Shown here piece by piece: positions 1 through 64,000 of a DNA stretch of 64,000 nt. Origin of the DNA: an uncultured Lachnospiraceae bacterium. GTDB lineage: Bacteria; Bacillota; Clostridia; Lachnospirales; Lachnospiraceae. The stretch lies in the NCBI GenBank assembly GCA_947382625.1, contig CANDAG010000011.1, positions 40,204-104,203 on the forward strand, given 5' to 3'. Numbering within the stretch: position 1 is the first letter of the stretch; each line of letters starts with the position of its first letter. The notes under the pieces were generated by a model, which did no database searches, was not told the origin of the DNA, and saw only the letters and a program-made list of their open reading frames with translations. Position numbers and translations under genes: made by a program.

Positions 1-207
1 GTTATATTTGATTGGACAGATGAAGTCCTTTTTGAGGAGAATACAAGCATGATCGATTTTGAAGAGGAATTAAAAAAATTTCAGTTCAGCCTTGAGGTTG
101 AGGATGCGGAGGAAGCCATCAATTCCCTGAGCAGGGAAATAGATATGGCGGATCTTCTGCTTAAGATGATGGAAAAGACGGAAAAGGAAGAAAAAGAGGA
201 AGAATAA
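1..207 (+). CDS. C-terminal end of an unidentified protein (partial)
   Basis: An open frame runs in from the left edge of the window and ends with TAA at 205-207, giving 68 residues of a C-terminus. It is very acidic, with a Lys/Glu-rich tail that ends in three glutamates, and looks helical. No family is recognisable from this fragment. It ends 10 bases before the next gene, whose ribosome site AAGGAG lies in the gap, so the two are probably co-transcribed. Confidence 0.6.
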   Translation, partial: VIFDWTDEVLFEENTSMIDFEEELKKFQFSLEVEDAEEAINSLSREIDMADLLLKMMEKTEKEEKEEE

Positions 208-217
208 GGAGTACGGC

Positions 218-1654
218 ATGATTTGTTATAAATGCGGATGCCGTTTGTCTGAACATGATTTTTGTACGGGCTGCGGTGCGGATGTAGCCCTTTACAAAAG
301 GATTATGTTTGCATCCAACCGTTTGTATAATGACGGGCTTGAGAAGGCTTCGGTGAGAGATCTATCCGGAGCGATCATCAGCTTGCGGCAGAGTTTAAAA
401 TTCAACAAAAATAATATTGATGCCCGGAATCTTCTGGGTCTTGTTTATTTCGAAATGGGGGAGGCAGTTGCCGCCCTGAAGGAATGGGTGATCAGTGATA
501 ACATCCGGCCCAAGAAAAATATCGCGGCGGATTACATTGAAATGATCCAGGCAAATCAGGCCAGGCTCAGCAGCATCAATGAAACCATCAAAAAATACAA
601 CCAGGCTTTGATGTACTGTCATCAGGACAGTGCGGATCTGGCCATCATACAGCTGAAAAAGGTACTCTCCAACAGTCCCAAATATGTGCGGGCTCATCAG
701 TTGCTTGCCCTTCTTTATATCAATTCCGAGGAATGGGAGAAGGCACAGCGGGAGCTTGTAAGATGCAGCCATGTGGACACCAACAATACCACGACCATGC
801 GGTTCCAGAAGGAAGTGGAGCGTATGCTGATGCCGGAGGCGGCTCCGGGTAAGGGGCCTGTTAAGAAGAAAGGGTCCGGCAATGCAGTGCGCTACCAGAG
901 CGGTAATGAGATCATCATCCAGCCCGCGAACGTAAAGGAGCCCAAAGGGATCAGCTCTTTGCTGAATCTGGGGATCGGAGTGATCATCGGTGTGGCCATC
1001 GCCTGCTTTTTGATCCTGCCGGGGCAGATCCGGAACGTCAAGGCAGATACGAGTGAGGAGCTGCGAAAGGTAAGCGAGAACTTAGATGCCAAGACGGCCA
1101 CCATTGACGAGTTAGGACAGAAGGTACAAAAGCTTCAGGATGAGAACGCCCAGCTTTCGGAGGAGATCGCTTCCTATCAGGTTAATGACGACACCCTGAA
1201 GGCTACCGATAATCTGATGATGGCGGTGAGCGCATACCTTGCAAATCCTGATGATCTGGAAGCGGTAGCGGCCCATCTGGAGGCTTTGGATGAAGAGTTG
1301 GCCAGGGACGAGGAGGACAGCAGCAAGTACAAAACAGAATCCTACATGGCTTTGTATAACGGTTTTGTGGATACGGTAAGGCCCAGGCTTGTGGAGTATT
1401 ACTATAATACGGGGTACGAAAATTACCGGTCACGGAACTTTGAGGATGCCATACCGGATCTGGCCAGGGTTTACCAGTATGACGAGACCAACGTAAACGC
1501 GTTGTTCTTCCTGGGGATCAGCTACTACAGGACAGAAGATTATGATAATGCCAAAGAAACCTTTGCAAAGGTGATCGATAATTTCCCGGGCACCAACAGT
1601 GCCAGCCAGTCGAAGACTTATCTGGCGGAGATCAATAATACGGAAGCACGCTGA
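218..1654 (+). CDS. Zinc-ribbon, TPR-repeat membrane protein
   Basis: A 478-residue protein. The N-terminus carries a zinc-ribbon-like set of cysteines (CYKCG near residue 3, CTGCG near residue 16). TPR-like helical repeats follow (about 30-110 and 125-190), then one membrane segment (about 245-268, centred on LGIGVIIGVAIACFLIL), a coiled coil (about 275-320), and a second pair of TPR-like repeats at the C-terminus (about 385-470). The likely role is a membrane-anchored scaffold; the partner is unknown. The start has AAGGAG six bases upstream. The gene lies upstream of the sigma-F cassette but a terminator separates them, so a sporulation role is only a guess. Its last codons GCA CGC TGA lie inside a palindromic repeat that supplies the stop codon. 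Confidence 0.75.
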   Translation: MICYKCGCRLSEHDFCTGCGADVALYKRIMFASNRLYNDGLEKASVRDLSGAIISLRQSLKFNKNNIDARNLLGLVYFEMGEAVAALKEWVISDNIRPKKNIAADYIEMIQANQARLSSINETIKKYNQALMYCHQDSADLAIIQLKKVLSNSPKYVRAHQLLALLYINSEEWEKAQRELVRCSHVDTNNTTTMRFQKEVERMLMPEAAPGKGPVKKKGSGNAVRYQSGNEIIIQPANVKEPKGISSLLNLGIGVIIGVAIACFLILPGQIRNVKADTSEELRKVSENLDAKTATIDELGQKVQKLQDENAQLSEEIASYQVNDDTLKATDNLMMAVSAYLANPDDLEAVAAHLEALDEELARDEEDSSKYKTESYMALYNGFVDTVRPRLVEYYYNTGYENYRSRNFEDAIPDLARVYQYDETNVNALFFLGISYYRTEDYDNAKETFAKVIDNFPGTNSASQSKTYLAEINNTEAR

Positions 1655-1755
1655 TGCGTGCGCAGGTCATAAGGAATCCTCCCGTCTGCGACGGGTCCCT
1701 CCTTATGACAAGAAATACGGAAGCACGCTGATGCGTGTATTGCTCATAAGGAATA
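1637..1755. repeat. Family A palindromic element at the 3' end of the TPR gene (one full copy plus a truncated copy)
   Basis: The 12-mer AATACGGAAGCA occurs at 1637-1648 and 1714-1725, 77 bp apart. Each copy is followed by CGCTGATGCGTG, giving hairpin 1 (GCACGC-TGAT-GCGTGC), whose loop contains the TGA stop of the TPR gene. Hairpin 2 has outer arms GTCATAAGGA (1666-1675) and TCCTTATGAC (1700-1709) and inner arms CCCGTC (1681-1686) and GACGGG (1690-1695). After the second 12-mer the element begins again but breaks off after ATAAGGAAT. The same architecture occurs near 10.1 kb and 34.9 kb. Confidence 0.85.
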
Positions 1756-1763
1756 ATAAAACG

Positions 1764-1796
1764 AAAGAGAACAGACGATGAGTTTGTTCTTTTTTT
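1764..1796 (+). terminator. Intrinsic terminator between the TPR gene and spoIIAA
   Basis: AAAGAGAACA (1764-1773) pairs with TGTTCTTTTT (1785-1794, one G-T pair) around an 11-base loop, and the 3' arm runs into a tract of seven T. It separates the TPR gene from spoIIAA. Confidence 0.65.
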
Positions 1797-1818
1797 CACG
1801 AATCATTAGGGGGATTTT

Positions 1819-2127
1819 ATGGAAGAGAATTTTAAGGTGATCGATAATTACCTGATGGTCCGGATGCCGGAGGAGGTGGATCATCACAAGTCGGGTTTTA
1901 TCAGCAAAACGGCCGATGATTATATTATGAAGGACGGAGTGGGGAACGTGGTTTTTGATTTCGAGGATACTCGCTTCATGGACAGTTCCGGGATCGGCAT
2001 TATTATCGGGAGGTACAAAAAAATCTCCTACTTTGGCGGAAAGGTGTTTGCCATCAATGCAGATACGCGGATCAAGAGGACTTTGATGATATGCGGCCTG
2101 CACAAGGTCATCGAGATTATGGAATAA
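1819..2127 (+). CDS. spoIIAA: Anti-sigma F factor antagonist (STAS domain)
   Basis: A 102-residue single STAS domain, the usual length for SpoIIAA. In its unphosphorylated form this protein pulls SpoIIAB off sigma F and so releases sigma F in the forespore. The phosphorylation site is in DSSGIG at residues 55-60; Ser56 or Ser57 corresponds to Ser58 of Bacillus subtilis SpoIIAA. It is the first gene of the three-gene spoIIA order AA-AB-sigF, which confirms the identity. The ribosome site AGGGGG lies before the ATG. In other spore formers this operon is controlled by sigma H and Spo0A; I found no convincing sigma-H promoter in the short gap after the terminator. Confidence 0.93.
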
Positions 2128-2141
2128 GAGGATGGGAAGAT

Positions 2142-2672
2142 ATGGAAACAGAACGGAAATTTAAAAAGGACATGGAAGATATTACAGACATGCAGAATGA
2201 GCTGCAGATGAGCTTTGATGCCATATCCGAAAACGAGGCCTTCGCCAGACTGGCAGTTGCAGCCTTTGTGATGCCCCTTGATCCCACGATGGAGGAGATT
2301 TCGGATATCAAAACAGCAGTTTCGGAGGCGGTCACCAATGCGGTCATTCATGGCTATGATGAGGAATACATGCAGGAAAGGGACAGGCAGGGCTGCTCCG
2401 GAGAAAAAAGGGAAAAGGTTCATATGTACTGCCGGATCGAAGGGGACATGCTTTACATAGAGATCAGGGATATGGGAAAAGGTATAGAGGATATTCCCAA
2501 AGCCATGGAACCTCTTTATACCACAAAGCCGGAGCTGGAGAGATCAGGAATGGGATTTGCTTTTATGGAGGCCTTTATGGATCATTTGGAGGTGATCTCC
2601 GAGCCGGGCTGCGGTACAGTGGTCCGGATGGAAAAAAGGCTGCAGGCGGCGGAGGAAGAGAATGATCTATGA
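2142..2672 (+). CDS. spoIIAB: Anti-sigma F factor, serine kinase
   Basis: A GHKL-fold kinase that binds sigma F and phosphorylates SpoIIAA. The N-box is at [12 protein letters not shown] and the G boxes are DMGKGIED and [22 protein letters not shown] is the typical SpoIIAB N-terminal motif. The start at 2142 is chosen because AAGAGGA sits nine bases upstream. This gives 176 residues, against about 146 in B. subtilis. The extra length is an N-terminal extension of roughly 20 residues and a charged insert after the N-box (about residues 77-95). A start at 2190 would give the conventional N-terminus but has a weaker ribosome site. The stop overlaps the sigF start (ATGA). Confidence 0.92.
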
Positions 2673-3397
2673 CAGAAAATACAGTACTGATTAGGCGGGC
2701 ACAGGCAGGAGAAAAAAAGGCGCGTGAGGTACTGATAGAACAAAACTTAGGGCTGGTACGCCATATTGTAAAGCGTTTTCTGGGACGGGGCTACGAAGCG
2801 GAGGATCTGTTTCAGATCGGCGTGATCGGTCTGATCAAATCCATTGATAAGTTTGATACCGGTTATGAGGTGAAGTTTTCCACCTACGCAGTGCCGCTCA
2901 TTACAGGAGAGATTAAAAGATTTATCCGGGATGACGGTATGGTAAAGGTGTCACGGACCCTGAAGGAAAACAACATAAAGGTGAAATATGCCAGGGAGAG
3001 ACTTGGCAGCAGGCAGAGCCGGGAGCCGACTCTTGAGGAGATCGCCGGTGAGGCGGCGCTTACAGTTGAAGAAGTTGTGCTTGCCATGGAGGCCAATGTT
3101 CAGGTAGAATCAATCTATAAGTCGGTCTACCAGAATGACGGGAATGAAATATTCATGGTAGACCAGCTGGCAGACGAGAAACAAAACGAGCAGGAAACGG
3201 TTTTGAACCACATGGTCTTAAACCAGCTGATCGATGACCTGCCGCAAAAGGAGCAAAAGCTGATTCTGCTCAGGTATTATCAGGACAAAACCCAGACAGA
3301 GGTTGCAAAGGTTTTGGGGATCAGCCAGGTGCAGGTCAGCAGACTGGAAAAGAAGATCCTGCTGAACATGCGGCAGAAAATGACAGAGACCGAATAA
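2669..3397 (+). CDS. sigF: Forespore RNA polymerase sigma factor sigma F
   Basis: A 242-residue sigma-70 family factor of the SigB/SigF/SigG group. Region 2 (about 20-90, with [18 protein letters not shown] and [20 protein letters not shown]), region 3 (about 100-160) and region 4 with its helix-turn-helix (about 190-236, [22 protein letters not shown]) are all present. It directs the first forespore-specific transcription after asymmetric division and is held inactive by the product of the preceding gene. The start overlaps the spoIIAB stop by four bases, so the two are translationally coupled. A small mobile element begins about 20 bp after the stop. Confidence 0.95.
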
Positions 3398-3415
3398 AGA
3401 AAAACGTAACTGTGA

Positions 3416-3592
3416 AGGTATTGGTAACTATTCAGCCAGGACTTTGCACTTGCTGCAAAGTCCGTGAAAAAAAACGTTCCTGCGGAACGTGTAGATTAAG
3501 CCAAGTGTGAATCTGCCCCTTCGCCGCAGGCGATTTAAAATGGGCAGATTCATGTAACTATGAAGCCGAAGGCTGAATAGTTACAGGTATTG
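3416..3592. mobile_element. MITE of 161 bp with 14-bp inverted ends and 8-bp target duplication (family D)
   Basis: GTAACTATTCAGCC (3424-3437) and its exact complement GGCTGAATAGTTAC (3571-3584) bound the element. Immediately outside each end is the same 8-mer AGGTATTG (3416-3423 and 3585-3592), as expected for a target-site duplication. The interior has no ORF and is nested hairpins: GGACTTTGCA/TGCAAAGTCC, ACGTTCC/GGAACGT and AATCTGCCC/GGGCAGATT. It is non-autonomous and no matching transposase is in the window. Related fragments are at 57081-57123 and, more distantly, 63805-63945. Confidence 0.85.
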
Positions 3593-3634
3593 AACAGTTA
3601 TACAAAAACAAAAAGAAAGAGAATGGGAATACCA

Positions 3635-6600
3635 ATGAAAAACTGGAAAAAACATAAAAAGTGGATGGCAGGCATGCTGTGTGTGATCCTGCTCCTTGGT
3701 ATGGGAGAGGGCGCGCTGGCATCCCAGACCAAAGAAGAAAACCAGGCCTGGGAGGATTCTGCAGAGGACGGCATCGATGAGGAAATGAATGAGACATCGG
3801 ATGATGTGACTGCAGAGGAAGGCTCCGGCGATGGAACGGAAGGATCCGACAAAGATTCTGAAGAGACTCCTTCGGATGCTTCGGAAACCGGCGCGGAAGA
3901 CGGAACAGGGGAGGAAGCTCCGGATACATCCGGAGATCTGCCAAAAGACGGATCAGACGATCTACCGGAGGATATATCGGAAGATGCGGAAATCCGGGAA
4001 TATATAAAGGAGGCACAGAGCGCCCTTTCAGAGATTGAAAAGAAAGAGTCTCTCATGGCTCTTGTGTATCTGTGTGAAAGCTATGCCCTGAAAAAATCTC
4101 CGGATCCGGAAGGAGAGAATATTGTAAAATTTCCCTCAGGAACTACAGTTTTTATCAAAGGAGTAGAGGCCGATGAGGATTTTAATCTTTGGTATCAGGT
4201 GACAGGGGAGCTGAGCGGTAAGGCTTACACCGGTTACATACAGCGAGAATATCTGGCTTATTCCAATGAGCTGTTTCTTGCCTGGGAGGATACTTATTTC
4301 CCCAGGATTGCCATGTTTGCTTCAGGGAGCGGAGTGTATCCTGATGTAGAGCAGTTTCCTGCCTCTTACAGGGATAAGCTGATGCGGTTAAAGCAGGCTC
4401 ATCCTAATTGGATCTTTGTAAAGCAGAATACGAACTTAGACTGGCAGAAGGTAGTCAGCGCCGAAAATTATAAGGACAGGAATCTGATCAGCAGCAGTCA
4501 GGGAGCCGCTTATCGGGGAGACTATTATGGACAGGGATGGTATTATGCTTCGGAGGGAGCGGTAAAGTATTACTTAGATCCCAGAAACTTTCTGGATGAT
4601 ACCAGAGTATTCCAGTTTGAACAGCTGACCTATAATTCATCCTATCATTCTAAGGCGGCAGTACAGAATATCTTAAGCAAAACCTTCATGAAGGGACAAT
4701 TGCCGAAATCAGACATGACCTATGCGGATGCCTTCTTTAAGATCGGGGTTTCCTTAAAGGTGAGTCCCTTCCATTTAGCATGCCGTGTCTACCAGGAGCA
4801 GGGACAGGGGACGTCTCCGCTGATTTCCGGAAATTATGACGTGGTGCCTGAATATAAGGGCTATTATAATTACTTCAATATTGGCGCTTCCGGAAAAACG
4901 GATAAGCAGGTGATAGAATCAGGGCTGGCAAGAGCCCGCAAGGAGGGCTGGGATACGCCCTACGCCTCCCTGAAAGGCGGAGCGGGGATTCTGTCTGTAA
5001 ATTATATCCTGCGCGGACAGGATACCCTTTATCTCCAGAAATTTGATGTGGATGCAAGCGACGGCACATTGTATACCCATCAGTACATGCAGAATATCAT
5101 GGCGCCCTATACGGAATCCTCTATGGTAAAACGGGCATATATAGAAACCGGTGCGTTGGACAACCCCTTTGTGTTTAAAATCCCGGTTTATAATAATATG
5201 CCGCAGACGGCCTGCCCGGTGCCGACAGCAACGCCGACTCCAAAGCCCACGGCCACGCCGACACCCACAGCAACACCAAAGCCTACAGCTACACCGACAC
5301 CAGCAGCAACGCCTACGCCAAAGCCTACGGCTACGCCTACAACCACAGCCACGCCTACACCAACAGCAAAGCCTACGGCCACACCGATCCCGACAGCCAC
5401 ACAGAAGCCTACAGAGGCTCCTGCGGCCACGGCTACACCGACATCCACAGCGACGCTAAAGCCTACGACCGGGCCGACAGTTACTGCAGCACCGACGCCA
5501 ATGTCCACCGCGTCTCCAGCAGCAACACCCGGGGCAAGTGTCACCCCCGCCGCCACAGGGGCACCGACGGCAACAGCTACGGCAGAACCGACACTGAAAC
5601 CCACGGCCGCAGCGACTGCGATGCCTGCCGATGCACCGACCTTAAGGCCCACGGCGAAACCCACAGCAATATCAAGCCCTGCGGCTACAGCCACACCGGT
5701 GTCAACCACTGCACCAACCTTAAAGCCGACAGCCACACCGACAGTCACGGCGACAGCGACCCCGACGGCAACGCCGACACCCACGGCGACAGCGACCCCG
5801 ACGGCAACGCCGACACCCACGGCGACAGTGACCCCAATGGCAACGCCGACACCAACAGCTACCCCTACAGCGACTCCGACAGCAACACCGACGCCCACGG
5901 CCACAGCGACCCCGGCGGTCACAGCATCGCCCACGGTCACGGCCGCATCGACGGCAAAGCCGGGTACGGCCCCTGCGTCAACCTCCGCTGCATCGTCAAC
6001 GGGGCACAGGGAACCACAAGCACCGGCAGCAACGCAGGATCCCGGGAATCCTCCCGAAGCATCTGCTTTGCCGGCACCTACAGCCACATCGGTTCCCGCC
6101 GTTTCTCCGGAAGGGACAGAAGGGCATAGGGATGGTAATTCTGCGAATATAAATGGAAATACCAATTCGGCAGGCGTTACCGTGACAGCGGCTACGCCCA
6201 GGCCTTATACGGAATCAGGGGAAAAGAAGACGGTTTCAATGGATATGAGCAAAACAGGCATGATCTATGCGCAGACACTTCAGCAGATCAGGGAGCAGGG
6301 AATGGAGGTGGAATTAAAGGTCAGCGATAAGGCAAGCTGGTTTATCGATGGCAGTGCCATAGAAGATGACGGATTGGGTGACATCAATCTGGGAGTAACC
6401 TTTGGAGAGAGCCGGATCCCTAAGGAAAAGCTGGAAATATTAACAGAGAATGAGAAATACATAGAGATGTCCCTGGCTCACGAGGGAGAGTTTGGTTTTA
6501 CCATCGTGCTTTCTGTGAAGCTGGAGGATATCCAGCCGGGTCAGTATGCAAATCTCTTCTATTATAATGAGGAGACAGGGGACTTTGAGTTTATGTGCGC

Positions 6601-6883
6601 CTCTGTAACAGGCAGTGCAGGCACCGCAGACTTTGAATTCTCACATGCCTCGGACTATGTGATCATTATCAGTGAGGAAACAAAGGAAACACTGATCCGG
6701 GAGAAGGAATACGCCCTGGAAGAGGTAAAGGCCCGGGAGGCAGAGGCAATAGCGCAGGCAAAGGAAGAGCTTCCTGCCAAAGAACCCGGGAAGGCTGCCG
6801 CCATCATAGCTTTGATCCTCCTTGGCAGTGCCGCCATCGGGATTGCAGTTTATCTGGTAATGAAAAGGAAGGATGAAAGGTAA
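3635..6883 (+). CDS. Secreted cell-wall glucosaminidase with SH3-like domain, Pro/Thr/Ala stalk and C-terminal membrane anchor
   Basis: About 1,082 residues. Order: signal peptide (residues 1-30), acidic Glu/Asp/Ser linker (about 30-115), SH3-like domain (about 135-200), and an endo-beta-N-acetylglucosaminidase domain (about 225-520) with the likely catalytic Glu in [11 protein letters not shown] low-complexity Pro/Thr/Ala stalk of roughly 260 residues follows, then a folded C-terminal domain (about 855-1010), a short coiled coil and a membrane helix with a basic tail (KRKDER). It probably cleaves glycan strands of peptidoglycan while held at the membrane by the C-terminal anchor. Starts at 3590 (TTG) and 3623 are also in frame; 3635 is preferred because it gives a compact signal peptide, but its ribosome site is weak. 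Confidence 0.8.
5219..5990 (+). repeat. Low-complexity Pro/Thr/Ala coding repeat
   Basis: This stretch encodes almost only Pro, Thr and Ala in PTATPT-like units, with Lys or Ser now and then. Between about 5,755 and 5,850 the DNA is nearly perfectly repeated with a period of about 36 bp. Because the repeat is GC-rich and regular, the opposite strand also stays open for over 300 codons; that antisense frame is an artefact of composition. The protein segment is a likely rigid wall-spanning stalk and a candidate for length variation by replication slippage. Confidence 0.85.
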
Positions 6884-6891
6884 GGACAAGA

Positions 6892-7284
6892 ATGGTTCAG
6901 GAAAAAGTGCTTCTGTTTAATTTCAAAGAGGAATCCCAGTTAAAGGCGGTCAGGACAACCTTGTTTCTCATGCAGATTCCGGAACGCATTGTGCAGAGGG
7001 AAGAATATGGGAAGCCGCTGAAGGGGCTTTTGAAGGAAGACGGAAGGTCTGATGGAAAGGCCGGCCTTATGTGCCGGGAGTTGGACGGGCAGATGCTGGT
7101 TTTTGCAGGATTGGGAGGAGAGAGGCTTGAGAGCCTTCTCTCTCTCCTCCGGTCCAATCCGGCGTGCGGAAGAATCCCTTATAAGGCGGTGCTTACGGAA
7201 ATGAATCAGGACTGGAACGCCTATGTTTTGCTGGAAGAGCTGAAAAGAGAGCATAAAGCCATGTGTGAAGGAAGCCAGGGGTAA
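6892..7284 (+). CDS. DUF3783 domain protein
   Basis: A 130-residue soluble protein beginning eight bases after the glucosaminidase gene, so probably in the same transcript. The C-terminal half (LVFAGLGGERLESLLSLLR, then IPYKAVLTEMNQDW and LLEELKREH) matches the pattern of the DUF3783 family of clostridia: a conserved IPLKAVLT-type strand followed by a tryptophan and an LxEELKxEH helix. No biochemical function is established for this family. No signal peptide or membrane segment is visible. Confidence 0.7.
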   Translation: MVQEKVLLFNFKEESQLKAVRTTLFLMQIPERIVQREEYGKPLKGLLKEDGRSDGKAGLMCRELDGQMLVFAGLGGERLESLLSLLRSNPACGRIPYKAVLTEMNQDWNAYVLLEELKREHKAMCEGSQG

Positions 7285-7385
7285 AAGTCTGGCCCGGATC
7301 TGGGGGGTGAGCTGTTCCCAGATTCATATGAGAAGCGGAAGATGAAGCATTGAAATAATCCGTGTTCACAAAAGGAGAGAAAATT

Positions 7386-8048
7386 ATGCAGGCAATCGTA
7401 GAAACTATATTTGATGCGGTGTACCTTATTTCGGTTATTGCAATCGGTATCACAATGATTGTAAGAAGTAAGCAGAACAGGCAGTACAGGCTGTTTGGTA
7501 TTATGGCAGTTGTATTGGGAGCGGGCGACTCATTCCACCTTGTTCCAAGAGCGCTTGCCTTGTGTACCACGGGGCTTGAAAATTTTACAGCAGCATTGGG
7601 AATCGGAAAGCTGATAACATCCATTACCATGACGGTTTTTTATATCCTGCTGTATTATGTATGGCGGGTACGTTATGACATTAAGGGGCAGAATGGAACA
7701 ACAGCAGCGGTGTATCTGTTATCCGGTTTGCGTATTGCATTGTGCTTGTTCCCTCAAAATGAATGGTTAGCTGCAACAGCCCCTCTTTCATGGGGGATTT
7801 ACCGAAATATTCCTTTTGCGTTATTGGGACTTCTCATTATTGTACTGTTTTTTAAAAGTGCAAAGGAAAGCAATGATAAAGCATTTAAATTTATGTGGTT
7901 GACAATAGTCCTTAGTTTTGGATTCTATATTCCTGTAGTATTATTCGCAGATATGATCCCGCTTATTGGTATGTTGATGATACCCAAAACGTGTGCTTAT
8001 GTATGGACTATATGGATCGGGTTTTCTGCTATGAAAAATGAGCAGTGA
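7386..8048 (+). CDS. Unknown multi-pass membrane protein
   Basis: A 220-residue protein that is mostly hydrophobic helices; about seven membrane segments can be picked out, beginning with AVYLISVIAIGITMIV and ending with the segment before GFSAMKNEQ. The start is placed at 7386 because AAAGGAG lies just upstream; an in-frame ATG at 7362 has none. I do not recognise a family. A conserved-looking segment, GDSFHLVPRAL, sits between the second and third helices. The downstream gene is separated by 145 bp, so co-transcription is uncertain. Confidence 0.65.
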   Translation: MQAIVETIFDAVYLISVIAIGITMIVRSKQNRQYRLFGIMAVVLGAGDSFHLVPRALALCTTGLENFTAALGIGKLITSITMTVFYILLYYVWRVRYDIKGQNGTTAAVYLLSGLRIALCLFPQNEWLAATAPLSWGIYRNIPFALLGLLIIVLFFKSAKESNDKAFKFMWLTIVLSFGFYIPVVLFADMIPLIGMLMIPKTCAYVWTIWIGFSAMKNEQ

Positions 8049-8193
8049 AAAATGGGTGATGGGATATGGAAAATAATACAGGACGATGTGAAAAGAGAAA
8101 ATAATATAGTAAATCCGCACAAAGCATGTTACAATGAGGGCAAAGCAGACATCTTGCGGAACGCGATGGTGTTGTTTTTGAAAGGAGAAAACT

Positions 8194-8742
8194 ATGGCAT
8201 TACCGCAACCGAAAGCATATACGGAAGAGGCGTATTATGAACTCCCGGAAGAAATTCGGGCAGAACTGATCGATGGACAGTTTTATGATATGGCTGCGCC
8301 GAGCAGGGTACATCAGAGAATTCTGTCTGAGCTTCATATTACTATTGGACAGTATATCAGGGAAAAAGGCGGTTCGTGTGAAGTATATCCTGCACCGTTT
8401 GCCGTCAGGTTATTTCCGGATGATAATAAGACGATCGTAGAGCCTGATATTAGTGTGATATGCGACCGCAGAAAGCTCACAGACAGGGGATGTACCGGGG
8501 CACCTGACTGGATCATTGAAATCGTATCCCCCAGTACAGCCAGCCATGACTATATCCGCAAGTTGAATTTATATGCAGAGGCAGGCGTACGTGAATATTG
8601 GATCGTAAACCCTGCAGATCAGTCTGTCTATGTCTATCTTTTGGAAGGGGACGGTTTCCGGACTACAGCGTATACGTTTCAGGATAAGATCAAGGTAAAT
8701 ATTTACGATGATCTGTATATTGATTTCTCGTCTGTTCTCTAA
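8194..8742 (+). CDS. Uma2-family PD-(D/E)XK endonuclease-like protein
   Basis: A 182-residue protein of the Uma2 (DUF820) family. It has the family features in order: ELIDGQFYDMAAPS near residue 24, the acidic EPDISVICD near residue 87, PDWIIEIVSPST with the catalytic-type Glu near residue 108, then a conserved Tyr/Lys segment and EYWIVNP. The fold is that of restriction-type nucleases, but the cellular role is unknown; these genes are often scattered and single. AAAGGAG precedes the ATG. An intrinsic terminator follows at 8776-8812. Confidence 0.85.
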   Translation: MALPQPKAYTEEAYYELPEEIRAELIDGQFYDMAAPSRVHQRILSELHITIGQYIREKGGSCEVYPAPFAVRLFPDDNKTIVEPDISVICDRRKLTDRGCTGAPDWIIEIVSPSTASHDYIRKLNLYAEAGVREYWIVNPADQSVYVYLLEGDGFRTTAYTFQDKIKVNIYDDLYIDFSSVL

Positions 8743-8775
8743 ATAAAATATCTTCAGGTAAAATTCTTATATGGA

Positions 8776-8812
8776 AAATGGACAGTCCGTAAAATGAACT
8801 GTCCATTTTTTT
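8776..8812 (+). terminator. Intrinsic terminator after the Uma2 gene
   Basis: AAATGGACAGT (8776-8786) and ACTGTCCATTT (8798-8808) form a perfect 11-bp stem with an 11-base loop; the 3' arm runs into a tract of seven T. Confidence 0.85.
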
Positions 8813-8814
8813 AA

Positions 8815-8951
8815 TTCAATAAGCTGTCTCGCGAAGCGTAGCAGCGTTTGATAGGCTCTCTCCTGGAGCACGTTAGTGTTTGCTGCAATAAGTGATAGCG
8901 TCTGCTACACTAAGCGATAGCGTTTGGACACTAAGCGATAGCGTTTGCTGC
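8815..8951. repeat. Degenerate array of family B hairpins
   Basis: The first unit (8815-8852) is a standard 38-bp family B hairpin with the tip CGCGAAGCG. It is followed by a diverged unit (about 8853-8882) and three shorter units of the form AAGYGATAGCGTYTG up to 8951. The array ends directly at the stop codon of the minus-strand gene that starts this side at 8952. Confidence 0.7.
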
Positions 8952-10022
8952 TTACGCACCCGTAATATCAAGTGCATGCATATAAGCATCCGAGCCACGG
9001 GCGCAGGTGACAGAAAGCTTCCTGCCGCTGATCAATACCTTCAGTCCACTGACATTTCTTACGGCGTCAAGCTTTAATTCCATTTGTCCCTGGGGGGTAT
9101 CAAGATACAATATGTTTTCTGTGGATTTGCTTCCTACAGTACCTGTTACAGTGGAGGTGGAAGAAGTATCCACATCGGAAGCATTGGCGCCGTCTTTGGA
9201 TCCGATGATGGTTGCAGCGTGCATATAGGCGTCGGATCCATGATAGACTGTCACGGTCAATTTCCGGTCGGGGGTAAGAACCATGCCGCTTCTGGAGTCG
9301 GTATTGCTGTCGATGACAATCTGCATCTCGCCTTCAGAGGTGTCAAGATACAGCAGGTTTTCTTTGGTCTTGTCAGACACCTTCCCGGATACGGTAGAGG
9401 TGGAGGCTGTTACCGCAGAAGCAGGAGCGGGAGTCAGAGACGAGGATGCGCCGGAAGCTCCGGATGTGCCGGAGGTTGTCCCATCAGTAATCCGCACGGC
9501 GTGCATATAGGCGTCAGAGCCTCTGGTGCAGGCAATGGTGTAGGTTTTGTTCTCCACCAGGACGGTACAGCCACTCATATCCGTGGAAGAGTCCAGCTTG
9601 ATCTCCATTTCGCCCTGAGCAGTGTTGAAGTATAAGATGTCATCCTTGCTCTTTCCTGTTATTTTTCCGGTTACGTTGGTGGTAGAGGAATCAAGAGTGA
9701 CTGTTTTGGTCGGCGTTGCGTTGGTGATCTTTACGGCGTGAAGATATCCGTCATTGCTGTGGCATACAGAGACAAAAATCTTTTTGTCCGGAAGCAATAC
9801 CTTACAGGCGCTGGTATCCGTGTTGCTGTCCAGCTTGATCTCCATATTACCTTCTTTGGTAGAAAGCTTCAAAAGCTCTGATGTGGTTCCGGACATAACG
9901 GTTCCTTCAACCGTTGCAATGACTTCTGAAGCCCGGGTCTGCAGAAGCCCTGTTGGGGACAGGAGCATTCCAAGGGTAAGGCAGAGTGCCGTGCATAATC
10001 TGAAAATTTTGTATTTTTTCAT
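8952..10022 (-). CDS. Secreted protein of four tandem copies of an unrecognised domain
   Basis: A 356-residue protein with a signal peptide (about 1-31) ending at a likely site after TRAS. The mature part is four repeats of about 65 residues, starting near residues 34, 112, 207 and 290. Each follows the pattern V-x-G-x-V ... LYLDTxxGxMEIKLDS ... GSDAYMHAxxI, so each repeat ends in a Tyr-Met/Leu-His-Ala motif. A Ser/Ala/Thr/Pro linker lies between the second and third repeats. There is no sorting motif or membrane anchor, so it is probably released or held non-covalently. I do not recognise the domain; the strand-rich pattern suggests small beta-barrels. AAGGAGG lies ten bases before the ATG. 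Confidence 0.7.
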   Translation of the reverse strand: MKKYKIFRLCTALCLTLGMLLSPTGLLQTRASEVIATVEGTVMSGTTSELLKLSTKEGNMEIKLDSNTDTSACKVLLPDKKIFVSVCHSNDGYLHAVKITNATPTKTVTLDSSTTNVTGKITGKSKDDILYFNTAQGEMEIKLDSSTDMSGCTVLVENKTYTIACTRGSDAYMHAVRITDGTTSGTSGASGASSSLTPAPASAVTASTSTVSGKVSDKTKENLLYLDTSEGEMQIVIDSNTDSRSGMVLTPDRKLTVTVYHGSDAYMHAATIIGSKDGANASDVDTSSTSTVTGTVGSKSTENILYLDTPQGQMELKLDAVRNVSGLKVLISGRKLSVTCARGSDAYMHALDITGA

Positions 10023-10049
10023 AATATAAGAGCCTCCTTATGGTATGAT

Positions 10050-10150
10050 TGGAAGCGCACTGATGTGCGCGTAGGTCGTAAGGAATCCTCCCGCCTGTGG
10101 CGGGGCCCTCCTTGCGACATGTAATAGGAAGCGCACTGATGTGCGCGCAT
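10050..10150. repeat. Family A palindromic element, intergenic copy
   Basis: GGAAGCGCACTGATGTGCGC occurs at 10051-10070 and again at 10127-10146, 76 bp apart. Hairpin 1 is GCGCAC-TGAT-GTGCGC; compare GCACGC-TGAT-GCGTGC at the other loci, where the changed pair is compensated. Hairpin 2 has outer arms GTCGTAAGGA (10075-10084) and TCCTTGCGAC (10109-10118) and inner arms CCCGCC (10090-10095) and GGCGGG (10099-10104). It sits between two divergent genes. Confidence 0.8.
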
Positions 10151-10311
10151 AGGTATGGTTGTGACCTCCCTGGTCAATTTATCATACAATATCCGTCATG
10201 GAAAAACAAGGCGGATCACTGATTTTGGACAAAATTTACCAAAAATTAATATTAAGAAATGACAGTGGTGACATATGGAAATAGGAAAAGTGACAGTTGT
10301 AATCTAAAAAG

Positions 10312-10346
10312 TTGACTTGATTGGTCATTAGCTGGAAAATTTCCAG
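10312..10346 (+). promoter_or_regulatory. Candidate promoter overlapped by a palindrome, upstream of the YesN gene
   Basis: TTGACT (10312-10317) is followed after 17 bases by GAAAAT (10335-10340). The -10 box lies inside the palindrome CTGGAAAATTTCCAG (10332-10346, seven-base arms around one base), which could be an operator. It lies about 110 bp before the yesN-like start. The other sequence from 10023 to 10456 shows only the family A element. Confidence 0.35.
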
Positions 10347-10456
10347 TAAAGTTAATACAATCCACAAATCTGAGAAAAATACTATAGAGTACGCCCTACA
10401 GAATTGTTAAAATAAAACGGGATGTTTGTCATGTCATTTCAAGGAGGGGAGGAAAT

Positions 10457-12079
10457 ATGTTGATCAGACGTGTGGTTGTGGCAGATGATGAGAAAATTCA
10501 GAGGGATGTGCTGGCTGTTGTTCTGCAGAAACTTTTGCCAGGGACGGAGGTGATCTCCTGCGCGGATGGACAGGAGGCGTATGGGGAAATTGAAAAGGAG
10601 GAAACCCAGCTTTTGGTCACGGATATCTGTATGCCTATATTGGACGGAATCGGACTCATCGAAAAGGTATCTGCGACATATCCGGAGGTAAAGATCGTGT
10701 TGGTCAGCGCTTATCAGGAATTTGAATATGCCAGGAGCGCCATTCGTTTCGGTGTATCGGAATATCTGCTGAAGCCTTTTCGGGTGGAGGACGCCAGAAA
10801 GCTGGTGGAAAGAGTCTCTGGCATACTGGAGGAAGAGCAGGAACAGAGCAGACAGCAGAGTTGTTATGCGGCCATGCTGGAGAAGGAGAAGGCGGATGAG
10901 CGGCAGAGCCTGTTAAGGAAGCTGATTGAGGGTACCTTGGACGAGGAGACTCTGCCAGAAATTTTTTCGGAACTGGAGGGACCTGGAGTGGCTGCTATAA
11001 TACGATGGAAAAATTTAGGGGAAAAAGGACAGAGGTATCAAAAGCGGAGGATGAAGGAAAGACAGGAGATGCTGCTGGATGCGCTGGAGGACGGAAAATG
11101 GCTTGGTTATTCCGGGAGGGAGAAACATTTGGTGGAACTGAACCGGGGACTCAACAGACAGGAGAACAGATACGCGCTTCTTTTGCCGGAAGCGGAGGAA
11201 GAGGAGATAGCCCGAGCTTTGGCAGGTCTGGTTGAGGAGATGAAGGAGAAGGGGCTCATCTGTCATGCGGGTATTTCAGAACGGAAGGAAATGCTTTTGG
11301 GAGAAATATCAAAAGCAGTGCAGCAGGCAGATGACGCACTGTCTTTTTGTTTCTATCAGCCTTGGGAAAACTGTGTCTTTTCTTATAGAAAGCTGTATAC
11401 AGCACCGGAACCGCAGCTGCCGCCTCTGACCGATTACGAACGAAGGCTGAGGGAAGCAGTGAGAAGTGGGGCGTCAAAGGGACTCGGAGAGACGTTAAGA
11501 CAGCTGAAGGGAGAGTTAGAACGAGGATCACTATGCTATCCAGGCAGGGTCAGACACAGGATATCTTCTATTGTGGTATCCATCCTAAGAGAGGTGGAGG
11601 GGATGATATCTCAGAAGGAATACGATATCCTGTTGAACGTAGCCTATAGCAGATATGTGGAGTGCGACAGCCTGGAACAGCTTTTTATCATATCAGAAGA
11701 GTTATTGGAGGAAGTGGCGGGGTATTTTGTAAAGGCTCCGGAGGCCTATGATGCGGTGGAAATCTGTGTGGCCTTTCTGAGGCAGCACCTGGAGGAGGAT
11801 ATTTCCCTTCAAACCCTGGCGGAGATGGTGCATTTTCATCCCAATTATCTTTCCGCCCAGATTAAGAAGAAGCTGGGAGTTTCCTTTTCCACTTATCTTT
11901 TGAATCTGCGCATGGAAACGGCTTGCAGGCTGTTGACGGAAACGGACTGTCGGGTGTTGGATATCGCCAGACGTTGCGGCTTTCGTGACAGTAGCTATTT
12001 TAACAGAATATTTCGCAGAGAATATCAGATGTCGCCGGAACAGTTCAGAAAGGTGCATACATCATGCAGACAGGAATAA
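10457..12079 (+). CDS. YesN-type response regulator (receiver + AraC DNA-binding domain)
   Basis: A 540-residue transcription regulator. The receiver domain covers about 1-125, with acidic residues DDE at 10-12, phosphoacceptor Asp56 in VTDICMP, and Lys in LLKPF near 108. A long helical middle region follows, and the AraC-type pair of helix-turn-helices is at about 435-535 (SLQTLAEMVHFHPNYLSAQIKK and DIARRCGFRDSSYFNRIFRREY). It overlaps the kinase gene by 16 bp, so the two are translated together. By position it should activate the sugar ABC transporter genes downstream in response to an extracellular carbohydrate. The start has AAGGAGGGGAGG upstream. Confidence 0.9.
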   Translation: MLIRRVVVADDEKIQRDVLAVVLQKLLPGTEVISCADGQEAYGEIEKEETQLLVTDICMPILDGIGLIEKVSATYPEVKIVLVSAYQEFEYARSAIRFGVSEYLLKPFRVEDARKLVERVSGILEEEQEQSRQQSCYAAMLEKEKADERQSLLRKLIEGTLDEETLPEIFSELEGPGVAAIIRWKNLGEKGQRYQKRRMKERQEMLLDALEDGKWLGYSGREKHLVELNRGLNRQENRYALLLPEAEEEEIARALAGLVEEMKEKGLICHAGISERKEMLLGEISKAVQQADDALSFCFYQPWENCVFSYRKLYTAPEPQLPPLTDYERRLREAVRSGASKGLGETLRQLKGELERGSLCYPGRVRHRISSIVVSILREVEGMISQKEYDILLNVAYSRYVECDSLEQLFIISEELLEEVAGYFVKAPEAYDAVEICVAFLRQHLEEDISLQTLAEMVHFHPNYLSAQIKKKLGVSFSTYLLNLRMETACRLLTETDCRVLDIARRCGFRDSSYFNRIFRREYQMSPEQFRKVHTSCRQE

Positions 12080-13914
12080 AAGAAAAGCTACAGTCAATGA
12101 GCTTTCAGCTTAGGATTGCTCTGCTTCTCATGGCCTTTACAATGCTGTCTTCCCTGACTGTCTGGCATGTGATGGCGGGGCAGTATAAGAAGGAAATGAT
12201 TGCTGGGGCATCGGAGGCAGTGCATTCCGTGGTGTCCGCCAATAATGAGGTGTTGCATATGACCTTAAAGCAGGTGGAAGACGGCGCTCAGATGATGCTT
12301 AATGATAAAGAATATTATGATTTCTTTTCGGGACTGCCAGAGGCGCAGGTATCTGATTATATGAGCTACAGCAGGCTGATTGGTACTGCCATGGTTCGCC
12401 AGTTCAGTATACAGACAAAGGTGTATACCACCTGGCTGTGGACCTCTAGGTGGATGTTCGGAAATTCCAGAAGTATGAGTGTCAGCGGTGAGGGGATACT
12501 CCATTCCGGTCTGCTGGAACTGGCGGAGAAAGCCGGAGGAAACTCGTGCTGGCTGGGGGGATATGATTTCGGCCAGGTCATGGGCTCTTCCTGGTTGCAG
12601 GAAAAATCCTTCTATGATTACCAATATCCCATCACCCTGATCCGGCAGATGCGTTTTCAGTACAGCGATTTTGGTGCCTATCATGTGTTGCCCCAGGGAG
12701 AAGAGTGGCCGGTATTGTTCGTTTTTATTCTGGAGGAAGACATTCGGGAGATTTATGAGAACAGCGTTTCCTACGTGGGTAGTATCTGCGGCATCACCGA
12801 TGAGAACGGTAAGATCATCTCATCCGATTCGGAGAACTTTCCACCTGCGGGACAGACGCCGGAGGAGATTTTCTCACACATGGGAAAATCAGGCTATGCC
12901 CAGTGCAGTCTGGAGGGCAGGGAATATCTTCTCTGCTTTGATTCTCTGAAGGATCCCGGCTGGCTTTCCTGGGCGCTGGTGCCTATGGACACGCTGGTGA
13001 AGGATACGATGGAACAGATGGAGCGGATGCAGCTCTTATTTCTCTTTCTGTTTTTATTGCTGTCCGCTCTGGCGGCCTGGGTGGTCTCCGGAACCGTGAC
13101 GAAGCCGGTGAGTGTATTGGCAGCCGCGGCGGAGCGTGTCTCCACAGGAAACTTCAGTGTGGTAACGCCCGTTCCGACGGGGGGAGATTTCCGTCTTTTG
13201 ACGGAGAGCTTTAATCACATGGTACGGGAAATAGATAAGCTGATCCGGGAAAATTATCTGATCAAGCTGGAACAGAAGGAGGCCCAGCTGACGGCCCTTT
13301 CTATGCAGATCAATCCTCATTTTCTCTACAATACCCTGAATACCATCAACATGTTGGCACTTCAGAACGGGGACGAGGAAACCTCCGACCTGATTGTGAG
13401 CCTGTCGGAAATGCTCCAGTATACGCTGAAAAAGGAAAACGGAAAGATATGGCTTAAGGAAGAACTGGGCTGGGCTTCCAATTATCTGCACATCATGGAG
13501 AAGAGATACGATGGACGTTTCCTTGCGGATATGGAGGTACAGGAGGAACTGGTGGACTGTCTGGTACCACGTTTCTTCCTGCAGCCGTTGGTGGAAAATG
13601 CTATCCTCCATGGATTCCGTAACATGAAAAGCGGTGGCCATCTGCGGATCGTAGCAGAAAAGAAGGGAAATCAGCTGCATATTCTGGTGGAGGATAACGG
13701 AAGGGGAATGGATGAAAAGACAAGGCGGGCCTACCTGGCGGGTATGCCGGAGCAGAGCGGGATCGGAGTCTCTAATGTGCATGAAAGGCTGAAGCTGATC
13801 TATGGGGAAACCTATGAAAGAAGGGTGATTTCAGCACCGGGGAAGGGCTGTTGCATTCATCTGTATCTTCCCTTCGAGAAGGAGAAAACTGACTGCCGAG
13901 ATATGATGCCATGA
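12064..13914 (+). CDS. YesM-type sensor histidine kinase
   Basis: A 616-residue membrane kinase. It has an N-terminal membrane helix (about 17-38), a large extracellular sensor domain (about 40-318), a second membrane helix (about 322-342), a HAMP domain (about 343-395), a His_kinase domain with phosphoacceptor His419 in QINPHFLYNTLNT, and a HATPase domain with the N-box LVENAILHGF and G-box DNGRGM. This is the standard layout of kinases that pair with AraC-type response regulators in Firmicutes sugar loci. It should phosphorylate the YesN-like protein encoded just upstream. Confidence 0.9.
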   Translation: MQTGIKEKLQSMSFQLRIALLLMAFTMLSSLTVWHVMAGQYKKEMIAGASEAVHSVVSANNEVLHMTLKQVEDGAQMMLNDKEYYDFFSGLPEAQVSDYMSYSRLIGTAMVRQFSIQTKVYTTWLWTSRWMFGNSRSMSVSGEGILHSGLLELAEKAGGNSCWLGGYDFGQVMGSSWLQEKSFYDYQYPITLIRQMRFQYSDFGAYHVLPQGEEWPVLFVFILEEDIREIYENSVSYVGSICGITDENGKIISSDSENFPPAGQTPEEIFSHMGKSGYAQCSLEGREYLLCFDSLKDPGWLSWALVPMDTLVKDTMEQMERMQLLFLFLFLLLSALAAWVVSGTVTKPVSVLAAAAERVSTGNFSVVTPVPTGGDFRLLTESFNHMVREIDKLIRENYLIKLEQKEAQLTALSMQINPHFLYNTLNTINMLALQNGDEETSDLIVSLSEMLQYTLKKENGKIWLKEELGWASNYLHIMEKRYDGRFLADMEVQEELVDCLVPRFFLQPLVENAILHGFRNMKSGGHLRIVAEKKGNQLHILVEDNGRGMDEKTRRAYLAGMPEQSGIGVSNVHERLKLIYGETYERRVISAPGKGCCIHLYLPFEKEKTDCRDMMP

Positions 13915-14050
13915 GGATTAAGCCTGTGGAACAGACAGTGATATTTGCCTTGCAAATGTACAGGAATCTTAGAATTCTCCAATGGCGGGAGGATCATGGA
14001 ATCTGCTATGCTTATTTTGTCAATAAACATCTCACGAAAGGAGAAAGGAT

Positions 14051-15486
14051 ATGAAAAAGAAGAAATTTGTCAGTCTGTTGTTACTGGCTTCCATGATGGC
14101 TTCCCTGGTGGGCTGCGGAAGCTCTTCCGGAGCGGGGGGGGTAATGCGGATGGCGAAAATACCGTGCAGTCGGCCATAGCAGAGACAACGGAGAAGAAGG
14201 TATCAGGAGAAGATAAGGCACCTGCGGGGGAAGTGACGGAGATCCGTTTCACGGAGTGGGACGGCGGCGAGACCCTGGAGCTGTATGAGGATATCGCGGC
14301 GAAGTTCAATGCGGAGCATCCGGATATCCATGTCACAGTCATGAACATTCCCGACGAATATGATACCAAGATCACGGCAATGATTGCCGGTAACGATACG
14401 CCGGAGCTGTGCTATATGGAATCGGGAACGATCCTTTATCCGCTGGCAGAGGAGGGAGTGATCCTGAATCTGAAGGACTATATGGACAATGATCCGGATT
14501 TCGACAGCAGTTGCCTGATGGAGGAGCTGATCTACAGAAAAAGCGATGATTTCATCGTGGCCTATGGCGCCGGAGCCGAGAATATCTGTATGTTCTACAA
14601 TCCGGCCCTGTTTGAGAAGTACGGCGTGGAGAAACCTCCGGCGGATTACGAGGATGCCTGGGACTGGGATACCTTCGTGAAGAACGCGCAGCTTCTCACC
14701 ATTGATACGGAGGGAAGAAATGCGCTGGATCCGGATTTTGATCCGGAAAATATCGATATTTATGGCGCGAATCTTTCTCTGTGGTGGGCAGGTTATATGC
14801 CCTTTATTTACAGCATGGGTGCGGATTTCCTGACGGAGGACGGCACTGGAATCGGTTATGCCACTGAAGAGGGAATTGAGGTATTTCAGAGACTGCAGGA
14901 TTTGATCTATGTATATCATGTGGTTCCCACGCCGACAGCTGGTTCTGCCATGCCTGGTCTTTCTGAAAGGATCGCGACCAATAAGGTGGCCATGAATTTT
15001 GATGGCCAGTGGAGCAATACCACCCTGATGGACGACGGTGTGGCATATGATGTGGCAGCTATCCCCAAAATGGGAGATCAGGCCAAAACGGTTATCACCT
15101 GTGCAGGTATTTCGCTGATGAACACAGACAAGGCGGACGCTGCCTGGGAATTCCTGAAATATATGCTGACTGAGGTGGGAGCCAACGAGCCTCTGTACAA
15201 GTCTGCTCTGTGGCTTCCCAACAATAAAAATGAGTACACGGATGAATATATGAAGTTCTGTATCACGGACAGACATCCGGACAGCTACTATGAAGCAATT
15301 GTGAAGCCCATGACCGACGGAACGGCCAGACCGCCCGTTACCGCCAGAGTGAAGAATTTCAGCAGAATCAACGATGTGATCACTCCGGCACTTGACGAGC
15401 TTTGGGCAGGTGAGAAGACTGCCAGAGAGGTGCTGGAGGGAGTCAGGGATGCAGCTGACGCGCAGGTACAGGGATTCTATGAATAA
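14051..15486 (+). CDS. Sugar ABC transporter substrate-binding lipoprotein, reading frame broken in a G8 tract
   Basis: The start at 14051 has AAAGGAGAAAGG upstream and encodes a lipoprotein signal peptide with lipobox LVGC. That frame stops after about 41 codons. The mature protein (family 1 solute-binding, matching EIRFTEWDGGETLELYEDIA onward to QVQGFYE) is in another frame. The switch is at eight G residues (14134-14141): one more G, or two fewer, would give one continuous protein of about 478 residues. So the product is intact only if the tract length differs in the cell or in the raw reads. The mature part is otherwise undamaged, which argues against an old pseudogene. By position it delivers the sugar to the two permeases that follow; the ligand is unknown. 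Confidence 0.8.
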
Positions 15487-15505
15487 TTCAGTGGAAACAA
15501 TTTTA

Positions 15506-15543
15506 ATCAATAAGCCGACTCGCGAAGCGTGGCGGCGTTTGAT
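15506..15543. repeat. Family B 38-bp hairpin
   Basis: The unit starts ATCAATAAGCCG and ends GCGTTTGAT, with the tip CGCGAAGCG. It lies 20 bp after the lipoprotein gene. Confidence 0.8.
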
Positions 15544-15559
15544 GGAATAGCTGAGAAGG

Positions 15560-15590
15560 GAAGGAAAATGTGAAATTCGCATTTTCCTTC
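15560..15590 (+). terminator. Hairpin between the lipoprotein and permease genes
   Basis: GAAGGAAAATG (15560-15570) and CATTTTCCTTC (15580-15590) form a perfect 11-bp stem around nine bases. No long T tract follows, so it may lower read-through or protect the upstream mRNA, as is common after binding-protein genes, and not fully terminate. It lies between two family B repeats. Confidence 0.4.
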
Positions 15591-15593
15591 TTC

Positions 15594-15631
15594 ATCAATA
15601 AGCTGATTCGAGAAGCGTGACAGTGTTTGAT
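15594..15631. repeat. Family B 38-bp hairpin
   Basis: The unit starts ATCAATAAGCTG, has the variant tip TTCGAGAAGCG and ends CAGTGTTTGAT. It ends 24 bp before the permease start. Confidence 0.8.
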
Positions 15632-15655
15632 ATAAAACCCAGGGAGTGATATGAT

Positions 15656-16564
15656 ATGGATAAAAAGAAAAACTCAGAAAAAAAAATCCGTGCTAACCTG
15701 ACGGGGTGGGCCTTTGTGATGCCTGCGCTGGTCGGTTTTTTGATCTTCAATCTGCTTCCTATGATTATGAGTGCCTATTACAGTTTGTGTGAATACAATA
15801 TCATAGGGAAGCCGCACTGGATTGGATTGGCAAATTACACTGCTCTTTTGTTTGGGAAGAACGAGACCTTTTGGGTTTCAGTCAGGGCTACGGTTCTTTA
15901 TGCTGTTATGGCGGTACCGGCCAATTTGGTGTTCTCCTTCATGATCGCCATATTGCTGAATCGGGAAATGGCCGGCCGGGCCTTTTTCCGTTCATTGTTC
16001 TATCTGCCATGTATCGTGCCTGCGGTGGCTTCCAGTTTTGTATGGCTGCTTCTGATGAATCCGGACTATGGACTTTTAAACGAACTGCTACGTTTGCTCC
16101 ATCTGCCAAAAAGTCAGTTCTTTTGGGGAGCGGACAGTGTGCTGCCATCGATTGTGTTTATGGGAATTTGGGGGACGGGTTCCACACAGGTTATTTTTTT
16201 GGCAGGATTGCAGAATATTCCCAGAGTGTATTATGAAGCTCTGGAAATCGATGGCGGTAATGCCTGGCACAAGCTCTGGAACGTCACCCTTCCCATGGTT
16301 TCTTCCACTCTTTTTTTTAATCTGGTCATGGGGATTATTGGAGCTCTTCAGGTATTTTCTCAGGCCTATATTCTTACCAACGGTGGGCCAAATAATCGCT
16401 CTCTGTTTTATGTATATGATTTGTGGAGACAGGCCTTCAAGTATATGGATATGGGAAAGGCATCTGCCATGGCATGGCTGTTGTTCTTTGTAGTTATAGT
16501 CCTGACGGCAGTGGTATTCAAAACATCCGATAAATGGGTGTATTATGAAGGGGGAGAGGATTGA
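15656..16564 (+). CDS. Sugar ABC transporter permease (MalF/UgpA type)
   Basis: A 302-residue inner-membrane permease with about six membrane segments. The cytoplasmic EAA loop that contacts the ATPase is at about 199-220 (YYEALEIDGGNAWHKLWNVT). It belongs to the binding-protein-dependent CUT1 family. The preceding lipoprotein and following permease complete the translocation unit, but no ATPase gene is in the locus; this is usual for CUT1 systems that borrow a shared MsmK-type ATPase. GGGAGTG precedes the ATG. The stop overlaps the next start. Confidence 0.92.
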   Translation: MDKKKNSEKKIRANLTGWAFVMPALVGFLIFNLLPMIMSAYYSLCEYNIIGKPHWIGLANYTALLFGKNETFWVSVRATVLYAVMAVPANLVFSFMIAILLNREMAGRAFFRSLFYLPCIVPAVASSFVWLLLMNPDYGLLNELLRLLHLPKSQFFWGADSVLPSIVFMGIWGTGSTQVIFLAGLQNIPRVYYEALEIDGGNAWHKLWNVTLPMVSSTLFFNLVMGIIGALQVFSQAYILTNGGPNNRSLFYVYDLWRQAFKYMDMGKASAMAWLLFFVVIVLTAVVFKTSDKWVYYEGGED

Positions 16565-17415
16565 TGATGGGAAGAAAAAGGGATTTCAGATACTATGTGA
16601 AGCGCACGTTTTTCTATAGCTTCCTTTTGTTACTGGCAACTGTCTGCGTCATTCCGCTCTACTGGATGGTGCGTTCTTCATTTATGGTAAATACTGAAAT
16701 CTACAGTATGCGACCCTTTGTGTTCTGGCCAAAGGAGATGTTGTGGGAAAATTATGCAAAGGCATGGAACTCCGCTAATTTCCCTGTCTATACACTTAAT
16801 ACAATGATCGTTGTACTTAGCTGCATGGCGGGAACTTGCCTGACATCTGCCATGGCGGCATATGCCTTTTCACGGTTGAATTGGAAAGGAAAGAAGCAAT
16901 GCTTCGCGTTGGTGTTGTCTACCATGATGTTGCCTGGTTCGGTGACGTTGATTCCCCAATTTTTGATCTGGAGGAATTTTAATCTGGTGGATACGCTTTG
17001 GCCGCTGATTCTGCCCTCCTTTTTCGGAGGCGGAGCCTTTAATATCTTCTTGCTGCGGCAGTTTTTTCTGGGGATTCCCAGGGAGTTGGACGATGCAGCG
17101 AAGATTGACGGGGCGGGGGCATTGCAGATTTTTTTCAGAATCATGATACCATTGTCAAAATCTGCCATGGTGGTGGTGGCGCTGTTCACTTTTTTAAATT
17201 GTTGGAATGACTTTTTTGGGCCGATTATTTACCTGAATTCCAAGGAGCATTTCACTATCGCCATCGGACTCCTGCAGTTTAAGGGGGACTATGGAACCAA
17301 ATGGAATCTGCTCATGGCGGCTTCCACCCTGTCGGTAATGCCCTGCATTTTAGTGTATCTGTTCGGGCAAAAGTATCTGGTGGAGGGAATTGCGCTGACA
17401 GGACTGAAGGCATGA
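16564..17415 (+). CDS. Sugar ABC transporter permease (MalG/UgpE type)
   Basis: A 283-residue CUT1 permease and partner of the preceding gene. It has about six membrane segments and an EAA loop at about 178-200 (ELDDAAKIDGAGALQIFFRI). The ATG at 16564 overlaps the upstream stop (TGATG), showing translational coupling; the second ATG at 16567 is also possible. The product should form a heterodimer channel with the other permease and take sugar from the binding lipoprotein. Confidence 0.92.
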   Translation: MMGRKRDFRYYVKRTFFYSFLLLLATVCVIPLYWMVRSSFMVNTEIYSMRPFVFWPKEMLWENYAKAWNSANFPVYTLNTMIVVLSCMAGTCLTSAMAAYAFSRLNWKGKKQCFALVLSTMMLPGSVTLIPQFLIWRNFNLVDTLWPLILPSFFGGGAFNIFLLRQFFLGIPRELDDAAKIDGAGALQIFFRIMIPLSKSAMVVVALFTFLNCWNDFFGPIIYLNSKEHFTIAIGLLQFKGDYGTKWNLLMAASTLSVMPCILVYLFGQKYLVEGIALTGLKA

Positions 17416-17460
17416 TTTTTGTTGTATGTCCGTTAAAATGGAAAGAGAGAAATTATATAT

Positions 17461-19563
17461 ATGAAACAAGAATATATTAACAAAATTTATTCTGGTTGGC
17501 TGGCTAAGATTATCGGTATTCGGCTGGGGGCTCCGGTAGAGGGCTGGACTTATGAGCAGATTCAGAAAAGATATGGAGAAATCATTGATTATCCGGTGGA
17601 TTATTGTGATTTCGCAGCGGATGATGACAGCAACGGGCCGGCTTTTTTTATACGTGCGCTGAAAGAGGGAAAGCATTTCCTGGAGATAGAACCCCAGGAT
17701 GTGGGGGATACGTTGTTAAATTATGCGGGATACGAGCATGGCTTTTTCTGGTTTGGAGGCTATGGAACTTCTACGGAGCATACGGCGTTCGAAAATCTGT
17801 GGAGCGGTATTCCAGCACCCCGCAGCGGTTCGGCCAAACAGAACGGCTTGGCAGTGGCGGAGCAGATCGGTGGACAGATTTTCGTTGACTGTTGGGGGCT
17901 TGTGAATCCCGGGAATGAGGAGCGGGCAGCGCGGATGGCTCGGACAGCGGCTTCCGCCACCCATGACGGAAACGGCGTATGGGGTGGTATTTTTGTGGCA
18001 GTCTGTATCAGTCATGCTTTTGTGGAAACAGATATTCGTAAGATTATCCATAAGGGACTGAGTTTTATTCCAAAAGACTGCGAATATGCAGCAGTGGTGC
18101 GTGCCGTCATGACGTTTCATGACGGCCATTCAAAAGACTGGCGGAAATGCCTTTTTTATATTCATAAAAACTGGGGATATGACAGATATCCGGGCAACTG
18201 CCATATCATTCCTAACGCTGCTGTTATGATTTTGTCACTTCTGTATGGAGAGGGTGATTTTGACCAGACGCTCTGTATCTGCTGTATGTGCGGATGGGAT
18301 ACAGACTGTAATGTGGGAAATGTGGCCACGATCATGGGCGTTCGGGGAGGCACGAACGCTATTGACTATGACCGATGGAGGAAGCCTATCAATGATTTTT
18401 TGGTGTTTTCCAGCATAGCCGGGATATTGAACATTTCGGATGTGCCGGAAGGGGCGTCCTATATGGCGAAGCTGGCTTATGAGCTGGATGGCGAGACACC
18501 GCCGGAGCCTTGGCAGTTAATCTGGAGCCGGGGAAGGGGACTTTGTCATTTCGTATATCCCGGTTCTACACATGGAATCAGGGTCAGAGGCGGAGAAGTA
18601 TGGAACATTAGTAATGTAGACTGCTCTGATGCTCTGGGCGGACAGGCACTATTGGTGGAAACCTTTGGGAAGACTGGGGAGGAGATGGAGGTATATAGAA
18701 AAACCTATTATGAACCGAAGGATTTTTATGATAACCGTTACCAGCCTTCTTTTTCACCTACGGTATATCCAGGACAAAGGATACACTGCAGGCTCCGTTC
18801 TGTGAAAAACTCTCTGGAGGTAAAACTATACGCCAGGATACGCGAGGCGCAGGGAGAGAAAATCCTCTGCTCGGAGGTTTTTGTTCTGGAGAGTAGTGAT
18901 TTCCGCAGGGTTTCCTGGCAAATTCCCCAAGGGGGCTGCTTTACAGTGTTGGAGATAGGTATCCGGTATTCTGCTGTTGGCCCTGGCATCGGTATTGTGT
19001 TGGATGAGCTTGATACGGATGGGGAAGCAGACTATGTCATTGACTTCTCACAGGAGAGAATGGAAAAATGGACGGATATCCATCGGGAAGTCAGCCAGTT
19101 TACCAGAGAAAAAGGGCTTAGTTATCTGGAGAGTGGTCGTCTGCATCTGGCAGGCACTGATTTCGCGGAGGTTTATACAGGAGACTGGGAGTGGCAGGAT
19201 TATGAGGCGGAATTTACGCTGATTCCGATTCTGGGGGAGGAGCATTATGCGTTGGTGCGCGTTCAGGGCGCACTTCGCTCCTATGTGGTGGGTTTCACCG
19301 GTAAGAACCGCATGGGCATTTGCAAGAAGGATCGGGAAATAAAAATCCTGCGGGAGATTCCCTTTGAATGGCAGTATGATGAAGCATACCGTATCCGAGT
19401 GCGGGTGGAAAAGGATTGGATTCGTGTATTTGACAAAGAGGTGGAAATTTTTGCTGTGCAGGATTGGGAAAATCCATGGTTGACGGGAGGAATAGGGATT
19501 GGCGTAGGAAATAACAGCCATTGTTGCTGTGATGGGATCCGGTTGATCGTGAGGAAGGATTGA
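17461..19563 (+). CDS. ADP-ribosylglycohydrolase-fold protein with C-terminal jelly-roll-like region
   Basis: A 700-residue protein. Residues about 1-330 have the all-helical ADP-ribosylglycohydrolase fold, with metal-site motifs ADDDSNG (about 55), HDGNGVWGG (about 166) and GWDTDCNVGN (about 279). About 350-510 is strand-rich; about 510-700 looks like a concanavalin/LamG-type jelly roll, as in DUF1080 enzymes. There is no signal peptide, so it acts in the cytoplasm. It is the last gene of the sugar ABC locus, so it probably acts on the imported compound. That substrate need not be an ADP-ribosyl group: the position suggests an N- or O-glycoside. This substrate idea is inference. Confidence 0.75.
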   Translation: MKQEYINKIYSGWLAKIIGIRLGAPVEGWTYEQIQKRYGEIIDYPVDYCDFAADDDSNGPAFFIRALKEGKHFLEIEPQDVGDTLLNYAGYEHGFFWFGGYGTSTEHTAFENLWSGIPAPRSGSAKQNGLAVAEQIGGQIFVDCWGLVNPGNEERAARMARTAASATHDGNGVWGGIFVAVCISHAFVETDIRKIIHKGLSFIPKDCEYAAVVRAVMTFHDGHSKDWRKCLFYIHKNWGYDRYPGNCHIIPNAAVMILSLLYGEGDFDQTLCICCMCGWDTDCNVGNVATIMGVRGGTNAIDYDRWRKPINDFLVFSSIAGILNISDVPEGASYMAKLAYELDGETPPEPWQLIWSRGRGLCHFVYPGSTHGIRVRGGEVWNISNVDCSDALGGQALLVETFGKTGEEMEVYRKTYYEPKDFYDNRYQPSFSPTVYPGQRIHCRLRSVKNSLEVKLYARIREAQGEKILCSEVFVLESSDFRRVSWQIPQGGCFTVLEIGIRYSAVGPGIGIVLDELDTDGEADYVIDFSQERMEKWTDIHREVSQFTREKGLSYLESGRLHLAGTDFAEVYTGDWEWQDYEAEFTLIPILGEEHYALVRVQGALRSYVVGFTGKNRMGICKKDREIKILREIPFEWQYDEAYRIRVRVEKDWIRVFDKEVEIFAVQDWENPWLTGGIGIGVGNNSHCCCDGIRLIVRKD

Positions 19564-19637
19564 ATCTGATTTGGATGTGACACCATTTCTTCCGGGTAAG
19601 ATTTTAAGCTTGAGCAGACTGGGAAAGGTATCAGGAC

Positions 19638-20564
19638 ATGAAAAACAGCAATTTGTTTACAGAAAAAATTGAATGCTGGGAGGATTGGGGAAGGGTCTAT
19701 CAGTCTATTCCGGCTTTTGAGAGGCTGGCCGCTTTTATTATGGAAAAGGAAAATCTCCCAAAGGCTAAGATCACCCATCTCACGCCGGGAACCAATGCGG
19801 TCTTTCGGGCGGGGGAATACGTGCTGAAGATCTACGCTCCGAAGGAGTCGGGGATGGATCAGACAGACAGCCGCAGGACAGAGCTTTTTGCGGCAGAGCA
19901 TGCGGAGAAAGCAGGGGTTTCCACGCCTTCGGTGGTGGCCGCAGGGGAGATTGAGGATACTTATTCTTTTGCCTATATGATCATGAGATATGTTAGGGGA
20001 AAGGAGTTGGGACAGGTCCTTAAGGATTCCAATGAGGAAGAACAGTTTTGGCTGGGACGGCAGCTCAAAAGGCTTACAAATGCCATGAATATGCCCTGCG
20101 CCCCTTTTAATAATATCCAGGTGATCTCTGATCCGGACAGGAGTAAGAGATGGAAGTCTTATTCGGAAGCCTTTCGGGATGATCGGGCAGCATATTTAAA
20201 AGAGCATGACTTTGGAGAATTTGTGTTCACTCATGGAGATCTGTGCGCTGATAATATTCTTGTGGAGGAGCACGGTAAGCAGAGTGAGCTTATGATCATT
20301 GATTTTGCCGATTCTGTATTGGCGCCAGAGTGCTACGAGCCGTCTCTGATCGCATTTGAATATAGGCAGTATCCGGCATTTCTGCGCGGATTCTGGGAAG
20401 GAGAGGACTTAGAGCTGGCAGCAGGGCAGGTGTTTCATGGGATACTGATCCATGATTTTGGCGGAGACATTGTAAGATCAGCCTTTCAGGGTGCAACCGG
20501 GTTTGAAAGGGTAAAGGAGCTATATGAACAAATCCTGGGCATGCCCTTCTTTTCAAAATTGTAA
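19638..20564 (+). CDS. Aminoglycoside-phosphotransferase/choline-kinase-fold kinase
   Basis: A 308-residue protein with the APH fold. The catalytic loop is FTHGDLCADNILV (near 197-209) and the metal-binding motif is MIIDFADSVLAPE (near 220-232). The N-lobe has AVFRAGEYVLKIYAP with the likely ATP-contacting Lys. The substrate is unknown: members of this fold phosphorylate antibiotics, choline, sugars and homoserine. It follows the sugar locus by 74 bp on the same strand, so a sugar-kinase-like role is possible. Resistance cannot be inferred from the fold alone. Confidence 0.75.
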   Translation: MKNSNLFTEKIECWEDWGRVYQSIPAFERLAAFIMEKENLPKAKITHLTPGTNAVFRAGEYVLKIYAPKESGMDQTDSRRTELFAAEHAEKAGVSTPSVVAAGEIEDTYSFAYMIMRYVRGKELGQVLKDSNEEEQFWLGRQLKRLTNAMNMPCAPFNNIQVISDPDRSKRWKSYSEAFRDDRAAYLKEHDFGEFVFTHGDLCADNILVEEHGKQSELMIIDFADSVLAPECYEPSLIAFEYRQYPAFLRGFWEGEDLELAAGQVFHGILIHDFGGDIVRSAFQGATGFERVKELYEQILGMPFFSKL

Positions 20565-20627
20565 GAATTGGCGGTAAATATAGAAAAGATATTTCAGAAT
20601 TTTGTTGAAATTTGATCCGGCGTTGGG

Positions 20628-20655
20628 TAAACTAAAGATAGCTGTCTATCGACAA
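20628..20655 (+). promoter_or_regulatory. Possible sigma-28 (motility) promoter
   Basis: TAAA (20628-20631) is followed after 16 bases by ATCGACAA (20648-20655), which matches five of eight bases of the flagellar sigma consensus GCCGATAA. It lies 21 bp before the chemotaxis receptor gene, a typical target for this sigma factor. Confidence 0.35.
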
Positions 20656-20676
20656 ATGCTGAAAGGAGCGGCCAAT

Positions 20677-22359
20677 ATGAAAAAAGCGATCAGTCAGTCA
20701 GTATTATCTTTTATTTTAAACGGGGTATCCATTTTATCCCTGTTATTTCTGGTAGTGTCTCTGTCTAATTACAGGGATGTCAATAATCGTCTGGATCAGG
20801 CCAATGAGGATCGGTTTGCGTTGACCTACAATGCCAACAGGTTTATGAACGGGTCAGCCTATCTTACCAATGAGGTGAGGGCTTTTGCGGCTACCGGTTT
20901 AAAGGAGCATTACGATAACTACTGGAATGAGATCAATAACCTGAAAAACCGCGATATCGGAGTTGCCATGCTGCAGGAGATCGGTATCACAGAGGATGAG
21001 CAGGCGATGATCGATGAGATGTCGGGTCTTTCCAATACGCTGGTGCCTCTCGAGGAGGAGGCCATGAACAATGTACAGGCCGGCAGGAGGGATGAGGCGA
21101 TTGATTATGTGTACGGGGAGGATTACAGTACTTCCATCGCAAAGATCAATTCCCTGAAGGAAGAATTCCTTGCAGACTTAGATGAGAGAACCTTAGATGA
21201 GGTAAATTCTCTTGTGGAGGAGACAGATCACATCAAGACCAATATGACGGTGATCCTTGTGATCGTGGTACTGCTTCAGGTGATCAGCATGATCTTTATC
21301 AGGCGTAATGTACTCCGTCCGGTGATCGAAGTGAGGAATCAGATGGGAGAGATCTCCCAGGGAAATCTTTCGGCGGAATTTTCTTTAAAGCCGGATACCT
21401 CAGAGATCGGTATGCTGGTGGCCTCCATCCACGATACCAAGCAGGAACTCAAAAAGTACATAAATGACATTGAATCGGAACTATCCCAGATGGCAAAGGG
21501 CAAGATGGATCTGACCATAGACGGTCAGTACAGGGGAGAATTTCTTCCGATCCAGAATGCCATGCGTCAGATCCTGGATTCTTTAAACAAGGCATTATCC
21601 CAGATCAACATGACTGCGGGTATGGTATCCCGGGAATCAGAAAAAATGGCCTCAGACGCCCAGGTGCTTTCCAATGGGGCGGTAGAGCAGGCATCAGCAG
21701 TCCAACAATTGACAGCCAGTATTCAGGACTTGTCCGATCAGGTAGACCGGGCCTCTGCAGATGCGGATGAAGCACGGACAAGCACGGAGAAGGCAACCAC
21801 TCAGCTTGAGCTATGCAATCAGAAGATGGGTGAATTGACTAACGCCATGCAGGATATCTCTCAGTCCTCCCGGCAGATCGAGGGGATCATTAAGACTATC
21901 GAGGATATTTCCTTCCAGACCAATATTCTGGCGCTTAACGCAGCGGTGGAAGCAGCCCGTGCCGGTGATGCAGGAAAGGGCTTCGCCGTGGTAGCGGAGG
22001 AGGTTCGCAGCCTTGCCAATAAGAGCGCGGCGGCAGCCAAGGATATAGCGGAGCTGATCGAAAATTCCATGGATCTGGTACGGCAGGGAGAGGTATTGTC
22101 AGAGGAGACTACCCAGGCACTTACCGAGGGCGTATCCGGTGCGCATACCTCCACCGAACTGGTAGAGAGGATTGCAGGCGCCGCCAGGCAGCAGGCTCAG
22201 GCCCTGCATCAGGTTTCGATGGGAATGAATCAGATCTCGGATGTAGTCCAGACCAATGCATCCACAGCAGAAAAGTCCGCGGCATCTGCCGAGGAGCTTT
22301 ACAGTCAGGCGGAGGAGCTTAAGGTTTCCGTTCAGAGATTCCAGCTCCGCAGAAAATAA
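20677..22359 (+). CDS. Methyl-accepting chemotaxis protein
   Basis: A 560-residue transmembrane receptor. It has a membrane helix (about 12-32), a four-helix-bundle sensor outside (about 35-190), a second membrane helix (about 192-212), HAMP (about 213-265) and a long coiled-coil signalling domain. The hairpin tip that contacts CheA and CheW is recognisable at [20 protein letters not shown]. It reports ligand binding to the flagellar motor. The start at 20677 is preferred because AAAGGAG is just upstream; an upstream TTG at 20602 would add 25 residues but lacks a ribosome site. No che or fla genes are nearby. Confidence 0.93.
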
Positions 22360-22380
22360 AAAGAAAGATGCTTTAAAGTG

Positions 22381-22409
22381 AAGGGCGCCGCATGCGGCGC
22401 CCTTTTTTT
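22381..22409 (+). terminator. Intrinsic terminator after the chemotaxis receptor
   Basis: AAGGGCGCCGC (22381-22391) pairs with GCGGCGCCCTT (22394-22404), a GC-rich 11-bp stem that runs into a tract of seven T. It separates two convergent genes and may act in both directions. Confidence 0.92.
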
Positions 22410-22411
22410 GA

Positions 22412-22449
22412 ATCAATAAGCTGGCTCGCGAAGCGTGACAGTGTTTGAT
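22412..22449. repeat. Family B 38-bp hairpin
   Basis: The best-formed copy: ends ATCAA and TTGAT, arms CTG and CAG, tip CTCGCGAAGCG. It lies between the terminator and the 3' end of the convergent alpha-glucosidase gene. Confidence 0.85.
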
Positions 22450-22474
22450 CTCTTCTTATGTAAGAAGTGCAGTC

Positions 22475-24142
22475 TCATAAAGCCACGATCACCTGGCAGG
22501 ACTTTAGAGTAAATTCATCCTCTCCGGTGGGAATTTCCCTCAGATTGTTCAAAAGGATCCTGCCCCCGGCCAGCACGTTATGTCTGACGGTAATCTCTTT
22601 TTCACTCAAATTGGCAAATACAAAAATCGACTTATCCCCCAGCCTTCTTTCATATGCCAGAAGACCCTGGACATCCTCAAGGACAGGAAGGAAGGTACCA
22701 TAGGTAAAGATTTCTCTGTATTCTGGTGACCTGCGCAGAGCTACCAGTTCCTTGTAATAAGAAAGAATGGAATCCTCCTCCTGAAGCTGGGCTTTTACAT
22801 TGATTTCTTTATAGTTTGGATTGGTCTTGAGCCAGGGATTGCCCGTTGTAAAGCCGGCATTTGGAGAATCATCCCACTGCATGGGTGTTCTTGCGTTATC
22901 CCGGCTGGAGTGATAGCAGGCCTCCAGGGCTTCCTCCTCGGTAGCGCCTGCTTCTATGGCTGTCTGATATTCCCAGCGGGTGCCGATATCGTCGTAGTCA
23001 TCAATGGACTCCATACGGCAGTTACGCATGCCAATCTCCTGTCCCTGATAAAGGAAAGGAATGCCTCTGAACAGAAGGCTGATGGTACCCAGCATTTTGG
23101 CTCCGGTGTCATTTTGAGCGTAAGGGGGCAGATAACGGTCAATGCATCTTGGACAATCATGATTTTCAAGTACATTGGCCATAAATCCAACATTCTCACA
23201 TTTAAGCTGGGACTGGAACAAAACGTGTTTCATGATTTCCAGCCTGGCGGCAGTAGAGCCGTAGGGCTTCTTTTTTTTGTCGAATACGGGATGCGCGCTG
23301 AAGTCAAACATGGTGGAAAAGTGGCCGTTCTCACCAATAAACTGGGAGAGCTCGTTTTCCTTCATGTTGAAAACCTCGGCAACGGTAAAGGCATCGTAGC
23401 GCTCAAAGGTGTTTTTCTTCAGATCCTCCAAAAGCTCACCGACTCCCTCCACCTTTTCTACCATACGCCATACCCAGGCAAGCCCGTCCAGTCCGTCCGG
23501 CTCAAAGCTTTCAAAGTCGGGGTCTTTTTTGATATTGATGATCGCATCGATGCGGAAGCCGGAAACACCCTTTTCCAGCCACCAGTTGATCATGTCATAT
23601 AATTCCTTCAGCAGCTTTTCGTTATTCCAGTTCAGGTCCGGCTGCTCTTTGGCAAACATGTGCAGGTAGTAATAGTCGCTGCCTTCCACCTTTTCCCATG
23701 CGCTGCCGCCAAAATAGGAGCGATAGTTGCTGGGAGGATTACCGTCCTTTCCTTTTCGGAAATAAAAGTAATCGCCATATTCCCCTTCGGGATCCTTAAG
23801 CGCTTTTTGGAACCATTCGTGTTTGTCAGAGCAGTGATTGATCACAAGATCCATGAGGATGTGCATATCGCGCTTTTTGGCCTCTGCAAGCAGAGTGTCA
23901 AAGTCCTCCATGGTGCCGAATGCCTCGTCTATTTGATAATAATCGGAAATATCATATCCCTCATCCACGAAGGGTGACTGATAGATGGGGGAGAGCCAGA
24001 TGATGTCGATCCCTAAATCCTTCAGATAGTCCAGCTTCTCCGTAACGCCCTTTAAGTCTCCGATTCCGTCCCCGTTGGTATCCCGAAAGCTTTTCGGGTA
24101 AATCTGATAAGCAACCTTGTCGTGCCACCATTTCTTATTCAT
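22475..24142 (-). CDS. GH13 alpha-glucosidase (oligo-1,6-glucosidase/maltase group)
   Basis: A 555-residue cytoplasmic enzyme of GH13 subfamily 31, full length for the family. The catalytic triad is nucleophile Asp199 (GFRIDA), acid/base Glu256 (FTVAEVF) and Asp329 (LENHDCPR). The residue after the nucleophile is Ala200; in this subfamily Val at that position marks alpha-1,6 preference and Ala or Thr marks alpha-1,4 preference, so maltose-type substrates are more likely than isomaltose. The ribosome site GGAGGTGAT is close to the full anti-16S complement, suggesting strong translation. The AraC regulator encoded 77 bp upstream on the same strand probably controls it. Confidence 0.92.
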   Translation of the reverse strand: MNKKWWHDKVAYQIYPKSFRDTNGDGIGDLKGVTEKLDYLKDLGIDIIWLSPIYQSPFVDEGYDISDYYQIDEAFGTMEDFDTLLAEAKKRDMHILMDLVINHCSDKHEWFQKALKDPEGEYGDYFYFRKGKDGNPPSNYRSYFGGSAWEKVEGSDYYYLHMFAKEQPDLNWNNEKLLKELYDMINWWLEKGVSGFRIDAIINIKKDPDFESFEPDGLDGLAWVWRMVEKVEGVGELLEDLKKNTFERYDAFTVAEVFNMKENELSQFIGENGHFSTMFDFSAHPVFDKKKKPYGSTAARLEIMKHVLFQSQLKCENVGFMANVLENHDCPRCIDRYLPPYAQNDTGAKMLGTISLLFRGIPFLYQGQEIGMRNCRMESIDDYDDIGTRWEYQTAIEAGATEEEALEACYHSSRDNARTPMQWDDSPNAGFTTGNPWLKTNPNYKEINVKAQLQEEDSILSYYKELVALRRSPEYREIFTYGTFLPVLEDVQGLLAYERRLGDKSIFVFANLSEKEITVRHNVLAGGRILLNNLREIPTGEDEFTLKSCQVIVAL

Positions 24143-24219
24143 AAGATCACCTCCGTTTTGGTTACATTATATTATCTGGAAGAAAAGATTTCTTACCTAT
24201 AATTGACAGATTTACTACA

Positions 24220-25140
24220 CTATTTTGACTTATCCGAATTGTTACAGCGTTTGCGGTACTCAGAAGGGGTAACGCCCTTTTCAGCCTTGAACCTCCGTAT
24301 AAAGTAACCCATATTTTCGAAGCCGCTGTTTTCGGCAATGGTGATGATCTTATCTTTGGTCTCCGCCAGAGCCTCGGCGGCCTTCTCTATCCTGATCTCA
24401 TTGATGTATTCTGTGGCGGTCTTCCCGATATTTTCTTTAAAATATCTGCAGAAATATTGGGGATTCAAATTCACCAGCCCTGCAAGCTCCTCCAGACGGA
24501 TGGGAGACCCGTAGTTTTCACCGATATAGCGAAGAACCTTTTTGAGGTTTTGGATCTGTTGCTCATTTTCATTTTTGACCTCCCCTGCGCGGATCAGACA
24601 ATTATTCTGATACAGAACGGCAAGGAAATTGAAGAGCAGCGCTTTGATCTGCAGATAAAGGGAGTTTTTGGAAAGCTCGTCTGTATCAGGGCATCCGTCC
24701 ATCTGACGGAGCTTTTGTTCCGTCTGCTCGTAGCAGTCTTTTATCTCCGGAAAAAAGGGAAAAGCTTCGTCAAGGAGAGGCGGCATTTTCAGCCGGCCAT
24801 CCATAAGGGGGCGGATCAGCTTGGCCTGGATGGAATCATAATGCTCGAAGCTTAATATATTCAGATGAAAAACCACGGCGCTTTCCACGGCGCCTGCCGG
24901 AAGCTCTAAGGAGTGAAGCTCTCCGGCGTGTATGCACAGGATGGCAGGTCCCTCTATCAGGGATTCTCTGGTATTGATCCAGGTACGGAAAACCCCCTTC
25001 TTCAGATAGATCAGTTCCATTTCCTCATGCCAGTGGGGAGAGACCTTCCATGAAAAATCTGTCCTATTCCATTCGTAGTGTGCAAGAGGGAAGCGTACCG
25101 TACCGTGGGTGGTATTTTCTTTTAAAGAATGAAGATCCAT
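24220..25140 (-). CDS. AraC-family regulator with cupin sensor domain
   Basis: A 306-residue transcription factor. The N-terminal part (about 15-160) is a cupin-like sugar-binding domain (HWHEEMELIYLKKG near 37). The C-terminal AraC DNA-binding domain is at about 200-300, with helix-turn-helices LEELAGLVNLNPQYFCRYFKE and IITIAENSGFENMGYFIRRFK and the typical ending KGVTPSEYRKR. It probably senses a carbohydrate and activates the alpha-glucosidase gene that follows in the same direction. AAAGGA precedes the ATG. Confidence 0.9.
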   Translation of the reverse strand: MDLHSLKENTTHGTVRFPLAHYEWNRTDFSWKVSPHWHEEMELIYLKKGVFRTWINTRESLIEGPAILCIHAGELHSLELPAGAVESAVVFHLNILSFEHYDSIQAKLIRPLMDGRLKMPPLLDEAFPFFPEIKDCYEQTEQKLRQMDGCPDTDELSKNSLYLQIKALLFNFLAVLYQNNCLIRAGEVKNENEQQIQNLKKVLRYIGENYGSPIRLEELAGLVNLNPQYFCRYFKENIGKTATEYINEIRIEKAAEALAETKDKIITIAENSGFENMGYFIRRFKAEKGVTPSEYRKRCNNSDKSK

Positions 25141-25232
25141 AGGTCTTTTTTCCTTTCAGGTAATATCTTTATAGTAACATGGGCAGTTTATGAAAGGAAA
25201 TGTTTTTGGATGTTTTTTCGCCGTATAAAAAG

Positions 25233-25261
25233 TTGACAACCACATGGGAAAAAGATACACT
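25233..25261 (+). promoter_or_regulatory. Sigma-A-type promoter for the flavin reductase gene
   Basis: TTGACA (25233-25238), a 17-base spacer, then TACACT (25256-25261, four of six). It lies 45 bp upstream of the flavin reductase start. Confidence 0.65.
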
Positions 25262-25306
25262 GAAATAGTAATAATTCTTATTTTGGCAGAGAGAAGGGAT
25301 ACTAAA

Positions 25307-25810
25307 ATGAACAAAAATGTTTTTCACAAGCTTTCTTACGGAGTTTATGTGGTCAGCACATGGGACAATGGAAGACCTACAGGATGCACGGCAAACAGCG
25401 CCATGCAGATCACTTCCGCACCGGCAACTGTTGCGGTAAGTATTAATCATGACAATTATACCAATAAGTGTATCAAGGATACAGGAAGATTCGCCATTTC
25501 TATTTTGGCGGAGGATTCCCTTCCTTCCATCATAGGAACCTTTGGCTTCCGGTCCGGTAAGGATACGGACAAATTTTCGGAGGTGGAATACCGGGTGGAG
25601 GATCACATGCCGGTGGTAGCGGATTCCTGCGGCTGTATCGTCTGTGAGGTGATCGACTCTATGGAGACGGCAACCCACACGGTATTTTTGGGAGAGGTAA
25701 AAGGAGCAGAGGTTTTTGGAGACAGGGAGGCCATGACCTATTCCTATTATCATAAGGTGATCAAGGGCAAGAGCCCTAAGAACGCACCTACTTATCTGCC
25801 GGAGGAATGA
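25307..25810 (+). CDS. Flavin reductase-like FMN-binding protein
   Basis: A 167-residue single-domain protein of the flavin reductase-like (flavoredoxin) family, with the split-barrel FMN-binding fold. The start LSYGVYVVSTWDNGRPTGC and the segment ATVAVSINHDNYTN are typical, as is FAISILAEDS. Such proteins take electrons from NAD(P)H or rubredoxin-type donors; the exact partner is unknown here. The start at 25307 is preferred because AGAAGGGA precedes it; the ATG at 25244 lies inside the promoter and would not be transcribed. Confidence 0.88.
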   Translation: MNKNVFHKLSYGVYVVSTWDNGRPTGCTANSAMQITSAPATVAVSINHDNYTNKCIKDTGRFAISILAEDSLPSIIGTFGFRSGKDTDKFSEVEYRVEDHMPVVADSCGCIVCEVIDSMETATHTVFLGEVKGAEVFGDREAMTYSYYHKVIKGKSPKNAPTYLPEE

Positions 25811-25883
25811 TCGCGGGCGCACTATCTGTTTTGAGGAAAAAGATGGATTATCGAAACGCAATGAGGAAAGGAAGTATAAAGCT

Positions 25884-26792
25884 ATGGAAGAGACAATGAA
25901 GGATTATGAGGTGGAGCTGGAGGCATCCTTTAGAAAGATCAGTGAAGGAGATGTGATCCAGGGAACGGTGATCGCTGTAAATGAAGAAGAGGTGACTCTG
26001 GATCTGAAATATTATACTCAGGGGATTATCAAAGCGGCAGATATGAGCAACGATCCCGGATTCTCGCTTTTAAATGACGTAAAGCCCGGAGATGTGATCG
26101 AGGCGTCTGTGGTAAAAATGGATGATGGACAGGGAAATATCCTTCTTTCCAAAAAGGAAGCCAATGAGGTGCTTGCCTGGGATGTACTGGAGCGTTATCT
26201 GGAAGAAAAAACAGAATTGACTGTTAAAGTCAGTGAAATAGTTAAAGCAGGGGCTGTTGCCTGGGTAGAGGGTATCAGAGGGTTTATTCCGGCTTCTCAG
26301 TTAGACATATCCTATGTAGAGGACTTGAGTGTATTTCAGGGAAAAGAATTGACTGTTCGGGTCATAACAGTGGACAAGGAAAAAGAAAAGCTGGTTTTGT
26401 CCGCAAAGGAAATTTTGAAAGAGCAGGCAAAGGAGGCTCATGATCATAAGGTTGCCATGCTGGTGCCCGGAACGGTTTTGGAGGGAACAGTGGAAAGCCT
26501 GCAGCCCTATGGTGCGTTTGTGGATTTAAAGGATGGCTTAAGCGGACTGGTGCATATTTCCCAGATCAGCCAGAGAAGGATCAAAAAGCCCTCCGAGGTA
26601 TTGAAGGTGGGAGATCAGGTGAAGGTGAAGGTTTTAAACACCAATGACGGTAAGATTTCCTTAAGCATGAAGGCTGTTTCAGAGGAGCAGGAGGCAGAAG
26701 AGGTTGAGAAGGTAGATACTTCAAGGTACAGCTCAAAGGAAAGCCTTGGCACAAGTCTCGGTGATCTGCTTGCCGGGCTGAATATCAAATAA
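25884..26792 (+). CDS. S1-domain RNA-binding protein (short ribosomal-S1-like)
   Basis: A 302-residue protein with three S1 OB-fold domains at about 18-90, 105-170 and 190-260. The third is the most typical (GTVLEGTVESLQPYGAFVDL then GLVHISQISQRRIKKPSEVL). It resembles the short S1-like proteins of Firmicutes that bind mRNA or the ribosome and is shorter than the six-domain S1 of enterobacteria. It begins a short gene run with the HAD phosphatase (18-bp gap) and CPBP protease. AAAGGAAG precedes the start. Confidence 0.88.
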   Translation: MEETMKDYEVELEASFRKISEGDVIQGTVIAVNEEEVTLDLKYYTQGIIKAADMSNDPGFSLLNDVKPGDVIEASVVKMDDGQGNILLSKKEANEVLAWDVLERYLEEKTELTVKVSEIVKAGAVAWVEGIRGFIPASQLDISYVEDLSVFQGKELTVRVITVDKEKEKLVLSAKEILKEQAKEAHDHKVAMLVPGTVLEGTVESLQPYGAFVDLKDGLSGLVHISQISQRRIKKPSEVLKVGDQVKVKVLNTNDGKISLSMKAVSEEQEAEEVEKVDTSRYSSKESLGTSLGDLLAGLNIK

Positions 26793-26810
26793 TACAGGAA
26801 AATTTAAGAT

Positions 26811-27488
26811 ATGGGAAGATTTGAGTATTGTTTGTTTGATCTGGACGGTACGCTGACCGACCCGAGGGAGGGCATTACAAGATCGGTACAGTATGCCCTC
26901 CGTTCTTTTGGGATAGAAGAGCCGGATCTGACCAGGCTGGAGGTCTTTATCGGACCGCCGTTGACGGATAGCTTTATGGAGTTTTACGGTTTCACAAAAG
27001 AACAGGCGAAGGAAGCTGTTTTGGCATACAGAGAGCGTTTCGCGCCTGTTGGTATATTGGAAAATCGTGTATTTCCGGAAATCCCTTCCATGCTGTCAGG
27101 ACTGAAGAAAAGAGGGATAACTCTGGCGGTTGCTTCCAGCAAACCGGTGAATTTTGTCCATCAGATCTTAGAGCATTTTGATCTGGAGCAGTATTTCAGT
27201 GTGGTGGTGGGAAGTGAATTGGACGGTACAAGATCCGCCAAGGAGGAAGTAGTGGAAGAGGCCCTTGGGCAGCTTGGCGTGCTGGAGCTTGCGCCGGAAG
27301 AAAGATATAGCCGCTGCGCCATGATCGGAGACAGAAAATTCGATATAGAAGGAGCAAAGGCCTGGGGGCTTACGGGAGTGGGAGTGAGCTTCGGCTTTGC
27401 CCCGTTGGGAGAACTGGAGGCGGCAGGCGCTGACTTTATAGCTGATTCGGTGAGAGAGCTGGAGCGGTTTCTGATCGGAGAAATTTGA
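26811..27488 (+). CDS. HAD-superfamily phosphatase (phosphoglycolate phosphatase-like)
   Basis: A 225-residue hydrolase. Motif I is LFDLDGTLTD with the nucleophile Asp at 10 and Asp at 12; motif II is AVASSKP near 105; the conserved Lys is near 145; motif IV is MIGDRKFDIEGA near 172-183. A helical cap domain sits between motifs I and II. It belongs to the Gph/PpaX-like subgroup. Substrates in this subgroup include phosphoglycolate, pyrophosphate and nucleotides and cannot be told from sequence alone. Confidence 0.88.
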   Translation: MGRFEYCLFDLDGTLTDPREGITRSVQYALRSFGIEEPDLTRLEVFIGPPLTDSFMEFYGFTKEQAKEAVLAYRERFAPVGILENRVFPEIPSMLSGLKKRGITLAVASSKPVNFVHQILEHFDLEQYFSVVVGSELDGTRSAKEEVVEEALGQLGVLELAPEERYSRCAMIGDRKFDIEGAKAWGLTGVGVSFGFAPLGELEAAGADFIADSVRELERFLIGEI

Positions 27489-27504
27489 GTGCAGGGAGAG
27501 GATA

Positions 27505-28386
27505 ATGGGTAATTTTTTCAGAATGATCAATGCAAGGTGGGGCAGGGAGGAGATGACTTCCTGGGGATCCCTGCGAAAAACTGCATATTTGCTTTTACCC
27601 CTTTTATTCTACTTTGTAGTGCATGATGCGGCGGAGGTTCTTTTGTGGGCCGGACTTAATGGGTTGATGACAAAGGGCAGCGCATCTTTGACAGAATTTT
27701 TGGCAGGTAATGCCTATACGGTAAATGGCCTGATTAATGGATTGTCTATTCTGGCAGGTGTGGCGGCAATCTGGCAGGCGGTATATGGGGAGATCAGCGG
27801 GGGAGAGACCAAGGCGTCACCTGCTGCGAAGAGCAGTGAGAGGGTGGTGACCGGATACATTGCCATTGGGGTGTTGGCTTTTTTATCGGCGTTGGCCCTG
27901 AATCTTATTTTTTCCTTATCGGGGCTTACCGGCAGCTCTGAATCCTTCGGTCAGACTGCCAGGGCGCAGTATGGGGTGAACTTTGCCATAGGCCTTTTAT
28001 TGTACGGAATTTTATCTCCTGCAGCGGAGGAAGCCGTATTTCGGGGGCTGATCTATAACCGGATGAAAAGGTGCTTTGGATATTTCATTGCTCTTCCGGT
28101 GTCCTCGCTGTTTTTTGGCTGTTATCACGGAAACTGGGTACAGGCTCTCTACGGAACGCTGTTGGGGCTTTTGATCGCCTGGACTTACGAGCAATACGGA
28201 AGCTTTGCTGCGCCGGTGCTGTTTCACAGCGTATCTAACGTAAGCATTTATGCCATGACTTATTATAACAGTCTTGGAAACCTGAGCAGGTCGGTGAGCG
28301 TGGGCGTTGCGGCGGTTTCTCTGGCGGGGGCGGCGGTGTGCTTTTGGTATATAAAGAAAAGAGTCTGCCCTGCGAAAAATCAATAG
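27505..28386 (+). CDS. CPBP-family intramembrane metalloprotease
   Basis: A 293-residue membrane protein with about eight hydrophobic helices. The three CPBP (Abi) active-site motifs are present: EEAVFRG (near 173), FGCYHGN (near 205) and HSVSNV (near 243). The Glu pair and the two His residues should hold a zinc ion within the membrane. These proteases process prenylated or small membrane proteins; some confer immunity to self-made bacteriocins, but no bacteriocin gene is visible here. GGGAGAGG precedes the ATG. Confidence 0.88.
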   Translation: MGNFFRMINARWGREEMTSWGSLRKTAYLLLPLLFYFVVHDAAEVLLWAGLNGLMTKGSASLTEFLAGNAYTVNGLINGLSILAGVAAIWQAVYGEISGGETKASPAAKSSERVVTGYIAIGVLAFLSALALNLIFSLSGLTGSSESFGQTARAQYGVNFAIGLLLYGILSPAAEEAVFRGLIYNRMKRCFGYFIALPVSSLFFGCYHGNWVQALYGTLLGLLIAWTYEQYGSFAAPVLFHSVSNVSIYAMTYYNSLGNLSRSVSVGVAAVSLAGAAVCFWYIKKRVCPAKNQ

Positions 28387-28439
28387 CCTCTCAAATTAAA
28401 GGTGTAAGGGAGCAATAGTTATATGAAAGGATAAATATC

Positions 28440-28853
28440 GTGAAGAATAGATTAACGCAAGTGTTAATTGGGTGCATCATTCTTTTTGCGGCAGTGCTGT
28501 TGCTGCCGGAATATTCAGGCGTTGTCTTTTGGCTGAGAAAGGCGTTTTTATTTGCTCTCCTATTGTTTATTATTGCCTTATTTGTAAGATTGAATCAGAT
28601 AAAAAATATTGAATATGAGGTAAGAATTACTGAGATCAGATCGACAGACAGAATGAATCCTTCTCAGTATATATCCAAGGGAGGAGCCCCGTGCGCTGGT
28701 TCGGATGGGAGAGTTCAGGTTACTTTTCAGCTGATTGATGGTACACAGAGAATGCTTTCTCTTTCTGCCAGGCAGTCCGTTGGTTTGGCCAGTGGCATGA
28801 GGGGAACTCTGGTATATCGTGATGCGGTTTTTATTTCATTTAAGCCGGAGTGA
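28440..28853 (+). CDS. Small membrane protein with DUF2500-like domain
   Basis: A 137-residue protein starting with GTG, with AAAGGAT upstream. Two membrane helices (about 7-24 and 30-50) are followed by a soluble domain of about 80 residues. The pattern VQVTFQLIDGTQRMLSLSARQSVGL ... GMRGTLVYRDAVFISF matches my recollection of the DUF2500 family, in which a YVTFEL-type strand and a GDKGTLxYQGxRFLxF ending are conserved. No function is known for that family. Confidence 0.6.
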   Translation: MKNRLTQVLIGCIILFAAVLLLPEYSGVVFWLRKAFLFALLLFIIALFVRLNQIKNIEYEVRITEIRSTDRMNPSQYISKGGAPCAGSDGRVQVTFQLIDGTQRMLSLSARQSVGLASGMRGTLVYRDAVFISFKPE

Positions 28854-28983
28854 ATTTATTTTCGATTATGTCCTCGTATATGCGAGAAGAGATAACTGTT
28901 GATCAATTAACTTCACAAGGAGCCGGATGCAGAAAAGCAACAAGTTCGGTGCTGGTAATACTGGAGAGATATATACCTGTATA

Positions 28984-29679
28984 TTAATTTGACGCATTCA
29001 TTGAAGGCGTTCGAATTCCGTCTATGTGCTCAAACAAATCATCTTTTATAGGTGAACGCATTGGATCGAGAATAAAATCAATTCCCTCGCGACGCGCCTG
29101 TTTGGCAGCAGGAACAAAATCACTGTCTCCTGATATTAATATGATCTGATTAACCTGACTTTTGAAAACTAAAGATGAAATGTCAACACCTATACGCATA
29201 TCAACACCCTTTTGCTCTAAGTTTAATTCCAGATCATTGATTGTTATATCACTGACGTTAATGTCACCACGGAGAAGTTTTTTGGTGGGCTCATGTTTGA
29301 GAGAATAGTGAACCTGAGTATCGCTGATACGTCCCATACGGAGAGCAAATTTCCGATGATGTTTTAATTCATTTAAAAATTCATTCATCCATGAATATTC
29401 TGCTGTGCGTTCAAGGGAAACAGTTTTTTGGGTAACCGGGTTATAAACATTTTTTGCAATAGGTGGGCAATCGTAATAAAAAACCCGATATAGATAACGG
29501 TTTTCGTAATTATCATGTAGATGTCGGTAGCAATAGTTGTTAAGTTCATCAGCGCGCTCGGTGGGAGTTTTATTTCCCCAAAGGGCTTTTGCCCGTTTGC
29601 GGTAAAATCCACCATCTACCAGTATTGCCGTTCTGACAGAATGTTTTTCAAAATTTTTTCTTTTGTTTTCTCTACTCAT
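28984..29679 (-). CDS. NYN-domain protein (PIN-like nuclease)
   Basis: A 231-residue protein. The NYN/LabA fold is seen from AILVDGGFYRKRA (near 20, metal-site Asp) through VDMRIGVDISSLV (near 160) to ILISGDSDFVPAAKQARREG (near 180), which carries the conserved Asp pair. Such proteins cleave RNA or bind it. The start at 29679 is chosen because GGAG lies just upstream; the ATG at 29703 has no ribosome site. It lies next to a tRNA gene, on the same strand and about 210 bp downstream of it. Confidence 0.85.
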   Translation of the reverse strand: MSRENKRKNFEKHSVRTAILVDGGFYRKRAKALWGNKTPTERADELNNYCYRHLHDNYENRYLYRVFYYDCPPIAKNVYNPVTQKTVSLERTAEYSWMNEFLNELKHHRKFALRMGRISDTQVHYSLKHEPTKKLLRGDINVSDITINDLELNLEQKGVDMRIGVDISSLVFKSQVNQIILISGDSDFVPAAKQARREGIDFILDPMRSPIKDDLFEHIDGIRTPSMNASN

Positions 29680-29812
29680 ATTGTCTCCATAAAAATACCC
29701 CAAGCTTTGTCAACTTCCCTTATAGTGGGAGGACTACCGCTAGGGGTATGTTCATACAACATAACTTTGTGTTACCCTCTTATATTATGCCCTTTACGAT
29801 AAAAAATCAACA

Positions 29813-29852
29813 CTTTTTCTTTAAATTATGACTTTAAAATTTAAAGAAAAAG
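29813..29852. repeat. AT-rich perfect inverted repeat
   Basis: CTTTTTCTTTAAATT (29813-29827) and its exact complement (29838-29852) flank ten bases. It lies between tRNA-Ala and the NYN gene and may serve as a terminator for the tRNA transcript on the minus strand, where the stem ends in a T-rich run. Confidence 0.55.
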
Positions 29853-29888
29853 CCACAACAGATTAAATTTGTGACCTTAATAAAAAAA

Positions 29889-29961
29889 TGGAGCATACGG
29901 GACTTGAACCCGTGACCTCCACACTGCCAGTGTGGCGCGCTCCCAACTGCGCTAATGCCCC
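29889..29961 (-). tRNA. tRNA-Ala (anticodon GGC)
   Basis: Read on the minus strand it gives a complete cloverleaf: acceptor stem GGGGCAT/ATGCTCC, a D arm AGCGCAGTTGGGAGCGC, anticodon stem CCACA/TGTGG with loop CTGGCAG (anticodon GGC, reading GCC and GCU), a variable loop, T arm CACGGG TTCAAGT CCCGT, and discriminator A. The CCA end is not encoded. Confidence 0.96.
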
Positions 29962-30105
29962 ATAAGAAGAGTATATCATAAATTTCACAAAAAACAACAA
30001 AAAAATAATTGACAGAAATTTTATATTAAATAAAAGCAAAATCAGACTATAATAATTTTGAATAAGAATAGTTGAATAATCAGATAATTTCTTAAATATT
30101 CGTTA

Positions 30106-30134
30106 TTTACAACTGGCGAAAACGGGTGTATAGT
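30106..30134 (+). promoter_or_regulatory. Sigma-A-type promoter upstream of gltB
   Basis: TTTACA (30106-30111), a 17-base spacer, then TATAGT (30129-30134, five of six). The expected start of RNA is near 30141, directly before a strong hairpin. A second TATAAT at 30048-30053 has no good -35 partner. Confidence 0.65.
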
Positions 30135-30142
30135 ATAGCTTG

Positions 30143-30189
30143 CAAGTCGCAAAGGAGCGCACAAAAGGGCTCCTTTGCGACTTGTTTTT
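30143..30189 (+). terminator. Strong hairpin with T tract at the very start of the gltB leader
   Basis: CAAGTCGCAAAGGAGC (30143-30158) and GCTCCTTTGCGACTTG (30169-30184) form a perfect 16-bp stem around ten bases, followed by TTTTT. It has the form of an intrinsic terminator, yet begins within a few bases of the predicted RNA start. It may be an attenuator, a 5' stabiliser, or the terminator of a transcript of about 49 nt. Confidence 0.7.
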
Positions 30190-30193
30190 GTTG

Positions 30194-30270
30194 ACATAAG
30201 GATGGCTTGCGAAGCCTGTCATCCGTTGTTTAACATAAGAATGGCTCGCGAAGCGCGACATTCGTTGTTT
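30194..30270. repeat. Two tandem family C palindromes in the gltB leader
   Basis: Copies begin at 30194 and 30233 (period 39) with ACATAAG and end near CGTTGTTT. Copy 1 has stem GGATG/CATCC and tip GGCTTGCGAAGCC; copy 2 has GAATG/CATTC and tip GCTCGCGAAGC. The changed base is compensated in the opposite arm. A third partial start, GCATAAGGA, merges into the gltB ribosome site AAGGAGGAAGG. Confidence 0.8.
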
Positions 30271-30287
30271 GCATAAGGAGGAAGGAT

Positions 30288-33200
30288 ATGTTTGATGCAA
30301 AAAACACTCATCCACAGGCACCCTTATACCGTCAGGAATTTGAGCATGATAATTGCGGGATAGGCGCATGTGTGAATATTAAAGGGGTAAAGAGCAGGGG
30401 GACGGTGGAAAATGCACTGAAGATCGTGGAGAACCTGGAGCACCGCGCCGGCAAGGACGCAGAGGGAAAGACCGGTGACGGCGTAGGGATCTTAACCCAG
30501 GTTCCTCATAGGTTTTTTAAAAAGGTGACAGCGCCTCTCGGGATTTCCATCGGAGAGGAGCGGGAGTACGGCGTTGGTATGTTCTTTTTTCCTCAGGAGG
30601 AGCTTCGGAAAAATCAGGCCAAGAAGATGTTTGAGATCATTGTGGAGAAGGAAGGTCTGACCTTTCTAGGCTGGAGAGAGGTTCCCACGGATCCCTCCGT
30701 GCTTGGGCATAAAGCGGTGGAGTGTATGCCCCATATTATGCAGGCCTTTATCAGGAAGCCTGCAGGAGTGGAAAAGGGGGTTGCCTTCGACCGGCTTTTG
30801 TATGTGGTAAGGAGAGTATTTGAGCAGTCCTCGGATAATACCTATGTAGTGTCTCTGTCCAGTAGGACGATCGTATATAAGGGGATGTTCCTGGTAGGGC
30901 AGCTCCGTACCTTTTTTACAGATCTGCAGGATAAGGATTTTGAATCGGCTATTGCCATGGTGCATTCCCGGTTTTCTACCAACACCAATCCCAGCTGGGA
31001 GCGGGCTCATCCCAATCGCTTCATTGTACATAACGGGGAGATCAATACAATCCGGGGGAATGCGGATAAGATGCTTGCCCGGGAAGAAAATATGGAATCG
31101 GAGCACTTAAAAGGGCTTTTGCATAAGGTGCTTCCGGTAGTAAATACGGCAGGATCCGATTCGGCTATGCTGGACAATACCCTGGAATTTCTGGTGATGA
31201 GCGGTATGGAGCTTCCTCTTGCAGTGATGATCACGATTCCGGAGCCCTGGGCCAACAATCAGACCATGTCCCAGCACAAGAGAGACTTTTACCAATATTA
31301 TGCGACTATGATGGAGCCATGGGACGGCCCGGCATCCATTCTGTTCTGCGACGGGGATGTGATGGGAGCGGTTCTTGACAGGAACGGCCTGAGGCCTTCC
31401 CGGTATATGATCACCGATGATGATCAGCTGATCCTTTCCTCCGAGGTAGGCGTGCTGGATATCGATCCCGGCAAGATTTTGGTAAAGGAGCGGCTCCGCC
31501 CCGGCAAAATGCTGCTGGTGGATACGGTAAAGGGCAAGGTAACCGATGACGATGAGCTGAAGGAGACCTATGCATCCAGGCAGCCCTACGGGGAATGGCT
31601 GGACAGAAATCTGGTACATCTCCATGATCTTAAGATTCCCAATGAAAGGGTGCCGGAGTTTACTCCGGAGGAAAGGCAGCGCATGCAGAAGGCCTTCGGT
31701 TATTCCTATGAGGAGCTGAAAAACAGCATTCTTCCCATGGCCAGAACCGGCGGGGAGGCCATTGCGGCCATGGGAGTGGATACACCTCTTCCGGTGCTGA
31801 GCAAGACCCATCATCCCCTGTTTCATTATTTTAAGCAGTTATTTGCCCAGGTGACCAATCCGCCTATCGATGCGATCCGGGAGGAGATCGTGACTTCCAC
31901 CACGATTTATGTGGGGACGGACGGGAATATCCTGGAAGAAATCCCCAAAAACTGCAACATGCTCCGGGTAAATAATCCGATCCTCACCAACACGGATCTG
32001 ATGAAGATCAAGAGCATGAAAAAAGAGGGCTTTAAGGTAGAGGTGATCCCCATCACCTATTACAAAAACACCAGGCTGGAGAGGGCCATTGACAGGCTGT
32101 TTGTGGAGGTGGACAGAGCTTATCGGGACGGCGCCAATATTATGATACTATCCGACCGTGGGGTGGATGAAAATCATGTGGCGATCCCTTCCCTGCTGGC
32201 AATTTCGGCTCTGAACAGACATCTGGTGGTGACCAGGAAAAAGACCAGCGTGGCGCTGATCATAGAATCCGGGGAGCCCAGAGAGGTTCACCATTTTGCG
32301 ACTCTTCTGGGGTATGGAGCCTGTGCCATCAATCCCTATCTGGCACAGGAGTCCATCAAGGAGCTGATCGATGATCATATATTAGATAAAGATTATTATG
32401 CTGCAGTGGAGGACTATAATAATGCCATTCTTCACGGGATCGTAAAGATTGCTTCCAAGATGGGGATCAGTACCATCCAGTCCTATGAGGGCTCTCAGAT
32501 TTTTGAAGCCATTGGGATTGATGAGGAAGTGATCAATAAATATTTCCCTCATACGGTCTGCCGTGTGGGCGGCATTACTTTGAAAGATATTGAAAAGCAG
32601 GTGGATGAACTGCATTCACAGGCCTTTGATCCCTTAGGGCTTGCCAATGACCTGACCCTGGACAGCTTAGGACATCACAAAATGCGCAGCGGTGCGGATG
32701 AGCATCTTTATAATCCCGCAACCATTCATCTTTTGCAGGAATCCACCAGACGGGGAGATTATCAGCTGTTTAAAGAATACACCGCTCTGGTAAACGATGA
32801 AAATTCGGTAAAGAATCTCCGGGGATTGATGGACTTTAATTTCCCGAAGAAGGGCGTTGCCATTGAAGAGGTGGAGAGCGTGGATTCTATCGTGACCCGG
32901 TTTAAGACAGGAGCCATGTCCTATGGTTCTATTTCCAAGGAGGCTCATGAGACCATGGCCATTGCCATGAACCGTCTTCACGGTCGTTCCAACTCCGGAG
33001 AAGGAGGGGAGGAGCTGGATCGTCTTACAGTAGGGCCGGACGGCGTCAACAGATGCTCTGCCATTAAGCAGGTGGCATCGGGGCGGTTTGGCGTTACCAG
33101 CAGATATCTGGTCAGCGCAGATGAGATCCAGATCAAGATGGCCCAGGGGGCAAAGCCCGGGGAAGGCGGTCATCTGCCCGGTGGAAAGGTGTACCCATGG

Positions 33201-34838
33201 ATTGCCAAAACAAGACATTCTACACCGGGGGTAGGACTCATTTCCCCTCCGCCCCATCATGATATTTATTCGATTGAAGATCTGGCGGAACTGATCTACG
33301 ATCTGAAAAATGCCAACAAGCATGCCCGGATCAGTGTGAAGCTGGTTTCCGAGGCCGGGGTGGGGACAGTGGCTGCCGGAGTTGCCAAGGCCGGTGCACA
33401 GGTGATTCTGGTTTCCGGCTATGACGGCGGTACGGGAGCGGCTCCCCGAAGCTCTATCCACAACGCGGGGCTTCCCTGGGAGCTGGGACTGGCGGAAACT
33501 CATCAGACCCTGATCATGAACGGGCTTAGAAATAAGGTAAGGATCGAAACCGATGGTAAGCTTATGAGCGGCCGGGATGTGGCCATTGCAGCGATTCTGG
33601 GTGCAGAGGAGTTTGGCTTTGCAACGGCTCCGCTGGTAACCATGGGTTGTGTCATGATGCGTGTCTGCAATCTGGACACCTGTCCGGTAGGAGTCGCCAC
33701 ACAGAACCCGGAGCTTCGCAAAAACTTCAGAGGCAAACCGGAATATGTCATGAATTTTATGTGGTTTATCGCTGAGGAACTGCGGGAATATATGGCCCGA
33801 CTTGGGGTGCGCAGTGTGGATGAGCTGGTGGGACACACAGAGCTCCTTAAGGTAAGGGAGGATCTGACCGAGAGCCAGAGCCAGATCGATCTGAGCCTGA
33901 TCCTTTCCAATCCTTATGCAGGCGGAAAGGAAAAAGTAATCTTTGATCCGAAGCAGGTGTATGACTTTAAGCTGGAAAATACAGCAGATGAAAAGGTGCT
34001 GTTGAGACAGCTTAATAAATCCATAGACGGAAAGAACAAACGCAGTATCGAGGTGGATGTGAAAAATACGGACAGGGCTTTTGGCACTATCCTTGGCTCG
34101 GAGATTACCAGAAGACTTGGGGATGATCTGGAGGAGGATACCTACCGGGTGCTCTGCAACGGAGCCGGTGGACAGAGCTTTGGAGCCTTTATCCCTAAGG
34201 GACTTACCTTAGAGCTGGTAGGAGACAGCAACGACTACTTCGGAAAAGGTCTTTCCGGCGGGAAGCTGATCGTTTATCCTCCGAGAGGAAGTCGCTTTAA
34301 GGCGGAGGACAATATTATCATAGGAAATGTGGCACTTTACGGAGCCACCAGCGGCAAGGCATTTATCAACGGTGTGGCAGGAGAGAGATTCTGCGTGCGC
34401 AACTCCGGCGTCATTGCGGTGGTGGAAGGCGTAGGTGACCATGGTTGCGAGTACATGACCGGAGGCCGGGTGGTAGTGTTGGGACGTACCGGAAAGAACT
34501 TTGCGGCCGGTATGAGCGGCGGCATTGCCTACGTGCTGGATGAGGACAACGATCTGTATATCCGCCTGAATAAAGAAATGGTTTCTTCCTATGAAGTGAC
34601 CTCCAAGTATGATGTGATGGAACTCAAGGAAATGATCAAGGAGCATGTGGCGCTGACCAATTCCGAGAAGGGCAAGCTGGTGCTGGATCATTTCAAGGAA
34701 TATCTGCCGAAGTTTAAGAAGATCATCCCTTATGATTATGAGAAGATGCTTACCAGCATTGTGCAGATGGAAGAAAAGGGACTCAGCGCCGAGCAGGCGC
34801 AGATTGAAGCTTTTTATGCGATTAAGGTAGCACGCTGA
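30288..34838 (+). CDS. gltB: Glutamate synthase, large subunit
   Basis: A 1,516-residue subunit, full length for bacterial GltB. The class II amidotransferase domain starts with Cys23 (EHDNCGIG), which should become the N-terminus after removal of the leader. The central and FMN-binding synthase domains follow (about 440-1200), with the 3Fe-4S cysteines in MGCVMMRVCNLDTCPVGV near 1122-1139, then the Gly-rich beta-helix GXGXG domain at the C-terminus. With GltD it makes two glutamates from glutamine and 2-oxoglutarate. AAGGAGG precedes the ATG. The last codons (GTA GCA CGC TGA) come from an inserted family A element, which separates gltB from gltD by 224 bp. Confidence 0.97.
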   Translation: MFDAKNTHPQAPLYRQEFEHDNCGIGACVNIKGVKSRGTVENALKIVENLEHRAGKDAEGKTGDGVGILTQVPHRFFKKVTAPLGISIGEEREYGVGMFFFPQEELRKNQAKKMFEIIVEKEGLTFLGWREVPTDPSVLGHKAVECMPHIMQAFIRKPAGVEKGVAFDRLLYVVRRVFEQSSDNTYVVSLSSRTIVYKGMFLVGQLRTFFTDLQDKDFESAIAMVHSRFSTNTNPSWERAHPNRFIVHNGEINTIRGNADKMLAREENMESEHLKGLLHKVLPVVNTAGSDSAMLDNTLEFLVMSGMELPLAVMITIPEPWANNQTMSQHKRDFYQYYATMMEPWDGPASILFCDGDVMGAVLDRNGLRPSRYMITDDDQLILSSEVGVLDIDPGKILVKERLRPGKMLLVDTVKGKVTDDDELKETYASRQPYGEWLDRNLVHLHDLKIPNERVPEFTPEERQRMQKAFGYSYEELKNSILPMARTGGEAIAAMGVDTPLPVLSKTHHPLFHYFKQLFAQVTNPPIDAIREEIVTSTTIYVGTDGNILEEIPKNCNMLRVNNPILTNTDLMKIKSMKKEGFKVEVIPITYYKNTRLERAIDRLFVEVDRAYRDGANIMILSDRGVDENHVAIPSLLAISALNRHLVVTRKKTSVALIIESGEPREVHHFATLLGYGACAINPYLAQESIKELIDDHILDKDYYAAVEDYNNAILHGIVKIASKMGISTIQSYEGSQIFEAIGIDEEVINKYFPHTVCRVGGITLKDIEKQVDELHSQAFDPLGLANDLTLDSLGHHKMRSGADEHLYNPATIHLLQESTRRGDYQLFKEYTALVNDENSVKNLRGLMDFNFPKKGVAIEEVESVDSIVTRFKTGAMSYGSISKEAHETMAIAMNRLHGRSNSGEGGEELDRLTVGPDGVNRCSAIKQVASGRFGVTSRYLVSADEIQIKMAQGAKPGEGGHLPGGKVYPWIAKTRHSTPGVGLISPPPHHDIYSIEDLAELIYDLKNANKHARISVKLVSEAGVGTVAAGVAKAGAQVILVSGYDGGTGAAPRSSIHNAGLPWELGLAETHQTLIMNGLRNKVRIETDGKLMSGRDVAIAAILGAEEFGFATAPLVTMGCVMMRVCNLDTCPVGVATQNPELRKNFRGKPEYVMNFMWFIAEELREYMARLGVRSVDELVGHTELLKVREDLTESQSQIDLSLILSNPYAGGKEKVIFDPKQVYDFKLENTADEKVLLRQLNKSIDGKNKRSIEVDVKNTDRAFGTILGSEITRRLGDDLEEDTYRVLCNGAGGQSFGAFIPKGLTLELVGDSNDYFGKGLSGGKLIVYPPRGSRFKAEDNIIIGNVALYGATSGKAFINGVAGERFCVRNSGVIAVVEGVGDHGCEYMTGGRVVVLGRTGKNFAAGMSGGIAYVLDEDNDLYIRLNKEMVSSYEVTSKYDVMELKEMIKEHVALTNSEKGKLVLDHFKEYLPKFKKIIPYDYEKMLTSIVQMEEKGLSAEQAQIEAFYAIKVAR

Positions 34839-35031
34839 TGCGTGCGTAGGTCGTAAGGAATCCTCCCATCTTCGATGGGCCCCTCCTTGCGACAATAATT
34901 AAGGTAGCACGCTGATGCGTGTATTGGTCATAAGGAATCCACCACCAATGGTGGTCCTCCTTATGACATTGGTCGTAAGGAATCCTCCCATCTTCGATGG
35001 GTCCCTCCTTGCGACAATAATTAAGGTAGCA
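34821..35031. repeat. Family A palindromic elements, tandem insertion between gltB and gltD
   Basis: The 12-mer ATTAAGGTAGCA occurs three times: 34821-34832 (inside the gltB coding end), 34898-34909 and 35020-35031. Between copies one and two is one element; between two and three are one full element and a third hairpin. Hairpin 2 arms are GTCGTAAGGA/TCCTTGCGAC (34850, 34884), GTCATAAGGA/TCCTTATGAC (34927, 34958) and GTCGTAAGGA/TCCTTGCGAC (34972, 35006). Inner arms are CCCATC/GATGGG, CCACCA/TGGTGG and CCCATC/GATGGG. The 12-mer behaves as a target-site duplication. Confidence 0.88.
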
Positions 35032-35062
35032 CTGTTTCAGAGCAGAACAGGGAGGAAAAGTA

Positions 35063-36547
35063 ATGGGTAAACCAACCGGATTTATGGAATATAAAAGAGA
35101 GGTTTCAAAAGACAGAAAACCACAGGACAGGATCAGGGATTTTAATGAATTTCATGAGCATCTTCCCAGGGAGAGACAGCAGCTTCAGGGGGCCCGCTGT
35201 ATGGAATGCGGCGTTCCCTTTTGTCAGTCGGGGATGACCATCTGCGGTATGACCAGCGGCTGCCCTTTGTACAATCTGGTGCCGGAGTGGAATGACCTTG
35301 TGTACATCGGAAACTGGGAGCAGGCTTACAATCGTCTGATGAAAACCAACAGCTTTCCCGAATTTACGTCCCGGGTATGTCCGGCTCTGTGCGAGGCAGC
35401 CTGTACCTGCGGGCTGATCGGGGAGCCGGTAGCCACGAAGGAAAATGAGTATGCTATCATCGAAAACGCCTATGAAAAGGGCTACGCTGACCCCAGACCG
35501 CCCAGGGTAAGAACGGGAAAGACCGTAGCAGTGGTGGGAAGCGGCCCTTCCGGACTTGCGGTGGCGGATCAGTTGAACAAAAGGGGGCACAGCGTCACAG
35601 TTTTTGAACGCTCTGACCGGATTGGCGGGCTTCTTATGTATGGCATTCCCAATATGAAGCTGGAAAAGCAGATCGTGGAGCGGAAGGTGATGGTGATGGA
35701 AGCAGAGGGCGTTACCTTTGTTACAGGAACGGATGTGGGAAAGGATCTGAAGGCGGAGAAGCTTTTGAAGGATTTTGACCGGGTAGTGCTTGCCTGTGGT
35801 GCTTCCAATCCCAGGGATATTAATGCCCCGGGGCGGGATGCGAAAGGAATTTATTTTGCAGTGGATTTTCTTAAGGCCAACACAAAGAGCCTTCTGGACT
35901 CCGATTTTCAGGACGGCAAATTTGTGAGCACAAAGGATAAAAAGGTGGTGATCATCGGCGGCGGAGATACCGGCAACGACTGTGTGGGAACCAGCATCCG
36001 CCATGGCTGTAAGTCGGTGACCCAGATTGAGATGATGCCCAAGGCTCCGGATCAGCGGGCGGAAAACAACAGATGGCCCCAGTGGCCAAAGATCTGCAAG
36101 ACAGATTACGGCCAGGAGGAAGCCATTGCCCTGTTCGGGCACGACCCGCGGATTTACGAAGCCACGGTGAAGGAATTTGTGAAGGACAAAAACGGGAATC
36201 TGAAGGCGGTAAAGATCGTAAAGCTTTCCTGGGAAAAGGATCCGGAGAGCGGGCGCATGAGCATGAAGGAAATCCCAGGCTCCGAACAGACCCTTCCCGC
36301 CGAGATTGTGCTGATCGCCGCAGGCTTCTTAGGTGCTCAGAAATATGTGACAGAGGCCTTTAAGGTGGCTTTGGACCAGCGCACCAATGTGAGCACCTCT
36401 CCTGGACAATACGAAACCTCGGTAAAGAATGTCTTTGCTGCAGGAGATATGCACAGAGGCCAGTCTTTGGTGGTGTGGGCCATTCGGGAAGGCCGGGAGG
36501 CCGCAAGAGCGGTGGACGAGAGTCTGATGGGATATACGAATCTTTGA
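35063..36547 (+). CDS. gltD: Glutamate synthase, small subunit
   Basis: A 494-residue FAD- and iron-sulfur protein that passes electrons from NADPH to GltB. The N-terminal cysteines for two 4Fe-4S clusters are at CMECGVPFC and CGMTSGCP (about 42-73) and CPALCEAACTCG (about 108-119). The FAD site is VVGSGPSGLAVADQL (about 155) and the NADPH site VIIGGGDTGND (about 296). The closing FAD motif is VFAAGDMHRGQSLVVWAI. GGGAGG precedes the ATG. The gene was probably joined closely to gltB before the family A insertion. Confidence 0.96.
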   Translation: MGKPTGFMEYKREVSKDRKPQDRIRDFNEFHEHLPRERQQLQGARCMECGVPFCQSGMTICGMTSGCPLYNLVPEWNDLVYIGNWEQAYNRLMKTNSFPEFTSRVCPALCEAACTCGLIGEPVATKENEYAIIENAYEKGYADPRPPRVRTGKTVAVVGSGPSGLAVADQLNKRGHSVTVFERSDRIGGLLMYGIPNMKLEKQIVERKVMVMEAEGVTFVTGTDVGKDLKAEKLLKDFDRVVLACGASNPRDINAPGRDAKGIYFAVDFLKANTKSLLDSDFQDGKFVSTKDKKVVIIGGGDTGNDCVGTSIRHGCKSVTQIEMMPKAPDQRAENNRWPQWPKICKTDYGQEEAIALFGHDPRIYEATVKEFVKDKNGNLKAVKIVKLSWEKDPESGRMSMKEIPGSEQTLPAEIVLIAAGFLGAQKYVTEAFKVALDQRTNVSTSPGQYETSVKNVFAAGDMHRGQSLVVWAIREGREAARAVDESLMGYTNL

Positions 36548-36575
36548 CAGGATAGAAAAGGACATAAAAAGTGAT

Positions 36576-36613
36576 AAAAACCTTGTGGTTGTTTATACAA
36601 TTGCAGGGTTTTT
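36576..36613 (+). terminator. Intrinsic terminator after gltD
   Basis: AAAAACCTTG (36576-36585) pairs with CAGGGTTTTT (36604-36613, one G-T pair); the 3' arm supplies the T tract. The loop is 18 bases. It lies about 30 bp after the gltD stop. Confidence 0.55.
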
Positions 36614-36794
36614 ATTATCCCTTTTCGGAGTTGTATGCATATTGAAGGCATGTTATACTTGTACCAACAGGATTTTGTTCTAAAATATTTATAAAATTGT
36701 ATTATATGGCTCTTACGCGACAGAGATACCTTTGAACAGGGAGAGAATGTTTTGCCGTTTTATAAAAATATACAGAGGGAAGGAATTACTTTGT

Positions 36795-36929
36795 ATGGAT
36801 AAAAGGTGGCAAGAATTATCGAATTACCGCTCGGAACAGGCAGAAAAATTTTACATGATCAAGCATATAAAATCGGAATTGATGAGGATAATGGGAAATG
36901 ATAGAGCTCAGGAAATTATCAGTAGATGA
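36795..36929 (+). CDS. Possible small protein overlapping the GNAT gene
   Basis: A 44-residue frame with AAGGAAT about ten bases before its ATG. It is basic and helical (MDKRWQELSNYRSEQAEKF at the start) and overlaps the following acetyltransferase gene by 32 bp, so it could serve for coupled translation. It has no recognisable family and could be a remnant of a larger gene. In-frame extension upstream to 36732 is possible but adds no ribosome site. Confidence 0.35.
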   Translation: MDKRWQELSNYRSEQAEKFYMIKHIKSELMRIMGNDRAQEIISR

Positions 36930-37422
36930 TGGAATGGATGTATATGTAATGTTACAGGAAATCCCCAAAAAAGAGAATGGGTTAATGAATAATGCTAATG
37001 GATTATCATTTGAGGAATATAAAGAATGGTTGAAGAGAAAGTATGCGGATTCCGAGCGGATTAGCCTAGTGGACGGTTGGAAAGTGCCAGAGACTACATA
37101 TTGGCTTTATGTAGATGGGGAACCAGTTGGCTTTGGCACTATAAGACATTTTCTCACAGATGCACTTCGTAAAGTTGGTGGACATATAGGGTATGGAATA
37201 GCCCCCAAATATCGTGAGAAAGGATATGGAAAGAAAATTCTGGGACTTTTGCTTAGGGAAGCCGGTTGTCTTGGAATTGATAGAGTACTTGTTACAATTC
37301 AGTTGGACAATGCTGCATCAAAGGCGGTAGCACTGGCAAATGGCGGGGTGATTACTGAACAGACGGATGAACGTATATTGGTTTGGATAGACAATGCTCA
37401 GAAAAGTTCTAGATTTATCTGA
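36898..37422 (+). CDS. GNAT-family N-acetyltransferase (first of three)
   Basis: A 174-residue protein with the GNAT fold. Motif A, the acetyl-CoA pyrophosphate loop, is seen at IGYGIAPKYREKGYGKKILGLLL (shortened form R-x-x-G-Y-G-x-K, near 102-117), preceded by the strand GEPVGFGTIRHF. A conserved Asn (LDNAASKAVALANGG) follows in motif B. The substrate is not predictable. The region is visibly richer in A+T than gltBD, and two more GNAT genes follow on the same strand. Confidence 0.85.
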   Translation: MIELRKLSVDDGMDVYVMLQEIPKKENGLMNNANGLSFEEYKEWLKRKYADSERISLVDGWKVPETTYWLYVDGEPVGFGTIRHFLTDALRKVGGHIGYGIAPKYREKGYGKKILGLLLREAGCLGIDRVLVTIQLDNAASKAVALANGGVITEQTDERILVWIDNAQKSSRFI

Positions 37423-37503
37423 TAATTTAAGCATTGGGAACACTTTGCCCAAAAGAAGTATGGGGCATAAGCTATATATAATAGACTTGTGCCCTGAGCA
37501 GCT

Positions 37504-37731
37504 TTACTCTTTGATCTTGTCCAGATCCGTGAGATTAACGCCAGCTGTAGAAAGAATCACTTTAAGTTCGATGTAACGATAAAACATCATTTTATGCGTG
37601 ATTGTATCGTTGTTTCCTTTGGCCGATAACATCCAGTTTTGCAATTTTGAGAACTCAACTACTGAGTCTTTTACAATATCTGACAGACCAGGCAGATTAT
37701 TTAACTCCCGATTATAGAAACGGTTGATTTG
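37504..37731 (-). pseudogene. C-terminal remnant of an unidentified gene
   Basis: On the minus strand an open frame runs from a stop just outside 37731 to TAA at 37504-37506 and encodes 75 residues with normal amino acid use (for example KLQNWMLSAKGNN and HKMMFYRYIELKV near its middle, ending DLDKIKE). There is no start codon or ribosome site at the upstream end, so it looks like the tail of a gene whose front has been lost. I do not recognise the family. The surrounding 380 bp between two GNAT genes hold nothing else. Confidence 0.5.
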
Positions 37732-37803
37732 TTAAAATAATGTACCATAATCAGGGCATGAAGTCTAATATATTTCAAAGACAAATTTGTGGAGGCAGGG
37801 AAA

Positions 37804-38307
37804 ATGTGTAAATACATCATCAAAAAAATGGAGAGCGATGATGAAATAAACGGCAAAGGTTATGTTCATTACAAGTCATGGCATGAAACCTACTCTGATC
37901 TTATTGATGCAGCGTATTTGGAGCAACTTACGATCGAGAAATGTACAGATATTGCACACAAATGGACAGACAATATCATTATTGCAAAAGATGGAGAAAA
38001 GGTTATCGGTTTTGTAGGGTATGGCGCCTATCGTGATGAAACACTTCCCTTACATGGCGAGATTTTCTCGATTTATGTCCTTGCAGAATATCAAGGTAGA
38101 AAAGTTGGATACGGACTAATGAATGCCGCACTTGATAAACTTTCTGATTATGGAAAGATTGCTTTGTGGGTATTGAAAGGAAATGACAGCGCAATCCGTT
38201 TTTATGAAAGATATGGATTCCGTATGGACGGAACAGAATCAGAAATCATGCTCGGCACATCTAATACAGAAATTCGAATGATTTATGAAAAAAATAATCC
38301 AAAATAA
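37804..38307 (+). CDS. GNAT-family N-acetyltransferase (second of three)
   Basis: A 167-residue acetyltransferase. Motif A is IYVLAEYQGRKVGYGLMNAAL (Q-G-R-K-V-G-Y-G, near 101-108); motif B contains VLKGNDSAIRFYERYGFRMDG, the classic Asn-xx-Ala-xx-Phe-Tyr-xx-x-Gly-Phe ending. This is close to the RimI-like general GNAT profile. The start at 37804 (ATG) is used because GGAGG lies upstream and overlaps an in-frame GTG at 37789. Confidence 0.88.
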   Translation: MCKYIIKKMESDDEINGKGYVHYKSWHETYSDLIDAAYLEQLTIEKCTDIAHKWTDNIIIAKDGEKVIGFVGYGAYRDETLPLHGEIFSIYVLAEYQGRKVGYGLMNAALDKLSDYGKIALWVLKGNDSAIRFYERYGFRMDGTESEIMLGTSNTEIRMIYEKNNPK

Positions 38308-38382
38308 AAAAGAAAATAAAGAACAAATTGCAGGAGCAAATCACTAAGTCTGGACTAAGCATTGTATAAAGGATATAGATGT

Positions 38383-38913
38383 ATGGGAAACTTTGGAGAA
38401 GGGAAACAAGTATCCATTAGAAAATTAAGGGAAGAAGATTATTCCATATACAGAGAAGTAACCTATGCCCATTTTGCTTATAAAAATGTATTTACAGAAA
38501 AATTCATGCAGGGAATCTGGAAAGAAGTGAATGCTTCAAATGGTCTTACCTGTACTATCATAGAAAAAGATACAGGAGATATATGCGGTTTTTGCCAGCT
38601 TAAAAATATAGATACTTCTACACCAGAGGTGGGCATTGAAATAAGAGATGGCTATATGGGAAAGGGATATGCTCAAGAAGCAGTAAAGCTCCTGATAAGC
38701 TATGCTGGTCAACATTATGTTGTGAATTACTTTGTCTGGAAAGCAAGCAAAAGTAACTCAGTCAGCCGATACATAGCAGAAAAGCTGGACGGTAAGCTGA
38801 TCTCAGAGCAGTCGACAATGGAGCAGTGGATTATTGATTATGGTAAGAAAACAGGCGCTTTGAAAGAGGAAGAGGTTTCGTATGTGTGTACATACAGGAT
38901 GGAAAAAATGTAG
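38383..38913 (+). CDS. GNAT-family N-acetyltransferase (third of three)
   Basis: A 176-residue protein of the acetyltransf_3 (RimJ/RimL-like) type. The recognisable region is GIEIRDGYMGKGYAQEAVKLL (G-x-x-x-x-Y-M-G-K-G-Y-A), with FCQLKNID as the strand before it. The tail is charged and longer than usual. The start at 38383 has AAGGAT upstream; a TTG at 38362 would add seven residues. It follows the second GNAT gene by 75 bp. Confidence 0.82.
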   Translation: MGNFGEGKQVSIRKLREEDYSIYREVTYAHFAYKNVFTEKFMQGIWKEVNASNGLTCTIIEKDTGDICGFCQLKNIDTSTPEVGIEIRDGYMGKGYAQEAVKLLISYAGQHYVVNYFVWKASKSNSVSRYIAEKLDGKLISEQSTMEQWIIDYGKKTGALKEEEVSYVCTYRMEKM

Positions 38914-38963
38914 TAGTATTTGGAAATGAAGACTTTTTCCTTATAAAAAGAAGAGAAAAACTC

Positions 38964-39002
38964 CCCCTCAATCTCTTTTTCGGAGCAGAAAAAAGCGAGG
39001 GG
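38964..39002 (+). terminator. Weak interrupted hairpin after the third GNAT gene
   Basis: CCCCTC (38964-38969) pairs with GAGGGG (38997-39002), with an inner stem TTTTTC/GAAAAA. There is no long T tract after it. Confidence 0.3.
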
Positions 39003-39108
39003 ATTTCTAATGCTCTAAGAGAATGATAGTGTGGAAACTTTTGAATCGGACAGGTGAAATTAAAAGGGTATGATTTATATCATAAAATGGAATGACATTA
39101 AGGGGGGT

Positions 39109-39819
39109 ATGATGCTGAAGGCCAGAGAATTTTATAAGGAATTTGTAAAAAACACAGATGAAGACTTGATTTGGATTAGTGAAAAGGGGAGAGGGAGGAG
39201 TTATAGGGAAATTTATAAGACTGATGAGCCAGCTTATACGGAACTTGTCAATAAGAATATTATCCATAATATCATAGAGCAGGCTGGATATGTAGCACAG
39301 CATGAATATTTTCGGGTAGATACAATTGGATGGAAAGATGCTGGATATAGAAAAATGGAAGACGCCAGGACATTGGGATTAAATCGTCACCTATGGGACC
39401 TGATGATTGCTGTGGAGCATGAGAACAGTAAGGCAGATTGGCTGGATGAGGTTATTAAGCTGGAACATCTCAGATGTCCCTTAAAAGTAGTAATCGGGTA
39501 TAATTACTGTGATATGAGGGATGTGGAAGAAATGGAAAAACTCGAAGTCACAGCAAAATGGATGAAGGCGGTAGCAGCTTATGATCCCAATTCTAAGGAG
39601 GAATATTTGGTTATTCTTGGAAATGGAGAGGCAAAAAGAGATAAGAATATAAAGTATGATTTTTTGATTATAGGGGATACTTGTATGATTATGAAAACGG
39701 AAGGTTTCGCAGGATATTTTATGATGAAGATATGTAATGTTATAAGGGTAAATATAGCATTAAAACAACAGGAGGTTGATTGTGCCTATGCGGTCTGCAG
39801 GAGCAGCGCTAATAAGTGA
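39109..39819 (+). CDS. Unknown protein, possibly a PD-(D/E)XK-type nuclease
   Basis: A 236-residue soluble protein. The central segment LWDLMIAVEHENSKADWLDE, followed by KLEHLRCPLKVVIGYNY, has the Asp ... Glu-x-Glu and long helix followed by a hydrophobic strand seen in stand-alone restriction-endonuclease-like proteins; this is a guess from pattern, not a firm match. The start has AAGGGGGG just upstream, with two adjacent ATG codons (39109, 39112). Its 3' end overlaps the next small frame, which has its own AGGAGG. The DNA is A+T-rich. Confidence 0.55.
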   Translation: MMLKAREFYKEFVKNTDEDLIWISEKGRGRSYREIYKTDEPAYTELVNKNIIHNIIEQAGYVAQHEYFRVDTIGWKDAGYRKMEDARTLGLNRHLWDLMIAVEHENSKADWLDEVIKLEHLRCPLKVVIGYNYCDMRDVEEMEKLEVTAKWMKAVAAYDPNSKEEYLVILGNGEAKRDKNIKYDFLIIGDTCMIMKTEGFAGYFMMKICNVIRVNIALKQQEVDCAYAVCRSSANK

Positions 39820-40000
39820 CAAAGCAACCAGCGGGGGTACAGAAAAGGTTACAGATGTTACAGAAAAGGTTACAGATGTTACAGAAAAGAAGATTATTGA
39901 GTTATTAAAAAACAATTCGAAATATAAAACTGCTGAACTGGCAGAAACTCTTAATGTGACAGTGATGGTTTTTCCGGAAATTTATATAAGGGAAGAATAG
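39782..40000 (+). pseudogene. Fragment of an AlbA/AAA-type regulator's C-terminal winged helix
   Basis: A 72-residue frame with a perfect AGGAGG six bases before GTG at 39782. It begins PMRSAGAALISDK, then has a repeated EKVTDVT and the winged-helix opening EKKIIELLKNNSKYKTAELA. In my recollection this is the C-terminal part of divergent-AAA (AlbA_2) regulators common in clostridia. The winged helix breaks off where the recognition helix should begin, so the fragment is truncated at both ends. The repeat EKVTDVT comes from a 21-bp DNA unit present twice (about 39839-39880) with part of a third. Confidence 0.5.
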
Positions 40001-40035
40001 CCTTGTAATATAAAATTCGAGGCTATTCTTTTTTT
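39994..40035 (+). terminator. Intrinsic terminator closing the accessory run
   Basis: AGAATAGCCT (39994-40003) and AGGCTATTCT (40020-40029) form a perfect 10-bp stem, and the 3' arm runs into a tract of seven T. Confidence 0.9.
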
Positions 40036-40148
40036 GGCAACAGATAGCCCTATTTTCCCCAAAATATTTATAAAATATTGTGACAACAGGAATGTCTGTT
40101 GCGTCTTATCTGTGAGATCTCAAACAGCAAGAGAAAGGAGAGGCCTTC

Positions 40149-40619
40149 ATGCATGATGTGATGGAACTGTTTCATCTTTATAAGGATGATGTTTACAGGC
40201 TGGCTGTCAGCTATACGCATTCGGTTCAGGATGCGGAGGATGTCTGCCAGACGGTCTTTTTGAAACTGATGGAGCAAAAAAGCAGGATCACGCCCGGAAA
40301 AGAAAAGGCGTGGCTGATGCAGGTGACAGCCAATCAGTGCCGGAGTCTTCTGCGTTCTGTCTGGAGGAAGAGAACAGAGCCTTTTGAGGATGATGCTCTA
40401 AAAGAAAGAATCCTGTCCGGACAGCCGGATCTGCAGGGCGTCTGGGAATGTATCAAAAGGCTGAAGCCCGGATACAGGGTTGTGGTGTATCTTTTTTATT
40501 ATGAGGGCTATGGAACGCGGGAGATCGGGCATATGCTCCACATTTCCGGCACTGCCGTAACCACCAGGCTGGCACGGGCGAGAGAAATTCTGAAGAAGGA
40601 ATTAAAGGAGGAGGTCTGA
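40149..40619 (+). CDS. ECF-type RNA polymerase sigma factor
   Basis: A 156-residue sigma-70 factor with only regions 2 and 4. Region 2 is about 5-70 (DAEDVCQTVFLKLMEQ), and region 4 about 95-150 with the helix-turn-helix YGTREIGHMLHISGTAVTTRLARAR. It should direct a small regulon and be controlled by the membrane protein encoded by the next gene. Translation start of that gene is directly at its stop, so the pair is coupled. AAAGGAGAGG precedes the ATG. Confidence 0.92.
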   Translation: MHDVMELFHLYKDDVYRLAVSYTHSVQDAEDVCQTVFLKLMEQKSRITPGKEKAWLMQVTANQCRSLLRSVWRKRTEPFEDDALKERILSGQPDLQGVWECIKRLKPGYRVVVYLFYYEGYGTREIGHMLHISGTAVTTRLARAREILKKELKEEV

Positions 40620-41255
40620 ATGATGCAGAAACAGTTGAGGGAAGTATATGAGCAGGTGAAAATGCCGGAGGAATGTACCCGTCGTATTGAGCGGTCGATC
40701 CTGGAAGAAGGAACGGAAGGGTCACAAAAAGAATTTTGGGGAAGCAGACAGATGCTTAAGCCTGTGAAAGCAGCAACGGTGGCTCTGGTTATGATGGTTA
40801 TGCTTTTTCTGGTAGATGGCACCGTGTATGCATGGACCGGGAAAGGGATCATCAGCCGTATTGTTTCCTTTGGAGGGAACGCCGTATTTACGGAGGAGAC
40901 AGATGAAAATGGAAACAACGCCTCCACGGCAGCCCTGGACACATCCAATATGACGGCTCCGGCTGAGTTTAAGGAGGGACGTCTCTGGTTTAAGGCAAAT
41001 GGAGAAAATATTGATATCACAGAGCAGGTCTCCGGGCAGAGCGCCTATATCTATGATTACAGGGATGAGCAGGGAGTGATCCACTATCTGATCGTGGGCG
41101 GTGAGCCGGAGAGCTTTGGGTATGCGGAGTTTTTGTATGATGAAACCAGGAATCCCGGCTGGGTCGGCGGATATTTCCAGGGAGGAAAGGTGGGGGAGAC
41201 AATTAACCCTGACTGGCTTGAAAATGCAAAGAAACAGCTGGCAATTCCATGGTAA
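40620..41255 (+). CDS. Membrane protein paired with the ECF sigma factor (anti-sigma-like, DUF4179-type)
   Basis: A 211-residue single-pass membrane protein. The cytoplasmic N-terminus (about 1-55) would contact the sigma factor, the membrane helix is about 56-74 (ATVALVMMVMLFLVDG), and an extracellular domain of about 135 residues follows. The layout fits DUF4179-type proteins that are found next to ECF sigma genes and act as anti-sigma factors. AAAGGAGGAGG lies before two adjacent ATG codons (40620 and 40623), directly after the sigma stop. The outside domain is a plausible sensor. Confidence 0.75.
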   Translation: MMQKQLREVYEQVKMPEECTRRIERSILEEGTEGSQKEFWGSRQMLKPVKAATVALVMMVMLFLVDGTVYAWTGKGIISRIVSFGGNAVFTEETDENGNNASTAALDTSNMTAPAEFKEGRLWFKANGENIDITEQVSGQSAYIYDYRDEQGVIHYLIVGGEPESFGYAEFLYDETRNPGWVGGYFQGGKVGETINPDWLENAKKQLAIPW

Positions 41256-41325
41256 CACGGCAGACAGGAATTTCCCGGTGTCTGCCCGGATGTTCGGGGA
41301 TAAGCAGAGAAAGGAATGAGAGAAT

Positions 41326-42624
41326 ATGAAGAACAGATGGTCAAAGATAACGATCACACTCCTCATAGCATCCTGCATGACAGGATGCGGCAGGGAGGCA
41401 GGGAAGATGCAGGCGGTAAATGTGGAAAGTGTGCAGGGAATAAACGTGCAGGAGGCAAATGTGGAAGGCGTGCAGGGAGTAAACATGCAGGAAGTAAATG
41501 CGCGGGATGCAGGCATGGGAAAAGAAGGCATACAGATACCAGACGAGCAGGGATCAGACGCTCCAACGAAAAAGGAAGCCCAGACATTAAACACGGAGCT
41601 GTTTGATGCCTCCAAAATGGAGATCTGGAACGGAAAGGGAAATACTCTACTGGCATTAAAGGAGGATACTCTGTATCTCTATGACGTGGCGTCGGCACAG
41701 ATCAGGGCCGAAGCCGAAACGGAGAAATGGGATATGGTAACCTTTTATCCATACAAGGACGGTTACTGTGCCATCGGATATATCAGAAAGAAAAATCCGG
41801 GTAAGGCAGCAGGGACAGAAACGGCGTTCATAGTGGAGGAAGTGAGCGATGGGGATATGGAATGCTATGGTATCCTTTATGATGATTCTCTGAAAGAGAA
41901 GCGCAGGATCCGGCTGGATGAGATCGTGGAGAATGCCGCCGCGGATGTGTGGGGAGTCTCGCCGGACGGAACCATGCTTGCCTACTATGATCACTGGGAG
42001 GGACTGAACCTTTATGATCTCAGGGACGGAAATAGACAAAGGCTGCTGGATGCGTGGACTAAGGAGAAAGGATCGGAGCCTTTGTCGGTAAATGCCATTT
42101 TTTTTGATGAGGAGGACGGGAGTGTGGTTTTTACCGGGCAGTCGGATCAAAATGGCAGGACGGTACCGTCCTGGGGCAGGATCGGCAGGGACGGCACAGG
42201 TTTTGAAAGTCATATTCTGGAACAGGATCTGGGTACGGCAGTGGGATATGGCAGCGGTAAGCTGCTGATGGGAGAGGACAGCATCTTTTTTTCCGGAGGA
42301 ATGGCTCTGGTGGATACAAAAACGGGAGAGGCCGTGTACCAAAATGATCTGGGCGGCGCTCTGCCGGTGAGCGGGCCTTTCTTTTCCGATGACGGCACAG
42401 TTTTTGCAACGGCAGCGCTGGACACAAACCAGATAGAGCTGGCGGTGTATCGAACAGCGGATTTTTCTTTGCTTTATAAAGAGACGATCCGGGATGAGAA
42501 GGAAGAACTCTTTTATCGCAGGCCACAGATCTGCCTGTTTCCGGAGCTTCGTGCGGTGATCGTCTGTATGGGCGGCCACAATGATATCCCCCAGAAGGCG
42601 GTGCTGGTACGATATGACGGGTGA
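41326..42624 (+). CDS. Lipoprotein with beta-propeller-like domain, third gene of the ECF operon
   Basis: A 432-residue lipoprotein: signal peptide with lipobox SCMTGC (Cys21), a repetitive linker, then a strand-rich domain of about 330 residues that reads like a six-bladed propeller (repeats of the type SPDGTMLAYYDHWEGLNLYD). No catalytic motif is visible. The linker at about 30-60 repeats VQGxNVQExN about three times, matched by a DNA repeat of roughly 30 bp. It follows the anti-sigma-like gene by 70 bp and may be its extracellular partner or a target of the sigma factor. AAGGAAT precedes the ATG. Confidence 0.72.
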   Translation: MKNRWSKITITLLIASCMTGCGREAGKMQAVNVESVQGINVQEANVEGVQGVNMQEVNARDAGMGKEGIQIPDEQGSDAPTKKEAQTLNTELFDASKMEIWNGKGNTLLALKEDTLYLYDVASAQIRAEAETEKWDMVTFYPYKDGYCAIGYIRKKNPGKAAGTETAFIVEEVSDGDMECYGILYDDSLKEKRRIRLDEIVENAAADVWGVSPDGTMLAYYDHWEGLNLYDLRDGNRQRLLDAWTKEKGSEPLSVNAIFFDEEDGSVVFTGQSDQNGRTVPSWGRIGRDGTGFESHILEQDLGTAVGYGSGKLLMGEDSIFFSGGMALVDTKTGEAVYQNDLGGALPVSGPFFSDDGTVFATAALDTNQIELAVYRTADFSLLYKETIRDEKEELFYRRPQICLFPELRAVIVCMGGHNDIPQKAVLVRYDG

Positions 42625-42634
42625 GTACGGATTT

Positions 42635-42672
42635 CTATAGTCAACGACAAAATAATTTGCCGTTGACTATAG
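42635..42672 (+). terminator. Inverted repeat after the lipoprotein gene
   Basis: CTATAGTCAACG (42635-42646) and CGTTGACTATAG (42661-42672) form a perfect 12-bp stem around 14 bases. No T tract follows on either strand, so it may be a weak terminator or part of a repeat. Confidence 0.4.
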
Positions 42673-42780
42673 CCCCCCTCCGGGGACGCGGTTTCAAACA
42701 ATTCCGTTTTCGGCACTTGATGTAATACAAAAGGGAATGAAAGGGCTTAAAAATAGTTGACATACAAAAAAGGGACTGTA

Positions 42781-42824
42781 GTTTTTAGGATAAAATAAAG
42801 TTGACTTTATTTTATCCTAAAAAC
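42781..42824. repeat. Perfect 21-bp inverted repeat with 2-base loop
   Basis: The arm at 42781-42801 (starting GTTTTTAGGATAAAA) is exactly complementary to 42804-42824, separated by only two bases. It is AT-rich and directly precedes GGAGG and a short broken gene start, so it could be an operator for a vanished gene, a cruciform or a terminator. Confidence 0.75.
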
Positions 42825-42835
42825 GGAGGCCGGAG

Positions 42836-42865
42836 ATGAAATATATTAAACGTTCATTGGAATGA
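42836..42865 (+). pseudogene. Start of a broken DUF4143-type ATPase gene
   Basis: After GGAGG at six bases, ATG begins nine codons (MKYIKRSLE) and a stop. In my recollection this is how AAA/DUF4143 ATPases often begin. A full relative is encoded at 52057. The rest of the gene is missing. Confidence 0.35.
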
Positions 42866-42907
42866 AAATTTCTGAATATGAGTTCCTTTTTCAAAACAGC
42901 TCTTGAT

Positions 42908-43333
42908 TTAGAAGTCAACGGGCTTTTTCATCCAGATATGAGGGACGCCTTCGTCATCCTCTATTTTGCCGAATTCAGTAAATCCGGATTTCCTGTAAAA
43001 ATCAGCAGCACGGCATTGGGCGTGCAGGGTGAGCTCCTTTCCCCCTTTTTGCCGTACATATTTTTCGGCTTCCTTCAGCATTAGAGAACCGATATGTTTT
43101 CCTCGGTATATCGGGAGGACGGCAAGCCTTCCAAGGGTATAGGAGTTCATTGCGGCATTCCAGAAGATCCTGCAGGTTGCAGCAGGCGCTTCATTGTCAT
43201 CATATAATACGATATGTGCGGCTTTATGATCTGTTTCGTCAAGCTCATTCCGGAACCCCTGTTCCCTTATAAATACCTCTTCCCGGATTTCTTTTGCGTC
43301 CTTTGGCAGACTTTCATATATTAAGATTTTCAT
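42908..43333 (-). CDS. GNAT-family N-acetyltransferase (ElaA/YjcF-like)
   Basis: A 141-residue compact acetyltransferase. The start IREEVFIREQGF with Asp/Glu is typical of the ElaA/YjcF group. The CoA loop is at LGRLAVLPIYRGKHIGSLML (R-G-K-H-I-G, near 78-83), and HAQCRAADFYRKSGFTEFG closes the domain. No substrate is known. It is on the opposite strand to its neighbours. AGGAGA precedes the ATG. Confidence 0.88.
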   Translation of the reverse strand: MKILIYESLPKDAKEIREEVFIREQGFRNELDETDHKAAHIVLYDDNEAPAATCRIFWNAAMNSYTLGRLAVLPIYRGKHIGSLMLKEAEKYVRQKGGKELTLHAQCRAADFYRKSGFTEFGKIEDDEGVPHIWMKKPVDF

Positions 43334-43474
43334 AGATATTCTCCTGATATACTGATAAATGAAACAGAATCATTTCTTTTACAAAACGGCTCTATCTATC
43401 ATAACAGTTATTGCAGATAACGCGCAACAGTATTTTACAGAGCAATCCCTTTTACGGACGAATTCATGATTGAA

Positions 43475-43503
43475 TTGTATTCCAGATATTTGTGTATTAT
43501 AAT
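43475..43503 (+). promoter_or_regulatory. Promoter of the first AAA/PD-(D/E)XK gene
   Basis: TTGTAT (43475-43480), 17 bases, then a perfect TATAAT (43498-43503). RNA would begin near 43510, so the in-frame ATG at 43509 cannot be the usual start and the one at 43584 is favoured. Confidence 0.55.
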
Positions 43504-43583
43504 TAGGTATGAAAAAGGGCAAGGTTGAAACAGCTTTGTGCACTTTACAGCGCAGAGCGTGTACGCCACAGGAGGCATGGCTT

Positions 43584-45173
43584 ATGGGGATTTATCTTAA
43601 TCCGGGGAATAAGGGCTTTTGGGAATCTGTCCGTTCCAGGATATATGTGGATAAGACAGGATTGATCGCATATACAAACGAGTTGATCAATACAAGAGAA
43701 AAGTTTATTTGTGTCAGCAGACCCAGACGTTTCGGCAAGTCTATGACGCTTGAGATGCTTTCAGCCTATTACAGCCGCGGCTGTGCGTCGGCAGATTTAT
43801 TTAAAGGGCTCCAGATAGAGGAAGATGTGACCTTTCATGAGCATCTGAATCAGTATGAGGTTATTTTCCTGAATATGCAACAGTTTCTGATCGAGGCCAA
43901 AGCAGAGGAGATGATAAATTATCTGGAACAGGAGGTCCTAAGAGAACTCAGAAAGGAATATGGAAAGATTTTAGGCCGGCAGGATATGAGGCTTGCTGCC
44001 GCGTTGCGGGAGATTTTTGTGGAAACAGACAAGCAGTTTATTTTTCTGGTTGATGAATGGGATTGCGTGATGCGCGAAAGGCAGGAGTCAGAAGCTTTGC
44101 AGAAGCAGTATCTTGATTTTTTAAGGAATCTGCTGAAGGATCAGCCTTATGTGGCCCTTGCTTATATGACAGGGATCCTGCCTGTCAAAAAATACGGGCA
44201 GCATTCTGCGCTGAACATGTTTTATGAATATTCCATGACGGATCAGAAGGCATTGGAGAAGTATACAGGTTTTACGGACACGGAGGTAAAGGAATTATGC
44301 CGTAGGTTCGGCATGGATTTTGAGGAAACAAGCAGTTGGTATGACGGGTATGTGTTTAGAAAGTATCGGCATATTTATAATCCCCGGTCTGTTGTAGAGG
44401 CAATGTGTTGGGGGGATTTTTCAAGTTATTGGACATCTACGGAAACCTATGAGGCGTTAAAAATCTATATGGATATGGATTTTGACGGCCTCAGACAGGA
44501 TATCGTACAGATGTTAGGCGGAGGACATGTCAGGCTCAATACCCGCAGTTTCCAGAATGATATGCATACCTTCCATGTGAAGGATGATGTTTTGACGCTG
44601 CTGATCCATTTAGGATACCTTGCCTATGATTCTAAGGAGAAGGAAGTGTTTATCCCAAACAGGGAGATTATCGGGGAATTTGAGACGGCCATGAATGTAA
44701 GCGGCTGGCCGGAGGTGGTACGCATTCTGAAGGCGTCTGAAAAGCTTCTTGAGGATACACTTTCAGGTAAAGCAGAAAGTGTTGCCGAAGGGTTAGACAG
44801 AGCCCACATGGAAGCAACGTCCATATTGGCATACAATGATGAAAATTCCCTGAGCTGCGCCATTGGGCTGGCGTATTACAGCGCAAGGAAGGACTATAGG
44901 ATCATCAGGGAATTGCCCACCGGCCGGGGCTTTGCAGATCTCGTTTTTTTGCCGCTGCCGTCTGTAAAAAAGCCTGCCCTTGTGGTGGAACTCAAATATG
45001 ATAAGACAGCCCATGCCGCCATACAGCAGATTAAGGACAGGCAATATGTGCAGGCATTAGAGGGCTATGTTGGCGAAATTTTACTTGTGGGAATTAATTA
45101 TGATAAGAATAATAAGAATAAGCCCCATAGCTGTGTGATCGAAAAATATAGTGTCCCGCCCTCCTGCAGCTGA
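43584..45173 (+). CDS. AAA-ATPase-like protein with C-terminal PD-(D/E)XK nuclease domain (copy 1)
   Basis: A 529-residue protein. The ATPase part (about 1-290) starts MGIYLNPGNKGF and has an atypical Walker A, SRPRRFGKSM (near 42), and Walker B IFLVDEWD (near 154); the region MTGILPVKKYGQHSALNMF is typical. The nuclease part (about 400-520) has GFADLVFLPL and ALVVELKYDK, the Asp and Glu-x-Lys of PD-(D/E)XK folds (DUF1703-type). These genes are frequent and multi-copy in gut Firmicutes and Bacteroidetes; the role is unknown. The start is chosen for its AGGAGG at nine bases and the promoter location. A second copy is at 53400. Confidence 0.85.
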   Translation: MGIYLNPGNKGFWESVRSRIYVDKTGLIAYTNELINTREKFICVSRPRRFGKSMTLEMLSAYYSRGCASADLFKGLQIEEDVTFHEHLNQYEVIFLNMQQFLIEAKAEEMINYLEQEVLRELRKEYGKILGRQDMRLAAALREIFVETDKQFIFLVDEWDCVMRERQESEALQKQYLDFLRNLLKDQPYVALAYMTGILPVKKYGQHSALNMFYEYSMTDQKALEKYTGFTDTEVKELCRRFGMDFEETSSWYDGYVFRKYRHIYNPRSVVEAMCWGDFSSYWTSTETYEALKIYMDMDFDGLRQDIVQMLGGGHVRLNTRSFQNDMHTFHVKDDVLTLLIHLGYLAYDSKEKEVFIPNREIIGEFETAMNVSGWPEVVRILKASEKLLEDTLSGKAESVAEGLDRAHMEATSILAYNDENSLSCAIGLAYYSARKDYRIIRELPTGRGFADLVFLPLPSVKKPALVVELKYDKTAHAAIQQIKDRQYVQALEGYVGEILLVGINYDKNNKNKPHSCVIEKYSVPPSCS

Positions 45174-45187
45174 AACGTCAGGAGGGC
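45158..45187. terminator. Hairpin between convergent genes
   Basis: GCCCTCCTG (45158-45166) and CAGGAGGGC (45179-45187) form a 9-bp stem that overlaps the stop of the upstream gene. T-rich sequence follows weakly. Confidence 0.4.
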
Positions 45188-45196
45188 TGTCCATTG

Positions 45197-46552
45197 TTAT
45201 CTTGTCAGATCCTGCACCCACTTATATTTCCGGAACCGATACATAACCCAGGGGATCTTTCCCACCTCATCCAGGCAGGTACAGGTATAAACTGCCAGAG
45301 GATGCCAGTGCAGGACAAAGGCCCCCAGAAGCGCTAAGGGAATAGCGATCATCCACATACAGACCACAAGGCTGTACATATCAAACAGGGTATCGCCGCC
45401 TCCGTCCAGTACGCCGTTTATGGTAACGGTATTCACACATCGGCCGATCATGTAGATGGACATGATCACCATCATTCCTACAAGATATTCCCTGGCCTGA
45501 TCTGTCAGGATCACCATCCTTACGATTGGCGGTGTCACTGCAAGTACAAGGGCAGTGGACAGGAAGCCGATGACATAGGAAATATTTTTGAGTTTTATTC
45601 CGTATGCCTTGCCCAGCCCAAGACGTCCGGCGCCCAGCTCGTTTCCTACCATGATCCCGGCAGCGCTGCCAATCCCGTTGCACATACAGCAGATCAGGTC
45701 ACGGGCAACTGCCGAAACGGAATTTGCCGCGGCGGCATCGCTTCCCATGTGTCCCATGATAGCGGTATAGGAGGTAAATCCCACGCCCCAGCATAAGGAA
45801 CCGCCCATGAGAGGCAGGCATTGCTTTGTAAAGTCGGCTTTCAGCTGCTTTGGCAGCCTGAGAAATCTTTCAAACGCCGGACGGATATAGGAGGAGCCGG
45901 AGGATATGGCGATGCACAGAGCCAGCTCGATCATACGGGAAAGGGTGGTGGCAAAGGCCGCGCCTCTTGCCTGCATCCGGGGGACTCCAAACAGGCCAAA
46001 TATAAATACGGCGTTCAGGCACAGATTCAAAAGCACGGCACAGGAGCTGATGAGTGCGCCGGGCTTTACGTGGTCGGACACCTTCATCATAGCCAGATAG
46101 CATTGGGAAATGCCGGTAAGCAGATAGGACCAACCTGCGATACGCAGATAGGAACTGCCTATGGTGATCAGTGGGGCGTCAGAGGTAAAAATGTGCATAA
46201 GCATCTCCGGCATCAGCTCACATGCCAGGAAGAACAGTATGGATACAAGCCCACAGAAGCGGAGCATCATATTAAAAATATCCTCCAGGGTATGTTTGTC
46301 CCCTTTTCCCCAATACTGTGCACCGAGAATGGCCCCTGCCCCGGTGATGGCTCCAAGGAACATGTTCTGGACAAACTGGATCTGGGTTGCCAGAGAAACG
46401 GCAGTCATCTCATCCTGAGCGATCTTTCCCAGCATCAGTGCATCGCCGGCGGCGACCGACGCCAGCATCAGGCTCTGCAGCGAGATCGGCAGGGCAAGCC
46501 TTGTGAGATTCCGGTAAAATTCTTTTTTGTCGATGGTGATTTTTTCATTCAT
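45197..46552 (-). CDS. MATE-family efflux transporter
   Basis: A 451-residue membrane protein with about twelve hydrophobic helices in two similar halves, the length and layout of MATE transporters. Typical segments are ALPISLQSLMLASVAAGDALMLG at the N-terminus and IMVGNELGAGRLGLGKAYG in the second half, where the MATE signature GxxxGxGxxxxA is found. It exchanges cations such as Na+ or H+ for organic compounds. The substrate is unknown and no regulator is adjacent. AGGAAA precedes the ATG. Confidence 0.92.
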   Translation of the reverse strand: MNEKITIDKKEFYRNLTRLALPISLQSLMLASVAAGDALMLGKIAQDEMTAVSLATQIQFVQNMFLGAITGAGAILGAQYWGKGDKHTLEDIFNMMLRFCGLVSILFFLACELMPEMLMHIFTSDAPLITIGSSYLRIAGWSYLLTGISQCYLAMMKVSDHVKPGALISSCAVLLNLCLNAVFIFGLFGVPRMQARGAAFATTLSRMIELALCIAISSGSSYIRPAFERFLRLPKQLKADFTKQCLPLMGGSLCWGVGFTSYTAIMGHMGSDAAAANSVSAVARDLICCMCNGIGSAAGIMVGNELGAGRLGLGKAYGIKLKNISYVIGFLSTALVLAVTPPIVRMVILTDQAREYLVGMMVIMSIYMIGRCVNTVTINGVLDGGGDTLFDMYSLVVCMWMIAIPLALLGAFVLHWHPLAVYTCTCLDEVGKIPWVMYRFRKYKWVQDLTR

Positions 46553-46634
46553 AAGTTATTTCCTGTTTCCTTTATCTCTATTTCATCCTGTATTGCATCG
46601 GATGGCAGGCAAAAAGAAAATGCGTCATGGGCTT

Positions 46635-47474
46635 TCAGCAATTCCCCACAAACACATATTTCAAGTACCTTCGGGCGATATCCGCAAGGCGGTATACCCG
46701 GTCAATGTCGGTGGCTTCCCTGTCATTCATTTTGTATTGAGGAAAAAAGCGGGTAACGTGAAGGGGGATTTCCCCGGCAGGATCAAGGGAAGCGATCCAC
46801 GCCGCCTCTTCCTCCATTTCAGCCTCACGGTCATTTTCGCCCGGAACGATGAGGGTGGTGAGCTCCACGTGACAGCTCTCGGCAGCCCTTGCGATAAATT
46901 CCTTTACCACGGCAAGGCTTCCGCCCAGCTTTTGGTAATAGCTTTCCTCAAAGCCCTTCAGATCGATATTCATGGCGTCTATAAAGGGAAGAAGCTCCTC
47001 CAGCACAGGAAGGGAGGCCGTTCCGTTGGTGACCAGTACGTTTTTCATGCCGGCCTCCCTGACCAGCCTGGCGGTATCGCGGACATATTCCCATCCCACT
47101 AAGGGCTCATTGTAAGTAAACGCTACGCCGATGTTTCCCGCTCTGCTGAAGGAAAGGGCTTTGTCCCTTAAGGCTTCGGGGGAAAGATAAGGAACCTCCT
47201 GAACATAGTCACCGGGATCCGCCATGGAAATTTCGTGGTTCTGGCAGAAAGGGCATTTCAGGTTACAGCCATAGCTTCCCACAGACAGGATCAGGCTTCC
47301 CGGAGAAAACCTTTTGAGGGGCTTTTTTTCAATGGGGTCTAAGGCCAGTGAAGTGATCCTGCCGTAATTTTCACAGATGATCCGGTCCGATACGTTTTTT
47401 CTTGCCCTGCAGAGTCCTTTTTGCCCCGGTTCTAACCGACAGTGGTGCATACATACATCACAGGTGATTTTCAT
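46635..47474 (-). CDS. amrS: AmmeMemoRadiSam system radical SAM enzyme
   Basis: A 279-residue radical SAM protein. The iron-sulfur motif is GCNLKCPFC (Cys-x3-Cys-x2-Cys near 70-77), preceded by N-terminal cysteines (CDVCMHHC and GLCRARKN). Segments FTYNEPLVGWEY and NIDLKGF are typical of AmrS, which is related to pyruvate formate-lyase activators. It follows the fused AMMECR1/Memo gene on the same strand by 102 bp. The three-part system is widespread in bacteria and archaea, with the biochemical product not settled as far as I know. Confidence 0.9.
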   Translation of the reverse strand: MKITCDVCMHHCRLEPGQKGLCRARKNVSDRIICENYGRITSLALDPIEKKPLKRFSPGSLILSVGSYGCNLKCPFCQNHEISMADPGDYVQEVPYLSPEALRDKALSFSRAGNIGVAFTYNEPLVGWEYVRDTARLVREAGMKNVLVTNGTASLPVLEELLPFIDAMNIDLKGFEESYYQKLGGSLAVVKEFIARAAESCHVELTTLIVPGENDREAEMEEEAAWIASLDPAGEIPLHVTRFFPQYKMNDREATDIDRVYRLADIARRYLKYVFVGNC

Positions 47475-47576
47475 AGCTGCAGATTTTCTCCTCTTTCTTT
47501 CATTCAGTGTAAACCTTATGTCCTGCTTTGTGTCACCCCGCCATAAACAACAGGCAGCATGCTCAGTAAGCTGACT

Positions 47577-48962
47577 TTAAAAATGCCGTACGACCTCAAA
47601 GCGTTCCAGCTGTACGGGCTCTTCCTCAGTGATCCCTGCTTTGCGCTTTGCGATGGCGATCTGGTCAGCTACCGTGTCCACACCCTCCAGATTGGGGAGA
47701 AGAAGACCTCTTTTAGTCCCGCTTGTTACGACTACGCCATACCTTTTGACGTCCAACTGCTCCGGGGAGGATATTTTTTCCATGTCTCCAAGTATATCCA
47801 CGCTGATCGTCAGCCGGTCCAGCTCTTCCGGTTCAATAGGGGAAAATCTGGGGTCGTTGACAGAGGCACTGATGGCATTGCTGATGATCTCCTCTGCCAC
47901 AGAAGGCTGGGTGGACTGCAGGGTACCGATACAGCCCCGGAGCCGTCCCTCCTTCTTGATGGAGACAAAGACACCGGCTCTTTGACTGTACATTTCTTTA
48001 GGAAGTTTTTCGGGCAGGCTGATCAGGTTGCCCGTGCGGATGTAGCCTTCAATGGTTCTGCGGGCAAGGCGGACATAAGCATCCTCCTGCTCCCGGCCTT
48101 CCAAAATGCGTTTCCGCTCCTGCGCTTCATATTGAAGCCTGAAATGCCGCTCGGGATCTGGGCCAAAGGCTTTGTAACAGCAAATACCGTACCCTACGCC
48201 AAATGGCCCTTCATAGGAGAGTCTCTCAGCCTCCACCTGGGTTCCGTCTAAGGCTCCCGCCATCATGGTAAAGGAGCGATGACCGCATTCCCCTGCCTTT
48301 TGGCAGAAATCCTCTGAAAAGTCCAAAAGCTTCCTGAAATCTCCCTTTTCCATAACAGACATGATACGACTGTCATAGGCAGGGCCTTCCTCCTGATAGC
48401 CGTAGGGCCCGTCCTCCTTTAGTCTGTGGGACAGATCCCCGCTGGCGATCACTACGGTTTTTTTGTTTAAAGCCTCTGCCGTTTCCCTGATCGCTTCTCC
48501 TAACTCATAGTGAGCGGTAAGAGACAGGCCCGATAAGCCGATCCGTACCAGCTGATATTCTTTCCAGTATTGCTCCACAAAAAACAGAGGCACCAGGGTG
48601 CCGTGATCCAGGGAAGGATCCCGTTCTCCTAAGGTACCGGCAGGAAGATTTCTCTTATCGGCGGCAGAGCAGAGCTTTTTGATGAAGGCTGTATCATAGG
48701 AGACCTCCAGCCTTACCTGGCCGGCTCCGAAACGTCCAAAGTCACCTCTGGCCGTCTTCCCGGGAGAGATGTGGAAGTAATCAGTATACATGATCTGATG
48801 AGGGGAGATCAGGACGATGGTTTCCGGCTGCAGCTGTCCGATCCTGCGTGCCGCTTCCTGATAGCCTTCAATGGTTTTTTGGATCCCTGATTCCTGTCCT
48901 CTGCCGATCTGTGGGATGATCAGAGGAGGGTGAGGGACCATAAATGCTGCTGCAATTCCCAT
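47577..48962 (-). CDS. AmmeMemoRadiSam system fused Memo/LigB-like and AMMECR1 protein
   Basis: A 461-residue fusion. Residues about 1-270 are the Memo/LigB-type dioxygenase-fold domain (start GIAAAFMVPHPPLIIPQIG, then ASGDLSHRL with the conserved His). Residues about 285-461 are AMMECR1 (LRGCIGTLQ and FSPIEPEELDRLTISVDIL). In many genomes these are two genes; here they are one chain, suggesting the domains act together with the radical SAM enzyme encoded next. The start at 48962 is chosen because AAAGGAG lies just upstream; the frame is open for another 61 codons before it but without a ribosome site. Confidence 0.9.
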   Translation of the reverse strand: MGIAAAFMVPHPPLIIPQIGRGQESGIQKTIEGYQEAARRIGQLQPETIVLISPHQIMYTDYFHISPGKTARGDFGRFGAGQVRLEVSYDTAFIKKLCSAADKRNLPAGTLGERDPSLDHGTLVPLFFVEQYWKEYQLVRIGLSGLSLTAHYELGEAIRETAEALNKKTVVIASGDLSHRLKEDGPYGYQEEGPAYDSRIMSVMEKGDFRKLLDFSEDFCQKAGECGHRSFTMMAGALDGTQVEAERLSYEGPFGVGYGICCYKAFGPDPERHFRLQYEAQERKRILEGREQEDAYVRLARRTIEGYIRTGNLISLPEKLPKEMYSQRAGVFVSIKKEGRLRGCIGTLQSTQPSVAEEIISNAISASVNDPRFSPIEPEELDRLTISVDILGDMEKISSPEQLDVKRYGVVVTSGTKRGLLLPNLEGVDTVADQIAIAKRKAGITEEEPVQLERFEVVRHF

Positions 48963-49116
48963 TTGTACTCCTTTCGCTAAAATAGTCTTATCATTTAAAC
49001 GGGCATTCATACCGCCCGGGGAAATTTCCTCCATTGTAGATGGTTTGGGGAAGGGTGTCAAGGAGGGCAGAACAGTATCTGTGAGTTTGATGTTGTGTTT
49101 TGACCAGCGGGTATTT

Positions 49117-49146
49117 TTGACAGGAATACAGAGGGAATGATACAAT
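49117..49146 (+). promoter_or_regulatory. Sigma-A-type promoter for the GH5-NhaC operon
   Basis: TTGACA (49117-49122), 18 bases, then TACAAT (49141-49146, five of six). RNA should start near 49153, 40 bp before the GH5 gene. Confidence 0.65.
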
Positions 49147-49192
49147 TGACAACAGATAGCTCATAAGATTTGTGATCGAAAGGGGATAGCGG

Positions 49193-50542
49193 ATGAAGGA
49201 TTTTGTGAAGGTAAGGGGAAAGGAATTTTATTTCAGGGGACGGCCGGTTTTGTTTTCCGGTCTGGGAGTCGGTTCCTGGCTGAATATGGAGCATTTTATG
49301 ATGGGGATGCCGGGGACGGACCGGCAGATAAGGGAAACCTTTGGACTTGTGTTGGGGGAGAAGGATGCGGAGCGGTTTTTTGATTCCTTCATCATGAATT
49401 TTATGGGGGAAGAGGACTTTGCTTTTTTGAAGGAAGCGGGAGTAAATCTTCTGCGGGTTCCTTTCAGCTACCGGTTGTTTATTGATGACGAACATCCGGA
49501 CCGGTATAAAGAGGAAGGCTTCCGGTATCTGGACAGGCTCCTGGCCTTTTGCAGTAAGTATGAGATTTTTTTGCTGCCGGATCTGCATACCACGCCGGGC
49601 GGACAGAATCCGGACTGGCATTCGGATAATCAGACAGGGATCCCCCAGTTCTGGCATTATGGGATCTTTCAGGAACAGATCATCGGATTGTGGAAGAAGA
49701 TCGCCGCCAGATATCGGGAGGAGACATGGCTGCTTGGATATGATCTGCTCAATGAGCCCTTTCTCATGCCCGAAAGGGAGGGGATGCTCAATGAATTTTT
49801 CCGGAGGGTTACAGAGGCTGTCAGGGAGGAGGATGAGAATCACATTGTTTTTATAGAAGGGGACTTCTTTTCTATGGATTTTTCATCTATTGCCCTGCCG
49901 GAGGATGAGCAGACAGCTATCACCTTTCATTTTTATCCGGGGGTATGGGAAAAGCATCTGACCGAAAAGGATTTTGACGCCACAAGGAGAGTGGAGCGGA
50001 TGGATGAGCTGCTTACCGGATTTGACAAGCTGCGGGAGCAGTTCGGACGCCCTGTGCTGTGCGGGGAAGCCGGAGTGGATATTGACAGGGAGGATATCCC
50101 CTTTACCATGCAGCTGATCGAGGAGACGTTGTCGTTATTCCAAAAGCACAGTCTTTCCTGGACCTTGTGGAGCTATAAGGACGCCCAGTGGATGGGACTG
50201 GCATGGCCGAAGAGTGACACGCCCTGGATGGAGCTTGTGAGGAAGGTCAGGAAAAAATGGACGCACTATGGTCAGATGGAGATTGCAGATGAGCTTATGG
50301 ACGAGATCGGGAAACGGTATACGGAGGATTTTTCCAGGGAGCTTAAGTATGAGCTGCAGTTCCAGCTAAGAGGGCTTTTGTACCGCATGGAGCAGGAATA
50401 TATTTTGAAGCCTCTTCTGATGGAATACGAGAGAGAGACGCTGCTTTCTCTTCCGGAATCCTTCCGGTTTGAGAATTGTGAGGTTTATGAGGAATACCGT
50501 GATCTGTTAAAGAAGTATTCCTTCAGGAATGCAGGGAGGTAA
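49193..50542 (+). CDS. Cytoplasmic GH5-family glycoside hydrolase
   Basis: A 449-residue enzyme with the (beta/alpha)8 barrel of GH5. The acid/base Glu is in LLGYDLLNEPF (near 190) and the nucleophile Glu in PVLCGEAGVD (near 288). The strand ending PDLHTTPGGQNPDWHSDN is also conserved in GH5. There is no signal peptide, so it works on imported oligosaccharides and is not an extracellular cellulase. A C-terminal region of about 100 residues has no clear assignment. The next gene starts five bases after the stop, and its ribosome site overlaps this stop. Confidence 0.88.
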   Translation: MKDFVKVRGKEFYFRGRPVLFSGLGVGSWLNMEHFMMGMPGTDRQIRETFGLVLGEKDAERFFDSFIMNFMGEEDFAFLKEAGVNLLRVPFSYRLFIDDEHPDRYKEEGFRYLDRLLAFCSKYEIFLLPDLHTTPGGQNPDWHSDNQTGIPQFWHYGIFQEQIIGLWKKIAARYREETWLLGYDLLNEPFLMPEREGMLNEFFRRVTEAVREEDENHIVFIEGDFFSMDFSSIALPEDEQTAITFHFYPGVWEKHLTEKDFDATRRVERMDELLTGFDKLREQFGRPVLCGEAGVDIDREDIPFTMQLIEETLSLFQKHSLSWTLWSYKDAQWMGLAWPKSDTPWMELVRKVRKKWTHYGQMEIADELMDEIGKRYTEDFSRELKYELQFQLRGLLYRMEQEYILKPLLMEYERETLLSLPESFRFENCEVYEEYRDLLKKYSFRNAGR

Positions 50543-50547
50543 TAAGA

Positions 50548-51930
50548 ATGGACAGGGAAGTTAAGAGGATAGAATATCGTTTGGGGAAGGCGGGAAGCCT
50601 GATGCCCCTTGCTGCGGCGGGGGCAATGATCCTGTGGGCGGCTCTGAGCCAATCCAATGTGAACGGGTATGTGCTGGCATTTTTTGCGGCTCTGCTGGCC
50701 GGAGTGATATTTGCAAAGGATGAAAAGGCATACGGAGAAGCCATGGTGCAGGGACTTGGTAAACCCATGTTCGGCGTGATCGTACTGGCGGTAATACTGG
50801 CGGCGGTTTCGGGCAAGCTGATCTCTGCAAGCGGGGCGGTGCAGACGATCGCAGTCTATGTGGTGGCGGCAGGATTTACAGGGAGGCTTTTTGTGGCGGC
50901 AACCTTTGTTATCACCTGTCTGCTGGCATTTGCCACGGGAACCTCGGTGGGGACTTATTTTGTGGTGGTTCCCATTCTGTTCCCGGTGGGCGTCATGGCA
51001 GGAGCATCGCCGGAGTTTATGATAGGCGCCATCGTTTCAGGGGCGGCGTTCGGGGACAATCTGGGGCCGATTTCAGATACCACCATCGCGTCCTCCGCAA
51101 CCCAGCACGCGGATCTGGGGACGGTAGTGAAGACCAGGACTCGCTACAGTCTGCCTGCGGCAGCAGGGGCACTGCTTTTGTTCCTGTTGCTTGCCGGAAA
51201 GAAAGGCGGAGGTGCAGGGATAGAGGCGGTAGGTGGAGAAGCAGATCCGGTCAGCCTGATCATGCTGGCAGTGCCGGTGGTGATCATTGTTCTTTGCATG
51301 ATGCGGAAGCATCTGATCACTGCTCTGTCATGGGGAATCCTGACAGGGATCGCTGCCGGGCTGATCTCAGGGATTTACAGAGTGGAGGATCTCATTGCGT
51401 TTCCCGGCGGTTTTAGCGTTTCAGGGGCGCTGATAGAAGCCATTACGGGGACGGCAGGAACGGTGGCTATGCTGATCGGGGTATTTGCTCTTCTGGGAGT
51501 TCTGGAATGCAGCGGTTTCTTTGAAGATGTGGGAGCCTTTTTGACCCGGCTGGCCAAAAAGGAGCGCAGTACAGAGGCAACCATCGTATTGTCCGTAGGC
51601 TTATTGAGTATGGTGACAGGAGTTATTTCGGTGGCGATCGTAGCTCTTGGAGATCTGATCAATGAGATCGGGGAAAAAGCAGGCGTTAACCGGTACCGGC
51701 GGGCAAATCTGATGGATTGTACAGGCTGTGTGTTCTGCTTTCTGGCTCCCTGGACGGTACATTGTGTGATCCCCGCCCAGCTCACCGCCCAGTTTGGAGA
51801 GAGCTTTGCGGTTGCTCCCGGTTCGGTTCCTTTTGTAAATTATTACTCCCTGTGTATGCTGGTGATCCTGGTGCTGGCGGTGGTCACGGGATATGGAAGG
51901 AAGCCGCCGAAGACAGAGAGCGGGAGCTGA
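50548..51930 (+). CDS. NhaC-family Na+/H+ antiporter
   Basis: A 460-residue membrane protein of about twelve helices. The family signature is GAAFGDNLGPISDTTIASSATQHAD (near 170-195). NhaC proteins exchange Na+ and H+; some relatives carry malate or lactate, or amino acids, as antiporters. It is encoded five bases after the GH5 gene, so it is in the same operon. An operon pairing with a glycosidase is unusual and may point to a sugar-acid or sodium-coupled role, but this is inference. Confidence 0.87.
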   Translation: MDREVKRIEYRLGKAGSLMPLAAAGAMILWAALSQSNVNGYVLAFFAALLAGVIFAKDEKAYGEAMVQGLGKPMFGVIVLAVILAAVSGKLISASGAVQTIAVYVVAAGFTGRLFVAATFVITCLLAFATGTSVGTYFVVVPILFPVGVMAGASPEFMIGAIVSGAAFGDNLGPISDTTIASSATQHADLGTVVKTRTRYSLPAAAGALLLFLLLAGKKGGGAGIEAVGGEADPVSLIMLAVPVVIIVLCMMRKHLITALSWGILTGIAAGLISGIYRVEDLIAFPGGFSVSGALIEAITGTAGTVAMLIGVFALLGVLECSGFFEDVGAFLTRLAKKERSTEATIVLSVGLLSMVTGVISVAIVALGDLINEIGEKAGVNRYRRANLMDCTGCVFCFLAPWTVHCVIPAQLTAQFGESFAVAPGSVPFVNYYSLCMLVILVLAVVTGYGRKPPKTESGS

Positions 51931-52056
51931 TAAAGAGGAAAATGAAGGTAACTACAATATTCGTTGTAAAAAATGTGATATGAGAAGCATTTTTCGTTGC
52001 TATTTTTGCATCCAGATGACATAATAGGATATATATAATAGTCTGGAGGCAAAAAT

Positions 52057-53358
52057 ATGTATCGCTGTGCAATAGAAGATCTCAGAAAGTGGAAAGAAAG
52101 AAAATACCGCAAACCGCTGATCATTGAGGGCGCCAGGCAGGTTGGGAAGACCTGGCTGATGAAAGAATTCGGGCGTTTGTTCTATGCTGATACGGTGTAT
52201 GTAAATTTTGACTCGAACGCAAGGATGGCGGAACTTTTTTCATCGGATCTGCAGACGGAGCGGATCATCATGGGGCTGGAGCTTTATTCCGGCAAGAAGA
52301 TAAATCCTGAAACTACATTACTCATTTTTGATGAAGTTCAGGAGGTTCCGAGGGCGCTTACAAGCCTGAAATACTTTTGCGAGGATTCTCCGGAGTACCA
52401 TATTATATGCGCGGGATCACTTCTCGGGATCGCACTTCACAGCGGAACCTCTTTTCCTGTAGGCAAGGTTGATTTTCTGAAGCTGTATCCATTATCCTAC
52501 AGGGAATTCCTGATGGCGGTGGGAAATGAAAGGTTTGCAGATCTGCTTGAAAACGGCGATTTTCAGATGATAACAAATTTCAGGCAGGTTTTTGTTGACG
52601 CCCTGAAGCAATACTATTTTGTCGGGGGAATGCCGGAAGCTGTTTTATGGTTCATTGAAAATCGCGATTTTAATGAGGTAAGGGAGATCCAAAACCGGAT
52701 ACTTGATGCTTACGAACATGATTTTTCCAAACATGCTCCAAATGAGATCGTGCCTAAGATCAGGATGGTGTGGAACAGTATTCCCTCTCAGCTGGCAAAA
52801 GAAAATAAAAAATTCATCTATGGTCTTGTCCGTGAAGGCGCAAGGGCAAAGGACTACGAGACAGCGATCATGTGGCTGTCAGACTGCGGTCTGATCCATA
52901 AAGTCAGCAGAGTAAATGCACCGAACCTTCCGCTCAAAGCCTATGAGGATATGAAGGCATTTAAACTGTTTTTGGCGGATGTAGGCCTGCTTGGGTGTAT
53001 GGTGGGGCTGAAGCAGAGCGTTCTGCTGGATGGAAATGACATGTTTAAGGAGTTTAAAGGCGCGTTGACAGAGCAATATGTGATGCAGCAGCTGGCAACG
53101 GTTTCAGGTCTTGCAACCTACTACTACACAAATGACCGTGGTTCCTGTGAGATAGATTTTGTTGTTGATAATGGAGAGACGGTGACGCCTGTGGAAGTGA
53201 AAGCAGAGATCAACTTAAAGGCTAAAAGCCTGAAAACCTACCGTGAGAAATTTAACCCGCCGCTGTCAGTCCGTACGGCGATGACGGATTACAGGAGGGA
53301 AGAGGGGCTGGTTAATCTGCCCCTTTATGCGATCGGAGAATTGGAGAGAGTGTTGTAA
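52057..53358 (+). CDS. AAA ATPase with C-terminal DUF4143 domain
   Basis: A 433-residue protein. The ATPase part (about 1-200) has Walker A GARQVGKTW (near 23-31) and Walker B LLIFDEVQEV (near 86-95), followed by GSLLGIAL. The DUF4143 part (about 210-430) ends in a restriction-endonuclease-like core, SCEIDFVVDNGETVTPVEVKAE, with the Asp and Glu-x-Lys pattern. These single-gene ATPases are common in bacterial and archaeal genomes and their role is unknown. GGAGG precedes the start. The second AAA/PD-(D/E)XK gene follows by 41 bp on the same strand. Confidence 0.88.
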   Translation: MYRCAIEDLRKWKERKYRKPLIIEGARQVGKTWLMKEFGRLFYADTVYVNFDSNARMAELFSSDLQTERIIMGLELYSGKKINPETTLLIFDEVQEVPRALTSLKYFCEDSPEYHIICAGSLLGIALHSGTSFPVGKVDFLKLYPLSYREFLMAVGNERFADLLENGDFQMITNFRQVFVDALKQYYFVGGMPEAVLWFIENRDFNEVREIQNRILDAYEHDFSKHAPNEIVPKIRMVWNSIPSQLAKENKKFIYGLVREGARAKDYETAIMWLSDCGLIHKVSRVNAPNLPLKAYEDMKAFKLFLADVGLLGCMVGLKQSVLLDGNDMFKEFKGALTEQYVMQQLATVSGLATYYYTNDRGSCEIDFVVDNGETVTPVEVKAEINLKAKSLKTYREKFNPPLSVRTAMTDYRREEGLVNLPLYAIGELERVL

Positions 53359-53399
53359 GGGAAGGGTAGATTTGCAACAGGAGAGGAGCAGGGCAATTC

Positions 53400-54977
53400 A
53401 TGGGAGATTATTTGAATGGCGGAAATTCCGGATTTGCAGGAATCAGAAATGGGATTTATGTTGATAAGACGGAATTGATCGCTTTTATCAACAGCACCCT
53501 GGGGACAAACGATAAATTAACCTGCGTGAGCAGGCCGCGTCGCTTCGGGAAGTCGTTTGCAGCTAAAATGCTGTGTGCGTATTATGATAAAGGCTGTGAT
53601 TCCCGGGCATTGTTTGAGGGACTGGCAATATCAAAGGATGCTTCTTTTGAGAAATATCTTAATAAGTATAATGTGATCTGCTTTGATGTCACATGGTTTA
53701 TATCCAGTGTGGATGATATAAAAAATACGGTACGTTGCCTTCAGGATAAGATTATTTCAGAACTAAGGGAGGCGTATCCTGAGGCGGCAAAAGCGAACAC
53801 ATTACCGGAAACATTGTCATTGATCAATAAGCAAACAAGCGAAAAGTTTATTATTATCATTGATGAATGGGATGCTTTATTTCGTGAAGCCAAAAATGAC
53901 AGAGGTGTGCAGGAAGAGTATATTAGATTTCTGCGTGGATTGTTTAAAAATATTGGCTTTACGGACAAAATAATTGAAGCCGCTTATATGACAGGAATTC
54001 TTCCGATCAAAAAATACGGTACACAATCTGCCATGACAGATTTCAGGGAATATACGATGACACAGCCTGAGCCATTAGAAAGATTTGCAGGTTTTACGGA
54101 ACAGGAAGTGAAGAAACTATGTACGGATTCTCAATTTGATTTTGAGAGTGTCCAAAAGTGGTATGACGGATATGTGCTTGGTAATGATACGCATGTTTAC
54201 AGTCCGGAATCTGTGATCAAAGCGATACGGCATAAACGAATCGGAAATTACTGGACACAGTCAGAAACCTACGAGTCGTTAAGGCTTTATATTGAACTTA
54301 ATGAAGATGGATTGAAGGAGGCAATCATACAAATGTTGGGTGGGGCACATATCAGGATTGACGTGGCTACCTTCCAAAATGATATGACAACGATCAAAAA
54401 TAAGGACGATGTCCTTACATTATTGGTCCATTTGGGATATCTGGCTTATAATATTGAATATAGGACGGTGTATATTCCTAATGAAGAGGTACGTGAAGAA
54501 TTTGTCCGCGCAGTAACTGCAGGAAAGCATACGGAAATTGCCAGACTGATCCGTAATTCTGATTATCTTCTGGAGGCAACCTTGAATATGGATGAGGAAG
54601 CTGTGGCGGCCGCTATTGAGGAGGCACATAAAGCCAGTACTGCACCCACTTTTTATAATAGTGAACAGGCGCTTCGTAGTGTCATTCGAGTTGCTTATAT
54701 CAGTTGTGTGGATGAATTTTTTGGGATTAGCGAGCTGCCATCAGGACATGGATATGCTGATGTGGTGTTTTTTCCAAAAAAAATGTCTGCAATGCCTTTG
54801 TTGTTGATTGAGCTTAAGTGGAATAAAACGGATAATGGGGCGATCAGGCAGATAAAAAACAAAGATTATCCAGACATACTAAAGGATTATGGAGGAGATA
54901 TCCTGCTTGTCGGAATAAATTATGATGCAAAGAGTAAAAGGCATAGCTGTAAGATAGAAAAATACAGAAACAAATAA
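53400..54977 (+). CDS. AAA-ATPase-like protein with C-terminal PD-(D/E)XK nuclease domain (copy 2)
   Basis: A 525-residue protein, clearly a relative of the one at 43584: both have N-terminal GNxGFxxIRNGIYVDKT-like starts, SRPRRFGKS (Walker A, near 41), IIIIDEWD (near 149), YMTGILPIKKYGTQSA and the nuclease core ADVVFFPKK ... LLIELKWNK. The two differ at many positions and the DNA is clearly diverged, so this is an old duplication or separate acquisition. It may be co-transcribed with the DUF4143 ATPase upstream. GAGGAG precedes the ATG. Confidence 0.85.
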   Translation: MGDYLNGGNSGFAGIRNGIYVDKTELIAFINSTLGTNDKLTCVSRPRRFGKSFAAKMLCAYYDKGCDSRALFEGLAISKDASFEKYLNKYNVICFDVTWFISSVDDIKNTVRCLQDKIISELREAYPEAAKANTLPETLSLINKQTSEKFIIIIDEWDALFREAKNDRGVQEEYIRFLRGLFKNIGFTDKIIEAAYMTGILPIKKYGTQSAMTDFREYTMTQPEPLERFAGFTEQEVKKLCTDSQFDFESVQKWYDGYVLGNDTHVYSPESVIKAIRHKRIGNYWTQSETYESLRLYIELNEDGLKEAIIQMLGGAHIRIDVATFQNDMTTIKNKDDVLTLLVHLGYLAYNIEYRTVYIPNEEVREEFVRAVTAGKHTEIARLIRNSDYLLEATLNMDEEAVAAAIEEAHKASTAPTFYNSEQALRSVIRVAYISCVDEFFGISELPSGHGYADVVFFPKKMSAMPLLLIELKWNKTDNGAIRQIKNKDYPDILKDYGGDILLVGINYDAKSKRHSCKIEKYRNK

Positions 54978-54988
54978 AAGAGGAAAAA

Positions 54989-55022
54989 TTTTCCGGGCAG
55001 GAGGTTTCACTTGCCCGGAAAA
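54989..55022. terminator. Bidirectional terminator between convergent genes
   Basis: TTTTCCGGGCA (54989-54999) and TGCCCGGAAAA (55012-55022) form a perfect 11-bp stem, with an A tract before and a T-rich run after, so it can stop transcription on both strands. Confidence 0.8.
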
Positions 55023-55060
55023 ATCTTTTCCTCTGCTCAGAGTCACTATCAGATCCGGAT

Positions 55061-56206
55061 TCATTCAAACTGATACAAAAACCCTGCTGCCTCGCAGGCA
55101 TATTTTTTACAGGGCATAGGATGAGGAGGTTCCTGGGCAGATAATTTTCCTGCCAGAAGGTCCTCTGACCCCTTTAAAATACCCGGAATGATGTCCGGTG
55201 TTAAGGGATAGCTGCCATGGGAGGGCCAGATAGAGTCAAAGGCGTCCGACATGGTCATCATCTTTTTGAGACTGTACTGGAATGCCGGCATATTGCGTCC
55301 AGGCCCGAACATATAAATATCCCCGTTTTGGATGGTGTCGCCGGAAATGAGCATACGTTTTTCACGTTCCAGCAGCATGATGCTCCCCGGCGTATGGCCG
55401 GGCGTCAGGATCACTTCAAAGTTCCAGTATCCCAGGTCAATGGTATCTCCTTCCCACAACGGGCGCACATTCTCCATGGTACAGTCCTTTGGCAATGCAA
55501 TTTTGTAACGATCCATCTCAGAGGGATGCATAAACACAGGACTGAAATCCTTGTTGCATCCTGTATGATCTCTATCTGCGTGGGTGTTTACTACAAATAC
55601 CGGCAGATCAGTCAAACCGGCCGTCATTTCATCAAGAGGCAGCGTGCCGAATCCGGTATCCACCAGCATGGCTTTTTCTTTTCCCTCAAACAGGAAGGAG
55701 CGGACGCCGCTATCCTCAAGGATCCAGAAGTGATCAGAGATTTTCTTAACGGGGCTGTCAACAAAATTGTAATTTTTCATAGCTTCTCCTTTCGAATGAA
55801 AAAGATGGATATCCTCACAGGGGATCGCCCTTTCCCTCCAGTTGCCGGGATTGTTCAGCAGACCTTTCATGTCTTGCGCGATCAGAAAGCAGTTTTTATG
55901 GCGGTCAATATAGCAGATCGGCGCATGACTTTCCGGATCACATGCCTCCCCCAGCGTCCCCAGAAAACCACCCAAACTGTCAACGGCCATAATATCTATT
56001 CGGGGAATGGAATAAAAATCTATGGTTGGGATATCGTCGTCAAAAATGAAATGGATATCATAACGATCGGCGTAGGCCTCATAGGCGTCGTTTTTGTCCT
56101 TTACCTGCATGGAGTAAACAGTAGTCCCCGCCGGAATGATCTCCGTATCTTTCATAAATATACTACGGCAGGAATGATCTGTCATATCTAAGTACATTCT
56201 GTTCAT
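55061..56206 (-). CDS. Metallo-beta-lactamase-fold hydrolase with N-terminal extra domain and internal ribosome site
   Basis: A 381-residue protein. Residues about 1-142 are an unrecognised domain rich in Asp and aromatic residues (FIFDDDIPTIDFYSIPRID). Residues about 143-381 are a complete MBL fold with the zinc motif NTHADRDHTG (near 213), LTPGHTPGS and LISGDTI. The joint, encoded HSKGEAM, is a Shine-Dalgarno sequence (GAAAGGAG) five bases before ATG at 55780. So the MBL domain may also be made alone as a 239-residue protein, or the two were separate genes that fused. The start at 56206 is the second ATG; AAAGGA lies about ten bases upstream. Confidence 0.8.
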   Translation of the reverse strand: MNRMYLDMTDHSCRSIFMKDTEIIPAGTTVYSMQVKDKNDAYEAYADRYDIHFIFDDDIPTIDFYSIPRIDIMAVDSLGGFLGTLGEACDPESHAPICYIDRHKNCFLIAQDMKGLLNNPGNWRERAIPCEDIHLFHSKGEAMKNYNFVDSPVKKISDHFWILEDSGVRSFLFEGKEKAMLVDTGFGTLPLDEMTAGLTDLPVFVVNTHADRDHTGCNKDFSPVFMHPSEMDRYKIALPKDCTMENVRPLWEGDTIDLGYWNFEVILTPGHTPGSIMLLEREKRMLISGDTIQNGDIYMFGPGRNMPAFQYSLKKMMTMSDAFDSIWPSHGSYPLTPDIIPGILKGSEDLLAGKLSAQEPPHPMPCKKYACEAAGFLYQFE

Positions 56207-56230
56207 TTTTAACATTTCCTTTCTGCAATC

Positions 56231-56344
56231 TCATCAGGACCCGCAGGGCCTGTCATCCGTTGCAAGCATAAGGATGTCTTCATCCGTTGCAAGCATAAGG
56301 ATGTTTTCATCCGTTGCAAGCATAAGGATGTTTTCATCCGTTGC
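56231..56344. repeat. Family C palindrome array overlapping the SDR gene end
   Basis: A degenerate unit (about 56231-56260) is followed by three 27-bp units starting at 56261, 56288 and 56315, each TGCAAGCATAAGGATG then CATCCGT around a short T-rich loop. The arms AGGATG and CATCC pair. The last unit holds the stop codon of the SDR gene (56334-56336, minus). Confidence 0.85.
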
Positions 56345-57068
56345 TTTTCCTCCGGATCCGGTGGAGCTGGGGCTTAAGGGTAATATCCGACACCACCAAT
56401 CCTTCCCGCTGGCTCAGGATATATTTCACAGCATCCGCCACCTCTTCCGGCAGCAGATAGGAGCCATCCTCTTCGCCTTCTCTGAAATCCGCATTCCGGT
56501 AAAAATTTGTCCGGGTCATATCAGGTGAGATCGTTGCCACTTTTACGCCATATTTTCTTGCCTCATCAAAAAGGCTGCGGGAAAAGCTGGAAAGTCCTGC
56601 CTTGACAGCGCCGTAGGCACACCCGTGCGGGTTTGATGAGGCGGCGGTGACAGAAGAGATATTGATCACATAGCCCCTGTTCTTTTTCAGATCGCGGAGA
56701 AGCTGGCAGGTGAGGATCATGGGAGCCTCCAGATCTGTCCGGACCATCTGCCGGATCTTTTTGGCGTTCAGCTCCTCGTGCAGACCGTAATAAGCGACGC
56801 CGGCGTTATTGATCAATACCTTTATATGGTTCTGCTCTGCAAGCTTCTTTACAGTATCACAAAGCTTTTCGGTATCCAACAGGTCGCAGACGATGGGATG
56901 AAAAGAATCCTGAAAGTCACTTTCCGCAGACAAGGGTTCAAAAACCCCTTCGAAATTCCTTCCGATCCCAAATACCTCATAGCCAAGCCCGCAGAGAACC
57001 TTGCTGATCGCAAGCCCTATCCCTGAGGAGGCTCCGGTGACGATTGCCGCCTCTCTTAACATGATCAT
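56334..57068 (-). CDS. Short-chain dehydrogenase/reductase (SDR)
   Basis: A 244-residue SDR with the standard motifs: nucleotide site TGASSGIG (near 11-18), INNAGVAYYG (near 86), catalytic Ser in NISSVTAAS (near 137) and YGAVKAG with Tyr and Lys (near 151-155). After the nucleotide motif the chain reads GIGRN, which fits NADP(H) preference but does not prove it. The substrate is unknown. AAAGGAG precedes the ATG. The end of the reading frame, encoding KSNG and stop, comes from the last family C repeat unit, so the native C-terminus was probably altered. Confidence 0.9.
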   Translation of the reverse strand: MIMLREAAIVTGASSGIGLAISKVLCGLGYEVFGIGRNFEGVFEPLSAESDFQDSFHPIVCDLLDTEKLCDTVKKLAEQNHIKVLINNAGVAYYGLHEELNAKKIRQMVRTDLEAPMILTCQLLRDLKKNRGYVINISSVTAASSNPHGCAYGAVKAGLSSFSRSLFDEARKYGVKVATISPDMTRTNFYRNADFREGEEDGSYLLPEEVADAVKYILSQREGLVVSDITLKPQLHRIRRKSNG

Positions 57069-57080
57069 AGAACTCCTTTC

Positions 57081-57123
57081 CCAGGACGTTGTAGTAAGCG
57101 CAAAGTCCTGGCTGAATCGTTAC
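57081..57123. repeat. Solo end of the family D MITE
   Basis: On the minus strand it reads GTAACGATTCAGCC followed by AGGACTTTGCGC, closely matching the left end of the 3424-3584 MITE (GTAACTATTCAGCC, AGGACTTTGCAC). The hairpin CCAGGAC/GTCCTGG is retained. It begins one base inside the SplB stop codon region. Confidence 0.75.
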
Positions 57124-58169
57124 TATTGCGATTCTTTTTCCCATAAAAATATTTTTTCTTCCGGTATTTCCCTTTTAAGACGATCCACCAGAAAACCTTC
57201 CATCCGGCCGGTCAGCTCGTCGGAGTAGTGATATACGCCGCCGTCATTGATATACGGGAACTGTACCACTGCCGAGTCCGGCTGGTTTTTCCTCATTTTT
57301 TTCAGATAATCCTGGGATACCCGGAAGGTTCCCACACTTACATCTTCCACTTTTTTCATATCGATCCCGGCAGAGACCTGCCGGAGCATTTCGCCGTATT
57401 GTGTCTCCCAATCCTTACAATAGATCATGGGGTCAAAGCAGAGCCGCAGCGCAAAGCCCCGTTGGATCGCCTCCCGGGCGCTGGCGATCCGCTGATGCAG
57501 GGACGGCGTCTGATGCTCCCAGGCATCGATGACTGTCTGGGGAGACAGGGTAATCGCATAAATGATCCCGGGAGAGGGAGAGTGCCTTTGCCAGAAGGAG
57601 CTGTCTGCGGATTTGGTGCGGATCTCTATTTTCAGAGATTCCTGATCCTGCAGCTTTCTTTGCTCTTCCGCAAATGCAATCCATTCCTTCACATACCCTG
57701 TCGTATGCTCCATTGCCAGAAGATCCGTGTCATAAGAAATACAAAGGTATACGGCGTGTTCCTTAAGGCGTTCCCTGACCACATCGAATAGATCCTCCAG
57801 ATTCACAAATACCACCATATTTCCTGAAGGGTACATTCCCTTCAGGTAGCAGTATTCACAGTCATAAATGCAGTTCATGACACAGGAGGTATAATAAAAG
57901 TGTTCATTTCCAAAGCTCTGACAGACCGGAGCTCCCTTGTAGATCAGGTTTCCCTGCTTGGCGCCCAGGATCAGGCTCCGGGCCCTTTGCTGTAATATAA
58001 AATTTTGCCCTCTCCGGCAGAACACATCCTTATAGTGGTCTATGAGGATGATCTCTGCCTTGGGGAATCTGTCAAGGATCCTCTTTGTCCTGGGGTGATC
58101 CAGCACCTCTTTTTCCACATAAATATGGGAGAAAAAGGGGTTATAGTAATCTTTTCTTAAGCTCTTCAA
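57123..58169 (-). CDS. splB: Spore photoproduct lyase family radical SAM protein
   Basis: A 348-residue protein, close to the 342 residues of Bacillus SplB. The radical SAM cysteines are in CIYDCEYCYLKG (Cys-x3-Cys-x2-Cys). The N-terminal FFSHIYVEKEVLDHPRTKRIL, then FPKAEIILIDHYKDVF, are typical of the SPL family. It repairs the thymine dimer formed in UV-exposed spore DNA, which agrees with the sigma-F genes in this window. Start: the reading frame is open far upstream, but TTG at 58169, with GGAAGGA about nine bases before, gives the expected length and overlaps the upstream gene by 29 bp. The stop is at the start of a MITE fragment. Confidence 0.85.
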   Translation of the reverse strand: MKSLRKDYYNPFFSHIYVEKEVLDHPRTKRILDRFPKAEIILIDHYKDVFCRRGQNFILQQRARSLILGAKQGNLIYKGAPVCQSFGNEHFYYTSCVMNCIYDCEYCYLKGMYPSGNMVVFVNLEDLFDVVRERLKEHAVYLCISYDTDLLAMEHTTGYVKEWIAFAEEQRKLQDQESLKIEIRTKSADSSFWQRHSPSPGIIYAITLSPQTVIDAWEHQTPSLHQRIASAREAIQRGFALRLCFDPMIYCKDWETQYGEMLRQVSAGIDMKKVEDVSVGTFRVSQDYLKKMRKNQPDSAVVQFPYINDGGVYHYSDELTGRMEGFLVDRLKREIPEEKIFLWEKESQ

Positions 58170-59172
58170 AGCACTGTTTTCCTTCCCGTTTATCCTTACA
58201 GGGAAGCTTTCCTTCCCGATAAAAGTTTTCCAGAACAGCAGCATAGTCGATGCCTGCCAGCACGCAATAGCGGATATACTGGCGGAGGGCTTCCGACATG
58301 GCTCTGGAGCAATGCAGATCGAGACATAGCCTTTCATCAATAAGCTGATCCGCGGAGCACATCGGCGTTTGATATTGTTTGCGGATGTCATCATCCTGAA
58401 GGATGTCAGCGCTCTGTTCCTCGTGAGCCGCATTTTGAAGATCTGAAATATACTCCGTGATGGCGTCCATATTCCTGTCAATGAGCCGCTCTGCTTCTGA
58501 GGGAGTGACATCTCTTCCGTCTCCCTCATCGGATATTACTTTTAAAAAGCTCATCTGATGAGGCCCCAAAAAGTAAGCTCCCGCCTGATAGACGGCGGCC
58601 GCTTCCATGTCATAAAGATAGAAATCCTCTTCTTCCGCCTTAATGCGTGGCAGCCTTTGCTCAATAAGCTGGCTTGCGGAGTGTGGCAGCCTTTGACGGA
58701 TTCCGGAACCGGTAACGATCCGGGCCTCCAAAAACCTGTGCCGATAGAGGATGTCCGGATAAAAGGTCCTGCCGGTGGCCTGCTCCGTGATCTTGTTGCA
58801 GAGAAAGAGATTCCCGATCTGGCAGGGAGCTTCCTGCCGGCGGATTCCATCCCTGAGGAGTGTATTCTCAGCGTGCGCCTGTTCCCGGATCCCGGCGCAG
58901 ATCCCCACATTTAAAAGAAAATCTCCCTGCCCCGGGCCATATTCCGTGCAGATGCTGCTGACGGCTACGGCGGCAGGAATGGGGCCGGGACCGCTGATCA
59001 CAAGACTGATACCAGTCCGACGGATACCCGTCTGGCATATTTCTTTTCTGTTGGTATCGGCTTCCCTGTCCTGGAATACCTGGAAACGGGTATGGGAGCT
59101 GTCTTTTTTGAGCTGAAAGCGGGCAATGAAGGGGTGAGCTTCAGCGTAGGTGGCTGTTATGAGATAGATCAT
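58141..59172 (-). CDS. Nucleoside phosphorylase-fold protein (MTA/SAH nucleosidase-like) with two repeat-encoded insertions
   Basis: A 343-residue protein. The nucleosidase/phosphorylase fold covers about 1-240: start MIYLITATYAEAHPF, LVISGPGPIPAAVAVSS, FLLNVGICAG, then YDMEAAAVYQAG with the conserved Met-Glu and ISDEGDGRD with the catalytic-type Asp. About 100 further residues follow with unknown function, leading into SplB. Two 38-bp family B repeats lie within the gene and are read in frame as SASQLIEQRL and SADQLIDERL. Because these are well formed in frame and uninterrupted, the protein is probably made. The substrate is not known; it may supply a function linked to SplB, as it is encoded in the same unit. 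Confidence 0.75.
   Translation of the reverse strand: MIYLITATYAEAHPFIARFQLKKDSSHTRFQVFQDREADTNRKEICQTGIRRTGISLVISGPGPIPAAVAVSSICTEYGPGQGDFLLNVGICAGIREQAHAENTLLRDGIRRQEAPCQIGNLFLCNKITEQATGRTFYPDILYRHRFLEARIVTGSGIRQRLPHSASQLIEQRLPRIKAEEEDFYLYDMEAAAVYQAGAYFLGPHQMSFLKVISDEGDGRDVTPSEAERLIDRNMDAITEYISDLQNAAHEEQSADILQDDDIRKQYQTPMCSADQLIDERLCLDLHCSRAMSEALRQYIRYCVLAGIDYAAVLENFYREGKLPCKDKREGKQCFEELKKRLL
58336..58373. repeat. Family B repeat inside the nucleosidase gene (first, near the end)
   Basis: ATCAATAAGCTG ... GGCGTTTGAT, 38 bp, with the tip CGCGGAGC. It encodes ADQLID on the minus strand, in the linker after the nucleosidase domain. Confidence 0.75.
58660..58697. repeat. Family B repeat inside the nucleosidase gene (second), with 13-bp flanking duplication
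   Basis: CTCAATAAGCTG ... CTTTGAC, 38 bp. The 13-mer GTGGCAGCCTTTG stands just outside (58647-58659) and again inside its right arm (58683-58695). On the minus strand it is read in frame inside the nucleosidase domain. Confidence 0.75.
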
Positions 59173-59328
59173 GTCTGGTTTGTGCGGCTCCTTTATGTCT
59201 TTTGGATTCTGATATAACTATAACCAAAAATTTTGCATCTTTCAAGAAGAGATGAATGACAGAAAATGGAGAGGATGGTATATTTAAAACAGTAACTTGC
59301 GGGATATTTGCAAAAAAGGGAGAAGCAT

Positions 59329-62300
59329 ATGAAGATCAGCAGAATATTGACAGAATACCAGCAGGAGCCCATAGGTCTGGACGAAAGATCCCCGCGGTTT
59401 TCCTGGCAGATAGAATCGGAGGAAAAGGATACCATGCAGACCGGGTGCCGGATCCGGGTCTTCCAGGAAGCGGAGGAGGTATGGGATTCCGGGAAGCTTT
59501 TGACGGCAGAGTCTAAGGGCATAGTCTTCGGAAGTAATTGCATAGCTGACAGAAGCACCGTTGCCGACAGTACTTCCGGGCAGGCACAGGATGGCGCTTT
59601 TGCAGGAAAAGAACTTCTGCCCTGCACAGAGTACAGGGTAAAAGTACAGATATGGGACAACCACGGAAGCGAGGCGGAGGGGGAGACCCGTTTTGAGACC
59701 GGTCTGTTGGATCCCTCCATTCAGGCGTGGGAGGGCGCAAAGTGGATCGGAGCTCCCCGCTACACTGTATGCGCCGCGAACAGGGGCGTCTTTGTGCTGG
59801 AAAGCAAATTCCGCATTGAGGAAGGAAAGGGCCGGGCAGGAGTGGTATTTGGGGCAAGGGATGAGAGCCTGCTTGACCATACGGGAAACGAACTGGGACT
59901 GGAAGGAGAAAATTATATCCGTTATGAGGTGAATCTGTCCGGGGAAGAGCCCTGTCTGGACATTTATCGTGTGGGCTATGCACCGGAGGATTCGGCGGAT
60001 GTGCCCTTTGCCCGGACGCCTCTTGTGAGCTTTGAGGGGGAAGAAAAGCACCCTCTGATCACAGCGGAAAATGCCGGTGATTTCCACACCATCAGGATCG
60101 AGGTGGAAGGGAACAATGCATGGACTTATATGGATGGGGTCCTGGTGGATGCGGTGGTCACAGAGAAGCCCTTTGGTAAGATCAGGGGTGGGCGCACCTT
60201 AAATCCACGGGGGAATAATGATGTGCTGACCTATCCAAGACTCAATGAGATCGGTTTTTTTGCAGGAGAGGGCAGCAGAGCATATTTTAAGTATCTGTCA
60301 GTCAGAAATATGCGCCATCCCTCCCATGAATTTATCAGAGAGACCGCCACAGGAAATCTGTACGGTGAAAAAAGCCTCTTTGCAGATAAGCTTCCTGTGA
60401 GAGACGATTGCTTTGTGGCGGAGGATATCCAGATCACAGCGGATCCCTCCAATACATCGATTCCTATGCTGCGCAGGGCTTTTAGGGTAAAAGAGGAAAA
60501 GGAGCTGAAGCAGGCCAGACTCTATATTACCGCCCGGGGAATCTATGACTGCAGGATCAACGGACAAAGGCTGACGGAGTCTTTGCTGGATCCGGGGTTT
60601 ACCCAGTATGATGTGCGGATGAATTATCAGACCTACGATATCACGGATAAGCTGAAAAAGGGACAAAACGCCCTGGGCGTGACCTTATCCTCCGGCTGGT
60701 GGAGCGAGGCAGCCACCTTTGTGGTGAAGAACTTTAATTATTTCGGGGATAAGGAATCCCTGCTTGCGAAGCTGGTACTGACCTACCGGGATGGTGAGCG
60801 GGAGGTGATCGTCAGCGACACGGATCACTGGAAATATTACGGGGAGGGGCCCTGGCTTTACGCCGGATTTTTTGCAGGAGAGATCTATGATGCCGGAAGG
60901 TCTTCTGTTTATGAGGGATATTCCTGTGAGGATTTTGATGACAGCAAATGGATGGCTCCTGTGGAAATCATCCCTGAGCCCATTGAGGAATTCTGCTCCA
61001 TGCCGGGATTTGGCCGGAGCTGGCCGGCAGTGAACCAGAAGCCCGGGATACAGCTTTTGGGAGGGTATTACGCGCCGGTTTTTATCACGGATGAGGTGTG
61101 CGCCAAAACGGTAACGGAACCGGAGCCAGGGGTTTATATCTATGACCTGCAGCAGGAAATGGCCGGAGTGCCCCGGATCCCTTTCCATGAAGAAAGGGGA
61201 ACCCGGGTGACCATCCGCTTTGCAGAGGTTTTGTACCCGGATCTGCCGGAGTATGCCGGGAATACGGGGCGGATCATGCGGGAAAACTACCGGGATGCTT
61301 CCAGTGTGGATGTGTATATCTGCAACGGGGAGGAGGGCGAGATCTATCAGCCCAGGTTTACCTTCCATGGATACCGGTATATCGAGCTGCGGGGGCTTAA
61401 GAATCCGCCGGAGCCCAGGGCGGTAAGGAGCCTGCAATACTCCTCCATCAGGGAAATGGAGGGCAGCTTTGTCAGCAGCAATAAGCTTTTGAACCGCTTT
61501 GCGGAGAATGTGAAGTGGTCCCAGAAATGTAATTTTATCAGCATTCCCACAGACTGCCCGCAGAGAAATGAGCGTATGGGGTGGGCGGGGGATACCCATG
61601 TGTTCTGCCATACGGCGCTTTTAAACAGTGACCTGAAGCTGTTCTACGAGAGAAATCTCAGGGCCATGCAGGATCTGCAGACACCGGAGGGCAGATACCC
61701 TGAGATCGCCCCCATAGGCGGAGGCTTCGGCGGCGTTACCTATGAATGTGCCTCTATCTTTATGAATTGGGAGCTGTACCGGCAGTACGGGGATGTGCGT
61801 ACACTGGAAGCCTTTTATCCGGCCATGAAAAAGTATATGGATTATATGGCGGAGAGATCAGGGATGCCGGGAACAGGAGATTTCGGTCTGGTGGGGCCTT
61901 TGGGAGACTGGCTCGCGCCGGAGGAAACGGATCTGCAGCTGATGTGGAATGCCTTTTATTATAAGGAAGCATTTCTCATGAGGCAGTTTGCCCGAATCCT
62001 GCATAAGGAAGAGGATGCAGCTTCTTTTGGTGGATTGGCAGAAGGGATTAAAGAGTACTGGAATCAGACCTTTGTGGAGCCTGAATCCCAAAAGACCAGG
62101 GGAGCGGATGGGGAGCTGTGCGATACCCAGTGCTCTTATGCGCTGGGATTGGAATTCGGGGTGGCAAAGGAGGAGCTGCGGGAAGCCTTCGGAGCCCACC
62201 TTGTCCGTAAGACCAGGGAGCTGGGTCACAGAGTGGGAACGGGCTTTTTTGGGACCGGACTTTTGAACCAGGCTCTTACCACTGCAGGCTATACCGAAGA

Positions 62301-62757
62301 CGGATACGCCAATCTTCTGCAGACACAGTATCCTTCCTGGCTCTATCCTGTAACCCAGGGAGCCACCACCATTTGGGAGCGCTGGGATTCCTATACAAAA
62401 GAAAAGGGCTTTGGAGGACAGAATTCCATGAATTCTTTTAATCACTACTCCTTAGGCAGCGTCCTTTCCTGGATGTACCATGTGATCCTTGGCGTCCGGA
62501 GAGATGAAAATGCGCCGGGCGGCCGGCACTTTATCCTGAAGCCGGAAATCGGGCCGCTTGCTTTTGCAAAGGGGAGCATATGGAGTCCCTATGGCATCAT
62601 CCGGGCAGGTTGGGAAAAGAGAGAAGGAACGGAAGGCAGAGAAATCCTGTACCGCTTCGAGATCCCTGCCAACACAGGCGCAACTCTGATCCTTCCGGGG
62701 AAAGAGAGCAAGGAGTATGGTTCGGGATGCTATGAGGTGAGATACAGGGACTGCTGA
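59329..62757 (+). CDS. GH78 alpha-L-rhamnosidase
   Basis: A 1,142-residue enzyme without signal peptide, so it works in the cytoplasm. It has the N-terminal beta domains of bacterial rhamnosidases (EYQQEPIGLDERSPRFSWQ, near 11, is the typical opening), one inserted LamG-like domain (about 140-340), the carbohydrate-binding and helper domains (about 380-680), and the (alpha/alpha)6 barrel (about 700-1040) with DCPQRNERMGWAGD. The C-terminal beta domain ends the protein. It should release L-rhamnose from plant glycosides or polysaccharides. The start at 59329 has AGGGAG upstream. Confidence 0.93.
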   Translation: MKISRILTEYQQEPIGLDERSPRFSWQIESEEKDTMQTGCRIRVFQEAEEVWDSGKLLTAESKGIVFGSNCIADRSTVADSTSGQAQDGAFAGKELLPCTEYRVKVQIWDNHGSEAEGETRFETGLLDPSIQAWEGAKWIGAPRYTVCAANRGVFVLESKFRIEEGKGRAGVVFGARDESLLDHTGNELGLEGENYIRYEVNLSGEEPCLDIYRVGYAPEDSADVPFARTPLVSFEGEEKHPLITAENAGDFHTIRIEVEGNNAWTYMDGVLVDAVVTEKPFGKIRGGRTLNPRGNNDVLTYPRLNEIGFFAGEGSRAYFKYLSVRNMRHPSHEFIRETATGNLYGEKSLFADKLPVRDDCFVAEDIQITADPSNTSIPMLRRAFRVKEEKELKQARLYITARGIYDCRINGQRLTESLLDPGFTQYDVRMNYQTYDITDKLKKGQNALGVTLSSGWWSEAATFVVKNFNYFGDKESLLAKLVLTYRDGEREVIVSDTDHWKYYGEGPWLYAGFFAGEIYDAGRSSVYEGYSCEDFDDSKWMAPVEIIPEPIEEFCSMPGFGRSWPAVNQKPGIQLLGGYYAPVFITDEVCAKTVTEPEPGVYIYDLQQEMAGVPRIPFHEERGTRVTIRFAEVLYPDLPEYAGNTGRIMRENYRDASSVDVYICNGEEGEIYQPRFTFHGYRYIELRGLKNPPEPRAVRSLQYSSIREMEGSFVSSNKLLNRFAENVKWSQKCNFISIPTDCPQRNERMGWAGDTHVFCHTALLNSDLKLFYERNLRAMQDLQTPEGRYPEIAPIGGGFGGVTYECASIFMNWELYRQYGDVRTLEAFYPAMKKYMDYMAERSGMPGTGDFGLVGPLGDWLAPEETDLQLMWNAFYYKEAFLMRQFARILHKEEDAASFGGLAEGIKEYWNQTFVEPESQKTRGADGELCDTQCSYALGLEFGVAKEELREAFGAHLVRKTRELGHRVGTGFFGTGLLNQALTTAGYTEDGYANLLQTQYPSWLYPVTQGATTIWERWDSYTKEKGFGGQNSMNSFNHYSLGSVLSWMYHVILGVRRDENAPGGRHFILKPEIGPLAFAKGSIWSPYGIIRAGWEKREGTEGREILYRFEIPANTGATLILPGKESKEYGSGCYEVRYRDC

Positions 62758-62773
62758 CAGGGAGGTTCTCTCA

Positions 62774-63787
62774 ATGAATGGAAGGCAATATCTGAAAAAT
62801 CAACTGCCGGTTATTTTGATCCATCTTCTGGGTATGCTGATGCTCTCCCTGTTTTTGGTGGCCTGCGGAAATCCCGCTCCTGTGATTTTTTTCATCTGTA
62901 TGGTATGGCTGTCTGTCCTGATTTTATGTCTGATGGTTTTTGGCTTCACACGCAAAAGACATCTGGACAGATTGCTTGCCATGACAGAGCAGCTGAAGGA
63001 ACGGTACCTGATGCCGGAGATCATGCAGGTACCGGAGAGAGCCGATGAGCGGGTCTTTTATCAGATCATGAAAATGGCGGAAAAATCCATGCTGGAAAAG
63101 ATCGGAGAGGTGCAGCGGGAACGAAAGGAATATAAGGAATATATTGAGCAATGGATCCATGAGGTCAAAACGCCCATCACTGCTATGAAGCTGCTTTGTG
63201 AAAATAACCGCTGCGGATTTACCAGAGAGCTTCTCGTGGAATTGGAGAGTGTGGACCGGTTTACCCGGCAGGCTCTTTATTACGCCCGCAGCGAGCATAC
63301 GGAAAAGGATTATCTGATCCGGGAGGTGAAGCTTGCCGACGTGGTGCACGATGCGATCATGGAAAATAAGTATTTTCTCCGGCAGAACGATGTGGCCATC
63401 ACCGTAGATACTATGGAGAGCATTGTCTATACCGATGATAAATGGATAGGGTTTATTTTAAACCAGATCATCAGTAATGCCGTAAAATATCGCGTGGAGC
63501 AGCCGGTTTTACATTTTTTTACGGTAAGGGAGAGTGACAGGATCATCCTTTCCCTTGAGGATAACGGAATGGGGATTCCCCAAAGCGACCTGCCCTGTAT
63601 TTTTGACAAGGGATTTACCGGACAAAACGGGAGAGCGGTGCATAGCGCTACAGGGATCGGACTGTATCTTTGTAAGCGTCTTTGCGATAAGCTGGGGATC
63701 GGGATTCAGGTCTTTTCGGAAGGAAACGGGACAAGGGTTTCTCTTTCCTTTCCGGTCAATGATTTTGTAACAGGAGTACAGGGGTGA
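62774..63787 (+). CDS. BceS-type sensor histidine kinase
   Basis: A 337-residue membrane kinase with two membrane helices (about 12-30 and 38-57) and almost no extracellular part, the mark of intramembrane-sensing kinases. The phosphoacceptor is in QWIHEVKTPITAMKLL; the ATPase N-box is QIISNAVKYR, with G-boxes DNGMGIP and GIGLYLCKRL. Members usually sense peptide antibiotics through an ABC transporter. Its response regulator is normally encoded directly upstream, but that place is taken by the rhamnosidase gene 16 bp away. It is therefore likely to pair with a gene beyond the window edge. GGGAGG precedes the ATG. Confidence 0.9.
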   Translation: MNGRQYLKNQLPVILIHLLGMLMLSLFLVACGNPAPVIFFICMVWLSVLILCLMVFGFTRKRHLDRLLAMTEQLKERYLMPEIMQVPERADERVFYQIMKMAEKSMLEKIGEVQRERKEYKEYIEQWIHEVKTPITAMKLLCENNRCGFTRELLVELESVDRFTRQALYYARSEHTEKDYLIREVKLADVVHDAIMENKYFLRQNDVAITVDTMESIVYTDDKWIGFILNQIISNAVKYRVEQPVLHFFTVRESDRIILSLEDNGMGIPQSDLPCIFDKGFTGQNGRAVHSATGIGLYLCKRLCDKLGIGIQVFSEGNGTRVSLSFPVNDFVTGVQG

Positions 63788-63804
63788 TGCTCTGTACTTC
63801 TTAC

Positions 63805-63945
63805 GTTACTATTCACGGCCCGTTAGGCCGCTCATAGCAACGATTCGGGGCGATATGGAAAGTTTTGCTTCGCAAAAATCGCCCCTCACTCCTGAATCAT
63901 GTTCTCACGGAATGCGCAGCCAGTGCGCATTCCTGAGCTGTGAAT
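63805..63945. repeat. Nested palindromic repeat at the window end (family D-like)
   Basis: GTTACTATTCAC (63805-63816) recalls the MITE end GTAACTATTCAG; GTGAAT (63940-63945) would be its partner. Inside are CGGCC/GGCCG (63816, 63826), GGGGCGAT/ATCGCCCC (63847, 63878) with an inner TTTTGC/GCAAAA, and GGAATGCGCA/TGCGCATTCC (63909, 63924). There is no ORF. A relationship to the MITE is suggested by layout and ends but the interior differs. Confidence 0.6.
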
Positions 63946-64000
63946 CAATGTCAGTTAGTTAAGTACTTTGAAAACAGAACAAATAATCTGGATATAGAAA

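Follow-up and report, generated by a model that had tools for sequence, protein, structure and literature searches.

A two-hairpin DNA repeat of about 70 letters dispersed in the chromosomes of some Lachnospiraceae gut bacteria

The window, i.e., the whole stretch of 64,000 nucleotides analysed here from an uncultured Lachnospiraceae bacterium, carries three clusters of a two-hairpin DNA repeat of about 70 letters, which is dispersed in the chromosomes of some Lachnospiraceae gut bacteria. The full unit is 70-75 nt long and consists of a first hairpin, hp1 (GAAG-CACGC-TGAT-GCGTG-C in one instance), a brief linking sequence (GCA or GTA, among others) and a second hairpin, hp2, with the order GTCRTAAGGA, internal loop, variable inner stem, second internal loop and TCCTTRYGAC. 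The window holds five hp2 and six hp1, all on the + strand, two of the hp1 being without an intact hp2; the preliminary description of this DNA had drawn the folding correctly and had counted four complete hairpins where there are five hp2. The core GGTCRTAAGGAATCC occurs five times exactly, and six matches were obtained when up to two mismatches were allowed, against 0.30 on average and never more than 2 in 100 shuffles.

The first cluster overlaps the stop codon of an ORF for a TPR protein (218-1654). Its hp1 (1646-1661), read directly as GCACGC-TGAT-GCGTGC with GGAA before it, falls within a match of the covariance model described below (G000:C11:41845-41914), and its hp2 (1666-1709) has the outer arms GTCATAAGGA/TCCTTATGAC, an internal loop and the inner stem CCCGTC/GACGGG. 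Positions 1710-1754 are occupied by the target repeat AAGAAATACGG, comparable to CAATAATACGG at 1633-1643, and by a broken second unit made of an hp1 (1723-1738) and a degraded hp2 start. In the second cluster, a -10-like target ATGGTATGATT (10040-10050) lies to the left of hp1 GCGCAC-TGAT-GTGCGC (10055-10070) and of an hp2 (10075-10118) with the outer arms GTCGTAAGGA/TCCTTGCGAC, which include one T.G pair, and the inner arms CCCGCC/GGCGGG; positions 10119-10146 then contain ATGTAATA, again similar to the target, and an hp1 (10131-10146) that lacks an intact hp2. The third cluster is an array between genes for a gltB-like glutamate synthase and a gltD-like protein. It begins with the left copy of the target ATTAAGGTAGCAC (34821-34833), the first 12 nt of which were the last gltB codons before the insertion, and continues with unit 1, composed of hp1 (34830-34845) and an hp2 with the inner arms CCCATC/GATGGG (34850-34893). 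The interval 34898-34922 contains the target once more (ATTAAGG, 34898-34904) and the hp1 of unit 2 (34907-34922), the variant hp2 of unit 2 (34927-34967) has the inner stem CCACCA/TGGTGG, and a third hp2 with the inner arms CCCATC/GATGGG (34972-35015) follows it directly; the right copy of ATTAAGGTAGCAC lies outside the array (35020-35032). Such hp2 doublets are present at other loci of the same genome. The TGA of the hp1 loop serves as the stop codon of both the TPR ORF and the gltB-like ORF, which ends at 34838. We also noted that the 3' arm of hp2 (e.g., 1698-1704) includes CCTCCTT, the anti-Shine-Dalgarno heptamer, and that the opposite strand reads AAGGAGG.

All inner, outer and hairpin 1 arms named in the preliminary description were thus read in the sequence, and its three copies are real, with corrected boundaries and layout. 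Those given as 1637-1755 and 10050-10150 each combine a complete unit with a broken one behind it, of which hp1 but no intact hp2 is left, the copy at 34821-35031 has the layout hp1-hp2 / hp1-hp2 / hp2, and the flanks included in these extents are partly repeated target and not element. A broken unit closes two of the three clusters, so that debris and intact element occur together.

The window contains other repeats as well. A second dispersed palindrome of about 38 nt, TCAATAAGCTGNCTCGCGAAGCGTGRCRGYGTTTGA, occurs at 8803-8852, 15494-15543, 15582-15631, 22400-22449, 30203-30267, 58324-58373 and 58648-58697; a palindrome of this type at another locus (L159, 2270-2317) matches several genomes of the genus as well as an array with a 37-bp period in G002:C167. 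Short tandem repeats were seen at 8885-8947, where a ACACTAAGCGATAGCGTTTG-like unit occurs three times, and at 56253-56344, with three units of 27 bp (TCATCCGTTGCAAGCATAAGGATGTYT); the ORF 3590-6883 includes, at 5203-5973, a coding repeat that is degenerate and built in multiples of 6 bp.

The four two-hairpin units of the window and the single third hp2 are predicted to fold very stably as RNA (z -5.3 to -6.8), with none of 200 shuffles equally stable for any of them. Folding as DNA gave z values of -5.1 to -7.05 for four + strands and three - strands, with the outer stem interrupted on the - strand in two copies. In an alignment of 133 copies (119 distinct) to the structure model, both-sided changes were found at 18 of the 22 pairs and in 294 cells, values reached in none of 500 shuffles, and 94.9% of cells pair, a share that drops to 30-45% when one arm is slid; the covariation figures lean upwards because this alignment was fitted to the model. 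A MAFFT alignment of 26 copies, chosen from 45 by excluding type-2, short-hp1 and some redundant copies, had 97.0% of cells paired and both-sided changes at 8 of the 22 pairs (22/500 shuffles as high) and in 49 cells (0/500). The shape of hp1 is constant across 25 different 5' hexamers. The repeat is real, structured, dispersed and strongly covarying, which supports this part of the preliminary description.

Stem covariation by itself is no proof of RNA function, and the counts of G-U versus A-C tell the two readings apart. In RNA folding, G-U is tolerated far better than A-C. The stems of the 133 copies contained 39 G-T and 36 A-C when occurrences were counted by pair and by source group (37 groups, some of which may still share a genome), and 85 G-T and 67 A-C as raw cells. 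Before the duplicate locus L066 = L126 was merged, the values were 40 and 36 in 38 groups, and leaving out the most variable outer pair from this 38-group count gave 25 and 27. By comparison, 36 tRNAs of the fetched loci gave a GT:AC ratio of 24:1 at fixed positions in their acceptor stems (Fisher p 3e-5), in a sample that is small and whose detection favours well-paired stems. The G-T pair that had been taken as a sign of RNA folding is not supported as such, since with G-T about as frequent as A-C the stem complementarity is held about equally on both DNA strands. The case is strong but not final that the pattern fits an inverted repeat used as DNA, or arm-to-arm correction, and not a functional RNA. 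The conserved feature resembles the symmetry of inverted repeats at the DNA level that REP-type mobile elements show.

The exact core was found at 29 places in the genome of the window. The preliminary description had suggested a search with a covariance model, and the model R1, built from 26 copies, gave 58 matches at E<=1 in this genome, 41 of them at E<=1e-3. The exact core is present in 5 of the 37 genomes of the genus, that of the window included, and blastn with the window locus detected the element also in G006 and G028. R1 matched at E<=1e-3 in 36 of 397 genomes of the family sample, again counting the window's own, and in 3 of 398 genomes of the phylum sample, all three from the same family, Lachnospiraceae; both counts are minima, as at most 12 candidates were scored per genome under strict filters. 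The full hp2 pattern was met in 37 stretches in a scan of 84,980 species, with titles naming Lachnospiraceae, Agathobacter, Dorea, Sporofaciens and Clostridium sp. Rfam 15 had no match to the element at or above the gathering score in the window or, at E<=1, in seven loci; what matched there comprised tRNAs and a single hit below threshold that lay outside the element. Plasmids and phages yielded nothing in a distant blastn search with one 176-base query, viral contigs did not contain the exact 19-base core, and no paper describing the element was seen in literature searches that covered mostly non-subscription journals. At six loci (L062, L066, L068, L077, L078 and L093), hp2 is embedded in a larger element, which at L068 has the terminal repeats CTAGTGTAGTGTCTGCATTATAT / ATATAATGCAGACACTACACTAG. 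Copies at L079, L081, L088, L096 and L133, from other genera, adjoin tRNA- or tmRNA-like sequence as judged by eye.

Comparison with relatives identified sites without the element. In the gltB-gltD interval it was absent from all 14 relatives fetched out of 31 with a match, where the uninterrupted sequence of the genus, e.g., in G018, is TATGCAATTAAGGCAGCAAAGTAG; in the window, ATTAAGGTAGCAC flanks the array on both sides (34821 and 35020). It was likewise absent between the TPR gene and spoIIAA in all 18 relatives fetched out of 36 with a match, and the original right flank of that site is not conserved. R1 at E<=0.01 had no match in these 32 relative loci and six more. In G036, which lacks the element at the promoter of a GH2-family gene, the sequence there is ATATGTTAAAATAA, and in the genome of the window the element at this promoter is flanked left and right by ATGTTACAATGA. 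The idea that TATAAT is part of the element was rejected for two sites, gltB and the promoter of the GH2 gene, because relatives without the element have the native target there. In G142, a larger palindromic repeat carries an 88-nt insert, consisting of a further small hairpin and hp1-hp2, at three loci (L111, L112 and L113) and lacks it at L109, although the copy at L109 could instead be the product of a precise deletion. The gap between the TPR gene and spoIIAA (1710-1818 in the window; the same gap in L162-L179) also holds palindromic repeats that differ between relatives, for example AATAAGC...GCGAAGCG in L168 and L172 and CGAGCAACGAGCC in L175.

The target was characterised at 37 sites of the genus, 24 of them from the window's genome, with site patterns that miss diverged copies and after sites too near a locus end had been dropped. 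The left flank is an extended -10-like sequence, TRTGNTATAAT in the genus of the window: at 18/37 sites an exact TATAAT precedes the element at a distance of 0-4 nt, compared with 0.3% of random window positions, and TGN precedes the best hexamer at 22/37. A weak test for a -35 box gave at least four of six matches at 14/37 sites and at 7/37 for control spacings. The left and right flanks of one site resemble each other, with a mean longest match of 6.0 versus 4.7 for permuted pairs (0/20,000 permutations); the match is 7-12 nt long at 16 sites and shorter than 7 nt at 21, thus target duplication is not universal. At L100 and L222, the right repeat is closer to the consensus ATATGATATAAT than to its own left flank, which is why recombination between a target-like core of the element and a chromosomal site may be an alternative to target duplication, and part of the right-hand repeat could come along with the element. 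The GAC of hp2 is followed by AT at 20 sites, AA at 15 and AC at 2, and an hp1-like trace after the right-hand target was found at 11/37 with a loose pattern, a few of these being doubtful. The element often adjoins TATAAT, also lies at the 3' ends of genes and, in other genera, occurs away from promoter-like sequence. By crude ORF calling, an ORF on the same strand starts no more than about 110 nt past the array at 16 of the 24 sites in the window's genome, L021 being a doubtful case. TATAAT occurs 41 times in the window, 31 times in genes, five times in a promoter-like setting and five times elsewhere between genes; as it lies mainly inside genes, selection against gene disruption could yield the promoter bias without any special targeting.

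Four PDDEXK_9 genes contain the element in antisense orientation within an open frame, L007 and L097 in the genome of the window, L211 in G036 and L215 in G034. It adds about 25 residues after GFGRYD (TCRKEGPGEAGRIPYDLRAHQRASY in L007). The ORF is complete in L007 only, where it also includes an AAA-ATPase_like domain; in L211 and L215 it is cut by the locus edge, and in L097 the frame opens just 107 residues before the element, so that the gene looks disrupted upstream. A further PDDEXK_9 domain, at L063 in G036, is without the element and has another short repeat nearby. The position common to all four genes suggests that they go back to one old insertion, which would have been kept through gene duplication or transfer.

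The drivers considered were a RAYT, i.e., a Y1 tyrosine transposase, and a reverse transcriptase, and both were rejected as they are missing in many carriers. Y1_Tnp (PF01797, E<=1e-5) was absent from 12 of the 20 genomes with a core or model match and present in the other eight, as well as in two of the five without a match; none was detected in G107, G127 and G297, which carry 10-12 or more matches. RVT_1 at the same threshold was present in 9 of 19 carrier genomes and not found in the other ten, among them the window's own, G107 and G127. These absences speak against the two drivers without excluding them, because draft genomes have gaps and a carrier may lose the enzyme once it has acted. 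We also considered that an autonomous element might lie between copies in opposite orientation and rejected this: ten ORFs around two pairs of opposite copies had no transposase domain, four were without any Pfam match, and the domains found were PIN-like, GH88, PBECR4, NUDIX, methyltransferase and GNAT. One of 13 Y1 loci (L148 in G142), with an interrupted Y1 transposase gene, has downstream of it a partial hp2-like hairpin with different outer arms (2332-2363, - strand, E 0.0015); the other 12 had no match below E 0.2. The position of this hairpin may be due to chance, as such repeats abound in G142.

Among the kinds described so far, the REP/BIME group comes closest, and we regard the element as a new variant of such repeats, not as a member of the group. 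REPs were sorted into GTAG and CGTC families, the former tied to Y1 transposases/RAYTs, and were catalogued predominantly in Proteobacteria, in passages of a survey whose main text contains neither Firmicutes nor Clostridi- (Di Nocera et al. 2013, PMC3733652). With the GTAG REPs and BIMEs as described in these passages, the element shares a short palindrome, a tag at one end, clustering and occasional location within genes. Its own features are two linked hairpins, the conserved hp2 with internal loops, tandem direct arrays and a flanking target repeat at -10-like sites. The exclusion from the group rests on the associated RAYT, for which PF01797 was sought at E<=1e-5 and found lacking in 12 of the 20 genomes with a match. 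The tag gives a mixed picture: among 133 aligned rows, 13 of them without hp1, it is GAAG in 53 and GTAG in 23, its last G is paired whereas the tag of GTAG REPs is unpaired, and GAAG is not canonical. Rickettsia palindromic elements, described in passages of a review (PMC10969869) as small palindromic elements of about 150 bp located in frame within ORFs, are a further likeness, and a host gene left open by the insertion was seen here in the four PDDEXK_9 genes (L097 being disrupted upstream); the present unit is shorter, with just a few copies in genes. Similarly to the bacterial MITEs bcr1, RUP, ERIC and NEMIS, the element is non-coding, dispersed and flanked by a target repeat at many sites, which as a set is significant (0/20,000 permutations), yet is shorter than 7 nt at 21/37 sites. 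Unlike MITEs, it has no terminal inverted repeats: 26 copies gave 7.5 of 18 end matches versus 7.2 when shuffled, with 9.8% of shuffles as high. Single-stranded DNA elements derived from IS200/IS605 have different hairpins near their two ends and a preferred left target, both of which are seen here; they differ from this element in its flanking target repeat at many sites and in the absence of Y1 from 12 of 20 carriers.

We consider it most probable (about 0.7) that the repeat is mobile DNA, namely a small chromosomal element that is non-autonomous, lacks terminal inverted repeats and is of the REP/BIME kind. Its unit would be a GAAG- or GTAG-tagged hp1, a short linker and the strongly conserved hp2, and a putative enzyme acting in trans would most likely recognise the folded DNA as a single strand or cruciform. 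Insertion would take place immediately 3' of a sequence resembling an extended -10 box (TRTGNTATAAT in the genus of the window) and would often leave an imperfect, locus-specific target repeat of up to 12 nt on the other side, after which units may be duplicated in tandem and some may lose hp2. Promoters would be hit on account of their sequence, and an element in a 5' leader probably changes the expression of that gene as a side effect. A bolder and only tentative extension is that the -10 region of sigma-A promoters, once opened, serves the enzyme as its insertion substrate. The repeat would then represent a new class of hairpin mobile element that, on arriving at the transcription start, provides a two-hairpin leader and a second -10 box, and one element family would rewire the 5' ends of dozens of genes.

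The same placement could speak for a cis-acting RNA, in which the hairpins would form the 5' end of transcripts from the adjacent TATAAT and stabilise or regulate mRNAs, the covariation reflecting RNA folding. The same-strand ORF starts at 16 of the 24 own-genome sites (L021 doubtful), the start of the element at TATAAT sites about where transcription should begin, and the very stable RNA fold are consistent with such a role; we nevertheless regard it as unlikely, in view of the un-RNA-like GT:AC ratio of 39:36, the apparently unrelated downstream genes (gltD-like, the STAS/spoIIA region and GH2) and the copies that are antisense in coding sequence, at the 3' ends of genes or, in other genera, off promoter-like sequence. 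Somewhat less probable still is a true GTAG REP mobilised by a RAYT that was later lost from many carriers. To our knowledge, the Y1 mechanism is not expected to leave a flanking target repeat, and this, the paired tag G, the detection of Y1_Tnp in just 8 of the 20 matching genomes and in none of the match-rich G107, G127 and G297, and the lack of a match below E 0.2 at 12 of 13 Y1 loci weigh against it. In its favour are the GAAG (53) or GTAG (23) tag of hp1 in the 133 rows and the clustering of units as in the REPs (in passages of PMC3733652); the hairpin at the one Y1 locus (L148, E 0.0015) lends this explanation a slight gain and our preferred one a slight loss.

Retrotransposition of a small structured RNA by a reverse transcriptase, in the manner of a SINE, would account for a flanking repeat of variable length and for the absence of terminal inverted repeats. 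We find it very improbable, given that RVT_1 was not found (E<=1e-5) in 10 of the 19 carriers, the window's own among them, and that broken copies mostly lack the 3' hairpin and not the 5' one. Even smaller is the chance that the copies are ageing, immobile debris of a larger dead transposon, for which the many broken copies and the failure to find an autonomous partner might argue. Against this, L111, L112 and L113 of G142 are separate loci with the same unit, and some tandem copies, as at L028, are identical, which suggests recent copying; the arms diverge yet the stems stay complementary.

A mobile DNA element of the REP/BIME kind thus remains our preferred reading of this repeat. A Lachnospiraceae family of such elements without a consistent Y1 transposase or reverse transcriptase, with -10-like targets and with open-frame copies in genes, points to a further mobilising enzyme in these abundant gut bacteria.
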